Assembly (NCBI GenBank): GCA_019635795.1
Contig: JAHBYV010000012.1
Coordinates: 1 to 52,857, forward strand
DNA: 52,857 bases
Direction of reading: 5' to 3'
Source of the DNA: Rhizobiaceae bacterium
GTDB lineage: Bacteria; Pseudomonadota; Alphaproteobacteria; Rhizobiales; Rhizobiaceae
Notes under the pieces: generated by a model
What the model was told of the DNA's origin: nothing
The model's input: the letters and a program-made list of their open reading frames with translations, nothing else
The model's database searches: none
Translations under genes and position numbers: made by a program
In this document: piece by piece, positions 1 through 52,857 of the stretch
Layout: the number at the start of each line of letters is the position of its first letter
Numbering within the stretch: the first letter of the stretch is position 1

Positions 1-430
1 CATACCATCTGACGTCCGTGGCCATGGAAACCGCTTGCGCTTGCGCTCTTTCCGCGGTTGTCCGCGTAACCCGATCATAATCAATTTTGTTGTTTATCAA
101 CGCTACCGCTATAACAATGATGGTAGCAGCAAGGGTCAGAGCCTCGACCAGTCTGGCATTCGAAGGACCACTCACAGCAGCAGCTGTGTTTGATTGCATT
201 GTGATAGTTAGCTCCCGGATACGCCCTGAGAATAGTCACAAATCAATCGATGCATGCTTTAGGTTCGTTATCAAGCGAAAGGTTTCCGACATATATGCCC
301 GATTGATAACCCGCAGACTGTTACTGGGCGCATCAGGTCTCAACCATGCATAACCCAAAACGCCGATGAAACAGCGCTTTGGGTGAGCGCATTTTAGAAC
401 CTCTGAAAATGATCAGAGAATACTATATTA
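1..430. other. Left-edge stretch without a supported gene
   Basis: I see no convincing gene here. An 88-codon plus-strand frame at 87-353 has no recognisable family features and no good ribosome binding site. A minus-strand frame that could start at 78 and run off the left edge begins with a very basic stretch, but also lacks a ribosome binding site. A 6-bp stem (CTCTGA at 401-406, TCAGAG at 413-418) lies just past the 3' end of the DUF892 gene and could form a weak RNA hairpin, although no T-run follows it on the minus strand. Confidence 0.4.
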
Positions 431-919
431 TTACTTCTTCGATTTGCGGCTTTTATTCACAGAATTAACAGCTATGCTCGTAAGCTTGTTGTTAGCCGCC
501 TTTTCCTGATCCAGAATTTCCGAGAGAAGCTTGTGCGCTTCATCATGTCCCAGTTCTTTCGCCCATTCTCTAAGCGAACCATAGCGAGCAATCTCGTAAT
601 GTTCTACGGCCTGACAGGAAGCGAGGAGACCTGCATCCAGCGCAGTACCTGACGCTTCCTCAATCAGGCCATCTGCTTCCTTGAGCAGCCCCTCAATCGC
701 ATCGCATTTCTCCCCCTTTGCTTCCTTGCCAATAGACCTGAATACTTCCTGAAGCTTCTTGATTTGAGCTTTGGTCTCTTTGAGGTGCTCATCCGCGGCA
801 CCTTTAAGTTCATCGCTTTCAGCCGCTTTTGAAACCTTTGGCAGGGCTTTTGCGATCGCATTCTCTGCATAGTAAACATCAGCAAGAGTGTGCGCGAAAA
901 TGTCAGCTAGTGTTTTCAT
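431..919 (-). CDS. Ferritin-like DUF892 (YciE/YciF-type) protein
   Basis: This 162-aa protein is predicted to fold as a cytoplasmic ferritin-like four-helix bundle of the DUF892 (YciF/YciE) family, which is associated with general stress responses; the biochemical activity is not established. Seen in the sequence are an N-terminal MKTLADIF segment, a helix-1 region with YYAENAIAKALPK, the conserved AVEHYEIARYGSL helix carrying Glu, His and Tyr typical of the family, and a lysine-rich tail. The start at 919 is preferred over an upstream ATG at 1015 because GAGGG lies about 8 nt before it and the family N-terminus begins there. It is divergent from a broken flavin monooxygenase gene. Confidence 0.9.
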   Translation of the reverse strand: MKTLADIFAHTLADVYYAENAIAKALPKVSKAAESDELKGAADEHLKETKAQIKKLQEVFRSIGKEAKGEKCDAIEGLLKEADGLIEEASGTALDAGLLASCQAVEHYEIARYGSLREWAKELGHDEAHKLLSEILDQEKAANNKLTSIAVNSVNKSRKSKK

Positions 920-1089
920 AGGTAGACCCTCGTTGAAAATGCACAAACCAACGCGGCGCGGGAAAGTCCGTTCCATCCAGCGGGCCAGTCCAGTGGTAGC
1001 GCCTGAACCAAGCATGCACTAACATTGAAACCAGGCCACCAGATGGGGCAGGTCATAAAAGCACGATGTTTGTTGCCGGTGGAGAAGAA

Positions 1090-1602
1090 ATGCCTCGAAC
1101 TGCGCATAGCATCCACGGAGGCCCCCAAACCGATGCGCGTATATGCGTTGTGGGCGCTGGACCTTGCGGGTTAACAACACTCAAGAACTTAAAGGCTGTC
1201 GGGATTAAACACATCGCCTGCTACGACGACGGTGATGCCGTTGGGGGTAACTGGGTGTTCCGCAAAGAGCGTCAAAGCGTCTTTGCCACGACGCATTTGA
1301 TCTCGTCCAAAAAGCTATCTTCGTTTGAGGACTATCCGTTCCCGACCTATTTCCCCGACTTCCCCTCGCAACAGCTGATGCGATCCTATTTCGAAGATTA
1401 TGCACGCCATTTTGGCCTGATGGGCGACGTTCACCTCAACACCCATGTAAAGTTTGCGAGCTTACTTCCTGACGGACGCTGGATGGTAGTTGTGATTGAC
1501 AGCAAGGGCGAACGTGAAGAGGTATTCGACTATCTGATTTCCAAGATGGCGTTTGAACGCAACTATTGGATCAAAAGGAGAGGCTCGCAGCGCCTTCCTT
1601 GA
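1090..1602 (+). pseudogene. Truncated flavin-containing monooxygenase (N-terminal third)
   Basis: The frame encodes the N-terminal part of a class B flavin-dependent monooxygenase: the FAD-binding motif VVGAGPCGL is near residue 20 and the YDDGDAVGGNW segment near residue 45 is typical of the family. Family members are about 430-500 aa; here recognisable homology stops near residue 150 (FDYLIS, about position 1540), followed by about 20 unrelated residues and a stop. The missing part includes the NADPH-binding motif and the C-terminal half, so it should not be functional. GGAG 5 nt before the ATG at 1090 supports the start over 1066. Its tail runs 32 bp into the 3' end of the opposite-strand DsrE gene, so a deletion or rearrangement junction probably lies near 1540-1570. 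Confidence 0.75.
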
Positions 1603-1939
1603 GTTCTGCGTGCATGACGCTGGAACCGGCGATAATCACGCCGTCCAGCAAGTCGGACTGCTCATAGCCTCGTGAGTTAACGCAAGGCGGGCAGGCCCAG
1701 ATCACGCCGCCGCGGGCCTGAAAATCAGCGATAAGCTGTGCAAGCGGGTCCAGAGGTGGCACATGGGTCATCGTCTGGCCGCCCTTGCGCACAACGTCCA
1801 CGGCGGCGCTCGTCAGGAACACAAAAACCTTCATACCAGCGGTAATCGCGCCGTTTGCTATGGTGAACGCGACGGATGGCAATTCCGTATCAATTCCTCG
1901 GGTCATCAGAATCACGAGCTTTTCAGTCTTACTTGTCAT
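1571..1939 (-). CDS. DsrE family protein
   Basis: This 122-aa protein has the DsrE/DsrF-like alpha/beta fold. A beta strand KLVILMTRGIDT opens the protein, followed by a helix (SVAFTIANGAITAGMKVFVFLTSAAV) and a cysteine-containing loop ACPPCVNSRGYE, where relatives carry a conserved cysteine; it ends EGAASLSF. DsrE-fold proteins often handle sulfur or act as small peroxide/sulfur-responsive proteins, but the substrate here cannot be told. The start at 1939 has GGAG about 8 nt upstream; the frame extends to 2071 but that extension would overlap the divergent AraC-type gene. Its 3' end touches the broken monooxygenase gene. Confidence 0.8.
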   Translation of the reverse strand: MTSKTEKLVILMTRGIDTELPSVAFTIANGAITAGMKVFVFLTSAAVDVVRKGGQTMTHVPPLDPLAQLIADFQARGGVIWACPPCVNSRGYEQSDLLDGVIIAGSSVMHAELKEGAASLSF

Positions 1940-2022
1940 GACAGGGTCTCCGCTCAGGATGGATTTTGCTATAATCTGCAAAAGAAGCGTCCATGTCTTT
2001 GATCGGTCCGCCGAGAGGTTTG

Positions 2023-2985
2023 ATGGAAAATCCGTCGACGAAAGCCGCTGGAGATTTGCTTTCAGACGCATTGCGCCGGGTTCGCATCACCGGTTCAATG
2101 CAATACTGCTTCATGCCGAGAGGCGAATGGGAGATCGACGCGACACCCGCCCCCTACAAGCCGCGCGATTGCATCGGCTTTCATATAATGGCCGGCGGAA
2201 CATGCTGGCTGGAACTTGATGACGAGAGAACGGTTCTTATAGCTGGCGATATCGCTGCCTTTCCATTTGGCACGCAGCACAAGGTTGGTGCAGGCAATAG
2301 CGGTCGTATGATCGATCCTGGAAACGACCTGCCTCCCCCACCCTGGTCAGAAACGCCAATATTGCGCTACGCCGCCGACGGAGACGAAGTGCGGATGCTT
2401 TGCGGATATGTCCAATGCGAAGCTATGGATTTTGCGCCCTTCAGAAACATGCTGCCCAAATTCATTCACGTGCGAACGGCCGGCGACGGGGTCAACGATT
2501 GGCTTTCGCAAACAATACGCCAGATAGTTGCTGAAGTAGACATGCCAATGCGAGGAGGCGCTTCGGTGTTGGAACGTCTGACGGAAGTTGTGTTTCTGGA
2601 GGTGTTGCGACGGCAATTCCTGAACGAAGGAAAGCCGGAGAGCGGTTGGCTTGCGGCCGCGCATGATCCAGCTCTGGGCCGCTGCCTGGCGCTCATACAC
2701 GCCGAGCCCCGGCGCAACTGGACCTTGGCAGATATGGCGCGCGCAAGCGGCCTGTCCCGCAGCGTTTTGACAGACCGTTTCGGGCGTTGCCTGGACATGT
2801 CACCCATGCGCTACCTGCGTGACTGGCGGCTCTACCTTGCCAGTCTGGAGCTCAAACTTGCCGATAAGGCGGTCGCGATTATTGCCAATGAAGCTGGCTA
2901 TGGCGATGTAGCTTCCTTCAACCGGGCATTTTCGCGACGCTTCGGAACGCCTCCCGCCGAATGGCGGAAAATGAGGGCTGGTTGA
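2023..2985 (+). CDS. AraC family transcriptional regulator (cupin_6 N-terminus)
   Basis: This is a DNA-binding regulator with an N-terminal cupin-like sensing domain (about residues 1-190, with GFHIMAGGTCWLEL and PFGTQHKVGAG) and a C-terminal pair of AraC helix-turn-helices (WTLADMARASGLSRSVLTDRF, then ANEAGYGDVASFNRAFSRRFG). The length of 320 aa is normal. GAGAGG lies 4 nt before the ATG at 2023, so that start is preferred; an ATG at 1993 would add ten residues and has only a weak AAGAAG. It is divergent from the DsrE gene across a gap of 83 nt, and in this family the neighbouring divergent gene is the usual target, which is an inference here. The inducer is unknown. Confidence 0.85.
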   Translation: MENPSTKAAGDLLSDALRRVRITGSMQYCFMPRGEWEIDATPAPYKPRDCIGFHIMAGGTCWLELDDERTVLIAGDIAAFPFGTQHKVGAGNSGRMIDPGNDLPPPPWSETPILRYAADGDEVRMLCGYVQCEAMDFAPFRNMLPKFIHVRTAGDGVNDWLSQTIRQIVAEVDMPMRGGASVLERLTEVVFLEVLRRQFLNEGKPESGWLAAAHDPALGRCLALIHAEPRRNWTLADMARASGLSRSVLTDRFGRCLDMSPMRYLRDWRLYLASLELKLADKAVAIIANEAGYGDVASFNRAFSRRFGTPPAEWRKMRAG

Positions 2986-3034
2986 CACTTGAACCGAGGC
3001 GCGGAACAAGGCTGGCCTCACCGGGAGATGGCCT

Positions 3035-3403
3035 TTGGCAGAAGCAGTAAACTGGCAACGCTTTGAGGGCGGGCTCATATTCTTGAGCAGCGCTGTGCTC
3101 TATTGGCATTACGCAGAAATGCCGTGGTGGGCAGCATTACTTATCTTCTTTGCGCCGGATTTGAGTTTCATCGCGTATATGTTCGGTCCGCGAGTGGGAG
3201 CTTTTTTGTACAACGCGGTTCATATTTACGCGTTTGGCGCAGTGGTAGCCGTGCTGGGAGCGATTTGGAGTGCACCTCTATTAGTCGGAATCGGCATACT
3301 CTGGCTCGCACATTCAGGGTTTGACCGGCTTCTGGGCTACGGGCTGAAGTCGCCCGCAGGTTTCACCATTACGCATCTTGGTCGCATCGGAAAGCAGCCT
3401 TAG
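3035..3403 (+). CDS. DUF4260 small integral membrane protein
   Basis: This 122-aa hydrophobic protein has about four predicted membrane segments and the DUF4260 signature near the C-terminus (HSGFDRLLGYGLK). Its function is not known. It appears to start at a TTG codon at 3035 with GGGAG 7 nt upstream; the ATG at 3028 is in a different frame and not usable. It follows the AraC-type gene by 49 nt in the same direction and could be cotranscribed with it. Its 3' end faces the 3' end of the large TPR-OmpA-WD40 gene across 44 nt in which I see no intrinsic terminator. Confidence 0.8.
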   Translation: MAEAVNWQRFEGGLIFLSSAVLYWHYAEMPWWAALLIFFAPDLSFIAYMFGPRVGAFLYNAVHIYAFGAVVAVLGAIWSAPLLVGIGILWLAHSGFDRLLGYGLKSPAGFTITHLGRIGKQP

Positions 3404-3447
3404 CGCATTCGTCGAAAAGTCAGCCAGCGCCGGAGCGCATCAGTGCT

Positions 3448-6009
3448 CTAGTTCCTTTCAGGAACCAGCAGAGTTCGCGTTGGCAATTCTATTTCGGTGC
3501 CGCGTGATATTGCCGTGACCGTTTCTCCATCACGCGAAAGATCAAGCACAAAGGTGCCGCCACTGACCCATTTGGAAACTTCCGTCATGCGCTTGTAATC
3601 CACGACAGTAACGGAAACGTCGCTGGCCTCAAACTTCGCGTTAAAAACAACCCACGGACGGTCGGGATGGAATTTGAGATCCAGTGGGATCATAGGGACA
3701 TCCATCTGACGCGGACCGGAAAACCTTCTTGTGTCCCAAACGCTTAGCTTCATGCGGTTGTCGAACGCCAGCAAATGGCGTCCATCCGGACTGACGCCCA
3801 GAGTGTGCGGCCAGTTAACCCCCGTCAGGCGATGGACGGGCGCGAGAGTTTCAGCGTCCCAAATCACCACTTCGGTACCACGGTGCTGCCCACCGGCTAT
3901 CCTTTTTCCATCTGCCAGCCAAACGAGCGGGCCGCCAATGCGCGTGGTCCCCATTCTGGTCACTTTAAATGTACCAGTTTGAATGTCGTAGACCTTCAGG
4001 AAGCCATCACCCGTAGCGAATGCCAGAGCACCACTATCGGGACGCCAGGCAAACCCAACCACCTCCAAAGGCTCGTGAATTTGCGCCAAAGCTCGACCAC
4101 TTGCAGCTTCATAGACGTAGACGGCGTTCGCCGTATGGCCATCCTCTTCAGTATAGCTCGACGTCGCAGCTACATAGCGCGCATCAGGCGAAAAGCGAAA
4201 GCTGCCGCCACGATAAAGGGGCGCGAGGCCCGTATTGGTGCGCATATCCCAAATCTGAGGCGGGCTTCGTTCCAAGACCGCATGGCGGCCGTCCGGCGAA
4301 AAGACGTTGCCTTTCAACGCTGCCGGCCGCGGCGGCTGCGCCTTACCGACACGCCAAATTTCTACGCGCCTGTTTTGCTTGCGACCATCCCGGCTCCGAT
4401 TAGTAGCCTCTGGAAAGCGCGACCCGTGAGCCGCGATTCGCAGATTGTCGGACGGGATCTGATGTTTATCCATCAGATACTCCCGTACGGCATTTGCCCT
4501 CCGATAGGACAGTGGATCATTCCCGGCAGGTGTACCTGTCGAGTCCGTATAGCCTTCAATGGAAAGCACCTTCGAGCCGCCCGATGTTTTGAGCGCATTT
4601 GCCAGCTGATCGAGGTCGCGAAAGCCTTGTTCGGGGATAGCAGCGGAGTCTGTAGCAAAGTGAATACTGGGTGACACCGGGGCAAGGCGGTCGCTCGTGC
4701 CCGACACTTTTTCCAGCTCAACTGCCTGTCTTACAAGCGCTAGCTTATTCTTTACCCACGCTGAGCTTTCCCCGCCCTGAATATCGAGCACATCGAGATA
4801 GATCTTGGCATCCGAGAAATTCTGGGCCGCGATGCTGTTTTCCGCAGCAGCCTTTATAATCTTATGACGAACGAGCGTTGGCCAGGACTGTTTCAGCTTT
4901 TCAACATAGAATCTGTGGGCTTCGTCAAATCGCCCATAGGATTGGCGCGATACCCCGAACGTCCGTATCGCTTCAGCTCGCGCCATATCATGAGGTGCAA
5001 GTTCCAGCGCTTGCAATGCGAGTTTCCCTGCCCGATCAGGATCAGTCAGAAACTGATAGTGCATCCATGCAAGATCAATCTTCAGAGAATAATTGTCCGG
5101 AAGATGTTTGTCGGCTTTCTCGAGAAATTCCCGCGCTGCGTTGAAGTCATGCACCGCGATTTGGGTAAACGCCTCACTCGCTGCTTCCGCAGACGGATTG
5201 ATGTCAAATGCCCTGGAGAAATAGTCAATTGCATACCGTCCCGCATTTAACCGGTCACGCAGCGTTCGACCTATAAAAAGGTAGGCCTCATCGCTTTTCC
5301 CGCTTTGCAATAGCGGCTCCAGCACCTCGGCGACATAGGCGATGCGCCTCGCCGCTGGCGTCTGTGGGTCCATCTGTTTAAGGCGTAAATTTGCAAGTCG
5401 CTCATACACGAGAAATGGAGCGTCCTTATCAATCGCGCTTCTATACAAACGCTCGGCCTCTGAATGCTCGCCTTCAATCTCTGCATCCAGTGCGCGAACA
5501 AAATCAAACGCATACTCAAGGTTTCCGACCTTGCCCTGCCATTCATCGAGAAAGCGCATAGCTTCCTGCGTATTTCCGTGGATCTTCTTTCTCAGAAAAA
5601 AGCCATTGCGTACCAGATCGACATCAAACGGCGCTGTGTTCAACGCAGTATCGTAAACGCCGAGAGCCTCGGAATGCTTACCGCCGCGTTCCAGAGCCAG
5701 CGCTAGATTTATATAGCCAACAGTCATTTCCGGATCGGCATCAATTGCTCTACGATAGAGGGCAATGCTGTCCTCCTCGCGTCCCTCGATGCCCGCAATC
5801 CATGCAGCAGAGAATGTGCCTTCGGCTGTGCTCGGATAGTTTTTGGCCAGATGTCCGCGAATTATACTGCGTTCAACGGCGCTTGAAGTCTTCAGGCTGC
5901 GTTCCAGAAGCACATATGGATTACCAGAGAGCAGATGAGGGTTGGACGCGGTGGCGATTGGAGCGCTCAGCAAAAGTACCGCGATCATAAGGAATGTGCG
6001 CAACACCAT
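3448..6009 (-). CDS. Exported TPR - OmpA-like - WD40 fusion protein
   Basis: This 853-aa protein combines three modules. A signal peptide spans about residues 1-21 (hydrophobic core FLMIAVLLLSAPIATAS). Tetratricopeptide-type helical repeats fill about 70-430. An OmpA C-terminal peptidoglycan-binding domain lies at about 447-553 (IHFATDSAAIPEQG, IEGYTDSTG, NRRVEIWRVG). A WD40/YVTN-type beta-propeller occupies about 565-845 with repeated SPDGRH, SPDARY and IWDAET elements. The protein is predicted to sit in the periplasm, anchored non-covalently to peptidoglycan, with protein-interaction surfaces on both sides. The combination is uncommon and no exact function is known. It is transcribed alone, divergent from the LuxR-type gene at 6243, which may control it. 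Confidence 0.8.
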   Translation of the reverse strand: MVLRTFLMIAVLLLSAPIATASNPHLLSGNPYVLLERSLKTSSAVERSIIRGHLAKNYPSTAEGTFSAAWIAGIEGREEDSIALYRRAIDADPEMTVGYINLALALERGGKHSEALGVYDTALNTAPFDVDLVRNGFFLRKKIHGNTQEAMRFLDEWQGKVGNLEYAFDFVRALDAEIEGEHSEAERLYRSAIDKDAPFLVYERLANLRLKQMDPQTPAARRIAYVAEVLEPLLQSGKSDEAYLFIGRTLRDRLNAGRYAIDYFSRAFDINPSAEAASEAFTQIAVHDFNAAREFLEKADKHLPDNYSLKIDLAWMHYQFLTDPDRAGKLALQALELAPHDMARAEAIRTFGVSRQSYGRFDEAHRFYVEKLKQSWPTLVRHKIIKAAAENSIAAQNFSDAKIYLDVLDIQGGESSAWVKNKLALVRQAVELEKVSGTSDRLAPVSPSIHFATDSAAIPEQGFRDLDQLANALKTSGGSKVLSIEGYTDSTGTPAGNDPLSYRRANAVREYLMDKHQIPSDNLRIAAHGSRFPEATNRSRDGRKQNRRVEIWRVGKAQPPRPAALKGNVFSPDGRHAVLERSPPQIWDMRTNTGLAPLYRGGSFRFSPDARYVAATSSYTEEDGHTANAVYVYEAASGRALAQIHEPLEVVGFAWRPDSGALAFATGDGFLKVYDIQTGTFKVTRMGTTRIGGPLVWLADGKRIAGGQHRGTEVVIWDAETLAPVHRLTGVNWPHTLGVSPDGRHLLAFDNRMKLSVWDTRRFSGPRQMDVPMIPLDLKFHPDRPWVVFNAKFEASDVSVTVVDYKRMTEVSKWVSGGTFVLDLSRDGETVTAISRGTEIELPTRTLLVPERN

Positions 6010-6242
6010 TCTAGCCCCCGAACAAATTCGGTCGAACGCCTATTTCAGCAGCAGCAAGTGCGCATCACCCGTTTGGGGGATTTAGGTGAAGTGGATTTGT
6101 AATAGCTCCATATATTGGCTTGCCACAGCTTTCGTTGGTGCACCGACGGAGCCGTAGAAGTTCATTCAACACCTGAATGCTGTCTATCCGGTGAAATATT
6201 TGGAAACTATTCCATGCTTGAAGCACAGGACATCTGTTCAGC

Positions 6243-7346
6243 ATGAGGGTAAGTGGTTTGCCGTCCGCAAATTTTGCCGATGAATTGATTGAGACTATCT
6301 ATGCAGCGATGCTCGGTGAAACATCTTGGCAGACCTTCCTCGATCAATTGAACCGAATTTCGCCAGACACTTTTTCTACCCTCTTCTTCCACGACCTGAA
6401 CCGAAGCTCCGGTGGGGTAACACTCGTTGCCGGGGGATACGACAGCGCCCAGACCGACTACGAAGCGTATTATTCAAGTATCAATCCATGGATGAAACGC
6501 GTTGCTGCAACCCCACTCGGCGTAGGCGTTATCGGGGAACAGATTGTTGATCGCAAAGAGTTCAACAAGACCGAGTATTATCACGATTTCATTCATCGAA
6601 ACGGATTGGAAACAGGCATCGGGGTTACGCTGTTCCGCGACGAAGGATGCTATTTCCTGCTGAGCATACTCACGGGAGACACTGAGATAGAGCGCAATCT
6701 TGAACGTGCCGAACTGCTCAGCAAACTTGCCCCTCACCTCCAGCGCGTTTTCCGGTACTATCGAACCGGGCCTTTCAACCAATCAGTCCTCTCCTATGGG
6801 AAAACGATAGGCGATGCTGCAAACGCGGCGCTGATTATCGTGGACGATAAATTGCGGGTGCGCACGACTTCGACGGCAGGTGAAGCGCTTCTCGCCAAAG
6901 GTGACATTATCGGGCTGGATGCTCTTGGACGTATCCGCATGACAAACGCCGGCCAACACGCGCGTTTGTGCCGGATGCTGGATCGTGGTTCAGGTGAAGA
7001 TCGGACGGCGCAGTTCCAGAACGGGAAGCGCTCGGTGCAATTTGTACGCATCGGCCTCAACCGTGATGTCGAGTTCTTCGCCGGTCTTTCAGTGGCCATA
7101 CTTATCGCGCCCATGACACATACGGCACAGGCCGTTGAAGATGCACTGTGTGCAACCTACTCGCTTACTCCGGCAGAGCGCCGGGTGCTCTCGGGAATTC
7201 TGTCTGGACAGAAGCTGAAGCAAATAGCCGAAACCAACGGCATTGGTCTGGAAACGGTACGAAGCCAGCTAAAAGGCATTTATTTCAAAACAGGCGTCAA
7301 CAGCCAAACCGATCTGATCCGCATAGCATCGGGTTTTGCCGATTGA
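6243..7346 (+). CDS. LuxR-type helix-turn-helix regulator
   Basis: This 367-aa regulator has a C-terminal LuxR/GerE DNA-binding domain at about residues 303-362 (LTPAERRVLSGILSGQKLKQ, then GLETVRSQLKGIYFKTGV). The N-terminal 200 residues are a sensor region without an evident autoinducer-binding or response-regulator phosphoacceptor signature, so I would not call it a quorum sensor. A TTG at 6258 preceded by GAGGGT is a possible alternative start. It is divergent from the TPR-OmpA-WD40 gene over a 233-nt gap and is followed by the start of the sugar island. Regulatory target and ligand are unknown. Confidence 0.8.
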   Translation: MRVSGLPSANFADELIETIYAAMLGETSWQTFLDQLNRISPDTFSTLFFHDLNRSSGGVTLVAGGYDSAQTDYEAYYSSINPWMKRVAATPLGVGVIGEQIVDRKEFNKTEYYHDFIHRNGLETGIGVTLFRDEGCYFLLSILTGDTEIERNLERAELLSKLAPHLQRVFRYYRTGPFNQSVLSYGKTIGDAANAALIIVDDKLRVRTTSTAGEALLAKGDIIGLDALGRIRMTNAGQHARLCRMLDRGSGEDRTAQFQNGKRSVQFVRIGLNRDVEFFAGLSVAILIAPMTHTAQAVEDALCATYSLTPAERRVLSGILSGQKLKQIAETNGIGLETVRSQLKGIYFKTGVNSQTDLIRIASGFAD

Positions 7347-7380
7347 TTGGCAATGCCGACGCTTTGCACTGGCGCACAGC

Positions 7381-7395
7381 TTTGGTAATACCAAA
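7381..7395. promoter_or_regulatory. Putative GntR operator 1 (TTTGGT-AAT-ACCAAA)
   Basis: This is a perfect inverted repeat with 6-bp arms and a 3-nt spacer, core TGGT-N3-ACCA, which is the shape bound by FadR-subfamily GntR regulators. It lies in the 296-nt gap before the epimerase operon that encodes such a regulator (9755-10474), about 250 bp upstream of the first gene. Confidence 0.6.
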
Positions 7396-7549
7396 CTCAA
7401 CCACCAACGCCTTTGTTCGAAGCGGCGCACAAACATCCTTCATACATAGCATAACTATCTGATTATTATTGAATTTGTTATCACCAAAAATATCGTATCC
7501 GAATTTCTTGCCGGATTGCCGGAATTGCGATAGAAAACGCAGAGAGCCA

Positions 7550-7575
7550 AATTGGTCTAACCAGATTTGTCTGGT
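7550..7575. promoter_or_regulatory. Putative GntR operator 2 (composite palindromes)
   Basis: TGGTCTAACCA at 7553-7563 repeats the TGGT-N3-ACCA core. Its right half also pairs with a following arm, giving a second perfect inverted repeat ACCAGA-TTTG-TCTGGT at 7560-7575. It lies about 70-90 bp before the epimerase start at 7643, where a promoter would be expected. Probable site of autoregulation by the GntR protein encoded in this operon. Confidence 0.65.
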
Positions 7576-7642
7576 GATCGTTTGGGAGGAGAAGGCGCCG
7601 CGCGCCGCAAAATAAAGCCATTTTCGAGGAAAGGGACGTTCA

Positions 7643-8530
7643 ATGCATCTTTCGACTCACAACTGGATGCGCGCTGAGCCACTGGACACCACACTGCGCC
7701 GCATCAAAAAGTTCGGGTATGAAAGCATTGAAATTTCGGGCGAGCCAGCACAGTACCGGACCAATGAGACGCGCGCCTTATTGAAAGAGCATGGCATTCG
7801 CTGCTGGGGCGCGGTGACGCTGATGCTCGGCGACCGAAATCTGGCTGCCAAAGACCAAGGCCAGCGCGAACGGTCCGTGCAATATGTGAAAGACGTTCTC
7901 ACCATGATTTCCGAGCTCGACGGGGAGATCATCACGCTCGTTCCCTGCACAGTCGGCAAAGTGGTGCCGGATGGCACGGAAGAAGAAGAATGGAATTGGG
8001 TTGTCGATGCCACACGCGAATGTTTCAGCCACGCCAAGAAGGTTGGCGTGCGCATTGCAATCGAGCCGCTGAACCGCTTTGAAACCTATATGTTCAATCG
8101 CGGTGAGCAGGCGCTTGCTTTGGCAGACGCGGTAAGCCCGGAATGCGGAGTTTGCCTCGACGCCTATCACATCCATATGGAAGAGTTTGACGTCGAAGAG
8201 GCCATCCGCAAGGTTGGGAAGCGGCTTTTCGACTTCCACGTTGCGGAAAATAATCGCTTTGCTGCTGGGCTCGGCACAATCGACTGGAAAAAGATCGTCG
8301 GCATACTGAAGGACATTGGCTATGACGGCGCACTGACCAACGAATTCGTTGCGCCGGTGGACCGCACCCCGGCGAACCGTTACCCGGACATGGTCGAACG
8401 CAATCCGGTCGACATTTCTCCCGAACAGCTCAAATTCATCCAGGATCATGGTTCGAGCTTGCTTACCGAGAAGTTCTATACGGACCAGATGCGCATCACG
8501 GCAGAGACAATACTGCCCCTGATAAAGTGA
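7643..8530 (+). CDS. Sugar phosphate isomerase/epimerase family (TIM barrel)
   Basis: This 295-aa enzyme belongs to the xylose-isomerase-like TIM-barrel superfamily that includes ketose 3-epimerases and inosose dehydratases. The four metal-ligand positions are visible as Glu141 (IEPLNRFE), Asp173 (LDAYHIHME), His199 (FDFHVAENN) and Glu234 (TNEFV), so a divalent-metal-dependent isomerase, epimerase or dehydratase activity on a sugar or sugar acid is likely. It lacks a signal peptide and is cytoplasmic. A purine-rich GAGGAAAGGGA precedes the ATG. It is the first gene of an operon with a dehydratase, the GntR regulator and a hydroxyacid dehydrogenase, downstream of two operator-like palindromes. 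The exact substrate cannot be assigned. Confidence 0.9.
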   Translation: MHLSTHNWMRAEPLDTTLRRIKKFGYESIEISGEPAQYRTNETRALLKEHGIRCWGAVTLMLGDRNLAAKDQGQRERSVQYVKDVLTMISELDGEIITLVPCTVGKVVPDGTEEEEWNWVVDATRECFSHAKKVGVRIAIEPLNRFETYMFNRGEQALALADAVSPECGVCLDAYHIHMEEFDVEEAIRKVGKRLFDFHVAENNRFAAGLGTIDWKKIVGILKDIGYDGALTNEFVAPVDRTPANRYPDMVERNPVDISPEQLKFIQDHGSSLLTEKFYTDQMRITAETILPLIK

Positions 8531-8588
8531 GCATTGAGGCTTCGCTCTTGCAGCGGAGCATACCGACTGAAACTCGGAGAGCGATGGG

Positions 8589-9758
8589 ATGCGCATTGCC
8601 AAAGTTCATGCGTGGTGGGTCCGCATACCCATCGAAACAAGTCGGCAGCACAAGAGCGACTTCGGCCAACTGAAGACCTTCGATTCCGCAATACTTCGCA
8701 TTGAAACTGATAACGGCATTGTTGGTTGGGGCGAGGGGAAAAATGCGGCGGGCAGCGCCGGAACCTATAGCGCACTTGTGCACATGCTCAACCATGAGGT
8801 CGGCCCGAGGCTTATTGGCCACGATGCCCGCGACATCTCTGGCATTTGGGAGATGCTTTATAACGGCGTTCGGCATGAAAAGGCCGCTGCCGAAGGCCAT
8901 GCAATGCCTGAGCTTGCCAGAAGGGGCCACAGTGTCGCGGCTATAAGTGCCGTGGACATTGCCTTATGGGACATCGCGGGCAAATCCCTTGGCGTTCCGG
9001 TCTGGCAAATACTCGGCGGGAAAAAGGCAAACCGGTTGCCCGCCTATGCATCGGGTGGATGGGAGAGCGCGGACAAGATCGGCGAGCAGTTGCAGTCCTA
9101 TGTCGACAAGGGAGGGTTCCGCACCGTCAAGATGCGCGTCGGCGCGATGGACGGTTCGCCGCATATTTCGGCTGAGCGCGTAAAGGCCGCGCGTAAGGCA
9201 CTGGGACCGGCAGTAGACATCGCAGTCGATGCCCACGGGACATATACGGTTGCCGACGCCAAGCGCTTCGTGAACATGGTCGAGGATTGCGATCTGGCAT
9301 GGTTTGAAGAACCGGTTATAGCCGACGATAAAGCCGGTATGGCAGAGGTGCGTGCGGCTGGCCGCGTGCCTGTTTCGGCGGGCGAAAGCGAGGCTACGCG
9401 TTTTGCATTCCGTGATCTTGCGGTGTTGCGTGCCGCGGATATTTTCCAGCCGGACCCCGCATTTTGTGGCGGCATAAGCGAAGCAATGAAAATTGCCGCG
9501 TTGGCAAGCGCCTTCAATCTGAGATTTGCGCCTCATTTATGGGCGGGCGCGCCATGTTTCTTCGCCGGATTGCATTTATGTGCAGCTTCACCCTCAAGTT
9601 TCATTATTGAATATTCGCTTGGAGCGAACCCGATGATACACGATCTGGTGAAAGAATCGGTGGAGGCAAGGGACGGAATGGTTGCAATTCCCAACGTTCC
9701 CGGATTGGGCTTCACCATCGACGAGGAATTTCTGGAAGCGCATATTCAAAGCGGATGA
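8589..9758 (+). CDS. Mandelate racemase/muconate lactonizing enzyme family (acid-sugar dehydratase-like)
   Basis: This 389-aa enolase-superfamily enzyme has an N-terminal capping domain and a C-terminal barrel. Catalytic positions are visible: Lys181-x-Arg183 (TVKMRVG), metal ligands Asp214 (VDAHGTY), Glu240 (WFEEP) and Glu266 (AGESE), and His316 (APHLW). This mandelate-racemase-type set abstracts the proton alpha to a carboxylate, so it probably dehydrates or racemises a sugar acid. It lies 58 nt downstream of the epimerase gene and overlaps the GntR gene by 4 nt (ATGA), indicating translational coupling. The precise acid sugar is not determinable from sequence alone. Confidence 0.9.
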   Translation: MRIAKVHAWWVRIPIETSRQHKSDFGQLKTFDSAILRIETDNGIVGWGEGKNAAGSAGTYSALVHMLNHEVGPRLIGHDARDISGIWEMLYNGVRHEKAAAEGHAMPELARRGHSVAAISAVDIALWDIAGKSLGVPVWQILGGKKANRLPAYASGGWESADKIGEQLQSYVDKGGFRTVKMRVGAMDGSPHISAERVKAARKALGPAVDIAVDAHGTYTVADAKRFVNMVEDCDLAWFEEPVIADDKAGMAEVRAAGRVPVSAGESEATRFAFRDLAVLRAADIFQPDPAFCGGISEAMKIAALASAFNLRFAPHLWAGAPCFFAGLHLCAASPSSFIIEYSLGANPMIHDLVKESVEARDGMVAIPNVPGLGFTIDEEFLEAHIQSG

Positions 9759-10474
9759 CAAAAGAAAAAAACCTTCTGGCCGAATTGGCCGCCTATCTGT
9801 TCTCCAACTCGGACAAGGAGAACGGTCGTACGCCATCCGAAAGAGAGCTCGCAGAACACTTCAATGTCAGCCGCGGCCAAATTCGCGAGGCGCTTGCAAT
9901 TTTGGAGGCCATGCGAATTGTCGAGCGGCGCGCGAAGTCAGGTATTTACCTGACAACACGCGAGGCCAGCGTCGAAGCGCTTGCCCTGTTCGCAAAAGCA
10001 GGCGTGCCGCTGGATCCAATCCAGATCTATGAAACAGTGGAACTCCGCAAAATCCACGAAATCAAGGCAGCCGAACTCGCTTGCAGCCGCGCGACCGAGG
10101 AAAATTTTGAGCGCTTGCGCGAAATACTGCGAGAATCGGAAGAGTGCCTTGCACGAGGAGAGGGTCTGGCCATACAGGACCGGGATTTCCATCTGGAGAT
10201 CGTGCGCGCAACACAGAACAGCGTGTTTCATCGCGTTTGCAGTGTTTATTATGTACTCGGAGAACAACGTCTGCCGATTTACTTCGATGATCCCGAACGG
10301 GGTCGGCGGTCGCATCAGGAACATTTGCAGATTTTCGATGCGCTGCTGCGTCGTGACGGAAACCTGGCTCAAGCGCTGATGAGCGCACATCTACAAGGCG
10401 CAGAAAGTTACTGGAAAGGTCTTATCGCGAGCGGTCGCCCGGATTGGGCCGCACCCCATGTCGATCGGGCATAA
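9755..10474 (+). CDS. GntR family regulator, FadR (FCD) subfamily
   Basis: This 239-aa regulator has an N-terminal winged helix (about residues 25-75, with RTPSERELAEHFNVSRGQIR) and a C-terminal all-helical FCD ligand domain containing the metal-site segment RDFHLEIVRATQN. FadR-type regulators usually bind short TGGT-N-ACCA palindromes and sense the substrate or an intermediate of the pathway. Palindromes of that shape occur before this operon (7381, 7550), before the ABC transporter operon (17297, 17359) and before the M24 hydrolase gene (21761), which makes this protein the natural candidate regulator of all three. Its start overlaps the stop of the preceding dehydratase gene. Confidence 0.9.
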   Translation: MTKEKNLLAELAAYLFSNSDKENGRTPSERELAEHFNVSRGQIREALAILEAMRIVERRAKSGIYLTTREASVEALALFAKAGVPLDPIQIYETVELRKIHEIKAAELACSRATEENFERLREILRESEECLARGEGLAIQDRDFHLEIVRATQNSVFHRVCSVYYVLGEQRLPIYFDDPERGRRSHQEHLQIFDALLRRDGNLAQALMSAHLQGAESYWKGLIASGRPDWAAPHVDRA

Positions 10475-10475
10475 T

Positions 10476-11450
10476 ATGCGGCCAACGATCTACTCCACCC
10501 ACAAGCTTCATCCTCGCGCGGAGGAGATTTTAAGGGGAAAGGGTAATCTGGTTGTTGCATCCTCGCTGAAGGATGATGTTCTGATTGAGGAAGGCCGAAA
10601 GGCCGACGTGATTATCGTGCGCGCGCCGCTTCCGCCTTCTCTCTTCTCCGATGCACCGCGCTTGCGCGCCGCCATTCGGCACGGCGCCGGCATCGATATG
10701 ATCCCTTACGAGGAAGCAACGCGCGCGGGCGTTTTAATAGCGAATGTTCCCGGCTCCAATTCGCAAACAGTCGCCGAGCACGTCATGATGGTTTCCATGA
10801 TGTTGTTGCGCCGCTTTCGCATGGTGGATAGCGATTTGCGCGGCAAGGGATGGCTGACCGCACGCGAACATTCCAATGACGGGCACGATATTTCCGGCAA
10901 GACAATCGGGATCGTCGGGTTCGGGAATATCGGCGCAGCGATTGCCCGGATTGCCAGACACGGCTTCGGCATGAACGTTCTGGCGCACAATCGCAGCCAG
11001 AAAGAAGCTGACGGCGTCGAGTTTCTCGAACTGGAAGCCCTGCTGTCGCGCTCCGACATTACCGTGCTCTGTTGTCCGCTCACTGCCGAAACGCGCGGCC
11101 TGATTGATGCCCGCCGTATCGCTCTTATGAAACCCGGTTCGTTTCTTATCAACGTCTCGCGCGGTCCTGTGGTGGTCGACGATGCGCTCATCGCAGCTCT
11201 ACAGTCAGGACATGTGGGCGGCGCCGCGCTTGACGTTTTTGCCGAGCAGCCATTAGCCCCTACCCACCCCTATTTTGGCTTTGCCAACGTAATCATAACG
11301 CCACATATGGCCGGCATTACTGACGAATCCATGATGCGCATGGGCATTGGTGCCGCGCAGGAAGCTTTGCGCGTACTTGCTGGCGACTTACCTGCAAATC
11401 TTCGCAATCCCGAGGCCATCGAGCTATATCGCAAACGCTACCCCGCGTGA
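10476..11450 (+). CDS. D-2-hydroxyacid dehydrogenase (NAD(P)-dependent)
   Basis: This 324-aa oxidoreductase belongs to the D-isomer-specific 2-hydroxyacid dehydrogenase family. It has the nucleotide-binding motif GIVGFGNIG near residue 150 and the catalytic triad Arg (NVSRGPVV), Glu (DVFAEQPL) and His (ITPHMAGIT). It would oxidise or reduce a 2-hydroxy/2-keto acid produced in the pathway. The ATG at 10476 directly follows the GntR stop; an ATG at 10458 in the same frame would overlap the regulator by 17 nt, and neither has a strong ribosome binding site. The last 13 nt overlap tail-to-tail with the ATPase gene on the other strand. Confidence 0.88.
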   Translation: MRPTIYSTHKLHPRAEEILRGKGNLVVASSLKDDVLIEEGRKADVIIVRAPLPPSLFSDAPRLRAAIRHGAGIDMIPYEEATRAGVLIANVPGSNSQTVAEHVMMVSMMLLRRFRMVDSDLRGKGWLTAREHSNDGHDISGKTIGIVGFGNIGAAIARIARHGFGMNVLAHNRSQKEADGVEFLELEALLSRSDITVLCCPLTAETRGLIDARRIALMKPGSFLINVSRGPVVVDDALIAALQSGHVGGAALDVFAEQPLAPTHPYFGFANVIITPHMAGITDESMMRMGIGAAQEALRVLAGDLPANLRNPEAIELYRKRYPA

Positions 11451-12517
11451 CGCAGGCTGATCCCGCTGTGTTTGTCGAACAGCGCGACTTTTTTGGGGTT
11501 CCAGGCAAATCGAACATCCTGCTCGACCTCAACTTGCGTTGACGCGGGAACCGTAGCGCGCAGCGTATTCTCGCCCACCCGCAAGGTGACGATTTTCTCC
11601 ACACCGTGGTTCTCGACATCATGCACGGTGGCGGGGACCGGCGCACCGGCCTCAATTACGACGTCCTCGGGACGAATGCCGAACGTTAAAGGCCGATCAT
11701 TTGCACCGGATTTGACCGCGCCTTCATAAGGCAGTTCGAATGTCTTTGGTGCAATTACCGCCCTGCCTCCCGCCAGGGAGCCGTCGATCAGGTTCATGGG
11801 CGGCGACCCGACAAAGCTCGCGACGAATGTGTCGCGCGGATTGTCGTAAATTTCCTTGGGCGTACCCGTCTGCACCAGATGCCCATGATTGAGGACACCG
11901 ACCCGATCCCCCATGGACATGGCTTCGATCTGGTCATGGGTGACAAACAGGAACGTTGCACCCAGTCGCCGCTGCAAATCCTTTAACTCAGTGCGTAGCG
12001 CTTCTCGCAACTTGGCGTCCAGCGCAGACAGTGGCTCGTCCATGAGAAAGACGCGCGGCTTCCGCACGATTGCGCGACCGATCGAAACGCGCTGCATCTC
12101 GCCCCCGGACAGCCTGTCGGTTTTGCGTTCCAACAAGTGCTCGATACGCAACGTCCTGGCGGCCCGGGCAACGCGTTCCTTTATCTCGTCATCCGGCACA
12201 CGACGTATTTTTGACTTCAACGGAAATTCCAGATTTTCCCGGACGGTGTAACGCGGATAGAGCGAATATTGTTGAAGAACGAGAGCAACGTCGCGCTCCG
12301 CCGCACCCCAATCGCCGACATCCACCCCGTCTATGAATATCTGGCCGGAAGTTGGCTTCTCCAAACCGGCAACGAGACGCAAAGTCGTGGTTTTACCTGC
12401 ACCAGTTTCCCCAAGGAGCACGAAGAACTGGCCATCCTCGATTTCGAGGTTCAGATTTTTCAGCGCCGTGTGGCGGCCAAAAACCTTGGTAATGTTCTTG
12501 AGTTGGATATGGGCCAT
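11438..12517 (-). CDS. CUT1-type ABC transporter ATPase (second)
   Basis: This 359-aa MalK/UgpC-like nucleotide-binding protein energises sugar import at the inner membrane. It has Walker A GETGAGKTT (Thr in place of the usual Ser/Gly), signature LSGGEMQR, Walker B VFLMDEPLSALD, the switch histidine in VTHDQIEA and a C-terminal OB-fold (TOBE) region containing FGIRPEDVV. It is the last gene of the transporter operon, 21 nt after a second non-identical ATPase gene, suggesting an ATPase heterodimer as in rhizobial glycerol transporters. Its 3' end overlaps the convergent dehydrogenase gene by 13 nt. Confidence 0.9.
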   Translation of the reverse strand: MAHIQLKNITKVFGRHTALKNLNLEIEDGQFFVLLGETGAGKTTTLRLVAGLEKPTSGQIFIDGVDVGDWGAAERDVALVLQQYSLYPRYTVRENLEFPLKSKIRRVPDDEIKERVARAARTLRIEHLLERKTDRLSGGEMQRVSIGRAIVRKPRVFLMDEPLSALDAKLREALRTELKDLQRRLGATFLFVTHDQIEAMSMGDRVGVLNHGHLVQTGTPKEIYDNPRDTFVASFVGSPPMNLIDGSLAGGRAVIAPKTFELPYEGAVKSGANDRPLTFGIRPEDVVIEAGAPVPATVHDVENHGVEKIVTLRVGENTLRATVPASTQVEVEQDVRFAWNPKKVALFDKHSGISLRHAG

Positions 12518-12538
12518 ATCAATCCATCCGCACCATGA

Positions 12539-13645
12539 TCACAGACGAATGCCAAGGCTATCGCCGCTCGAAGTATCGAAGAAGTGTGTCTGGCTCGGGT
12601 CTATGCGGGCGTAGACCCGTGCGCCAGCGCGTTCGATATAACCGCTGCGGGTTCGCGCGCGCAAAATCTGATCGCCGACCCTGAGATCAACAATGTCGTA
12701 GGAGCCCAGCGGCTCAATGAGATGAGCCTCGACCGGAAAATAGCCATTCTTTTCATCCCGCGAGACAAGAACACCTTCGGGACGCACGCCGAGGGCAAGT
12801 TCGTTTGTTCTGACGTCCGCTGTATCCAGTTGTGCAAGCAGCGTTGCCGGGAACTCGAACCGGGACGCTCCGCCGACACCAACATGAATGCTTCCCCCGG
12901 ATGATTCTACTTCGACCGGGGCAACGTTCATCACCGGACTGCCAACAAACTGCGCCACGAAAAGGTTGGCCGGGCGCGAGTAGACTTCGGTGGGACTTCC
13001 AACCTGCTGAAGCCGCCCTTCATGCATAATGACGATCCGGTCAGCCAGGCTCATTGCCTCAATCTGATCGTGCGTCACGTAAATCGTCGTAGATCCCTGC
13101 TTGAGATGCAGACGTTTGATTTCAGCGCGCATTTCTTCACGCAGCTTGGCATCCAGTGCGCCGATCGGTTCGTCCATCAGCATCGCCTTGGGCCGGCGCA
13201 CCAGTGCTCGCCCAATGGCCACACGCTGCATGTCACCACCGGAAAGCGCTGACGGTCGCTTGTCGAGAAGATCGGTTATGCGTAGAACCTGTGCGATTTC
13301 CCTCACGCGCCTATCGGTGTCTGTCTTGCTCATGCGCGTCGCCCGCAGAGGAAACGCTATGTTCTCGAACACGGTCATGTGCGGATAGAGAGAGAAGGAC
13401 TGAAACACCATCGCGATGTCGCGGTCCGAGCATTTGAGATCCTGAACGGGCTTTCCGTCGATCAAAATGTCGCCGGTATCTATCGTCTCAAGCCCGGCAA
13501 TTGCCCGCAAGGTTGTCGTCTTCCCGCAGCCTGATTGCCCAAGCAGAACGATAAACTCGCCATCCTCGATCTTCAGGTTCATATCCTTGATAACCTGAAG
13601 CGAACCGAAATACTTCTGAACGTCCCGAAGCTCGATACTGGTCAT
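12539..13645 (-). CDS. CUT1-type ABC transporter ATPase (first)
   Basis: This 368-aa MalK/UgpC-like ATPase has Walker A GQSGCGKTT, signature LSGGDMQR, Walker B AMLMDEPIGALD, switch histidine VTHDQIEA, and a C-terminal regulatory/TOBE region (LALGVRPEGV). It differs clearly from its neighbour at 11438, so both probably pair in one transporter. It overlaps the small membrane protein gene upstream by 4 nt (ATGA), indicating translational coupling. Substrate is unknown but should be a carbohydrate or polyol given the binding protein and pathway genes. Confidence 0.9.
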   Translation of the reverse strand: MTSIELRDVQKYFGSLQVIKDMNLKIEDGEFIVLLGQSGCGKTTTLRAIAGLETIDTGDILIDGKPVQDLKCSDRDIAMVFQSFSLYPHMTVFENIAFPLRATRMSKTDTDRRVREIAQVLRITDLLDKRPSALSGGDMQRVAIGRALVRRPKAMLMDEPIGALDAKLREEMRAEIKRLHLKQGSTTIYVTHDQIEAMSLADRIVIMHEGRLQQVGSPTEVYSRPANLFVAQFVGSPVMNVAPVEVESSGGSIHVGVGGASRFEFPATLLAQLDTADVRTNELALGVRPEGVLVSRDEKNGYFPVEAHLIEPLGSYDIVDLRVGDQILRARTRSGYIERAGARVYARIDPSQTHFFDTSSGDSLGIRL

Positions 13646-13866
13646 TGCACGGTCTCCCCGGAATGTCCCGAAGCTTCGTCATCATCAGTCACGATCGCCG
13701 CCTTCTCGCCGCCAAACCAGTTGGTGAGCATGAAGGTTACAAGCCCGACGATTATGATCGTCAGCCCATAGCGATGAAGAAACAGGTTCCAGGGTTGGCA
13801 AAGCGCAATGATGCCCAACACCATCACGATTTCCGCAATTTGCTGAAGCTTATCGGCCCGTATCAT
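13642..13866 (-). CDS. Small membrane protein within the sugar ABC operon
   Basis: This 74-aa protein has two close hydrophobic segments (about residues 11-28 and 33-50, IVMVLGIIALC and YGLTIIIVGLVTFML), then an acidic tail with EKAAIVTDDDEASGH. I do not recognise a named family. Its 4-nt overlaps with both the upstream permease gene and the downstream ATPase gene show that it is a real member of the operon. By position it could be an accessory subunit of the permease complex; small membrane proteins also occur in rhizobial glycerol ABC operons with two ATPases. Confidence 0.75.
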   Translation of the reverse strand: MIRADKLQQIAEIVMVLGIIALCQPWNLFLHRYGLTIIIVGLVTFMLTNWFGGEKAAIVTDDDEASGHSGETVQ

Positions 13867-14822
13867 TTGCGAATGGCTCCGAATGTTACGCCGCGCAGCA
13901 GGTGATTACGCAGCAGGAACGTGAAGATCGCCACCGGCAAGAGGAAAAGCAGCGTACCTGCCGCGATGACCGTCCAGTCCGGCAGTCCCGAGCCAACCTG
14001 ACTTGGGATGAATGGTGGTGCAGTCTGCGCACGGCGATTGGTCATGATCAGCGCGAAAGCGTATTCGTTCCAGGCGGTAATGAAGCAGAACACGGCGGTA
14101 GCCGCTATGCCCGTTGCGGCCTCTGGCAGCACCACCTTGAAGAAGGCCTGCATCCGCGTATAGCCATCCACCAGAGCAGCCTCCTCATACTCTTTGGGTA
14201 TTTCATCCATGAACCCCTTCATCAGCCACACTGAGAATGAGAGATTGAATGCCGTATAGAGAATGATCAGCCCGATATGCGTGTCGTTGAGGCCGAACGT
14301 GCGGTACATCAGGAACATCGGGATAGCGACAACGACCGGCGGCAACATGCGCGTCGATAAAATGAAGAACAGAAGATCCCCTTCCCCCTTAACCTTGAAC
14401 CTTGAGAATCCGTAGGCCGTCAGCGTCCCCATTCCGACCGCCAGAATGGTCGAAATGGTCGCGACAATCAGGGAGTTCATGAACCGGCTCGGATAGCCCG
14501 ACCACTGAACATTTCCCTTGCCATCGCGCACGACCTTTTCACCACCGTCGAACACCATTCGTTCCCACCAAGGTGCTGCGGCATACTCTTCAGGTGTCGG
14601 CGGCGAGCGAAGCTGCGAGCGCTTGGTGAAAAGTTTGACAAAGGGCGAAACCTCAGGCGTGAACACCACGGTCGGCGGTATGGTCGTAGAAAGATTCCTC
14701 GGTTTGAATGCCGTTGAGGCAATCCAGTAAATCGGTGCGAGGAAGATCAGCGTAACGATCAGCACGCCAGCAATTGCGAGCTTGTTGAGTGTGCGTTCGG
14801 TGGAGGTGGTGACGGCGGCCAT
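13863..14822 (-). CDS. Carbohydrate ABC transporter permease (MalG-like)
   Basis: This 319-aa inner-membrane permease has about six transmembrane segments and the ATPase-contact (EAA) loop EEAALVDGYTRMQAFFKVVLP-like region near residue 230. Between the first and second membrane segments it carries a long periplasmic stretch of about 80 residues (roughly 45-125) that is larger than in typical MalG-type permeases. It starts 1 nt from the stop of the partner permease and overlaps the small membrane protein gene, so the whole set is translationally linked. Confidence 0.9.
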   Translation of the reverse strand: MAAVTTSTERTLNKLAIAGVLIVTLIFLAPIYWIASTAFKPRNLSTTIPPTVVFTPEVSPFVKLFTKRSQLRSPPTPEEYAAAPWWERMVFDGGEKVVRDGKGNVQWSGYPSRFMNSLIVATISTILAVGMGTLTAYGFSRFKVKGEGDLLFFILSTRMLPPVVVAIPMFLMYRTFGLNDTHIGLIILYTAFNLSFSVWLMKGFMDEIPKEYEEAALVDGYTRMQAFFKVVLPEAATGIAATAVFCFITAWNEYAFALIMTNRRAQTAPPFIPSQVGSGLPDWTVIAAGTLLFLLPVAIFTFLLRNHLLRGVTFGAIRK

Positions 14823-14823
14823 A

Positions 14824-15729
14824 TCAGCGTTCCTTCACCTTGTTCAGGTATTTGACATAGATGTTCGTAATGGCCAGCACCATGATGAGCACGATGTAGG
14901 CAAAGGCGCAGGACAACCCCGTTTGCCATTCCTGAAACGCCATCTTGTATAGCCGTATAGAGATGAGTTCCGTCGTCGGCTGGCTGGTCAGAACGTATGC
15001 AAGATCGAATGTCTTGAAGGCTTCCATCGTGCGGAAAATGATTGCGATCATGAGGATCGGCGCAACCAGAGGAAGCGTGATCCGAAAGAAAGTGTAGAAC
15101 GGGCCAGCGCGATCAATAGCGGCCGCTTCATAAAGATGCTTTGGCACAGCAGATAGACCGGCCAGCGACAGCAACATGACGAACGGTGACCACATCCATA
15201 TGTCTGTGATTGCCACCGCATAGAGCGCCATGGACGGGTTCGACAACCACTCGAATGTTCCCAGTCCCAAAGCGTAATTGATGATGCCGAAGGACGGATC
15301 ATAAAGCAGCTTCCAGAAGAGACCGACGACGGCCATCGAAAGCATCATTGGCAAAAGCAGCAGCGTCGTAAGCAGTCCTTTGAAGGGGATGCTCCGATTG
15401 AGCAGCATCGCCGTGCCGAAGCCAACGAGCACCTGTCCAACGACCGACACGATCACATACTTTGCAGTAATGGCGAAGTTGTTCCAGATGAATGGATCGT
15501 TCAGCAGCGTCCGATAATTCTGAAGCCCGACGAAATTCGTTTGCCCGGTGCCAGACGCCCGAAAATCGGTGAAGGAATACCCCAGCGAATAAAGCAGCGG
15601 GAAGATATTGAATATAATCAGGAAAAGGATCGTCGGGATGATGAAAAGGTTCCGGATCGCAAGGTCGCTCATCCCGCGTGAGGCGGCACGCGACTTGGGA
15701 TCCAGCGTAGTCAGAACTGCGGTAGCCAA
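14824..15729 (-). CDS. Sugar ABC transporter permease (MalF-like)
   Basis: This approximately 301-aa inner-membrane permease has six predicted membrane segments (first FIIPTILFLIIFNIFPLLYS) and an EAA loop region with YEAAAIDRAGPFYTFFRITLP-like sequence. The open frame extends to 15786, but that would place the start inside the stem-loop terminator at 15785-15818. A GGGGAGG at about 15736-15742 favours a TTG start at 15729 (7-nt spacing); a GTG at 15735 is also possible but too close to the GGAGG. The gene follows the binding-protein gene in one operon. Confidence 0.85.
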   Translation of the reverse strand: MATAVLTTLDPKSRAASRGMSDLAIRNLFIIPTILFLIIFNIFPLLYSLGYSFTDFRASGTGQTNFVGLQNYRTLLNDPFIWNNFAITAKYVIVSVVGQVLVGFGTAMLLNRSIPFKGLLTTLLLLPMMLSMAVVGLFWKLLYDPSFGIINYALGLGTFEWLSNPSMALYAVAITDIWMWSPFVMLLSLAGLSAVPKHLYEAAAIDRAGPFYTFFRITLPLVAPILMIAIIFRTMEAFKTFDLAYVLTSQPTTELISIRLYKMAFQEWQTGLSCAFAYIVLIMVLAITNIYVKYLNKVKER

Positions 15730-15784
15730 CGACACGCCTCCCCGAGGGCTCGCGCCCGGCAGCAACAGGCCGCGCGCATAAACC

Positions 15785-15818
15785 AAAAAAAGGGAGGGGG
15801 CGGTTGTCCGTCCCCTCC
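15785..15818 (-). terminator. Intercistronic intrinsic terminator/attenuator after the binding-protein gene
   Basis: On the minus strand an 11-bp stem with one mismatch (GGAGGGGACGG / CCGCCCCCTCC, loop ACAA) is followed at once by a seven-T run (positions 15791-15785). It starts 14 nt after the stop of the binding-protein gene and lies before the first permease. It would end most transcripts after the binding protein and let a fraction continue, giving excess binding protein over membrane components. Confidence 0.8.
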
Positions 15819-15832
15819 AGCATCACTTCGGG

Positions 15833-17146
15833 TCAGTTCTGAACCCGGTTGTATTTTTTGAAAGTCGCGTTCCAGTCGGCAGCCAGATTGTCCAGCGCTT
15901 CCTTGGCAGTTCCCTGATCGCCTGTGATGTAGGGATAGATGCGCTGGTTCATCTGGATCAGGAGTTCTGCGTATTCAGGTGTCGCCCAGAAATCCTTGAC
16001 CTTGAACATGGTGTCGTAGAACGCCTTGTTATAAGGCGTTGCATTCTGGAATTCGGCGGACTCCAGCACTGACTTGTTGCAGGTGTAGCCGCCAAGATCG
16101 GCCCACTTTTTCTGCGTCTCGTCTTTCACGAACCATTCAAGGAACTTGAATGCCTCTTCCTGGTTCTCGGAATAGGAGACGATGGAAATGCCCTGCCCGC
16201 CAAGCGCCGCATATTGATCGCCATCCGGACCGGCTGGATTTGCAAAGAAGCCCGTCACTTTTGCATTCGGGTTCGAGGCTTCGTTCACCAGCGCGGGGAA
16301 GAACGCAAAGTAGTTCATGCTCATTGCGGCGAGATTTTCCGTAATGGCCTGGTTATTTTCGACAAAGAAGGTCTTGGCCCAGCCGGGCGGCGTAAACTTG
16401 TAAAGCTCCTTATAAACCTCAAGAGCCTTCACATTCTTTTCGGAGTTGATGATCCCGTCGACCTTGTAGGTGGCATAGTCACCAAGCTCGCCACCATAAG
16501 AGAAGATGGCATTTTCAACGCCCATGACCAGTCCGTCATAGGAATTGTCCGTGTAGATTGCGATGCCATACCGCTTTTCATCCGGACGATGGAAAAACTC
16601 TGCAATGTCCCGCAGCTCTTTCCACGTTTTCGGCGGAGCGAGATCATAGCCATACTTGGCCTTGAACGCCTCCATTTCCTTGGGGTCTTCGAACCAATCC
16701 TTGCGGTAGGACCAGCCTACTGCATCGCCTTCCGCCGGAACAGACCAGTATTTGCCTGAATTCGAAGGATACTCGGCGTAATATTTCACGGTGGCCGGAG
16801 CCATCGTCTCGTTCAGCTTGTGCTTGTTGAAGAACTCGGTCAGGTCAACATAGTGGCCTGCCTCGGATGCAGCACCAATCCACTGCGAGTCGCCAACGAC
16901 CATATCGTAAGCGCTGCCCTTGGCGTTGAATTCGGTAAATGCCTTGGTCTGGAAATCGGCCCACGGTGTCGTTTCGACCGTGACCTTCACGCCGGTTTCC
17001 TTTTCGTATTCGTTCGCAAGTTCCTGAAGATAATTGGCTGGGTCCCACTCGGCCCAGAAGATTGTCAATTCTTGTGCGAACACAGATGTAGAGCAAGCCA
17101 GCGATAGTCCGATACCAGCCAAAAGGCCGGTTAGTCTCTTGCGCAT
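15833..17146 (-). CDS. Extracellular solute-binding protein, sugar ABC transporter
   Basis: This 437-aa periplasmic binding protein of the MalE-like family 1 begins with a signal peptide (MRKRLTGLLAGIGLSLACST, cleavage likely after VFAQ region around residue 24). The mature protein starts near ELTIFWAEWDPANYLQELAN, with a typical lobe-forming arrangement. The ATG at 17146 is chosen over 17203 because GGGAGG lies 8 nt upstream and it gives a clean signal peptide. It is the first gene of the transporter operon; two TGGT-N3-ACCA palindromes lie upstream and a terminator-like hairpin directly downstream. Ligand unknown, probably a sugar or polyol. Confidence 0.9.
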   Translation of the reverse strand: MRKRLTGLLAGIGLSLACSTSVFAQELTIFWAEWDPANYLQELANEYEKETGVKVTVETTPWADFQTKAFTEFNAKGSAYDMVVGDSQWIGAASEAGHYVDLTEFFNKHKLNETMAPATVKYYAEYPSNSGKYWSVPAEGDAVGWSYRKDWFEDPKEMEAFKAKYGYDLAPPKTWKELRDIAEFFHRPDEKRYGIAIYTDNSYDGLVMGVENAIFSYGGELGDYATYKVDGIINSEKNVKALEVYKELYKFTPPGWAKTFFVENNQAITENLAAMSMNYFAFFPALVNEASNPNAKVTGFFANPAGPDGDQYAALGGQGISIVSYSENQEEAFKFLEWFVKDETQKKWADLGGYTCNKSVLESAEFQNATPYNKAFYDTMFKVKDFWATPEYAELLIQMNQRIYPYITGDQGTAKEALDNLAADWNATFKKYNRVQN

Positions 17147-17296
17147 GATGGTTCCTCCCTTTTGCGCGCGAAGAATGCCATTTTCCGGCAGGAAACCCCG
17201 CACGTCCTATAGCAATTACCAGAAACGCTACTTTATGGCCCTTTGGCCGTCTCATTCGTCTGGTAGGCCCAGCCGAACACCTTCCTCCTCCTTAAC

Positions 17297-17307
17297 TGGT
17301 AGTACCA
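17297..17307. promoter_or_regulatory. Putative GntR operator 3 (TGGTAGTACCA)
   Basis: Perfect 4-bp-arm palindrome with 3-nt spacer, about 150 bp upstream of the binding-protein start at 17146. It shares the TGGT-N3-ACCA core with the sites at 7381, 7553, 17359 and 21761. Confidence 0.55.
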
Positions 17308-17358
17308 AAATTGCTTTCACGTCAAGTTATTTCACGGATTTCACGTTTACTTGTCTTA

Positions 17359-17375
17359 ATCTGGTCTAACCAGAT
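17359..17375. promoter_or_regulatory. Putative GntR operator 4 (ATCTGGT-CTA-ACCAGAT)
   Basis: Perfect inverted repeat with 7-bp arms and 3-nt spacer, located 4 nt past the 3' end of the TetR gene and about 210 bp upstream of the binding-protein gene. It is nearly identical to the site at 21761 and contains the same CTA spacer as the site at 7553. Probably part of the transporter promoter region. Confidence 0.65.
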
Positions 17376-17378
17376 AAG

Positions 17379-18020
17379 CTATTCTTGAACGAGTGATTCA
17401 GCTTCGGCGGCCCGGATCAACGCAGACGCCGCCCAACGGCTCACCGCGAGCGCCTCCTGCGCCTCCAGACCCCAAATATCCTTCAAGACAACGAGTACCT
17501 CAACCCCAAATACAAGCGATAAAGCCTGCGCGAGGCGATCAGCCTTGCGCTTGGGCAGGCGCTTGTTCAGCGGCGCGAGCGCAGAACGCAGCAGCTCAAC
17601 CCGGTGCCCCCGCGTGAATTGCGGTTCTTCGCCAAGTGTGCCTGCCTGACGCATTGCCCATTGTTCGAGCGAGAGGCGCAACGCCGCCTTGAATGTTGCT
17701 TCGAACCGGTCAATGCGTGGAATGGAGCTTTCCAGAAGATCTGCCACCCGGCGATCGGCATTCGTTGAGCGGGATTTCCAGTTGAGGATCGGCCCCAACG
17801 CTTCATCGACGACGGCCTGAACCATCGCCGCCTGACTTGGAAAATAACGATAGGCGGTTGCGCGAGAAACACCGGCTGCCTCCGCCACCTCGCTCACCGA
17901 GGGAGTCCGGCCTTCCTGCATGAGCCGCATGGCCGTTTGGAGCATCAGGCGCCCGGTCCGCGCCCGCGGGCCTCGCTCTGAATTTATCAGCACTTCACTT
18001 GACGCGCGTGAGACTTCCAT
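17379..18020 (-). CDS. TetR/AcrR family regulator
   Basis: This 213-aa regulator has an N-terminal TetR helix-turn-helix (about residues 25-70, with [24 protein letters not shown]) and a helical C-terminal ligand domain. The start at 18020 follows from the family N-terminus; the frame runs on to 18218 but that part would overlap the divergent Tm-1-like gene. It is divergent from the gene at 18104 over 83 nt containing a near-perfect ACGCGCGT-centred palindrome, so autoregulation and control of that operon are likely. Its ligand is unknown. Confidence 0.88.
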
Positions 18021-18027
18021 ATCAATA

Positions 18028-18043
18028 TGATACGCGCGTCTCA
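18028..18043. promoter_or_regulatory. Putative TetR operator (TGATACGCGCGTCTCA)
   Basis: A 16-bp palindrome with only one mismatched pair, centred on ACGCGCGT, sits 8 bp before the TetR start codon and about 60 bp before the divergent Tm-1-like gene. A second copy of the 8-bp core ACGCGCGT occurs at 18002-18009, inside the first codons of the TetR gene and exactly 30 bp away, about three helical turns. Confidence 0.65.
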
Positions 18044-18103
18044 ATATTTTGCAATCCGGTTTATACGCTGGGTGCCATTGCGAGACGCGGGAGGAGAGCG
18101 CAA

Positions 18104-19300
18104 ATGAAGCGCGTTTACGTGGTTGGCACGGCCGACACGAAGGGTGAGGAGCTTGCCTGGCTGGCGAGCAGGATCGCAGCCACGGGCTTGACGACAACAA
18201 TAGTCGATGTTGGCACAAGAAAGCCGAGCATAAATGTCGACATCACCGCGGAACTTGTTGCGGCACACCACCCCGAGGGGGCTGATGCGGTGCTCGACAC
18301 AGAAGATCGCGGCGCTGCCGTCACGGCCATGGGTGAGGCATTCGCGACCTTCATCACAACGCGAGACGACATCGCCGGCATAATAGGTATTGGCGGGGGC
18401 GGCGGAACATCGATCATCACATCCGGAATGAGAGCACTGCCGCTGGGCCTGCCCAAACTCATGGTCTCAACGCTCGCCTCCGGTGACGTGGCGCCTTACG
18501 TTGACGTGTCTGACATCATAATGATGCCTTCGGTAACAGATTTTGCCGGGCGGAACCGCCTGAGCCGAACAGTGCTGCACAATGCTGCTTCCGCAATTTC
18601 CGGCATGGCGCGCAATCCGGCCAAAATTGAAGGCGGCAAGCCGGCCATAGGCCTCACCATGTTTGGCGTTACAACGCCATGCGTGACGCAAATCAGTTCT
18701 CATCTGCGGAGCCGGTTCGACTGCATGGTTTTTCATGCCACCGGAACGGGCGGACGATCGATGGAAAAGCTGGCGGATAGCGGTTTGCTAGCTGGCATCA
18801 TCGATATCACCACAACGGAAGTTTGCGATTTGATGCTTGGCGGCGTTTTGCCAGCGACCCAGGACAGGTTCGGTGCAATAGCTCGAACGGGCTTGCCCTA
18901 TGTCGGGTCCGTTGGGGCGTTGGATATGGTGAATTTCTGGGCTCCATCGACTGTTCCCGCAAATTACCGGGGGCGTCTATTCTACGAGCACAACCCGAAC
19001 GTGACGCTGATGCGCACGAATGCTGAAGAATGCGCGATGATCGGAGAATGGATTGCAGAGCGGCTCAATCGTTGCGAAGGCGAAATCCGGTTTCTCATCC
19101 CCGAAAAAGGCGTTTCCGCAATCGACATTGAGGGCGGTCCATTCTTCGACCCTCAAGCCGACCAAGCACTTTTTGATGCCATAGACGATACGCTAGAACA
19201 TACCGACCGCAGACGCTTGATCCGCCTGCCCCTCCATATCAACGACCCGGATTTCGCTGAAGCTGTCGTTGCTGAATTCAACGAAATTATCAGACGCTGA
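18104..19300 (+). CDS. Tm-1-like ATP-binding domain protein (UPF0261)
   Basis: This 398-aa protein belongs to the UPF0261 family, homologous to the N-terminal domain of the tomato Tm-1 antiviral protein. It begins with a nucleotide-binding-like [14 protein letters not shown], has a glycine-rich [12 protein letters not shown] loop near residue 90 and the conserved [13 protein letters not shown] near residue 210. The cellular substrate in bacteria is not established. GGGAGGAG 7 nt upstream fixes the ATG at 18104 rather than the longer frame from 17999. It is followed after 9 nt by the gene for the partner TIM-barrel domain and then a cupin gene, and is probably regulated by the divergent TetR protein. 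Confidence 0.9.
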
Positions 19301-19309
19301 GGTCTTTTG

Positions 19310-20140
19310 ATGCCCGCTATTCCACGCAAGGAAATCCTTGAAAAGTTTCAGGACATGGTAACCCGGCGCATACCAATCGTGGGCGGCGGCGCGGGAACGG
19401 GATTGTCTGCAAAGGGAGAGGAAGCAGGCGGCATCGACCTCATTATTATCTACAACTCGGGAAGATACCGCATGGCGGGGCGCGGCTCCGCTGCTGGCCT
19501 GTTGGCCTACGGAAATGCCAATGAGATCGTCAAGGAAATGGCGGTCGAGGTGCTGCCCGTTGTCAAGAAGACACCGGTGCTCGCTGGCGTGAACGGCACG
19601 GACCCCTTCATTCTTATGCCTCGTTTTCTGGCAGAGCTTAAAGAGATGGGCTTTTCAGGGGTGCAGAACTTTCCCACCATCGGCCTGTTCGACGGCGTGA
19701 TGCGTCAAAGCTTCGAGGAAACCGGCATGGGATTTGGCCTTGAGGTGGACATGATTGCCCACGCTCACGCTATTGATCTGCTGACCACGCCTTACGTGTT
19801 CAACCCGGATGAATCGGCAGCGATGACCAGAGCGGGTGCCGATATAATTGTCGCACATATGGGCGTGACGACCGGTGGCACCATTGGCGCAACAAGCTCC
19901 AAAACGCTTCAGTCGTGTATCGGAGAGATTGACGCCATAGCCGAAGCCGCACGCAAGGTTCGCAAGGATGTAATTGTGCTTTGCCACGGGGGGCCGATCG
20001 CCATGCCGGAAGATGCAGATTTCATTTTGAAGAACTGCAAAGGTTGCAACGGCTTTTACGGCGCGAGTTCCATGGAACGTCTGCCTGTCGAAACGGCGCT
20101 CGCCGAACAAACACGGAAGTTCAAATCCATCAAGTTCTAG
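19310..20140 (+). CDS. PEP-hydrolase-like TIM-barrel protein (Tm-1 C-terminal domain homologue)
   Basis: This 276-aa protein matches the family named after phosphoenolpyruvate hydrolase, a TIM-barrel related to the C-terminal part of plant Tm-1. Landmarks are [20 protein letters not shown] near the start, the barrel strand [12 protein letters not shown] and [14 protein letters not shown] near residue 225. The enzymatic reaction in this family is not firmly known. It starts at an ATG 9 nt after the UPF0261 stop (a preceding in-frame TTG is less likely), so the two proteins are probably made together and may act as one unit, being fused in plants and fungi. Confidence 0.88.
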
Positions 20141-20149
20141 GAGGTCCGT

Positions 20150-20566
20150 ATGCCATCGCCCGACAAGATGTTTGTTTACCCCAAAGATGTCAGCGCATTT
20201 GGATTTGATTGGGGGCGACTGTCCTTGACTGTCGGCCCGGAGGTGAACGGTGCGCGCCAGTTTTCCGCTGGCGTTGTTGATTTGCCGCAAGGTCAGGGCC
20301 ACTCACGCCACAACCACCCCGGTGCAGAAGAAATAATCTTTGTGATTTCAGGCAATGGACAGCAGATGGTCGAAGATGATGACGGCAATCCGGTAACGCG
20401 CGATGTCGGGCCGGGCTGTACTATATTCGTCCCAGAAAGCCGATTTCATTCCACGTTGAATACCGGCGCAACGCCAATGCAGCTTTTTGTCGTTTATTCG
20501 CCTGTTGGGCCGGAAGCTACGCTGAAGGAATTGCCCGACTTCAGGCTGATACCCGCGGGACAATGA
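20150..20566 (+). CDS. Cupin domain protein
   Basis: This 138-aa single-domain cupin carries the first metal motif H-x3-HxH-like segment GHSRHNHPGAEEIIFVISG and the second motif with His in ESRFHSTLNTG, so it probably binds a metal ion in a beta-barrel. It could be an isomerase, dioxygenase or small-molecule binding protein. AGGAGG precedes the ATG at 20150, 9 nt after the preceding stop, so it is the third gene of the Tm-1-like operon. It faces the M24 hydrolase gene tail-to-tail with 6 nt between the stops. Confidence 0.85.
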   Translation: MPSPDKMFVYPKDVSAFGFDWGRLSLTVGPEVNGARQFSAGVVDLPQGQGHSRHNHPGAEEIIFVISGNGQQMVEDDDGNPVTRDVGPGCTIFVPESRFHSTLNTGATPMQLFVVYSPVGPEATLKELPDFRLIPAGQ

Positions 20567-20572
20567 CGGGCG

Positions 20573-21733
20573 TTACTCCGCTACGTTCCATCCGCGTCCG
20601 CGATCACCATACATTTCATGGCCTGTGTCAGTTATAGCGATCGTATCTTCCAGTTTGATAAAGCCACGAGATGGGTGAAGCATGGTTGTTTCCACGGAAA
20701 TCACCATGCCAGCCTCCAGAGCGTGTGCAGCGTCCACACCCTCATAGGTGACGGGGTGATTGGTCATAAGAAACGGCACTTCGTGGCTGATAACGCCCAT
20801 GCCATGTGCAAAAAAATCCGTATAGCCTGCGACCGGCGACGCCTTGAGCACATGTTCGGCCCCGGCAATCATATCCATGCCCAATGTACCGGGCTTGCAG
20901 TTGCGGAACGCCGCTTGTTGAACAGCATCGACTTCAGCCAGTAGATCCTGCAACTCGGCATCAGGCTCGCCGCGAACACCCATGCGGCACAAGTCGCCTA
21001 TATAACCCTGATAATTTCCACCGGAATCCAGCGACAACACATCCCCATGCTCCCAGCGCTGGTCAGACACAGCCCGGTTGTGGCTGGCACCAGCAGCGAT
21101 GAGGCAATATTCAAAATGCAATCCGCGATTGGTTTCTTCCCGTCGCAGCGCGTCCACGATTTCGCCTTTCGTCGCCCCTCCCGGCGTTCTGCTGAAAACG
21201 GACAGCATCGAGTCCGTGATCAGTTCGGATGCCCTGCGCAAGGCGGCCAGTTCGCGAGCGGATTTTATAGAACGCAGCCGTTCCAGCATTCCAGTCGCAT
21301 CGACGAAAACCGCATCCGGCAATCCGTCCACAAGCACCTGATAGGCATCCAAAGGCATAAAGGACGGTTCGATTCCAATCCTTGCTGTAGCCTTGCCAGT
21401 TTTGCGAACGTGCTCGACGGCAAGGCGCGCTGCATCAGTCGACCCCCAAGCTCCAGCCTGAAACGTGGGCGTCCAGAATGGGTGAACCGCGTGCTCTGCC
21501 CCTTCCATGCGATTGCCTATATAGCCAGCATGTTCCGGCTTGCCTCGCTCATAGGCCAGAAATGGGAGGTATCGGCTATGGCCAATCGCATCCATCGCCG
21601 CGAAGAAAATGAACCGATACCCTCCAAGCAGATACTGCACATTGTGCTTGGAAGTCGCGAGCAGCAAATCAATACCAGCCTCGCCCATCAACCGGTCGGC
21701 GCGCTCGCTGTCAAAAGGAACGGATGTTGTCAC
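20573..21733 (-). CDS. M24 family metallohydrolase (Xaa-Pro peptidase/creatinase fold)
   Basis: This 386-aa cytoplasmic enzyme has a creatinase N-terminal domain and an M24 pita-bread catalytic domain. All five metal ligands are present: Asp236 and Asp247 (LSLDSGGNYQGYIGDL), His310 (FFAHGMGV), Glu348 (SVETT) and Glu362 (KLEDTI), so a metal-dependent peptidase or amide hydrolase is expected, not a metal-free creatinase. It starts at GTG with AAGGAG 9 nt upstream. The palindrome ATCTGGT-CCT-ACCAGAT lies 28 bp before the start, linking it to the GntR-controlled sugar genes. It may release the sugar-like substrate from an amide or peptide conjugate, which is inference. Confidence 0.88.
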   Translation of the reverse strand: MTTSVPFDSERADRLMGEAGIDLLLATSKHNVQYLLGGYRFIFFAAMDAIGHSRYLPFLAYERGKPEHAGYIGNRMEGAEHAVHPFWTPTFQAGAWGSTDAARLAVEHVRKTGKATARIGIEPSFMPLDAYQVLVDGLPDAVFVDATGMLERLRSIKSARELAALRRASELITDSMLSVFSRTPGGATKGEIVDALRREETNRGLHFEYCLIAAGASHNRAVSDQRWEHGDVLSLDSGGNYQGYIGDLCRMGVRGEPDAELQDLLAEVDAVQQAAFRNCKPGTLGMDMIAGAEHVLKASPVAGYTDFFAHGMGVISHEVPFLMTNHPVTYEGVDAAHALEAGMVISVETTMLHPSRGFIKLEDTIAITDTGHEMYGDRGRGWNVAE

Positions 21734-21760
21734 AGACCGATACTCCTTTTAATGCACCAA

Positions 21761-21777
21761 ATCTGGTCCTACCAGAT
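21761..21777. promoter_or_regulatory. Putative GntR operator 5 (ATCTGGT-CCT-ACCAGAT)
   Basis: Perfect inverted repeat with 7-bp arms and 3-nt spacer directly upstream of the M24 gene (28 bp before its GTG). Arms are identical to the site at 17359. Its position near the start codon suits repression. Confidence 0.65.
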
Positions 21778-21805
21778 TATACGGATCGCATATGATAGCA
21801 AGAAT

Positions 21806-22108
21806 CTAAATGCCGGAACCGTCGAGTTCCTCCTCGGCGTCCCCCTCCCAGGGGTTCGGCCACATGGCGTCAACATTGGCAGACGGGAATGGCATCCAGC
21901 ATTTCAGCTCAGGCTCAGAATAGCCGATGATGCAACCGGGCGATGAGTCGGCCGCGCGCCAACCTTCCAAACCAAACTGGTCAGCTTTCGCCCAATAGGC
22001 GACATCGACGTCTGCTGCCCCCTGCTCTACCGGGCGCACCGTAACCAGAATCCGACTTCCATCGCGCGGGGCCGTTTTCATGTGTCGCCAGTTACCGAAT
22101 TCCTGCAT
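21806..22108 (-). CDS. Hypothetical protein, resembles DUF551-like small proteins
   Basis: This 100-aa protein carries WRHMKTAPRDGSRILVTV at the N-terminus, GWRAAD in the middle and CWMPFPSANVDAMWP near the C-terminus. These elements resemble small proteins of the DUF551 type, some in phages, whose function is unknown. The longer frame up to 22765 lies over the gguC gene and is not coding; the ATG at 22108 has GGGAGG 6 nt upstream. It is the last gene of the chvE-ggu direction, 31 nt after gguC, and has an acidic C-terminus (EGDAEEELDGSG). Confidence 0.75.
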   Translation of the reverse strand: MQEFGNWRHMKTAPRDGSRILVTVRPVEQGAADVDVAYWAKADQFGLEGWRAADSSPGCIIGYSEPELKCWMPFPSANVDAMWPNPWEGDAEEELDGSGI

Positions 22109-22139
22109 TTGAACCTCCCTGTATGGAAACAGAGTAGCC

Positions 22140-23126
22140 TCAAAGTGCGCGGACGGAAACAGTTGTGGCGGGATCAAGCGCAAGCGGATTTCTAAGGGGA
22201 AGACCGAACTTTTCGGCCTTAATTTCAAACACGTCGCCAGCTTGTGTTTTGAACCCATCGGCAAATGAAAGTGTCGCTGTGCCAAACATGTGAACATGAA
22301 CATCGCCGGGCCGGCGAAACATTGGATATTTGAAATGATGATGTTCCAGATTGGCAATCGAATGCGACATGTTCGCTTCTCCCGAATGAAACGCCTTTTC
22401 CCACACAGCACGACGATTGCGCAGGATGCGCGAAATTCCCTCGATGTTCTGAGGCAGTTCGCCCACAAGGATTTCGGGACCGAATGAAGCGTTGCGAAGC
22501 TTGGAATGCGCCAGCCAGAGATAGTTTCCACGCTCCGTGACGTGATCGGAGAACTCATTCGCCAGCGCAAACCCGACACGCAAAGGTGTGCCGTCATCTC
22601 CAATGACGTAAATCCCGGCAATCTCCGGTTCTTCGCCTGCGTCTTGCGCAAATGACGGCGAGACAAGCGGCGCGCCCGGCGCCACGGCCATAAAACCGTT
22701 GCCCTTGTAGAACCATTCCGGCTGAACACCCGGCCCACCGCCATAGGGCTTTCCACCTTCGACACCCATGCGAAACATCTTCATGGAGTCTGTCAGCGGA
22801 GAATTGTCGTCGTTGGCCGCCTTATGCATTGCGTCGCGCATTGAAGCGGAACCAAGATGCGTCAGCCCCGTACCTGTAAGGTGCATATGCGTCGGATCGG
22901 GATGACTGATGGGAGAGGCCATACGCCCCTCACGACTCGCCGCCTCGAGATCAACCGTGCGTCCCAACCCGATGCGTTCAACCAGTTCCGCCAGCCCGCT
23001 GCCGCTGCGCGCCGCTTCAAGGGCGAGCGAGTAGACAGTCCGCTGGCCATTCAGAACGCGAGCTTTGCCCTCCTTACGGATGACCACAAACAGTTCTTCA
23101 CCTTCCGTGATCTGTGAAATTAGCAT
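22140..23126 (-). CDS. gguC: GguC/AraD1 family protein (fumarylacetoacetate hydrolase fold)
   Basis: This 328-aa protein belongs to the fumarylacetoacetate hydrolase superfamily, GguC/AraD1 branch, which sits with ChvE-type sugar transporters in Agrobacterium and relatives. Metal-site segments are EEPEIAGIYVIG and ANEFSDHVTE. Relatives act on 2-keto-3-deoxy sugar acids, so it may process an intermediate of L-arabinose or similar sugar breakdown; the exact reaction is inferred. The ATG at 23126 has AGAGGAA upstream; the longer frame from 23213 is unlikely. It follows gguB by 126 nt that hold a GC-rich hairpin. Confidence 0.85.
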   Translation of the reverse strand: MLISQITEGEELFVVIRKEGKARVLNGQRTVYSLALEAARSGSGLAELVERIGLGRTVDLEAASREGRMASPISHPDPTHMHLTGTGLTHLGSASMRDAMHKAANDDNSPLTDSMKMFRMGVEGGKPYGGGPGVQPEWFYKGNGFMAVAPGAPLVSPSFAQDAGEEPEIAGIYVIGDDGTPLRVGFALANEFSDHVTERGNYLWLAHSKLRNASFGPEILVGELPQNIEGISRILRNRRAVWEKAFHSGEANMSHSIANLEHHHFKYPMFRRPGDVHVHMFGTATLSFADGFKTQAGDVFEIKAEKFGLPLRNPLALDPATTVSVRAL

Positions 23127-23161
23127 GGCCGTGGTTCCTCTGCGCAATATAATCCACCCGC

Positions 23162-23181
23162 GCCGCGCGAAGGAGCGCGGC
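23162..23181 (-). other. Intercistronic stem-loop between gguB and gguC
   Basis: A perfect 7-bp stem (GCCGCGC / GCGCGGC, 6-nt loop) lies in the gap between the permease and gguC genes. No T-run follows on the minus strand, so it is more likely an RNA processing or stability element than a terminator. Confidence 0.45.
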
Positions 23182-23252
23182 TGCCGTAAGTCTTCGGTTT
23201 CTGTTGTTGCCACCGCCAGCTCCTCAGCTGCGCGGCGTATCGCTTGGTCTGC

Positions 23253-24506
23253 TCAGGCCTTCTTCTTGTTGTAGAGATCGAACGCCACAGCGCCCAGCAA
23301 CACCAGACCTTTGATGACCTGCTGCCAGTCGATGTTGATCCCCATGATACCCATTCCGTTATTCATGACACCCATGATGAAAGCGCCGATAACCGCACCG
23401 GCAACCTCTCCTATTCCGCCCATAGCCGAGGCACCGCCAACGAATACGGCGGCAATAACGTCCAGCTCCATACCTACCCCGGCTTTGGGTGTGGCCTGGT
23501 TCAAGCGCGCCGCGTAGATCAGTCCGGCCAATCCCGCGAGCGCCCCCATGATAGAAAAGACATAGAATGTGAGGCGTTCGGTCATGATGCCCGACAAGGA
23601 CGCTGCTTTGATATTGCCGCCCATCGCGTAAATCCGGCGACCGAACGTCATGCGCTTGGTCAGGAATACGAAGCCTGCAATCAGGACGCCCATGACGATC
23701 AGCACGTTCGGCAGACCTTTATAGGACGCGAATTTGTACATCAGAAACAACACGATGATTGCAATCACAGCATTCTTCAGCGCAAAGAATCCGAACGGTT
23801 CGGCCTCATAGCCGTGGCTCTCACGGTTTCGTCGGCTTTGCAGCGCAAAGTACAGCATCAGCGCAACGATAATCAGGCCGATGATCAAGGTCGTTGCGTG
23901 AAGAACGATACCCGTCCCCGGGTTTGGACGACCATTTGCATTCAAAGCCGGTTCGACGATGGTCCAGGGGCCAATAAAATCAGGGATGAATCCAGCTGAA
24001 AGCATCTGGAATTCAACTGGAAACGGCCCAAGTGATCGTCCCCCAAGCAACCACAGCAGAAGCCCTTTGAACACGAGCATTCCGGCAAGCGTCACGATGA
24101 AGGATGGAATCTTCATATAGGCAACGAAATAGCCCTGCACGCCGCCGATCACGGCACCAAGCGCAATGCATAGCAACGCGGCAATGAAGGGATTGAAACC
24201 GTAATCAACCATCAGAACGGCCGCGGCCGCACCGATGAACCCGGCCACGGAGCCAACCGAAAGGTCTATGTGACCCGCCACAATCACCAGCAACATGCCA
24301 AGCGCCATGACGACGATGTAGGAATTTTGCAGGACGATGTTCGTCAGGTTTACGGGACGGAACAAGACGCCATTGGTCATGTACTGAAAAAACAGCATGA
24401 TGGCGATCAATGCGATAATAAGTCCATACTCGCGCAGATTGGCTGTTATCGCATCACGCGATGATGCCCTTGCCGCGCTTACCTGCTTGGCGGTATCCGT
24501 TGTCAT
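23253..24506 (-). CDS. gguB: ChvE-type multiple sugar ABC transporter permease
   Basis: This 417-aa protein is the inner-membrane permease of a CUT2 (RbsC/XylH-like) transporter, with about ten or more membrane segments and the conserved [16 protein letters not shown] segment near residue 90. It imports monosaccharides such as galactose, arabinose and glucose in characterised ChvE systems. It overlaps the ATPase gene upstream by 4 nt, so both are translationally coupled. Gene order binding protein, ATPase, permease, GguC matches the Agrobacterium chvE-gguABC locus. Confidence 0.92.
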
Positions 24507-26053
24507 TGCGCTGCCTCCAGCTGCTCTCCACGGGCTTCGCCTCGCACGATTGCCCGCATGATTTTCTCCTGACTAGCATCAGCCGCATTCATCTCCCCGA
24601 CGATGCGCCCCTCGTTCAGAACATAGATCCGGTCGCAGATGCCGAGCAGTTCGGGCATCTCGGATGAGATCATCAAAATGGCCTTTCCATCAGCCGCCAG
24701 CTTGTTAATGATCGTGTAAATTTCGTACTTTGCGCCGACATCAATGCCGCGCGTCGGCTCATCGAGAATGAGCACGTCGGGATCAGCGAACAACCATTTG
24801 GAAAGGACAACCTTCTGCTGGTTTCCGCCGGAAAGATTGCCGGTTATCTGATAGACTGAAGAAGATCGAATATTCGTTTTTGCACGATATTCGTTCGCCA
24901 CCTTCAACTCACGCATGTCGTCGATCACACCATTGTTCGAGACCCCGGACAAATTGGCTACAGTCACATTGTGCTTGATATGGTCGATCAGGTTCAGACC
25001 GTAGATTTTCCGGTCTTCGGTCGCATAAGCCAAACCTGCCTTGACGGCTTTCCCGACGGTTGAGGTATCGACCTTCTTGCCGTGCAGCAAAACCTCGCCC
25101 GATATGTTTACGCCATAGCTTTTGCCAAAAACGCTCATGGCCAGTTCTGTGCGCCCTGCCCCCATTAACCCGGCAATGCCAACCACCTCGCCTTTACGCA
25201 CATTCAAATTCACGTTCTTGATGACCTGCCGCTCAGGATGCAGCGGGTGGTGCACAGACCAGTTTCTGAGCTCAAACATGGTCTCTCCGATCTTGGGAGA
25301 CCTGTGTGGATAACGGTTCTCAAGCGCCCGTCCCACCATGGATGTCACAATGCGGTCTTCGGTGACATGTTCGCGATCCATTGTTTCAATGGACTGCCCG
25401 TCTCGTATCACCGTAATCTGGTCCGCAATCCGTTTGATCTCATTCAGCTTGTGCGAAATCATGATCGAGGTCATGCCTTGAGTCTTGAATTCGAGCAGCA
25501 GGTCCAGCAGCGCCTGGCTGTCTTTTTCAGACAGTGAGGCTGTCGGCTCATCGAGTATGAGCAGCTTCACATCCTTCGCGAGCGCTTTTGCGATTTCAAC
25601 GAGTTGCTGCTTGCCCGTACCGATGTTCGTTATCAGTGTGTCGGGATCTTCCCGTAACCCTACTTTTTGAAGCAACTCACGAGCACGGCGGCGCGTCTTG
25701 CCCCAACTGATAATGCCTCCCTTTGCCTGTTCGTTTCCAAGAAACATATTCTCGGCAATCGACAGCATGGGAACCAGCGCGAGTTCCTGATGGATGATAA
25801 CGATACCGAGCTTTTCGGAATCGTGAATGCCGGTAAAGCGGCACTCTTTGCCTTCATAGTGTATCTCGCCATCGTATGAGCCGTAGGGATAAACCCCCGA
25901 CAAAACCTTCATCAGCGTAGATTTGCCAGCGCCATTCTCGCCGCAGATAGCGTGAATTTCGCCGCGCTTCACTTTCAGGTTGACGTTCTCAAGCGCTTTG
26001 ACGCCCGGAAACACCTTGGTGATGCCACGCATCTCCAGAATGTTGTCGCTCAT
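24503..26053 (-). CDS. gguA: ChvE-type sugar ABC transporter ATPase (double domain)
   Basis: This 516-aa CUT2 ATPase contains two fused nucleotide-binding domains. The first has Walker [11 protein letters not shown] and Walker [13 protein letters not shown]; the second carries the degenerate P-loop GLMGAGRTE usual for this family, the signature LSGGNQQKV and Walker [13 protein letters not shown]. It powers uptake of sugars delivered by ChvE. GGAGG 6 nt before the ATG is its ribosome binding site, and this element can pair with a CCTCC just upstream (see 26060-26088), hinting at translational control relative to chvE. Confidence 0.93.
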
Positions 26054-26059
26054 GCCGAT

Positions 26060-26088
26060 CCTCCCGCTTCGGAGGTTAATGCCCCTCC
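26060..26088 (-). promoter_or_regulatory. Possible Shine-Dalgarno-sequestering structure before gguA
   Basis: On the minus strand the order is GGAGG (26088-26084), 8 nt, CCTCC (26075-26071), 6 nt, GGAGG (26064-26060), 6 nt, ATG. The central CCTCC can pair either with the true Shine-Dalgarno or with the upstream GGAGG, so two mutually exclusive 5-bp GC-rich hairpins are possible. Whether they form in vivo is unknown. Confidence 0.4.
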
Positions 26089-26124
26089 AGCGTCAGCCTT
26101 TCGCTTTCCAAGTCAACGTAACGT

Positions 26125-26157
26125 TGCAGGGGCAATGGACGCAACACTGCCCCTGCA
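26125..26157 (-). other. Intercistronic stem-loop after chvE
   Basis: A perfect 10-bp stem (TGCAGGGGCA / TGCCCCTGCA, 13-nt loop) begins 5 nt after the chvE stop codon. No clear T-run follows. It fits a 3'-end stabiliser or partial terminator that raises binding-protein expression over gguA and gguB. A 13-bp palindrome CAACGTAACGTTG overlaps its far end at 26114-26126. Confidence 0.65.
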
Positions 26158-26162
26158 CAGTT

Positions 26163-27236
26163 TTACTTGAGGTCCTCGGCCTTGATGTAGCCGGAGTCGG
26201 TCACGAGAATTTTCTCGTAGTTGGATTTATCGACTGAAACAGGCTCGAGCAGATAGGAGGGGACTACCTTTATGCCGTTGTTATAGGTCTTCGTGTCGTT
26301 GATCTCAGGCTGACCACCCGACAGCACCGCATCCACCAGATTGGCCGTCACTTTTGCAAGCTCGCGCGTATCCTTGAAAACCGTCGAGTACTGTTCGCCG
26401 GCGATAATCGCCTTCACTGATGGCGTTTCGGCATCCTGTCCCGAGATTATTGGCCAAGGCTGGTCAGCACTGCCATAACCCACGCCGCGCAATGAAGATA
26501 TGATGCCGCGTGAAAGACCATCATACGGTGCCAGCACAGCATCGACGCGGCTGCCATCAGAATAGTTCGCGGAAAGAATATTATCCATACGCGCCTGCGC
26601 CACGGCAGCATCCCAACGGAGTGTTCCAACCTTTTCCATTCCGGTCTGGCCGGATTTTACTACCAGCACACCCTTGTCGATCAAAGGCTGAAGTACCGAC
26701 ATCGCGCCGTCATAAAAGAAGAAGGCGTTGTTGTCGTCAGGTGAGCCGCCAAACAACTCGATGTTCCAGGGGCCTTGCTTGTCTGGATAGCCCAATCCCT
26801 GAAGCAGCGAATTTGCCTGAAGCACGCCCACCTTGAAATTGTCGAAGGTGGTATAATAATCGACATTCGGACTGTCTCGAATAAGGCGATCATAGGCAAT
26901 AACCTTGACTCCCTTGTCCGCCGCTTGTTGCAATACCGCAGAAAGCGTCGTGCCATCGATCGAAGCAATCACCAGTGCCTTGGCGTCCTTGGTGACCATG
27001 TTTTCGATCTGGGCAAGCTGGTTGGGAATGTCATCTTCCGCGTATTGAAGGTCTACGGTGTAACCCTTCTCTTCAAGCGCAGCTTTAAGGCTGTCGCCGT
27101 CGCTGATCCAGCGCAGGGAAGACTTGGTTGGCATTGCAATTCCAACAAGTCCTTTGTCCTGTGCGTGAACGGGCATGGCAAGGGCGGCGAATCCGGCTGC
27201 CGTTGCGGCGAGAATAACTCTTCTTGTGAATTTCAC
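26163..27236 (-). CDS. chvE: ChvE-like periplasmic multiple sugar-binding protein
   Basis: This 357-aa periplasmic binding protein has a signal peptide ending around MPVHAQDKG and a mature sequence strongly resembling Agrobacterium ChvE, for example [52 protein letters not shown] and [14 protein letters not shown]. ChvE binds galactose, glucose, arabinose and related aldoses, feeds the GguAB permease, and mediates chemotaxis and sugar-enhanced virulence signalling in Agrobacterium. A GTG at 27236 with GGGAG 8 nt upstream is the likely start; the frame extends to 27341. It is divergent from the gbpR gene. Confidence 0.92.
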
Positions 27237-27512
27237 TTTCGATTCTCCCTTGATAGCGCTGACACTGCGCGTCCGCACACCAAAAGCGCAGCGGTTCAAA
27301 ACCGCAGCGCATCCATTCCTGATGTTCGGTAGCCTCCACATGCTGCGGAACCCTTGTTCCTCCAGAACCCGCAGCAGCCTGAAACGAAACCTCCGTCCCA
27401 GCCGTCGTGAAATTGAAGCCGTTACCCATGCAAGTCAAATGCAATTGAACAGGTTTGCCATATCGGATTTGGTATGACACCTTGTTGCGGCAGTTGGGGT
27501 GAGGACCGGGCA

Positions 27513-28478
27513 ATGGACAGATATGCAGGTGCAACCAACCGGCCACCAAACTCGTACGACTCGCTCTTGCGAGGCGGCCTCAAGTTAAGCCACCTGCGGA
27601 TGATCGTAGCGCTGGATGAACACGGGTCCGTCAGCGCGGCGGCCCAGACCATGAACATGTCGCAACCTGCCGCTTCGCGCAAAATAGCCGAGATGGAGAC
27701 CATCGCCGCCGCCAAACTGATAGAACGGTTGCCGCGCGGCGTTCGCCTGACCGCCTATGGTCTTGCGCTCGCGCGCCGTGCGCGGTCCATCTTGCTGGAG
27801 TTACGCGAGGCTGACAGGGAAATCTCGGATTTGCGCGCTGGTACCGGCGGTACGGTATATATTGGTGCTGTCACCGCCCCTGCAATCGACCTTGCTGTTC
27901 CAGCCATCCATGAAGTTCGCGAACTTCATCCACGTCTTGAGATAAACATCCAGGTGGAGACCAGCAATGTTCTTGCCAGAGAGCTTCTGGCATCACGCCA
28001 CGACTTCATCATTTCGCGTATACCCGAAGACCTGAACCCGCGACTTTTTGAATCGCGCGTCATCGGTATTGAGAAGGCCTGCCTGATTGTCAGGCGCGGA
28101 CATCCCGTGCTCTCGGTCAATGACGTTCCTTTGCAAGATACCACTTCCTACGATTGGGTTTTGCAACCGCCCGGTTCCTTGCTTCGCCGCACCATTGAGC
28201 AACATTTCATCCGTCATGACGTGCCCTTGCCAGACCGCATTCTCAACACAAGCTCGCTTCTGCTGACACTCGTGATGGTTGCGCAATCCGACGCAATCGC
28301 TGCGGTTTCCATTGAGGTCGCCCGCTTCATCAGGCAGGTGCTCGGAGGCGCTATCGAAGTCGTTCCCCTGGCGTTCGAGATCGAAGTTCAGCCCTATAGC
28401 CTCATCACGACTCGCAACCGGACACTATCGCCAGCAGCCCAGCTGTTGCGGGATGCGATCCTGCGCCGCATTCGATAA
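27513..28478 (+). CDS. gbpR: LysR family regulator GbpR-like
   Basis: This 321-aa LysR-type regulator has an N-terminal winged helix (HLRMIVALDEHGSVSAAAQ, then SQPAASRKIAEME) and a periplasmic-binding-fold effector domain. Its position divergent from chvE matches GbpR, which in Agrobacterium controls chvE in response to sugars, so the name rests on both family and context. The ATG at 27513 with GTGAGGAC upstream is preferred over the frame start at 27474. The 276-nt gap to chvE holds a weak CATA-N10-TATG inverted repeat at 27459-27476 but no convincing LysR box. Confidence 0.85.
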   Translation: MDRYAGATNRPPNSYDSLLRGGLKLSHLRMIVALDEHGSVSAAAQTMNMSQPAASRKIAEMETIAAAKLIERLPRGVRLTAYGLALARRARSILLELREADREISDLRAGTGGTVYIGAVTAPAIDLAVPAIHEVRELHPRLEINIQVETSNVLARELLASRHDFIISRIPEDLNPRLFESRVIGIEKACLIVRRGHPVLSVNDVPLQDTTSYDWVLQPPGSLLRRTIEQHFIRHDVPLPDRILNTSSLLLTLVMVAQSDAIAAVSIEVARFIRQVLGGAIEVVPLAFEIEVQPYSLITTRNRTLSPAAQLLRDAILRRIR

Positions 28479-28568
28479 AGCATTTCAACGTGTAGTTATG
28501 CAAAGACGGCATTGCCCTCGCGCCACCTTTTCGCTAAGTGGGCCTAACGGTTTATGGAGGGGTTGCTT

Positions 28569-28796
28569 ATGGCAGACCATGCACAGAGCGGAGCCGTCGA
28601 AGTCGGCGCCAATATGGACTACGCAGAACACGAGAAAACCTACAGCGGGTTTCTCGCGCTGGCGAAATACGGCACGCTTGTTTGCTGTGCTTTGCTGATC
28701 GCCATGGCGTTCGGATTCTTCACCAGCGCTGGCTTCATTTCAAGCGTCGTATTATTTGCGGCGATCTGTGTGCTAGGCGGATATCTGCTCCGCTAG
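28569..28796 (+). CDS. aa3-type cytochrome c oxidase subunit IV
   Basis: This 75-aa membrane protein is the short bacterial subunit IV of aa3-type cytochrome c oxidase: a soluble N-terminus with MDYAEHEKTYSGFLALAKYG followed by two hydrophobic segments. It is an accessory subunit without redox centres. The ATG at 28569 has GGAGGGG about 6 nt upstream; the ATG at 28554 is less likely. It directly precedes the transhydrogenase genes, a common arrangement in Hyphomicrobiales. Confidence 0.88.
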   Translation: MADHAQSGAVEVGANMDYAEHEKTYSGFLALAKYGTLVCCALLIAMAFGFFTSAGFISSVVLFAAICVLGGYLLR

Positions 28797-28868
28797 GCAC
28801 CGTTCTTCCCGCGATTAAAATGGTCTGCGGCGCGGCCGCAGGTCGACGCATGCCAGGAGGAGAGTTCC

Positions 28869-30080
28869 GTGGGACAAACGATCTTTATTCCGCGCGAGGC
28901 GGATGCGAACGAACAACGTGTCGGCGCATCCCCTGACACGGTCAAGAAACTGATTGCGGCAGGTTTCGATGTTATCGTTGAAGCTGGCGCGGGCGCTTCT
29001 TCGCGCATTATTGACGAAGATTTCGCAAAGGTCGGTGCCACTATTGGCAAGCCAAACGACGCCTCGAAAGCTGACGTTATCCTCAAAGTTCGTCGCCCTA
29101 CCGAGTCTGAGCTGAAAACCTGCAAGTCCGGCACTGCGGTCCTCGCCATTATGGATCCTTACGGAAATGATGCCGCCCTCGCAGCAATGGCGAAAGCAGG
29201 AATATCGGCCTTCGCGATGGAACTCATGCCTCGCATCACTCGCGCGCAGGTCATGGACGTGTTGTCGTCACAGGCAAACCTTGCGGGTTATCAGGCTGTA
29301 ATTGACGCCGCCTCAGAATATGACCGGGCGCTGCCGATGATGATGACGGCGGCCGGAACAGTTCCTGCCGCGAAGATATTCATCATGGGCGTAGGTGTTG
29401 CGGGTTTGCAAGCAATCGCTACTGCACGTCGCCTTGGCGCTGTGGTCACGGCGACTGACGTTCGGCCCGCCGTCAAGGAACAGGTTGCCTCACTCGGCGC
29501 GAAGTTCATTGCGGTTGAAGATGAAGAATTCAAACAGGCCGAAACCGCTGGCGGCTACGCCAAGGAAATGTCCAAAGAATATCAAGCCAAGCAAGCGGCG
29601 CTAACGGCCGAGCACATTGCCAAGCAGGATATCGTGATAACGACAGCCCTCATTCCGGGCCGCCCCGCACCGAAGCTTGTTTCGGCAGCAATGGTTGCGT
29701 CGATGCGCGCGGGCTCTGTGATTGTTGACCTTGCGGTCGAACGCGGCGGCAACGTTGAGGGAGCGGTTGCAGGCAAGGTTGTGACCACACCTAATGGCGT
29801 GAAAATTGTCGGACACCTGAATGTTCCGGGCCGTGTAGCTGCTTCCGCCTCACTTCTCTATGCCAAAAACCTGCTGGCCTTCCTTGAAACCATGATCGAC
29901 AAGGACAGCAAAACCATCAAGATCAATCGTGATGACGAACTGGTGAAGGCGACCATGCTGACGGATGGCGGCGCTGTCGTGCACCCATCTTTCGTAAAGG
30001 CTGAAGCTGTCGGGACACCCGCCAAGGCTGAGCCTGAAACGAAGAAGGCGTCATCCGGCAAGAAGGGGGATGCGCAATGA
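28869..30080 (+). CDS. pntAA: NAD(P) transhydrogenase subunit alpha part 1 (domain I)
   Basis: This 403-aa soluble protein is domain I of the Re/Si-specific proton-translocating transhydrogenase, binding NAD(H). It contains the family segment [21 protein letters not shown]-like region and the nucleotide-binding [19 protein letters not shown]. It works with PntAB and PntB to reduce NADP+ with NADH at the expense of the proton gradient. Translation starts at GTG preceded by AGGAGGAG. The C-terminus is a lysine-rich linker ([15 protein letters not shown]), and the gene overlaps pntAB by 4 nt. Confidence 0.95.
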
Positions 30081-30499
30081 ACGACCTCGACAACGCGCTC
30101 CAGCAACTCGATCAGGCAATTATGGCCGTTCGGGAAGCGGCGCAAAATGTTATTACATCGCCATCCGTAGCAGACGCTGCGGGGCAGGCAGCCCATGCGG
30201 CTTCTGGAGGCGCAATCGACCCATTCGTATTCCGCTTCGCCATTTTCGTACTGGCAATATTCGTCGGATATTATGTGGTCTGGTCTGTCACACCTGCCCT
30301 CCACACGCCGCTAATGGCTGTTACCAACGCAATCTCGTCGGTCATCGTTGTTGGTGCGCTCCTCGCCGTGGGGATTTCCGCCTCCGGACTTGCGACAGGC
30401 TTCGGCTTTCTCGCTCTGGTGCTTGCATCGGTAAATATATTTGGCGGCTTTCTGGTGACCCAGAGAATGCTGGCAATGTACAAGAAGAAGGACAAGTAA
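30077..30499 (+). CDS. pntAB: NAD(P) transhydrogenase subunit alpha part 2 (membrane)
   Basis: This 140-aa protein supplies the membrane helices of the alpha subunit of the three-polypeptide transhydrogenase. It has an N-terminal soluble stretch and three to four hydrophobic segments ([20 protein letters not shown] onward) with a C-terminal [14 protein letters not shown]. It is translationally coupled to pntAA by a 4-nt overlap and is followed after 1 nt by pntB. Confidence 0.95.
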
Positions 30500-30500
30500 C

Positions 30501-31898
30501 GTGTCGGCGAATCTTGCTTCCTTCCTCTACCTGATCTCAGGCATTCTATTCATTCTCGCACTGCGCGGCCTGTCCCATCCCACCACAAGCCGGCAGGGCA
30601 ATTTCTACGGCATGGTTGGCATGGCAATCGCCATTGTAACCACGCTCCTCTTGGCGTTGCCCTCATTTGAAGGGCTGGTGCTGATCGTTATCGGCCTTGC
30701 AATTGGCGGCAGCGTTGGCGCGGTCGTCGCAAAGCGCATTGCCATGACATCAATGCCGCAATTGGTTGCAGCGTTTCACTCGCTGGTCGGTCTGGCTGCG
30801 GTGATGATCGCGGCAGCGGCAATGTACTCACCCGGCAGCTTTGGAATTATCGAAAACGGGCATATTCACTCGCAGGCGCTTATCGAAATGTCGCTGGGCG
30901 TCGCCATTGGCGCAATTACGTTCACCGGTTCGGTTATCGCCTTCCTGAAGCTTGACGGACGCATGTCGGGAAAACCGATCATGCTTCCGATGCGCCATAT
31001 GATCAACCTTGGCCTCGGCGCAGCGCTGGTTGTGTTGATTGCGTTGCTCGTATCCACCGAAAGCACATTTATCTTCTGGTTGATCGTGCTTGTCTCTCTG
31101 GCGCTCGGCGTCTTGCTGATCGTGCCTATTGGTGGTGCCGACATGCCGGTGGTCGTATCCATGCTCAATTCCTATTCGGGCTGGGCAGCGGCTGCACTGG
31201 GTTTCACGCTAGGCAATCTGGCACTCATCATCACCGGCGCGCTGGTTGGCTCCTCGGGTGCCATTCTGTCGTACATCATGTGCAAGGGCATGAACCGGTC
31301 CTTCATCTCCGTTATACTCGGCGGGTTTGGTGGCGAAACGGCAGTGGCTGCCGATGATGGCATTGAGCGTACTGTCAAGCAGGGCTCGGCAGACGATGCT
31401 GCGTACCTCATGATGAATGCGCAGAAGGTCATCATTGTACCGGGCTATGGCATGGCAGTTGCGCAGGCACAGCATGCTTTGCGAGAAATGGCAGACAAGC
31501 TGAAAGCCAACGGCGTCGAAGTAAAGTATGCTATCCATCCGGTTGCCGGGCGTATGCCGGGCCACATGAACGTTCTGCTGGCAGAAGCCAACGTGCCCTA
31601 TGACGAGGTATTCGAGCTTGAGGATATCAACTCAGAGTTCGCTCAGGCTGACGTTGCTTACGTTATTGGTGCCAACGACGTAACCAATCCGGCGGCGCGC
31701 GATGACAAATCCTCCCCGATCTACGGAATGCCAATTCTGGATGTGGACAAGGCACGCACCTGCCTGTTCGTCAAACGCTCACTTGGTTCCGGTTACGCAG
31801 GCATCGACAATACGCTGTTCTACAAGGACGGCACGATGATGCTGCTTGGTGACGCCAAGAAAATGACCGAGGACATTGTGAAAGCAATGGATCACTGA
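30501..31898 (+). CDS. pntB: NAD(P) transhydrogenase subunit beta
   Basis: This 465-aa protein provides the remaining membrane helices and the NADP(H)-binding domain III. The C-terminal third has the NADP motif VIIVPGYGMAVAQAQHAL and HPVAGRMPGHMNVLLAEANV, with GANDVTNPAARDDKSSPIYG. It starts at GTG directly after pntAB. Together with pntAA and pntAB it forms the proton-pumping transhydrogenase of the inner membrane. An intrinsic terminator follows at 31941-31970. Confidence 0.95.
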   Translation: MSANLASFLYLISGILFILALRGLSHPTTSRQGNFYGMVGMAIAIVTTLLLALPSFEGLVLIVIGLAIGGSVGAVVAKRIAMTSMPQLVAAFHSLVGLAAVMIAAAAMYSPGSFGIIENGHIHSQALIEMSLGVAIGAITFTGSVIAFLKLDGRMSGKPIMLPMRHMINLGLGAALVVLIALLVSTESTFIFWLIVLVSLALGVLLIVPIGGADMPVVVSMLNSYSGWAAAALGFTLGNLALIITGALVGSSGAILSYIMCKGMNRSFISVILGGFGGETAVAADDGIERTVKQGSADDAAYLMMNAQKVIIVPGYGMAVAQAQHALREMADKLKANGVEVKYAIHPVAGRMPGHMNVLLAEANVPYDEVFELEDINSEFAQADVAYVIGANDVTNPAARDDKSSPIYGMPILDVDKARTCLFVKRSLGSGYAGIDNTLFYKDGTMMLLGDAKKMTEDIVKAMDH

Positions 31899-31902
31899 AA
31901 CC

Positions 31903-31927
31903 AAAAAAGCGGCGCTTCAGTGCCGCT
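31903..31927 (-). terminator. Minus-strand intrinsic terminator
   Basis: Read on the minus strand, a stem of eight pairs with one mismatch (AGCGGCAC / GCGCCGCT) is followed by TTTTTT (31908-31903). It lies about 250 nt downstream of the TPR lipoprotein gene and immediately after the convergent pntB stop, so it ends leftward transcription before pntB. Confidence 0.6.
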
Positions 31928-31940
31928 CAGAAAGCTGACA

Positions 31941-31970
31941 AACCCGTCGATTTTTTCGGCGGGTTTTTTT
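31941..31970 (+). terminator. Intrinsic terminator of the pnt operon
   Basis: A 9-bp stem AACCCGTCG / CGGCGGGTT with one G-U pair, loop ATTTTTT, and a following T-run lies 43 nt after the pntB stop codon. Confidence 0.88.
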
Positions 31971-32174
31971 GTTTTGTTGAGATTGTTAGCGGCTTCCAGC
32001 TTTTCTGGTGCTTCACGAAGGGTGCAGAAGTCCCTCCGGCTCCTAATCCCAGAAGCCAACGGTAGGCGGCATTAGCCCCAGTGATTCAAAAAACCTCCGG
32101 CTAAAGCCAGAGGTCTATCAGCGGTCTGAGGCGGCTGGTTGAGCTCGCCTATTATTCGAGACAATCGAAAACGA

Positions 32175-33026
32175 TCAGGCCGCCGAACCGCCGGTGCGCG
32201 CGAGACCATCGACCGCCGGCTTGTAATTTGGATCAAGCCGTTTGGCTTCCTTATACGAACGCGCAGCTTTTGCGTTCTGCCCCTGCTTTTCATACACCAA
32301 AGCCTGATTCGCCCAGCTTTCGGCAATCTTGGGATCAAGCTTGATCGCGGTGTTGAAATCGGCAAATGCGTTATCCAGCTGGCCATTGGCCAGATAGGAA
32401 AGCCCACGCCCATTATATGGTTCAGGGGCATCCGATGCGAGCGAAATGGCCGTCGAGAAATCCTCGATTGCCAAGGCGTGCTGGCCCCTGCCCTGATACA
32501 GCAAACCACGATTGTGATAGGCGCGCGGGTCGGTGGTATCGAGCTGGATAGCTTTCTGGAAATCGTTGAACGCTGATTGGGTGTTCCCTGCCAGACGATA
32601 CAGATTGCCGCGACCAATGTAGGCAGCATCGTAGTTCGGATTGATCTGGATTGCACGGCTGTAGTCAGCCAGCGCCGCCTGCTGATTGCCCATATACCGA
32701 TGGATCAGCGCGCGGTTTGCGTAAGCCTGATAGAATTGTGGATTAAGCTGGATCGCGCGGTCGAAATCGGACAGCGCATCGCGATAGCGTCCACCCTTGC
32801 CGTAAGCCGAACCCCGAACATTGTAGGCTTCCGGATCCTGCGGATTGCGGTCGACCACTGCCGTCAGCGAAGAAATATTCTCGCTCGAAGCCTGCGCACG
32901 GTCGACCGTGTTGAGGTCCGTGACGGCGCTGGTCGTGTTGCAGGCCGAGAGAAACGCGGAACCGAGAAGCATGAGAGCAGCAAGGCCATTTGAAGGTCTG
33001 CCATTCGTGACCGGTCGTGCGTTCAT
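32175..33026 (-). CDS. TPR-repeat lipoprotein
   Basis: This 283-aa protein has a signal peptide with lipobox (LLGSAFLSAC, cysteine near residue 29) followed by about six tandem tetratricopeptide repeats, each with forms like YRDALSDFDRAIQLNPQF and AALADYSRAIQINPNY. It is expected to be membrane-anchored on the periplasmic side and act as a protein-interaction scaffold, similar in layout to NlpI-type lipoproteins; the partner is unknown. AGGGGAA before the ATG at 33026 fixes the start. The gap to the pnt terminators (about 200 nt) holds no gene I can support. Confidence 0.88.
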   Translation of the reverse strand: MNARPVTNGRPSNGLAALMLLGSAFLSACNTTSAVTDLNTVDRAQASSENISSLTAVVDRNPQDPEAYNVRGSAYGKGGRYRDALSDFDRAIQLNPQFYQAYANRALIHRYMGNQQAALADYSRAIQINPNYDAAYIGRGNLYRLAGNTQSAFNDFQKAIQLDTTDPRAYHNRGLLYQGRGQHALAIEDFSTAISLASDAPEPYNGRGLSYLANGQLDNAFADFNTAIKLDPKIAESWANQALVYEKQGQNAKAARSYKEAKRLDPNYKPAVDGLARTGGSAA

Positions 33027-33091
33027 CGTTATTCCCCTGGCTTCCATATTTTGCGCCCAACCCGATCAGACGGGTGGGTTCATCTCAAACG

Positions 33092-33124
33092 CAAACAAAG
33101 GCGGCGGCGTTTTCACGCCCCGCC
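33092..33124 (-). terminator. Intrinsic terminator downstream of rpsU
   Basis: On the minus strand a stem of two 5-bp blocks (GGCGG-GGCGT / ACGCC-CCGCC, one bulged base, loop GAAA) is followed by TTTGTTTG. It begins about 38 nt after the rpsU stop. Confidence 0.75.
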
Positions 33125-33162
33125 TTGCCGCTATATCGGGAAAGAGACGAAAACTTGACGTA

Positions 33163-33417
33163 TCAACGCGCCGGACGTGCGGTAGCAGCTGCGGCTGGAC
33201 GAGCGCCACCCGGCACCAAGCCCTCGCGCTGCGCGCGCTTGCGGGCCAGCTTGCGAGCGCGGCGAACTGCTTCAGCCTTCTCACGTGCACGCTTTTCTGA
33301 CGGCTTCTCATAGTGGCCGCGCATCTTCATTTCGCGGAAAATGCCTTCGCGCTGCATCTTTTTCTTGAGCGCGCGGAGCGCCTGATCAACATTGTTATCG
33401 CGGACGAGTACCTGCAC
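33163..33417 (-). CDS. rpsU: 30S ribosomal protein S21
   Basis: This 84-aa basic protein is S21 of the small ribosomal subunit, recognisable by [20 protein letters not shown] and [20 protein letters not shown]. It helps base pairing of mRNA Shine-Dalgarno sequences to 16S rRNA. The C-terminal tail ([15 protein letters not shown]) is extended as in many alphaproteobacteria. It is transcribed alone with an intrinsic terminator downstream. Confidence 0.95.
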
Positions 33418-33564
33418 TGACGATCCTGTCTTTCCGGTTTGGAATCAAAAAGCCAAGTGAAAAACCCTGGCTCCGCGCTGGCAATCCAACGCGAATTGCG
33501 GCGGGCATTAGCAGAACCAGCGATCAATGTCGAGTGCTGAAAGGCCCAATTGAAGAGATTCTCA

Positions 33565-35076
33565 CTATTCCGCAGCCTCATTTGCGGTGTCAGCGTCATC
33601 ATTAGCCATAGGATCAGCAGGCGCAGTCTCGCAGCTCAGATCGGGAAACGCAACTATGCGGCGTCCATGGAAATCGGTCCGCATGACCACAAGGCCCTTC
33701 TCCTCAAAATAGGCGATCAATCTCTGTGCGCGGCGCTCCGAATGCGTGCCGTAAGCCCGCGCAAGAGCGGCGTTGGATGGCGTCGGCGCCCCTTCAATGG
33801 CTGCGCGCGCCAGAAGCAGGAAAACGCCTTGCAAATCGTCAGGCAGGCTTTCCGATAGCGTCAGGGCTGTGTTCCATGAATCTCCACCCGCGCTATCTGG
33901 CACAACACCCGCGCGCGCAACGGCGAGTCTGCGACGAAACGCCGGTAACGCCAGCGGCTCACCGGGCACCCGGCGAATTCGGCACCGAACGAGAAAATCC
34001 TGATAGAGCACGGCATCAGAGCGGAACCCCGCGTCGGGGTCTTCGATGATCTCCCGTAGCACCGTCTCGATTCCTGATTCGCGCTCGGCTTCATCGATAA
34101 TTGGAAACACCGGCTGTTCAGGCGGAGGCAGTTCAAACTTTGGCTTGGTCAATTGCGCCAATATCGCCGCTGTCGGCACAGGTACTGGCGGTGCCTCGCG
34201 GCGCGGCGGACGCATCATTTCCTCAGCCGTCGGCTTCAAAATCAGGTCTTCAATATCCTGCGGCGCTTCAGGCAGCGGCATCAATTTTGGACTGGTGGAG
34301 CGCGCGGATGTCTCAACTGCACCAATCACAATCGGTAATGGGCGGCGCGAAAGAGCCGGCCCGAGGGCTACAAAATGACCTCGCGCCAGATCACGAAACA
34401 TTTCCGCCTGCCTGCGGTCCATACCGAGAAGATCGGCAGCGCGTGCCATGTCGATGTCCAGAAATGTTCTGCCCATCAGGAAATTGGATGCCTCAGCGGC
34501 CACATTCTTCGCGAGTTTGGCCAATCGCTGCGTTGCGATGACACCCGCCAACCCGCGCTTTCGACCGCGACACATGAGATTTGTCATGGCACCGAGCGAG
34601 AGCTTGCGCGCTTCATCCGACACTTCGCCCGCGGCAGCAGGCGCGAAAAGCTGGGCTTCGTCCACGACCACGAGAACCGGATACCAATGGTCGCGCTCTG
34701 CATCGAACATACCGCCCAGAAATGCTGCGGCCGCTCGCATTTGCTGTTCAGCGTCGAGACCTTCAAGGTTCAGCACAACCGAAACGCGATGTTGCCGGAT
34801 GCGCCCGGCAATGCGCGTCAACTCCGATTCGGTCCGTTGCGCATCCACCACCAGGTGGCCGAACTTGTCGCCGAGCGTAACGAAGTCGCCCTCCGGGTCG
34901 ATGATGCATTGCTGCACCCACGGGGCGCTTTGCTCAAGCAACCGACGCAGAAGATGCGACTTTCCGGACCCGGAATTGCCCTGCACAAGCAGGCGGGTCG
35001 CCAACAATTCTTCCAGATCGAGCGCCGCTGCTTTTCCGGCAGCGCCCGCTGTCCCCATGTCGATTTCGACTTTCAT
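33565..35076 (-). CDS. HerA/DUF87-like ATP-binding protein
   Basis: This 503-aa cytoplasmic ATPase belongs to the HerA-FtsK group. Walker A is GNSGSGKSHLL near residue 32, Walker B is VLVVVDEAQLF near residue 140, and the sensor region has IATQRLAKLAKNVAAEASNF. HerA-type enzymes are DNA pumps or translocases. The C-terminal 250 residues contain a proline-rich linker and a winged-helix-like part (ALARAYGTHSERRAQRLIAYFEEKGLVV). No NurA nuclease gene is nearby, so a classical HerA-NurA resection role is not supported here. A GTG at 35094 could extend the N-terminus by six residues; neither start has a strong ribosome binding site. Confidence 0.8.
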   Translation of the reverse strand: MKVEIDMGTAGAAGKAAALDLEELLATRLLVQGNSGSGKSHLLRRLLEQSAPWVQQCIIDPEGDFVTLGDKFGHLVVDAQRTESELTRIAGRIRQHRVSVVLNLEGLDAEQQMRAAAAFLGGMFDAERDHWYPVLVVVDEAQLFAPAAAGEVSDEARKLSLGAMTNLMCRGRKRGLAGVIATQRLAKLAKNVAAEASNFLMGRTFLDIDMARAADLLGMDRRQAEMFRDLARGHFVALGPALSRRPLPIVIGAVETSARSTSPKLMPLPEAPQDIEDLILKPTAEEMMRPPRREAPPVPVPTAAILAQLTKPKFELPPPEQPVFPIIDEAERESGIETVLREIIEDPDAGFRSDAVLYQDFLVRCRIRRVPGEPLALPAFRRRLAVARAGVVPDSAGGDSWNTALTLSESLPDDLQGVFLLLARAAIEGAPTPSNAALARAYGTHSERRAQRLIAYFEEKGLVVMRTDFHGRRIVAFPDLSCETAPADPMANDDADTANEAAE

Positions 35077-35160
35077 GGGAACGGGTCTTAGCACCAGTCA
35101 ACTTCAGATGCGACCGTTGCGGTTCAGCTTCCCACAGGCCAGGAAATTCGTTGTTTCGTC

Positions 35161-35197
35161 CCAAGGCTTGCGTTTGTCGCATTTAGTGCAAGCTTGG
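35161..35197. promoter_or_regulatory. Inverted repeat in the herA-like/soxB divergent region
   Basis: GCTTGC (35166-35171) pairs with GCAAGC (35188-35193), flanked by CCAAG (35161-35165) and CTTGG (35193-35197) which also match. It lies 54-90 bp before soxB and could be a regulator site or RNA hairpin; its role is not known. Confidence 0.35.
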
Positions 35198-35250
35198 CTG
35201 GGCCCAACTTGTAGTGCTAATAAACGTCGCCCACGCGAGACATTCGAACC

Positions 35251-36504
35251 ATGCGTAAATATTCCGCCTTTGCCATCGCCCGCGAAGCCTTTCGCGGCCA
35301 TAAGGGATGGGAGCCACAATGGCGATCACCCGAACCTAAAAGCAATTATGACGTGATCATTGTCGGTGCGGGTGGCCACGGCCTTGCAACTGCTTACTAT
35401 CTCGCAAAAGAGCATGGCATTACCAATGTCGCAGTACTCGACAAGGGCTGGCTTGGCGGCGGCAATACGGGCCGGAACACGACTATTATCCGCTCGAACT
35501 ATCTTTATGACGAAAGCGCAGGCATTTACGACCACGCGGTAAAGTTGTGGGACGACCTCAGTCAGGACCTCAACTATAATGTGATGTACTCGGCGCGCGG
35601 CGTCATGATGCTGGCGCACAATGTGCACGACGTGCAGGTCCTGAAGCGTCATGTCCACGCCAACAGGCTCAATGGCATCGATAATGAGTGGCTGACACCT
35701 GAAGAAGCCAAGGAATTCTGCCCGCCACTCAATATTTCCGCCAATGCGCGCTACCCCGTGGTCGGCGCAACCCTGCAACGGCGGGGCGGTACAGCTCGAC
35801 ATGATGCTGTGGCGTGGGGTTATGCACGCGGGGCCGATTCGCGTGGTGTAGATATTATACAAAACTGCGAAGTGATTGGCATTCGTCGAGCGCCGGAAGG
35901 ACACATTGTCGGTGTAGAAACGACACGCGGTTTCATCGGCGCAAAGAAGGTCGGCGTCGTGGCGGCGGGCCATACTTCGGTCATCATGGAAATGGCGGGC
36001 GTGCGTATGCCGCTTGAAAGTTATCCGCTTCAAGCTCTGGTATCGGAGCCGGTCAAGCCGGTCTTTCCGTGCGTTGTCATGTCGAACACGGTTCACGCCT
36101 ACATTTCACAGTCGGACAAGGGCGAACTGGTGATAGGCGCAGGTACGGACCAATATACGTCCTACTCGCAGACAGGCGGCCTGCACATCATCAACCACAC
36201 GCTGGACGCGATATGCGAGATGTTCCCGATGTTCTCCAGAATGAGAATGATGCGCTCGTGGGGCGGCATTGTAGACGTGACGCCTGATCGCTCGCCTATT
36301 CTGGCGAAAACCCCGGTCAAGGGCCTTTACGTCAATTGTGGCTGGGGAACTGGCGGGTTCAAGGCAACCCCCGGCTCAGGTCATGTGTTTGCCCACACGA
36401 TTGCACGCGATGAACCACACCCAATCAACGCACCCTTTACGCTTGAACGCTTCCGCACCGGTCGCCTGATCGACGAAGCTGCCGCTGCAGCCGTCGCGCA
36501 CTGA
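35251..36504 (+). CDS. soxB: Sarcosine oxidase subunit beta
   Basis: This 417-aa flavoprotein is the catalytic subunit of heterotetrameric sarcosine oxidase, which oxidatively demethylates sarcosine to glycine and passes the methyl group to tetrahydrofolate. The FAD-binding motif [20 protein letters not shown] is near residue 31, and the C-terminal [20 protein letters not shown] is typical. It is the first gene of soxBDAG; the ribosome binding site is weak (GAGA). Because homologous enzymes can act on related N-methyl amino acids, sarcosine as substrate is likely but not proven. Confidence 0.93.
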
Positions 36505-36512
36505 GGTTTCAC

Positions 36513-36848
36513 ATGCTCCTGATACGCTGCCCCTATTGCGAAGAAGAACGGCCCGAGCTGGAATTCCGCAACGCTGGCGAGGCCCATGTGGCACGCTCGC
36601 CCAATATTGCGGACACATCCGATGATGAGTTTGAAGCTTTCTTCTTTATTCGCACCAACCCGAAGGGCGTTGCTTATGAACGCTGGCGTCATATCCACGG
36701 CTGCGCGCGCTTTTTTAACGCCGCGCGCGACACCGTTACCGATAAGTTCATTCTGACCTACAAGGCAGGCGAGCCAAAACCTGCGCTTGATGCGACACGG
36801 CAAAGCACCGCTTCAGCCAAGCCGCGCGCCGGGAAGGGAGAGGCATAA
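36513..36848 (+). CDS. soxD: Sarcosine oxidase subunit delta
   Basis: This 111-aa subunit binds zinc in characterised enzymes. The ligand residues are visible as Cys6, Cys9 (RCPYCEEERPE) and the RHIHGCARFFN segment with His60 and Cys64. It starts 8 nt after soxB, and its stop overlaps the soxA start (TAATG). Confidence 0.93.
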   Translation: MLLIRCPYCEEERPELEFRNAGEAHVARSPNIADTSDDEFEAFFFIRTNPKGVAYERWRHIHGCARFFNAARDTVTDKFILTYKAGEPKPALDATRQSTASAKPRAGKGEA

Positions 36849-39808
36849 TGGCCGGAGATTATCGCATCGCCGGCGCCGGTCGCCTGACACCTGCCCGCAC
36901 AGCCCGTTTCACTTTTGACGGCAAGCACTACACCGGCCTTGAAGGCGACACGCTTGCATCCGCATTGCTGGCCAATGGCGTTCATCTCGTTGGACGGTCG
37001 TTCAAATACCATCGCCCGCGCGGCATTCTCTCAGCCGGAGCCGAAGAGCCAAACGCGCTCGTTGGCGTTGAGCGGGATGCGGCGCGTCGCACGCCAAATG
37101 TTCGAGCCACCGTACAGGAAATTTATGATGGCCTGATCGCAAATTCCCAGAACCGCTGGCCATCGCTCTCTTTCGATGTCGGGGCGGTAAACGATCTGGC
37201 TTCGCCATTCTTTTCTGCCGGCTTTTACTACAAGACGTTCATGTGGCCGAAAGCTGCGTGGAAAAGTCTGTATGAGCCGAATATTCGTTCGGCAGCGGGC
37301 CTTGGCGTTGCACCGGATCAGCCTGACCCGGATCATTACTCGGCCCGTTTCGCTCATTGTGATGTGTTGATTGTCGGCGGCGGCGCAGCAGGAATTGCAG
37401 CGGCCATTTCGGCAGCGCATAGCGGACAGCGCGTTATCATTTGCGATGAACAGTCCGAATTTGGCGGGGCACTCAAGTTCGAGAGCGGTGCCCGGATTGA
37501 TGGCAAGAATGGCTGGCTTTGGGCACAGGAAGCGGCAGCGAAGCTTGCAAAAATGCCGAACGTGCGGCTGCTCACGCGAACTACGGCTTTCGGGTACTAC
37601 GCGCAGAATTTCGTCGGCCTTGTCCAGCGCGTTACGGATCATCTCGCCAACCCGGATCGCAACGCCCCGCGTGAAAGGTTGTGGCAAGTCCGTGCCAAAC
37701 ACGTGGTTCTGGCAACCGGCGCAATCGAACGACATATGGTATTTGCCGATAATGACCGGCCCGGCATCATGCTGGCCTCAGCGGCACGCACCTATCTGAA
37801 TCATTATGGCGTGGCGGTGGGCCGAAACGTGGCTGTCTATACAGCGAATGATTCAGCCTATTTCGCAGCCATAGACCTGAAAAATGCCGGAGTGAATGTC
37901 GCTGCCGTTGTTGATCTGCGCGACACGCCATCGGGCGATGTCATCGACAAGGCACGCGCGCTGGGCATTGAGGTCTTGCCCGGTCAGGCCGTTGTTAAAG
38001 CCAACGGTAAGTTGCGTGTCTCTTCCGTTGCAGTGGAGGCTAAATCGGGTGGATCAAGGCGAACCATTGAATGTGACGCTCTTCTTGTTTCCGCCGGCTG
38101 GACACCTTCAGTCCACCTTTTCTCCCAATCGCGCGGCAAGGTGGCATTCAACGAAGAGACCCAGCGTTTCTTGCCGGGGACTTACGCGCAAGATTGCGTG
38201 AGCGTCGGGGCATGTGCGGGGACAGAAGACCTTGCAGCCACAATCGCCGAGGCGACTCAAGCTGGCGGAAACGCGTTGAAAATCGCCGTGGATCAGGAAG
38301 GAATCTGGACCGGCGGTTCTCTGGGCGCCGCACCGGGCGCGGAGGCGGGAACCACCGTCAAGGCATTCATCGACTTCCAGAATGACGTGACCGCCAAGGA
38401 CATTCGTCAGGCGGTACAAGAAGGAATGCGATCGATCGAACACGTCAAGCGGTTCACGACGAACGGCATGGCCACCGATCAGGGCAAAACCTCGAACATG
38501 CACGGATTGGCCATAGCGGCAGATATGCTGAACAAGCCGATCCCGGACGTTGGTCTCACGACATTTCGCGCGCCTTACACGCCAGTCACCTTTGGTGCGA
38601 TCGTCAACCATGCGCGCCACCGGCTCTTTGATCCAACACGCAAGACGCCGATCCGTGGATGGGCAGAAGCACATGGCGCAGTGTTTGAAGATGTCGGTCA
38701 ATGGAAGCGCGCCTGGTATTTCCCGCAAGCTGGCGAGGACATGCACAAGGCGGTGAACCGCGAATGCGTCACGGTGCGCAAAGCGGCCGGTCTTTTCGAC
38801 GCGTCTACACTTGGCAAGATCGAAGTCGTCGGTCCTGATGCAGCCCGTTTCATGGAATTGCTGTACACCAATCCGTGGGAGAAGCTGGAGCCGGGCCGGT
38901 GCCGCTATGGCATTATGCTCCGCGAAGACGGCTTCATCTATGATGACGGCGTTGTTGGTCGCCTCGCACCAGACCGCTTCCATGTCACCACCACCACCGG
39001 CGGCGCGCCGCGTGTGATGAATCACATGGAAGACTACCTCCAAACCGAGTTTCCTCACCTTAATGTCTGGCTCACATCCACGACAGAGCAATGGGCAGTG
39101 ATTGCGGTACAGGGACCGAAATCCCGCGACATCATTGCGCCGCTTGTTGAGGGAATCGACCTGTCAGATGAAGCAATGCCGCATATGTCGGTTCGCGAGG
39201 GCAAGATTTGTGGCGTTCCAACGCGCCTCTTCCGCATGTCCTTCACCGGCGACCGTGGTTTTGAGGTGAATGTGCCAGCCGATTATGGCCGTGCAGTCTG
39301 GGAAGCTCTCTGGGCAGAAGGACAAAAGCATGGCGCATGTGCTTATGGCACAGAAGCCATGCACGTTCTGCGCGCGGAAAAGGGATATATCATCGTTGGT
39401 CAGGATACGGACGGCACTGTGACATGCAACGATGCAGGTCTGGATTGGGCCGTTGGCAAGAAGAAACGCGACTTTGTCGGCATTCGCGGCATGAAACGCC
39501 CGGATCTCATCGCGCCGGGCCGTCGGCAACTGATCGGCCTCAAGACAAAAGACCCTAAGGTCGTGTTGGAGGAAGGCGCCCAGATCGTTGAAAATCCGCG
39601 CCAGCCAGTCCCCATGAAAATGATTGGCCATGTTACGTCCAGCTACTGGTCAGAAAATTGCGGGCGCTCAATCGCTTTGGCGCTGTTGGAAAATGGCCGG
39701 GAGCGAATGGGCCAGACACTGTATGTGCCGATGCCCACGAGCGTAATCGAGGTCGAGGTTTGCAGCACGGTGTTCTTTGACGAGAAGGGGGAGCGGCTCA
39801 ATGGCTAA
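36848..39808 (+). CDS. soxA: Sarcosine oxidase subunit alpha
   Basis: This 986-aa subunit has an N-terminal 2Fe-2S-like domain (FTFDGKHYTGLEGDTLASAL), a dinucleotide-binding domain (CDVLIVGGGAAGIAAAISAA near residue 175) that binds NAD+ in homologues, and a C-terminal glycine-cleavage T-protein-like domain (about residues 600-980) that binds tetrahydrofolate and accepts the one-carbon unit as methylene-THF. Length is normal for the family. It overlaps soxD by 1 nt and soxG by 8 nt. Confidence 0.95.
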   Translation: MAGDYRIAGAGRLTPARTARFTFDGKHYTGLEGDTLASALLANGVHLVGRSFKYHRPRGILSAGAEEPNALVGVERDAARRTPNVRATVQEIYDGLIANSQNRWPSLSFDVGAVNDLASPFFSAGFYYKTFMWPKAAWKSLYEPNIRSAAGLGVAPDQPDPDHYSARFAHCDVLIVGGGAAGIAAAISAAHSGQRVIICDEQSEFGGALKFESGARIDGKNGWLWAQEAAAKLAKMPNVRLLTRTTAFGYYAQNFVGLVQRVTDHLANPDRNAPRERLWQVRAKHVVLATGAIERHMVFADNDRPGIMLASAARTYLNHYGVAVGRNVAVYTANDSAYFAAIDLKNAGVNVAAVVDLRDTPSGDVIDKARALGIEVLPGQAVVKANGKLRVSSVAVEAKSGGSRRTIECDALLVSAGWTPSVHLFSQSRGKVAFNEETQRFLPGTYAQDCVSVGACAGTEDLAATIAEATQAGGNALKIAVDQEGIWTGGSLGAAPGAEAGTTVKAFIDFQNDVTAKDIRQAVQEGMRSIEHVKRFTTNGMATDQGKTSNMHGLAIAADMLNKPIPDVGLTTFRAPYTPVTFGAIVNHARHRLFDPTRKTPIRGWAEAHGAVFEDVGQWKRAWYFPQAGEDMHKAVNRECVTVRKAAGLFDASTLGKIEVVGPDAARFMELLYTNPWEKLEPGRCRYGIMLREDGFIYDDGVVGRLAPDRFHVTTTTGGAPRVMNHMEDYLQTEFPHLNVWLTSTTEQWAVIAVQGPKSRDIIAPLVEGIDLSDEAMPHMSVREGKICGVPTRLFRMSFTGDRGFEVNVPADYGRAVWEALWAEGQKHGACAYGTEAMHVLRAEKGYIIVGQDTDGTVTCNDAGLDWAVGKKKRDFVGIRGMKRPDLIAPGRRQLIGLKTKDPKVVLEEGAQIVENPRQPVPMKMIGHVTSSYWSENCGRSIALALLENGRERMGQTLYVPMPTSVIEVEVCSTVFFDEKGERLNG

Positions 39809-40376
39809 AGCTGTTAAAGCCACGAAACAGGCAAATATTGCCGAACGCCGCCCTGCCCTTGCCGGGCAACACGCGTCTGCGGCAAATGTCCAGATAGCAC
39901 TCTTGCCACCTGCGGAACGTATTTCGTTGCGCGCACCCTCAGCTTCGGTTTCAGCGCTTTCAAGGGCACTTGGCCTTCAACTGCCCAGCAAACCCAAGAG
40001 CTCGACGACGAAGGGGGAACGCACAGCCTTATGGCTCGGACCCGACGAGTGGCTGATAATTGACGAAGCTGGAAAATCTCCGGTCGCAGACTGCGCCAAA
40101 GTGAAAGAACTGCATTCGGCAGTAGACATTTCGCACCGCAACGTCGCCTTCTCCGTCACGGGTTCCGGTTGTGAGGCAACGTTGAATGCGGGGTGCCCTC
40201 AGGATCTGTCTTCAGATGCTTTCCCGATTGGCGCGGCCTCCCGCACCGTCCTTGGCAAGGTCGAGATTGTTCTTTTGCGAACAGGCGCGGTCTCCTTTCG
40301 GGTTGAGTGCTGGCGATCTTTTTCGGATTATGTGTTTGAGTTTCTTGCAGAGGCGGCAAACGACTCGGCAGCTTGA
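39801..40376 (+). CDS. soxG: Sarcosine oxidase subunit gamma
   Basis: This 191-aa subunit completes the heterotetramer. The family segments RTALWLGPDEWLIID and VDISHRNVAFSVTG and the final FRVECWRSFSDYVFEFLAEA are present. The ATG at 39801 with GGGGGAG 7 nt upstream is preferred over the frame start at 39777. No purU, folD or glyA gene, which often accompany soxBDAG, is present in the window. Confidence 0.9.
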   Translation: MAKAVKATKQANIAERRPALAGQHASAANVQIALLPPAERISLRAPSASVSALSRALGLQLPSKPKSSTTKGERTALWLGPDEWLIIDEAGKSPVADCAKVKELHSAVDISHRNVAFSVTGSGCEATLNAGCPQDLSSDAFPIGAASRTVLGKVEIVLLRTGAVSFRVECWRSFSDYVFEFLAEAANDSAA

Positions 40377-40429
40377 GGCTGGAGGCAACCGGCTGTACCA
40401 TCGACCAATCTTCAACCTATGAGAGTTGA

Positions 40430-40648
<219 letters not shown>

Positions 40649-40652
40649 TGCG

Positions 40653-41018
40653 TCAGTCGTCGTTTGCGGCGTTCAGTTCGGAAGGCGGAATGCCCTCTTC
40701 TGGCTCACGCTCGGAAAGGGAGCGTGCAACTATGCGCCGATGCGACTTCAGCAAAGGATCAATTATGAGATTGAAGGCTGACATACGCGGGTTCAGCGTA
40801 TGCGCCTCGACGGCAGCCTGATCTGCATATAGCTCATCGACAAGCACACAATTCGGAATTGGCGAGCCGTCACTATCAATCGGCTTGTAGATTTCGTAGC
40901 GCAGGCAGCCATCTTCTTCGTCCAGCGTGCGCCTTGCATGGTCCTGAATCACCCGCAGAAACTCAGGCTCCGCCCCCTCAAGCGTTTCAAATTCAACAAT
41001 AACTGCGACTTCGGGCAC
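40653..41018 (-). CDS. Putative quinol monooxygenase (ABM domain)
   Basis: This 121-aa protein has an antibiotic-biosynthesis-monooxygenase ferredoxin-like fold: VAVIVEFETLEGAEPEFLRV, the conserved GCLRYEIYK core and VLVDELYADQAAVEAH. YgiN-like relatives oxidise quinols; this substrate is not known. GGAG 7 nt before the GTG at 41018 sets the start (the frame extends to 41057). It is the last of three co-directional genes with an SDR and a MaoC gene. Confidence 0.82.
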   Translation of the reverse strand: MPEVAVIVEFETLEGAEPEFLRVIQDHARRTLDEEDGCLRYEIYKPIDSDGSPIPNCVLVDELYADQAAVEAHTLNPRMSAFNLIIDPLLKSHRRIVARSLSEREPEEGIPPSELNAANDD

Positions 41019-41069
41019 TTTAGCGCTCCTGTTCAGAATCCCGGCATTGTGGCGCAAAACGCGTGAGAT

Positions 41070-41849
41070 TCAAATTGCCGAGATGCCGCCATCGACGGGA
41101 ATCGCCGCGCCCGTCATGAATGAGTTCCTTGGGTCGGCGGCAAACAAAATTGCTTCCACAACTTCCTCAACTTCCGCCAGCCGCCTCATTGGCACGCCGC
41201 GCGTAAGCTCAGCATAAGCGGCTTCTTCGGAAGCCTTGGTAATCTTCAGAAACGATTGCGCCATTGGCGTTCGCGCATAGGACGGACACACAGCGTTCAC
41301 CCGAATGCCCTTGCTGGCATATTCGATTGCCGCTGTCTTGGTAAGACCTATCACGCCGTGCTTTGCCGCCGCATACATCGCCAGTTTGGGGGCTGCAGCA
41401 AGACCAGCAGAAGAGCTGATATTAATAACGGCCCCCGGGCGTTTTGTTTCGCGAAACTGCCGCGCCATAGCGGGTAGCTGGTACTTCATCGCGTAGAACA
41501 CGCCAAGCAGGTTTACTTCCAGAACCTGCCGCGCCTCATCAGTTGGAACATTTGCCAAACTGACGAAGGAGTGGACTATTCCAGCATTGTTCAACGCCAC
41601 GTCGAGTTGACCGAACTTCGCAAGAGCCAACTTCACCAGCGATTCGGACAACGACTCGTCGGCAATGTTTCCCGCCAGGATTGCGGTTTCAGTTGGCAGG
41701 CCCCGCGCAAGCTCCTGTAGCGCCGCTTCATCCAGATCAGAGAGGATCAGCCGTGCGCCCTCCTGCGCGAATCGCTCGGCTGCGCAACGGCCAAACCCTC
41801 CGGTTGCGCCGGTCAGCAGCACCGCCATGCCTTCAAAACGTCCTGTCAT
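41070..41849 (-). CDS. SDR family oxidoreductase
   Basis: This 259-aa short-chain dehydrogenase has the cofactor motif TGATGGFG near residue 14, LNNAGIV, the catalytic serine in NISSSAGL, the Tyr-x3-Lys in MYAAAKHG and a C-terminal AAIPVDGGISAI. It would reduce or oxidise an alcohol/ketone with NAD(P)(H). The start at 41849 (MTGRFEGMAVLLTG) suits the family; the frame extends to 41897. It lies between the MaoC and monooxygenase genes. Confidence 0.9.
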   Translation of the reverse strand: MTGRFEGMAVLLTGATGGFGRCAAERFAQEGARLILSDLDEAALQELARGLPTETAILAGNIADESLSESLVKLALAKFGQLDVALNNAGIVHSFVSLANVPTDEARQVLEVNLLGVFYAMKYQLPAMARQFRETKRPGAVINISSSAGLAAAPKLAMYAAAKHGVIGLTKTAAIEYASKGIRVNAVCPSYARTPMAQSFLKITKASEEAAYAELTRGVPMRRLAEVEEVVEAILFAADPRNSFMTGAAIPVDGGISAI

Positions 41850-41922
41850 TGATTGAAAGATGCCCGCCAGAGTTGTCTCTGCCGCGTTATTGAGCAATCA
41901 ACCGCGCCACGTCAAGCAGGCA

Positions 41923-42399
41923 TTAGCCGGCAGGTGGCTCGATAAAAGCCAGTGTGAGCCATGTCGCTACCAGCGCCGGCTTGGGCGAACCCTCCAGTTC
42001 GACGGTCACTTCGTGAACGGTCTCGATCCAGCCGGAAGGCCGCGCGAACAATTTCGTGAGTACGAAACGCCCGCGAATACGCGCGCCTGTCTTTACCGGC
42101 GCAACGAATCGTATGCGATCAAACCCTTGGTTCACACCCATCGTTGAGCCAGCAAGTGGGCGAACAGTTTCAAAGGTCATTGCTGAAAGCAGCGATAAGG
42201 TGAGAAAGCCGTGCGCGATCGTTCCACCAAACTGTGTCTCCTGCGCCGCCCGTTCGGGATCGCAATGAATGAACTGGTGATCGTCCGTAGCATCGGCGAA
42301 TTTGTCGATCATATCTTGCGTGACAACGCGCCACGGCGAAACGCCGACCTCTTTTCCGACGGCCTTTTCTGCTTCTTCAAAAGTAATGGGTTCCAGCAT
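41923..42399 (-). CDS. MaoC-like (R)-specific enoyl hydratase
   Basis: This 158-aa hot-dog-fold protein carries the MaoC/hydratase-2 motif ADATDDHQFIHCDPERA, with catalytic Asp and His, and GGTIAHGFLTLSLL. Homologues hydrate trans-2-enoyl-CoA, for example feeding fatty acid intermediates to other pathways. It lies 70 nt after the RND permease gene and 73 nt before the SDR gene in one direction and may act in a short acyl-CoA pathway with the SDR, which is an inference. Confidence 0.9.
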   Translation of the reverse strand: MLEPITFEEAEKAVGKEVGVSPWRVVTQDMIDKFADATDDHQFIHCDPERAAQETQFGGTIAHGFLTLSLLSAMTFETVRPLAGSTMGVNQGFDRIRFVAPVKTGARIRGRFVLTKLFARPSGWIETVHEVTVELEGSPKPALVATWLTLAFIEPPAG

Positions 42400-42469
42400 T
42401 CACCCTGCCTCAATCATTGGCGTGCGGCGGACTGATAGAGCCTGCCGCAAGGCTTGTCACCAGCCCATT

Positions 42470-45400
42470 TCACTCGGCAGGTTCCATGCCAGTATAGGCA
42501 GCCTCTTCCAGTTCACGCTTGAGTCGGGCTTCTTCCTCAACCTTTGGCGTCACAAAGCGGCCAAGAAGGAGATACGCAACCGGTGTCAGGAATAGCGTTG
42601 AGACGGTTGCCATGCCCAGCCCGCCAACAATCACCCAGCCCAGCGCAATGCGCGCTTCTGCTCCGGCCCCGGAAGCCAGCACGAGCGGCAAACCACCAAG
42701 CACAGTACAAATCATTGTCATCATGACTGGCCGCAATCTTATTGTTGAAGCCTCTTCAATCGCCTTGCGCAACGGCATCCCGCGATCACGCAACTGGTTC
42801 GCAAATTCCACGATAAGAATACCATTTTTCGCCATGACACCGACGAGCAGGACAAGCCCGATCTGGCTATAGGCATTGAGGCTGGTGTTCGTCAGCAGTA
42901 GCGCATAGACGGCGCAAGCAAGCCCCAGCGGCACCGTCGCCATAATAATGATTGCACTGACAAAGCTCTCGAACTGGGCAGCAAGCACCAGCAGGATAAT
43001 GATGAGCGCAAAGCCGAACACGGCCAACATGCCGGTAGAGGTTTCGCCCAATGTGGCAGCTTCGGCCAGTGGCAGAATGTAACTTCCGGCAGGCAAATGC
43101 GGCTCCGCCAGTCGCAGAACATCCTTGTAGGCATCGCCGAGAGCGAAATTGTCTGCAAGATTGGAGGTGATGGCAACTGAGCGCAACTGCTGTTCACGCG
43201 TAAGAGTTGGCGGAACTGCCATCTCTTCGAGTGATGCGATCGTTGAGAGCGGCACGAACCGCCCGTCAGACGTTCTCAGGAAAATGTTCTCCAGATCAGT
43301 CGGGTCATTAATAGGGTTCGACGTTGACAGGAGCTTGACAGGATAGGCGCGGTCTTCAATGAAAACGTCCGCAATTTCACGACCGTCCAGCACGGCCTGC
43401 ACGCCTTCGGCCAAGCCTGTAATATCAATTCCGAGATCGGCGGCGCGCTCTCTGTCGATCCGAACACGCAATTGCGGCTGGGTCGCATCATTTGAAAGCC
43501 GCGGCTGAATGAACCGTGCGTCCTTGTCCATCTCAGCCAAAATCGCAGCAGCCGCCTCGTTGGCCTTTGCATAACTGTTCGCAACGATTGCAAACTGCAA
43601 GCCGCTTCCCGCACCGCGTATTCCGAGGCTGTTCGGCTGGAATGGCGTTGCGCGAACTCCCGGCACCTGTCTTACCAGCTCAGCAACCTCGGCAGCAATT
43701 TGTTGCTGGGTTCTCTCCCGTTCGCTCCACGGGGCAAGCGTCAGAACGACAAAACCTGTATTGACGGAACCGTTCGAGCCAGCATTGGCGAAGGTTGTTA
43801 CAATCTCGCCGGAATCGCGCAGTGGCTTTATCAGCCGTTCAATCTCGCGCATTTGCGATGCCGTGTAGTCCAGACTCACACCTTGCGGCGCCTGAACGCG
43901 CATCAACACCACGGACCGATCTTCAACAGGCGTCAATTCCTGCCGAACAAGGCCAAACGCGACATAAGCGCTTGCGGCAAACAGCACGGAAACCATGAGC
44001 ACGATGAGCGGTGCATCCAGACAGATGATCAAGCAACGCCGGTAAAGTCTGGCCAGAAACCCGCCAACACGCGCACCAAATCCGCCTGATCCTTGCTTTG
44101 TTTCAGCGTGCGCTTTCAACATGCGCGACGCAAGCATCGGACATAGCGAAAGCGCCACGACGCAAGACAGGATAACGGCCATCGCCAGCACGAAGCCGAA
44201 TTCGCGGAACAGGCCGCCCGTCTGACCCGGCAAAAATGATAGCGGCACGAAAACGGCAACGAGCGTCGCGGTGGTAGCGATAACAGCGAAGAAAACCTCC
44301 CGTGTACCAAGCACAGCGGCTGCACGCGGCCCCATGCCCTCATTGCGCCTGCGGACTATGTTCTCCAGCACAACGATAGCGTCATCGACGACGAGGCCGG
44401 TAGCAAGGACGAGCGCGAGCAGCGTGAGGATGTTGATCGAGAAACCTGCCAGATAAATAGCCGCTATGACCCCGATCAACGCCACTGGCATTGCCAAACC
44501 CGGAATGAGCGTCGCTCGCCAGTCCAGCAGGAAGAGGAAAATGACCAGCAGAACGATTGTCACTGACAGGCTGAGCGCAATCTCAACCTCATGAATCGCC
44601 CCTTCAACGAATGTTGCATCATCACTGGTGACACGAATGGTCATGCCTTCTGGCAGGTTCTTCTGGATTTCAGCCGTAGCGCGAGCCACGCCCTCGGATA
44701 TATCCAGCGTGTTGGACTCTGCTTGCCGGATCACCCCAAGACCAATACCGGTCTTGCCATCCGAGCGAAGGGACGTGGCTGCCGTCGGGTCTGCCCCCAG
44801 CGTGACCGTTGCGACATCACCCAACCGCACGTTCTTGCCTATCAGCAGGTTCTCGAATGCGTCAGGCGTGTTCACATCTGCCGTGGTGCGAACCACAATA
44901 TCCTGATTGGTCGTCGTGATGGAGCCGGCAGGGGTGGTCAGCGAAATTGATGCAAGCGAGTTGCGGATGTCCGCGACGGTCAGCCCAAGGCTCGCCAGCT
45001 TCGACTGATCTATGTCGATACGGAAGATCTTCTCCCGATCCCCATACACCTGAATATCGGCCACACCCGGCACAGCAGCGAGTTCGTCAACAATCTGGTC
45101 CTCGACAAGAACCGTCATGTCCTCGACTGACATTGTGTCAGATGTAACCGCCAGTCGCATCACGGCACTGGAATTAGCATCCGCCTTCACAATACGTGGT
45201 GCGTCAGCATTATCCGGTAGACTGTTCGTGACGCGGCTGACAGCATCGCGCATGTCGGATGCTGCGACGTTGAGATCAACGCCATCATTGAATTCGACCG
45301 TAACCTGACTGCGCCCATATGACGAGCTTGAGGATATGGATTTGACACCTGAGACACGCGACACCGCGCCCTCGATCACATCGGTCAGTTCCCTATCCAC

Positions 45401-45601
45401 CGTTTCGGCCGCAGCGCCGTCGTAGCTTGTACTGACAGTGATAACAGGACGATCGACATCCGGCAGCTCGCGTATCTCCACGCCATAAAATGCCGCCAGA
45501 CCTGCAACGATGATAAGCATATTCAGAACGAATGCCAGCACCGGACGCCTTACAAAAAGGGCAGTCAGGTCTCTTTCGTTCGTATCGGCTGAAACAGACA
45601 T
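42470..45601 (-). CDS. RND efflux transporter permease (HAE1 family)
   Basis: This 1043-aa inner-membrane protein is a proton-driven RND pump with 12 predicted membrane segments and two large periplasmic loops. The TM4 proton-relay segment GLVVDDAIVVLENI carries the two Asp residues. Length fits AcrB-type pumps, though N-terminal loops are shorter than in AcrB. It lies 3 nt from the adaptor gene start and would export hydrophobic compounds through an outer-membrane channel encoded elsewhere. Substrates cannot be assigned. Confidence 0.93.
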   Translation of the reverse strand: MSVSADTNERDLTALFVRRPVLAFVLNMLIIVAGLAAFYGVEIRELPDVDRPVITVSTSYDGAAAETVDRELTDVIEGAVSRVSGVKSISSSSSYGRSQVTVEFNDGVDLNVAASDMRDAVSRVTNSLPDNADAPRIVKADANSSAVMRLAVTSDTMSVEDMTVLVEDQIVDELAAVPGVADIQVYGDREKIFRIDIDQSKLASLGLTVADIRNSLASISLTTPAGSITTTNQDIVVRTTADVNTPDAFENLLIGKNVRLGDVATVTLGADPTAATSLRSDGKTGIGLGVIRQAESNTLDISEGVARATAEIQKNLPEGMTIRVTSDDATFVEGAIHEVEIALSLSVTIVLLVIFLFLLDWRATLIPGLAMPVALIGVIAAIYLAGFSINILTLLALVLATGLVVDDAIVVLENIVRRRNEGMGPRAAAVLGTREVFFAVIATTATLVAVFVPLSFLPGQTGGLFREFGFVLAMAVILSCVVALSLCPMLASRMLKAHAETKQGSGGFGARVGGFLARLYRRCLIICLDAPLIVLMVSVLFAASAYVAFGLVRQELTPVEDRSVVLMRVQAPQGVSLDYTASQMREIERLIKPLRDSGEIVTTFANAGSNGSVNTGFVVLTLAPWSERERTQQQIAAEVAELVRQVPGVRATPFQPNSLGIRGAGSGLQFAIVANSYAKANEAAAAILAEMDKDARFIQPRLSNDATQPQLRVRIDRERAADLGIDITGLAEGVQAVLDGREIADVFIEDRAYPVKLLSTSNPINDPTDLENIFLRTSDGRFVPLSTIASLEEMAVPPTLTREQQLRSVAITSNLADNFALGDAYKDVLRLAEPHLPAGSYILPLAEAATLGETSTGMLAVFGFALIIILLVLAAQFESFVSAIIIMATVPLGLACAVYALLLTNTSLNAYSQIGLVLLVGVMAKNGILIVEFANQLRDRGMPLRKAIEEASTIRLRPVMMTMICTVLGGLPLVLASGAGAEARIALGWVIVGGLGMATVSTLFLTPVAYLLLGRFVTPKVEEEARLKRELEEAAYTGMEPAE

Positions 45602-45604
45602 TTA

Positions 45605-46759
45605 TCAGCCACCGCGTGCGAGGGTTTGAGTGGCCGAAGAACTGGATTGGCTTCCGGCAATGCGTAACGCTCCGCCCGGCCTTACGAGATGTATGCCCTG
45701 TGTCACAACCATCTCGCCTTCTTTGAGACTGCCCTGAACCAGAACAGTTTCGGTGTTGCGCTGAATGATGCGAACGGGAACCCGCTCCGCTTTGTCGTCC
45801 CGCACAACCCAGACAAAGGCTCCGTCGGAACCCCACTGGATAGCCAGCGGCTCAACCGCCGGATATGTATCTCCGGCAAACTCCATTGCCACGCGGAACG
45901 ACATGCCAGCGCGCAGCCTGTCCTCATCATTGGGAATGGTTGCCTGAACACGCATGGTCCGGCTGGTCTGGTCCAGCCTGTTATCAACCGCCGTGACAGT
46001 GCCTTGCAGCACATCACCCGGTCGCGCCACAGGCGAAGCCACCACCGCCTGACCGACCTTGATTTCGCTGGCGAACCGCTCGGGAACCCAGTAATCGACC
46101 TTGATACTTGTGCGGTCATCAATCGTTGCGATGTCTGTCTGGGTCGTTACGTAATCCCCGGTTTCAATCGGCAAAATGCCGACGACACCAGCAATTGGTG
46201 ACCGGATCACACGGCGCGACAGGGCAAGATCTGCATCGCGCTCTTCCAGCTTGGCGTTGCTAAGTGCGAGTTCGGCATCCGCGAGCTGCACCGCCGTTGC
46301 CGTATTTGTGCTTCTGAGCGAACGTACGCGCTCCAGCTTGGTATTAGCGTCCTCTACCGAAAGACGAGCGCGATCCAGCGCAATCTCCTCCGAATCTGCA
46401 TCCAGCTTTGCCAGAACCGCGCCAACTTCAACCTTGGTGCCGGGACCAACCGCGATTTCCACGATGCGTCCCGCTGCAAACGGGTTTACGACGACTGAGG
46501 CTTTCGCCTGCCCCGTACCTATTGCTGACAGGCGGTCGTTGATCGTAGCGGTTGCAACGGGTGCCGCCACGACTTCGCTCGGTCCACGATTGCCGGCTCC
46601 GCCGCGCCCCGCGGATTCACCTTGCGTTTGCGTGATCGGAGCAACATCGAAGCCAAGTCCCGCCAGGACCTGACGTGTCTGGGGGACGAAAGTGAATGCC
46701 AGCAGTCCTGCCGCGACCAAAATCGCGAATGCCAAAACCAGTTGCTTCCAGGCAGCCAT
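45605..46759 (-). CDS. RND efflux periplasmic adaptor
   Basis: This 384-aa membrane-fusion protein has an N-terminal membrane anchor (LVLAFAILVAAGLLAFTF), a biotinyl-lipoyl-like domain (VVNPFAAGRIVEIAVGPGTKVEVGAVLAKLD), an alpha-helical hairpin (RARLSVEDANTKLERVR) and a beta-barrel/proximal domain. It links the RND permease to the outer-membrane channel. It is the first gene of the pump operon; an inverted repeat TAACAA-N6-TTGTTA lies about 130 bp upstream. Confidence 0.92.
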   Translation of the reverse strand: MAAWKQLVLAFAILVAAGLLAFTFVPQTRQVLAGLGFDVAPITQTQGESAGRGGAGNRGPSEVVAAPVATATINDRLSAIGTGQAKASVVVNPFAAGRIVEIAVGPGTKVEVGAVLAKLDADSEEIALDRARLSVEDANTKLERVRSLRSTNTATAVQLADAELALSNAKLEERDADLALSRRVIRSPIAGVVGILPIETGDYVTTQTDIATIDDRTSIKVDYWVPERFASEIKVGQAVVASPVARPGDVLQGTVTAVDNRLDQTSRTMRVQATIPNDEDRLRAGMSFRVAMEFAGDTYPAVEPLAIQWGSDGAFVWVVRDDKAERVPVRIIQRNTETVLVQGSLKEGEMVVTQGIHLVRPGGALRIAGSQSSSSATQTLARGG

Positions 46760-46892
46760 GCAAACTCCAGCTATTGATGCTGCGCGATTTCAGATGGTTC
46801 GTCGTCAGGATGATAACTTACCGAAAATTTCACGCCAATGAATCGCAGACATCTTTATGGCAAGGCTGTGAAGGCGGCACCTTAAAATTCTG

Positions 46893-46910
46893 TAACAAAC
46901 GAGATTGTTA
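46893..46910. promoter_or_regulatory. Inverted repeat TAACAA-N6-TTGTTA upstream of the RND operon
   Basis: A perfect 6-bp inverted repeat with 6-nt spacer in the 167-nt gap between the RND adaptor start and the RpiR stop, about 130 bp upstream of the adaptor. It could be an operator for a pump regulator, but no regulator gene lies beside the pump. Alternatively it may be part of the rpiR 3' end. Confidence 0.35.
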
Positions 46911-46926
46911 TTGCAGTTGCATAACC

Positions 46927-47772
46927 TTATCGGAACGATTCAATGTCGCGCATTCGCTTTGCGCCTTCATCAGCGCGGGCGCGCGTAACTGAATCGATCA
47001 GCGCTTCCGCCAGCACGAACAACGCAGCCGATGAATCCCAGGCCGAAGGTGAGGCAGTCCGCACCGGAATAACGTGCCTTGCAAATCTCGCGATTGGTGA
47101 GACCCATTGATCGGTCAGCAGAATTATGGTCGCACCCCGGCGCGCGGCCTTTTCTGAGAAATCGGCGAGCCCTGCCTGATAGCGACGTATGTCGAAAATC
47201 ACCATCGCATCTCGCCTGCCCATATCGGCAAGCTTGTCGTGCCAGCCACTTTCCTGCCCGGTTAGATGCACAACACCGGGCCGTATCAACGCCAGATGAG
47301 CGGCGAGATAGCGCGCAATGGAATCGCTGAATCGCCCACCTGCGAGATAGATTTTGCCCCGAGGGTCAGCAAGAGCAGCTGAAACAGCCGTAAATTGCTT
47401 TTCTGAGATGTGCTGGAATGTTTCCCGGATATTTTCGATTGCCGCATTGGCTATTCTACCTGCCTCGCTGGGCGCAACCGCCTCTGCGCTTGCAGTGCGA
47501 GAGAGGGGGGACTGGATTTGAGCCGCAAGCTCGGCCTGCAATGCAGCCTGAAAATCCGGGTAGTTTTGAAAGCCCAACCGTGCCACGAACCTCAATATTG
47601 TTGGTGAGGAAACGCCTGCCTGTTGCGCGAATTCGGCAACCGTCCTGAGCCCTATCAACGGATAGTTGGCAATAAGGGTCTGTGCTGCCCTACGCTCGCC
47701 CGCTGGCATCTGGTCGATCCGGTCTGCGATCCTCTCCGAAATGCTCGTGCGCTCAGCAGGCTCAGCCAGCAT
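46927..47772 (-). CDS. MurR/RpiR family transcriptional regulator
   Basis: This 281-aa regulator has an N-terminal RpiR helix-turn-helix domain (about residues 20-85, VAEFAQQAGVSSPTILRFVARLGF) and a C-terminal SIS sugar-phosphate-isomerase-like domain (VHLTGQESGWHDKLADMGRRDAMVIFD). It is divergent from the N-formylglutamate amidohydrolase gene over 128 nt and so is the likely regulator of that operon. The effector may be an amide or amino-acid intermediate, which is inference. Confidence 0.9.
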   Translation of the reverse strand: MLAEPAERTSISERIADRIDQMPAGERRAAQTLIANYPLIGLRTVAEFAQQAGVSSPTILRFVARLGFQNYPDFQAALQAELAAQIQSPLSRTASAEAVAPSEAGRIANAAIENIRETFQHISEKQFTAVSAALADPRGKIYLAGGRFSDSIARYLAAHLALIRPGVVHLTGQESGWHDKLADMGRRDAMVIFDIRRYQAGLADFSEKAARRGATIILLTDQWVSPIARFARHVIPVRTASPSAWDSSAALFVLAEALIDSVTRARADEGAKRMRDIESFR

Positions 47773-47900
47773 GTTTTCCCCGACCCTTTCCGATCAACAA
47801 AATCTGGTTTGACAATGACAGAAAATTTGTATGAAATCATCCAAAATAACGTCAATGCTCAAAATCCGTACCATACGATACAGAGCATGAGGGGATGCGC

Positions 47901-48683
47901 ATGAAGCCACAGAGCGCAATGCAGGCGTTCGAACCGGTTCTGGTCAGGAACCGGAATGGCAACAGTCCCATTGTTCTGGTTTGCGACCATGCGTCCAACT
48001 TCCTGCCCTCTGAATATGGCACTTTGGGCCTCGCGTCGGAGGATCTTGAAAAGCACATTGCCTGGGACCCCGGCGCGGCGGAAGTGGCGCGTCACATGTC
48101 TGACTTGCTCGATGCAGCACTGATTGAATCCGGTATTTCGCGCCTCGTGATAGACTGCAACAGGCCGCTGGACGCCCCGGACCTGTTCTGGACAGTGAGT
48201 GAGAACACCGTTGTTCCGGCCAATCAGAATCTTTCGGCACAAGAGCGTGATCGTCGCATAGCGCAGGCGTATCAACCCTTTCACGCGGCTGTCGATGAAA
48301 TTGTCGAACAGCGCCTCGCCTCAGGCCTCGAAACGATGCTGGTCGCAATCCACACCTTTACCCCGGTTTATAAAGGAGTTGATCGGCCTTGGCACATTGG
48401 CATCCTGCATGATGACGATCAGCGCCTTGCGGCACATCTGATTGATCGTCTTGGACAGGATAAAGGTATCGTCATTGGCGATAATGAGCCCTACTCTCCG
48501 GAGGATCGGGTCTATTTTACGCTTGAAAGGCATGGCCGCGCTCACGGGCTTGCCTGCGTCATGATTGAGATCAGGAACGATCAGGTCGCAGATGCGGCGA
48601 GCCAGAAGAAATGGGCGCATCGCCTTGCCGAAATATTGGAAACGGGGAAAAATTCGATAGGGGACGCACATTGCCAGCTATAG
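47901..48683 (+). CDS. N-formylglutamate amidohydrolase family protein
   Basis: This 260-aa enzyme belongs to the N-formylglutamate amidohydrolase family (HutG-type), which releases formate from N-formyl-L-glutamate. Family segments are VLVCDHASNFLPSEYGTLG, HIAWDPGAAEVARHMSDLLDA, DCNRPLDAPDLF and AIHTFTPVYKG. GAGGGG lies 6 nt before the ATG at 47901, while the ATG at 47895 is immediately next to it, so 47901 is the likely start. It overlaps the next gene by 13 nt. There is no hut gene nearby, so its substrate may be another N-acyl or N-formyl amino acid taken up by the TRAP transporter. Confidence 0.9.
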   Translation: MKPQSAMQAFEPVLVRNRNGNSPIVLVCDHASNFLPSEYGTLGLASEDLEKHIAWDPGAAEVARHMSDLLDAALIESGISRLVIDCNRPLDAPDLFWTVSENTVVPANQNLSAQERDRRIAQAYQPFHAAVDEIVEQRLASGLETMLVAIHTFTPVYKGVDRPWHIGILHDDDQRLAAHLIDRLGQDKGIVIGDNEPYSPEDRVYFTLERHGRAHGLACVMIEIRNDQVADAASQKKWAHRLAEILETGKNSIGDAHCQL

Positions 48684-49183
48684 CAGTCGCATTCGTTCGC
48701 TATGTGGACGCGGTAAACAGATGGGTTGGCCGCTTTGCCATGCACCTGTTCTTCGTTATGGGCGGAATTTTGCTGGCCTCCACAGCATCACGCATCATAC
48801 TCGGCACGCCCTTCAACTGGGCTCTGGAGATGTCTCAATTCATCCTGTCGGCCTATTACCTTCTCGGTGGTGCGTACACGCTGCAACTGAACCAGCATGT
48901 GCGCATGGACCTTTTTTACGGAAGGTTGAATGCTCGCAAACAGGCCACGATTGATGCGTTCACCATACTCTTCGTGATTTTCTACCTTGTGATCCTGTTT
49001 GGCGGCGGCCTGTCGAGCACCGAATACGCGATCAAATACGGCCAGAAGAACTATACGGCATGGGGACCGCCCCTTTGGCCAATCAAGGTCATAATGACCA
49101 CGGGCATTTTCCTGATGCTTCTTCAAACGATATCGTCGCTTATCAAGGACATCGCCATCATGCGCGGGAAGCCAATCGCATGA
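48671..49183 (+). CDS. TRAP transporter small permease (DctQ)
   Basis: This about 170-aa membrane protein has four predicted membrane segments and the DctQ-family pattern (FNWALEMSQFILSAYYLLGG, HVRMDLFYGRL). A TTG start at 48671 with GGGG about 8 nt upstream makes it overlap the amidohydrolase gene by 13 nt, suggesting translational coupling. With DctM it forms the membrane part of the tripartite TRAP transporter. It overlaps dctM by 4 nt. Confidence 0.85.
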   Translation: MPAIAVAFVRYVDAVNRWVGRFAMHLFFVMGGILLASTASRIILGTPFNWALEMSQFILSAYYLLGGAYTLQLNQHVRMDLFYGRLNARKQATIDAFTILFVIFYLVILFGGGLSSTEYAIKYGQKNYTAWGPPLWPIKVIMTTGIFLMLLQTISSLIKDIAIMRGKPIA

Positions 49184-50505
49184 GTTCCGAATTCATCACA
49201 CTCTTCATGTTCGGCACTATGATGGTGCTGCTGTTCACCGGCCAACGCGTCTTTGGTGTCATCGGCTTTGTCGGCGCGGCCGCAGCACTTTGGCTTTGGG
49301 GCAAAGGCTCCTTCGAAATGCCCTTCAACGCATCCTTCCAGGTGCTGAACTGGTATCCCCTGATCACTGTGCCGTTTTTCGTATTCATGGGTTACATGCT
49401 CTCTGAATCGGGCATAGCCAGCAATCTTTACCGCATGTTCCATGTCTGGTTCGGCCCTGTTCGCGGCGGCCTTGCGCTTGGCACAATCGGCCTGATGGTC
49501 CTCATTGCTGCATTGAACGGCCTGTCTGTTGCGGGCATGGCAATCGGCGCAACCATCGCCCTGCCGCAATTGCTGAGGCATGGCTATGACAAGGTGATGG
49601 TCACGGGCGTTATTCAGGCAGGCTCATCGCTCGGCATCCTCATACCGCCAAGCGTCGTGCTGGTGCTTTACGCCATGATCGCGCGCCAGCCAGTTCTGGA
49701 TTTGTGGCTTGCAGGCGTTGGTCCTGGCCTGTTGATGGCGCTTATATTCGCCATCTATGTTTATATCAGGTGTCTGTTGCAGCCCGCCGTCGGCCCGGCA
49801 CTTCCTGCAGAAGAGCGCGCTGCAATCACTTGGCCTGAAAAATTTGCCTTGTTGCGCTCCGGACTCCTGCCGCTGGCGATCTTTGCGGTCATGATGGGCT
49901 TGTTTATGACCGGCACCACAAGCCTCGTGGAGAGTTCAGCAGTAGGTGCGGCGCTCGCCACGCTCGCGGCATGGTGGGCCGGCAACCTGAACTGGCAAGT
50001 GTTCGAGGATTCCACCCGCAACACGCTGGCCATAAGCTGCATGTTCCTCTGGATTATTCTCGGAGCACTATGTTTCAGCTCGGTCTACGATGGACTGGGC
50101 GCAGTCAAGGCGGTCAAGGCGCTTCTCATCGATACATGGGAATTCAGCCCATGGACGATTTTGATTCTAATGCTGTGCTCCTTCATCGTCATGGGCATGT
50201 TTCTGGACGATACGGCGATGCTTGTCATTGTCGCGCCGCTTTATATCCCGCTGGTCATAAGCCTTGGCTTCAACCCCATCTGGTTCGGCATTCTCTACAC
50301 GATCACGTGTCAGATCGCGTACATCACCCCGCCGTTCGGGTATAATCTGTTTCTGATGCGAGCAATGGCCCCGCCTGAAATAACGCTGATCGATATTTAT
50401 CGGTCAATCGTTCCCTTCTTCCTGCTGATGGTGCTGTCGCTGATCATAATAATGATCTTCCCTCAGATCGCCTTGTGGCTGCCTTCACTTTACTCGGGAA
50501 GATGA
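49180..50505 (+). CDS. TRAP transporter large permease (DctM)
   Basis: This 441-aa protein with about 12 membrane segments is the transport channel of a sodium- or proton-driven TRAP transporter. Typical segments are GMAIGATIALPQLLRHGYDK, GSSLGILIPPSVVLVLYAMIA-type region and PLYIPLVISLGFNPIWFGI. The ATG at 49180 overlaps the dctQ stop (ATGA), preferred over the frame start at 49060. Confidence 0.93.
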   Translation: MSSEFITLFMFGTMMVLLFTGQRVFGVIGFVGAAAALWLWGKGSFEMPFNASFQVLNWYPLITVPFFVFMGYMLSESGIASNLYRMFHVWFGPVRGGLALGTIGLMVLIAALNGLSVAGMAIGATIALPQLLRHGYDKVMVTGVIQAGSSLGILIPPSVVLVLYAMIARQPVLDLWLAGVGPGLLMALIFAIYVYIRCLLQPAVGPALPAEERAAITWPEKFALLRSGLLPLAIFAVMMGLFMTGTTSLVESSAVGAALATLAAWWAGNLNWQVFEDSTRNTLAISCMFLWIILGALCFSSVYDGLGAVKAVKALLIDTWEFSPWTILILMLCSFIVMGMFLDDTAMLVIVAPLYIPLVISLGFNPIWFGILYTITCQIAYITPPFGYNLFLMRAMAPPEITLIDIYRSIVPFFLLMVLSLIIIMIFPQIALWLPSLYSGR

Positions 50506-50586
50506 ACTCAAACATTTGGAAGGGATGAAACAAAGGGAATCAACCCGGACGACCAAGCAGGTGAATATCAATGGGAGAAAACAGAG

Positions 50587-51651
50587 ATGGAAAAACCAAA
50601 ATCTGTAAACAAGCGTGAGTTCCTCAGAAAGTCGATCCTTACCGGAGCCGGAGCAGTTGGCGCAACAGCGCTTGCTACGCCTTATGTAAAAGCTCAGGCA
50701 CCAATCAAATGGCGTCTCCAGACATATGCCGGTCCGGCGCTTGCCGAACACGTGATCAAGAATTCGATCGACTGGTTCAACAAGGCCGCAAATGGCGAAA
50801 TGGAGATTGAGCTCTACACAGCCGATCAGCTTGTGCCGCAAGGCGAACTTTTCCGCGCTGTGCAATCCGGCACGATTGACGCCGCTCAAAGTGACGACGA
50901 CTCCGCCGCAGCCCCGGTGGACGTTAAAGTTTTCGGTGCCTACTTCCCTCTCGCCGCCCGCTATTCGCTTGACATTCCGGCGCTTTGGAACTGGCACGGG
51001 CTGAAGGAAATCTGGGAGGAGGCCTACGCCGAAATTCCTGATGTGACCTGGCTTTCGACTGGCTCCTGGGACCCCTGCAATTTTGGCACCACCAAGCCAA
51101 TCAAATCACTTGCCGACCTCAAAGGCTTGCGTGTTTACACATTCCCTACCGGCGGGCAGTTCCTTTCCAAGTTTGGCGTTGTACCTGTTTCTCTTCCCTA
51201 TGAAGACGTGCAGCCTGCAATTCAGACCGGTGAGTTGGACGGTGTGTGCTGGTGCGGCATCACCGAAATGCACACTGTCGGCTGGGCAGATGTGCTGAAG
51301 TACTTCCTGACCAATCCACTGTCAGGCGCCTGGGCCGGTTCCTATTTCGTAAACACTGAAAGATGGAAAGCCGTTCCGGAGCATCTGCAGCAGCTTTTGC
51401 GCCTGGCGATTGACAGCTCGCACTATTACCGGTTGCACTGGTATTGGGCAGGTGAAGCGAATTATCGTACCACAGGCAAGCTGGAACTGACCTCCATCCC
51501 TGATAATGAATGGAAGCAGGTAGAAGACGAAGCCGTTAAATTCTGGGACGAGGTTGCGGGCCAAAGCCCGCGCAGCGCCAAGGTCGTGGAAATACTGAAA
51601 AAGTACAATGAAACAATGACGAAGGCCGGACCACCCTATCGTTACGGTTGA
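50587..51651 (+). CDS. TRAP transporter substrate-binding protein (DctP)
   Basis: This 354-aa periplasmic protein captures the substrate for the TRAP permease. The N-terminus has a KRE-x-L-RKS-type export signal (KREFLRKSILTGAG) followed by GAVGATALATPYVKAQA, probably Tat-like. The mature part has family segments ELYTADQLVPQGELFRAVQSG, GLRVYTFPTGGQFLSKFG and YVLNTERWK-like SYFVNTERWKAVP. It follows dctM by 81 nt in the same direction. Ligand is unknown; the gene set suggests an N-acylated amino acid or related acid. Confidence 0.9.
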   Translation: MEKPKSVNKREFLRKSILTGAGAVGATALATPYVKAQAPIKWRLQTYAGPALAEHVIKNSIDWFNKAANGEMEIELYTADQLVPQGELFRAVQSGTIDAAQSDDDSAAAPVDVKVFGAYFPLAARYSLDIPALWNWHGLKEIWEEAYAEIPDVTWLSTGSWDPCNFGTTKPIKSLADLKGLRVYTFPTGGQFLSKFGVVPVSLPYEDVQPAIQTGELDGVCWCGITEMHTVGWADVLKYFLTNPLSGAWAGSYFVNTERWKAVPEHLQQLLRLAIDSSHYYRLHWYWAGEANYRTTGKLELTSIPDNEWKQVEDEAVKFWDEVAGQSPRSAKVVEILKKYNETMTKAGPPYRYG

Positions 51652-51661
51652 ACCTCACAAA

Positions 51662-51687
51662 GCGCGCCCGCCTTCTGGCGGGTGCGC
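51662..51687 (+). other. Intercistronic stem-loop after dctP
   Basis: An 11-bp stem GCGCGCCCGCC / GGCGGGTGCGC with one G-U pair and loop TTCT begins 10 nt after the dctP stop. Only a short, broken T-rich stretch follows, so it is more likely a partial terminator or mRNA stabiliser that raises binding-protein expression than a full terminator. Confidence 0.6.
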
Positions 51688-51723
51688 ACTTCACTTCGCG
51701 CAACGCAACCATTGGAGCAATGA

Positions 51724-52857
51724 ATGCCCGCAAGTTTGCCATTTAATGAACTGAAGAAGGCAGTCGCCGCTGGTGACATCGACACCGTTCTGGCGTGCGG
51801 GGTGGACATGCAGGGCCGTCTGTTCGGCAAGCGGTTCCTTGCGTCCTTTTTTGTGGAATCTGCGTCCGAAGAAACGCACGGCTGCAACTATCTGCTGGCG
51901 TTGGACATAGATATGGAACCGGTGCCGGGCTATAAGGCTGCGAGCTGGAGCCAAGGCTATGGCGACTTTGTTCTCAAACCCGACCTTGACACGATCCGGC
52001 CTGTTCCGTGGCTGGAAAAGACCGCGCTGGTCATTTGCGATATTCAGGACCACCACCATCGCAAGGACCTGCCGCATTCGCCCCGCGCGATCTTGCGCAA
52101 ACAGGTCGAACGCCTGAGCGAGCGAGGCTATATAGGCTATTTCGCGTCTGAACTTGAGTTTTATCTCCTGAACGAAACATACGACAGCGCGCGCGCAAAA
52201 CATTGGCAGAATCTCAACACCGCCTCGCCCTACATTGGTGATTACCAGATTGGTATCACCACCAAGGAAGAAGGCTTCATGCGCCGACTGCGCAATGAAA
52301 TGAACGCCGCCGGAATTCCCATTGAGAACTCCAAGGGTGAGTGGGGCCCCGGTCAGGAAGAGATAAACGTCCGCTATGCCGAAGCACTGGAAATGGCCGA
52401 CCGCCATGTATTCCTGAAGAACGGCGCCAAGGAAATCGCCGACCAGGAAGGCAAGGCCGTAACGTTCATGTCCAAGTACAATTACGGACTGGCTGGCAAT
52501 TCGAGCCACGTCCATAATTCACTCTGGAGCGCCGACGGCAAGACACCATTGTTCTTTGACAAGAGCCAGCCCTGGACCTTGTCGAAGCTAGGCCAGCACT
52601 GGAGCGCAGGTCAGCTCAAATACGCCAAGGAATACACCTGGTTCCTCGCCCCCTACATCAACTCGTACAAGCGCTTCCAGACTGGCACCTTCGCTCCCAC
52701 GAAAATCATGTGGAGCGAAGACAATCGTACAGCGGGCTTCAGGTTGTGCGGTGAAGGCACGAAGGGTATTCGCATGGAATGCCGGATCGGCGGTGCGGAC
52801 CTCAACCCCTATCTCGCATTCGCCGCGCTCATTGCCGCTGGACTGGCGGGCATCGAC
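51724..52857 (+). CDS. Glutamine synthetase family protein (partial, cut by right edge)
   Basis: The first 378 codons of a glutamine synthetase superfamily gene lie at the right edge; family members are about 440-460 aa, so some 70 residues are missing. Seen are the metal/ATP motif FASELEFYLL, GEWGPGQEEINVRYAEAL, YGLAGNSSHVHNSLW in place of the usual GNGxHxHxS, and the ATP-binding region SYKRFQTGTFAPTKIMW with NRTAGFRL. Relatives include gamma-glutamyl-amine synthetases and GlnT. GGAG 6 nt before the ATG supports the start; an ATG four bases earlier is out of frame. It follows the TRAP operon and likely makes an amide or gamma-glutamyl bond in the same pathway. Confidence 0.88.
   Translation, partial: MPASLPFNELKKAVAAGDIDTVLACGVDMQGRLFGKRFLASFFVESASEETHGCNYLLALDIDMEPVPGYKAASWSQGYGDFVLKPDLDTIRPVPWLEKTALVICDIQDHHHRKDLPHSPRAILRKQVERLSERGYIGYFASELEFYLLNETYDSARAKHWQNLNTASPYIGDYQIGITTKEEGFMRRLRNEMNAAGIPIENSKGEWGPGQEEINVRYAEALEMADRHVFLKNGAKEIADQEGKAVTFMSKYNYGLAGNSSHVHNSLWSADGKTPLFFDKSQPWTLSKLGQHWSAGQLKYAKEYTWFLAPYINSYKRFQTGTFAPTKIMWSEDNRTAGFRLCGEGTKGIRMECRIGGADLNPYLAFAALIAAGLAGID

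Follow-up and report, generated by a model that had tools for sequence, protein, structure and literature searches.

Conserved palindromes at near-fixed distances suggest a FadR-type GntR regulon of sugar genes in a Rhizobiaceae bacterium and its relatives

The FadR subfamily of GntR regulators has the consensus operator TKGT-N3-ACMA, and in the regulons of DgoR, ExuR, LldR, GlcC and PdhR the regulator combines a wHTH with an FCD domain, its gene lies inside the controlled operon, and some divergons carry double sites at a constant distance (PMC4494728). Atu1419 of Agrobacterium fabrum is an FCD-type GntR repressor of hydroxycinnamic acid degradation with two palindromes (ATGTATACAT) 190 bp apart; the protein is a tetramer, its loops are visible by electron microscopy, and the tetrameric loop is presented as the first such case (PMC7797058). 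The locus described here resembles the former group in domain architecture, in the form of the palindrome found before the genes predicted to be controlled, in the position of the regulator gene and in its double sites. It differs in gene content (TIM1, TIM2, TIM3, MLE, DH, Gfo2, XylAB and M24) and in its operator pairs, which are mostly about 170-180 bp apart. With Atu1419 it shares an FCD-type GntR protein and two operators at a set distance, whereas the palindrome and the regulon are different and looping is inferred here from sequence. The regulon was not found in the titles and opening lines of abstracts that were covered, and an earlier in-silico prediction may stand in RegPrecise or in the site list of PMC4494728.

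The window, i.e. the whole stretch of 52,857 nt that was analysed, contains six TGGT-N3-ACCA cores against 0.38 expected, a number reached by none of 100 shuffles. Five of them (first base of TGGT at 7383, 7553, 17297, 17362 and 21764) are the palindromes reported in the sequence-only reading, all of which were recovered; the sixth, at 52251, was left out of the count because of its poor flanks. The identical 7-bp arms at 17359 and 21761, the existence of three transcription units and the presence of a FadR-type GntR gene were likewise confirmed. The site that had been placed at 7381 is weaker than had been implied: it has the core, but in its outer arms (CTTTGGT/ACCAAAC) it departs from the extended form described below. 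When the full 17-mer was searched with up to 3 mismatches the enrichment was modest, with five matches against 1.47 expected and 3 of 100 shuffles reaching five.

At the scale of the 3.26-Mb genome the bare core is ordinary, with 41 sites against 58 for a reversed-pattern control, and since it is no commoner than the control its enrichment was dropped as evidence. Five of the 41 cores fall within 14,397 bp, for which the binomial P is about 1e-6, a post-hoc figure. The extended form WWYTGGT-N3-ACCARWW (WWYTGGTNNNACCARWW) has six exact matches in the genome (7550, 17294, 17359, 21761, C4:108657 and C2:45816), where the 41 cores, combined with the base composition of the window, predict about 0.4. 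These six sites precede five units: the TIM1 operon, the ABC operon (two sites), the M24 gene, xylB-xylA and TIM2-Gfo2. With one mismatch allowed the genome has 16 matches, below the 26 of the reversed control, and the extended form is therefore informative in its exact form only.

Table 1. Positions of the candidate operators, promoter elements and genes in the window
Feature	Position	Strand	Basis or remark
Outer (auxiliary) operator, TGGTAATACCA core at 7383	7380..7396	.	same 170-bp distance in two other genomes of the genus
Degenerate site, one mismatch to WWYTGGTN3ACCARWW	7473..7489	.	no sign of function
Main operator, TIM1-MLE-GntR-DH operon	7550..7566	.	exact extended match
TIM1, ketose-3-epimerase-like TIM barrel (AP_endonuc_2)	7643..8530	+	profile search
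MLE, acid-sugar dehydratase type (mandelate racemase/muconate lactonizing family)	8589..9758	+	profile search
GntR protein, FadR subfamily (wHTH + FCD), predicted regulator	9755..10474	+	profile search
DH, D-2-hydroxyacid dehydrogenase family	10458..11450	+	profile search
ABC transporter ATPase 2	11438..12517	-	ortholog annotated
ABC transporter ATPase 1	12539..13645	-	ortholog annotated
ABC permease (MalG-like)	13863..14822	-	ortholog annotated
ABC permease (MalF-like); true start maybe internal	14824..15786	-	ortholog annotated
ABC solute-binding protein (SBP), start taken at ATG 17146	15833..17146	-	profile search
ABC operon proximal operator, over presumed -10 region	17294..17310	.	exact extended match
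CTTGAC, -35-like element of ABC operon	17321..17326	-	relatives' alignment
ABC operon distal operator, 65 bp from proximal	17359..17375	.	exact extended match
TetR-family regulator, neighbour	17379..18020	-	rival candidate regulator
UPF0261, PEP_hydrolase-like and cupin genes (Tm-1-like pair + cupin), conserved neighbours	18104..20566	+	
M24 hydrolase (creatinase/prolidase fold)	20573..21733	-	profile search
M24 gene operator	21761..21777	.	exact extended match; conserved in relatives

The predicted regulator scores 43 bits against the Pfam family GntR (cut-off 27) and 86.7 bits against FCD (cut-off 24.3). Its residues D142, H146, H187/H190 and H212, presumably the Asp and three His metal ligands of the FCD domain, are invariant in 29/29 loci. 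The same is true of K181, R183, D214, E240, E266, D289 and H316 of MLE, which we read as the KxK/R motif, three metal ligands and the His-Asp dyad of the MR subgroup of the enolase superfamily. Neither the GntR protein nor MLE reached an NCBIfam equivalog cut-off. Both a Creatinase_N and a Peptidase_M24 domain were found in the M24 protein, whose six presumed metal/catalytic residues are invariant in 109/109 loci; D236, D247, H310, E348 and E362, invariant in the same 109, are taken here to be the five metal ligands. The protein scores below the NCBIfam cut-offs for the Xaa-Pro dipeptidase PepQ (69.6/630 bits), the ectoine hydrolase DoeA (38.3/613) and DddP (39.4/600).

Promoter-like elements adjoin the operators. 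CTTGAC elements were identified from alignments, and the element is present in 63/63 distinct ABC stretches of relatives with 176-bp spacing between the operators. The proximal ABC operator of the window lies 13 bp downstream of CTTGAC, matching the consensus of the relatives, and the distance from CTTGAC to the operator core is 13 bp at the ABC promoter and 14 bp at the TIM2 promoter. The equivalent of the main TIM1 operator stands just downstream of a promoter-like CTTGCg...TAGA in 22 relatives with 180-bp spacing. A sigma-70 promoter scan of the three operator places, in which terminators were scanned too, found no promoter. By eye, a TATAAT hexamer on the - strand overlaps the edge of the M24 operator. 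AGACAG-N3-CTGTCT, another palindrome noticed in an ABC spacer, is present in 1/63 sequences only and was dropped for that reason.

The sites are conserved before orthologous genes. We compared 80 loci of relatives, which are not independent because most come from one genus (Mesorhizobium): the site before the M24 gene is kept in 72/80, and the two sites before the ABC operon in all 67 loci that have an SBP at least 60% identical. The same operons are found on S. meliloti pSymA and R. leguminosarum pRle248e, with sites before TIM1/TIM3 and two before the SBP gene; the stretches read there have no TIM2-Gfo2, and the TIM3/TIM1 region of S. meliloti has one exact site, not two. SMa1344 and SMa1353 are locus tags that occur in the literature and are possible genes of the S. 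meliloti cluster.

The perfect site also follows the regulator gene. Among genomes of the family the perfect 17-mer is present in 37 of the 58 with a close GntR ortholog (21 lack it), in 0/10 with a homolog of about 60% identity, and in 4/229 without a GntR match at E 1e-40 (Fisher test, 58 vs 229 genomes: 4e-27). Of the four genomes that form the exception, G089 holds a sequence 81% identical to GntR residues 3-82, and in the other three the perfect site lies inside unrelated ORFs. In G013, the one locus with a homolog of about 60% that was examined, looser sites stand at the same places. The proposal of a GntR regulon is thus supported by the FadR-type form of the motif, by its conservation and by its co-occurrence with the GntR gene, and we regard the existence of the predicted regulon as well supported.

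The palindrome could instead be the operator of the neighbouring TetR regulator, which has a match in 67/67 loci with the SBP and whose stop codon in the window lies a few bases from the start of the distal ABC operator. We consider this most improbable, as the palindrome has the FadR-type form, there is no site between the TetR and UPF0261 genes of the window, and G013 (L244) keeps the sites although the 19 kb read there gave no match to TetR; moreover, in several genomes the TIM2, TIM3 and xylB sites are far from the locus of the one TetR gene considered here. Another FadR-type paralog of the same genomes is only slightly easier to credit as the owner of the sites. Other GntR-family genes do exist in such genomes (weak matches), and the GT-N3-AC form is common to several FadR-type regulators (PMC4494728), but across 297 genomes the perfect site follows this one ortholog, and in the 30 best-scoring loci the GntR gene follows MLE in an operon preceded by the sites.

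The predicted regulon extends beyond what the sequence-only reading had stated. Extended sites were newly found before xylB-xylA and before a TIM-barrel/Gfo-Idh pair (TIM2-Gfo2), and a third TIM barrel (TIM3) joins it in relatives. The linear pathway that had been proposed, with a putative hydrolysis of a conjugate by M24 as one step, is therefore incomplete. In the family sample, where counts for spacing, TIM2, xylB and M24 refer to the 30 best-scoring loci of each search, the TIM2 site is present in 28/30, including all four TIM2 copies that do not adjoin TIM1. XylA and XylB resemble the D-xylose isomerase pathway in that they reach the equivalog cut-offs (xylose isomerase TIGR02630, 699 bits, cut-off 533; xylulokinase TIGR01312, 580 bits, cut-off 380), and the operator before xylB is present in all three genomes of this genus. 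Against this link, 26 of the 30 best-scoring GntR-bearing xylB loci have no site; the site is found in 4/30 such loci vs 0/30 GntR-lacking ones, and is recent and restricted to few lineages. In one relative, G277, the xylBA locus carries gguA/gguB-like ABC genes and, judged by eye, an ORF of LacI type.

For M24, which has a match in 68/70 family genomes searched, the site is kept in 24 of the 30 best-scoring family loci (the window being one of the 30), and judging from its operator the gene is a member of the predicted GntR regulon in this lineage. M24 has no site of its own in the loci that were read from S. meliloti (two records) and R. leguminosarum (one record), where it stands at the end of the adjoining Tm-1-like operon (UPF0261-PEPh-cupin); in the window, no TGGTN3ACCA site precedes the UPF0261, PEP_hydrolase and cupin genes. 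Together with the limited distribution of the xylB site, the missing M24 site could mean that the functional pathway consists of TIM1-MLE-GntR-DH, TIM2-Gfo2 and the ABC importer only, M24 and xylBA being incidental recruits. We find this rather unlikely. An M24 match at E 1e-90 is present in 67/68 genomes with a GntR gene (E 1e-40, close or distant); where M24 and the GntR gene are separated by over 40 kb or lie on different contigs, the M24 site is kept in 8/9 of the best-scoring loci. In one lineage xylBA lies inside the cluster: in G004, Gfo2-TIM2-xylA-xylB and TIM1-MLE-GntR-DH form one divergent cluster around two sites.

The new observation is that the paired operators keep an almost fixed distance while the surrounding DNA has changed. 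The two sites are exactly 180 bp apart in 22/26 divergent promoters (10 genera), despite intergenic lengths of 350-600 bp and left flanks of 86-312 bp, and the ABC pair is 176 bp apart in 61/67 promoters. The TIM1 pair is 170 bp apart in the three genomes of this genus that were examined, where TIM2 lies elsewhere. In the window and in M. denitrificans the two ABC operators stand 65 bp apart, which puts them out of register with 176 bp by some half a helical turn. Across lineages the spacings are 65, 156, 166-168, 170, 175-178 and 177-181 bp; helical phasing over six hand-picked lineage values is not significant (Rayleigh p ~0.18 at 10.5 bp/turn).

A second operator at a near-fixed distance suggests a loop held by two dimers or by a tetramer, and the distance points to cooperative or looping repression. 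It is also quite possible, if short of probable, that the spacing reflects packed elements (two promoters, the site of another regulator) or slow turnover rather than looping. Promoter-like blocks adjoin each operator, the Mesorhizobium ABC spacer has further conserved blocks, the 180-bp spacers of different genera are 41% identical (ungapped) vs 25% when shuffled, and the lineage spacings, from 65 to 177-181 bp, are not of one phase. Against this, the 180-bp spacer has an exact length in 8 genera, yet most of its sequence shows poor conservation. In this genus, moreover, the outer operator is present although TIM2-Gfo2 is elsewhere; in all three genomes its distance falls 10 bp short of 180, and the gene on its left in the window is oriented toward it.

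We consider it quite probable that the FadR-subfamily GntR protein is a repressor that binds WWYTGGT-N3-ACCARWW and controls its own TIM1-MLE-GntR-DH operon, the ABC sugar importer and the M24 hydrolase and, further in this genome, xylB-xylA and the relocated TIM2-Gfo2 pair. That the operators lie on the presumed promoters or directly behind them suggests that repression is steric. At the two main promoters, where in most of the lineages seen a second operator lies 166-181 bp away, two dimers or one tetramer would hold both operators in one loop, and the DNA would be freed once a sugar-acid or keto-acid intermediate occupies the FCD metal site. Binding, repression, looping and the class of ligand are all predictions drawn from the sequences.

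A wider joint reading, which we put forward tentatively and think unlikely to hold in full, is that an undescribed FadR-type repressor clamps two operators in a loop of about 17 helical turns and thereby governs an undescribed plant-sugar catabolic pathway of rhizobia and their relatives. An operator would then stay after the gene it served has left, and moved M24 and TIM2-Gfo2 genes would keep theirs. The pathway would have a ketose/xylose branch (TIM barrels, XylAB and the Gfo-Idh dehydrogenase) and a sugar-acid branch (dehydratase and 2-hydroxyacid dehydrogenase), and the M24 metallohydrolase would open an amide-type sugar conjugate.

With the predicted regulon, a gene set of many Mesorhizobium genomes and of Sinorhizobium and Rhizobium plasmids gains a regulator and a site that can be tested. 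The regulon ties enzymes that had no place so far (the M24 hydrolase, three TIM barrels and the MLE dehydratase) to a single signal and so narrows the search for the substrate. The near-fixed distance of the operators would serve as a natural test case for DNA looping as a common mode of action of GntR repressors.

The window forms the beginning of contig 4 in a 3.26-Mb genome. The sequence-only reading had placed five TGGT-N3-ACCA cores there, and a motif search recovered all five, with the identical 7-bp arms at 17359 and 21761; at 7381 the core stood and the outer arms were weaker. The bare core is ordinary in the genome (41 sites versus 58 for the reversed control), whereas the exact extended form, WWYTGGT-N3-ACCARWW, has six matches in the whole genome versus about 0.4 expected given the core count and the window's base composition. 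With one mismatch the extended form gives 16 genome matches, fewer than the 26 of the reversed control. ATCTGGT-N3-ACCAGAT with up to three mismatches gives 147 in the genome versus 60 for the control, and 5 versus 1.47 expected in the window only. Four of the six exact matches are sites of the original proposal (TIM1 operon, ABC operon twice, M24 hydrolase); the others precede xylB-xylA and TIM2-Gfo2, a TIM-barrel/Gfo-Idh pair.

Location of the genes and putative operators
Feature	Location	Strand
TGGT-N3-ACCA cores	window 7383, 7553, 17297, 17362, 21764 (first base of TGGT)	
TIM1	window 7643..8530	+
MLE	window 8589..9758	+
GntR	window 9755..10474	+
DH	window 10458..11450	+
ABC operon	window 11438..17146	-
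Solute-binding protein (SBP)	window 15833..17146	-
Tm-1-like pair and cupin	window 18104-20566	
M24 hydrolase	window 20573..21733	-
chvE-gguABC-like genes	window 22140-27341	-
Exact extended site before xylB-xylA	C4:108657	
Exact extended site before TIM2-Gfo2	C2:45816	
Compact cluster of genome G004	L237 2827-12159	

The extended palindrome co-occurs with the regulator gene across genomes. Of 297 family genomes, 58 have a close GntR ortholog (at least 74% identity) and 10 a homolog of about 60%; the other 229 gave no GntR match at E 1e-40. The perfect 17-mer occurs in 37, 0 and 4 of these, respectively (Fisher test of the 58 versus the 229, 4e-27), while its reversed control is found in one genome, G030, among the matches listed. 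As to the four exceptions, G089 has an 81% identity match to GntR residues 3-82, and in G115, G119 and G078 the sites lie inside unrelated ORFs. The sole locus examined with a 60% homolog, G013, has looser sites before SBP and before TIM1 and TIM3, a third TIM barrel found in relatives; in other words, this group is not devoid of putative sites.

The sites are also conserved before orthologous genes. The best named match of the M24 protein is in Mesorhizobium denitrificans LA-28 (84%), and the best 80 of 153 relatives were analysed; these are nearly all Mesorhizobium and therefore not independent. A core lies within 450 bp upstream of M24 in 72 of the 80, and the eight loci without it include both Ensifer loci, where M24 is downstream of a cupin gene on the same strand and has no site of its own. 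SBP (at least 60% identical) is present in 67 of the 80 and is preceded by exactly two sites in all 67; only three further cores occur elsewhere in these loci (1.56 Mb). Across the family, M24 has a match in 68 of the 70 genomes searched and keeps its site in 24 of the 30 best-scoring loci, the window included. Nine of these 30 M24 genes are separated from the GntR gene, either by over 40 kb or by lying on a different contig (which can be an assembly effect), and 8 of the 9 retain the site. In L016, L021, L065 and L072 the operator pair stands before a different ABC system (homologs only 26-43% identical), as if the cargo may have been exchanged under unchanged control.

Among the 58 close-ortholog genomes, 55 contain TIM2, which is divergent from TIM1 in 26 of the 30 best-scoring loci; the three genomes of the window's genus and G147 have it away from TIM1, and each of these four copies keeps a site. 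G004 has a compact cluster in which Gfo2-TIM2-xylA-xylB and TIM1-MLE-GntR-DH diverge from a region with two operators, an arrangement that links xylBA to the pathway. Outside G004 few loci carry the xylB site: 4 of the 30 best-scoring loci in GntR-bearing genomes, also G213 outside these 30, and none of 30 in GntR-lacking genomes, one of which has only 4 bp of upstream DNA. In L239 (G277) xylBA is close to a TIM2-Gfo2 pair of about 70% identity, with gguA/gguB-like ABC genes and, by eye, a LacI-type ORF; this neighbourhood suggests a xylose-related compound as the pair's substrate. A TIM3-like ORF begins near a site in 9 of the 16 motif loci examined, and TIM3 has no match in the source genome at E 1e-40. 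In an acid-stress protein table of PMC4941405, S. meliloti SMa1353, a 'D-tagatose 3-epimerase', has a value of 4.55; the protein is a possible candidate for either TIM1 or TIM3 of this locus.

TIM1 resembles ketose 3-epimerases, MLE has acid-sugar dehydratase residues, and XylA and XylB reach equivalog cut-offs. The M24 protein reaches no equivalog cut-off; its five metal ligands are invariant in 109 of 109 loci. Gfo2 shows only distant likeness to the curated models of inositol, levoglucosan and xylose dehydrogenases, and the most similar solved structure, 3v5n, bears only the name 'Oxidoreductase'. DH has Gln at the usual catalytic Glu position (DVFxxQP, 27 of 28 loci), giving a Gln-His pair similar to that of formate dehydrogenases. 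Upstream of M24 are what we take to be chvE-gguABC-like sugar-sensing and uptake genes. Our guess at the substrate, of low confidence, is a pentose- or ketose-bearing conjugate from which a ketose as well as a sugar acid would be released.

In the GntR protein a GntR-type wHTH is joined to an FCD domain, whose presumed metal site carries invariant Asp and His residues. According to PMC4494728, the FadR-subfamily consensus is TKGT/ACMA, with GT and AC most often 3 nt apart, and double sites at constant distance are described. A. fabrum Atu1419, according to PMC7797058, is a tetramer looping two palindromes 190 bp apart; it is an FCD regulator, as is the regulator predicted here. A CTTGAC element is common to the ABC and TIM2 promoters and is followed after 13 and 14 bp, respectively, by the core, so that the operator would cover the presumed -10; a CTTGCg...TAGA element precedes the TIM1 operator. 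A consensus promoter scan called no promoter at the three places in the window where operators stand. On the basis of the FCD domain, the FadR consensus and the Atu1419 looping we propose that GntR would repress by promoter occlusion, that an operator-operator bridge may add to this, and that a carboxylate ligand would release the repressor; binding, oligomeric state and ligand are all inferred.

The spacing of the paired operators, which formed no part of the sequence-only reading, would fit such a bridge. Of 26 divergent TIM2/TIM1 regions from 10 genera, 22 (8 genera) have an operator distance of 180 bp, and the others 177, 178, 179 and 181 bp; the distance from TIM2 to the left operator varies from 86 to 312 bp, the whole region from about 350 to 600 bp, and ungapped spacer identity between genera is 41% versus 25% for shuffled spacers. 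At the ABC operon 61 loci out of 67 have their operators 176 bp apart; the other six show 175 (two), 178, 168, 166 and 65 bp. In the window's genus an outer operator is present 170 bp away in three of three genomes (window 7383/7553, G118, G015) despite the displacement of TIM2, and the gene to its left in the window is oriented toward this operator; the distance is ten bp, near one helical turn, short of 180. Against a simple spacing model are the 65-bp ABC pair of the window and M. denitrificans, offset by roughly half a helical turn from 176 bp, the 156 bp of G013, and the S. meliloti TIM3/TIM1 region with only one exact site. Helical phase was not significant with six lineage spacing values.

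A literature search over titles and the opening lines of abstracts found no paper on this regulon, which is probably new and of a known kind. The loci read on pSymA of S. meliloti and on pRle248e of R. leguminosarum share the window's operons and, M24 apart, its sites. In the loci read from Mesorhizobium, Sinorhizobium and Rhizobium, a Tm-1-like pair (UPF0261, PEP_hydrolase), a cupin and a TetR gene go along with this gene set; in the window no core precedes the pair and cupin. On pSymA and pRle248e, M24 lacks a site and stands last in the UPF0261-PEP_hydrolase-cupin operon, next to TetR. Thus M24 accompanies the locus widely, and would be under this regulator only in some lineages.
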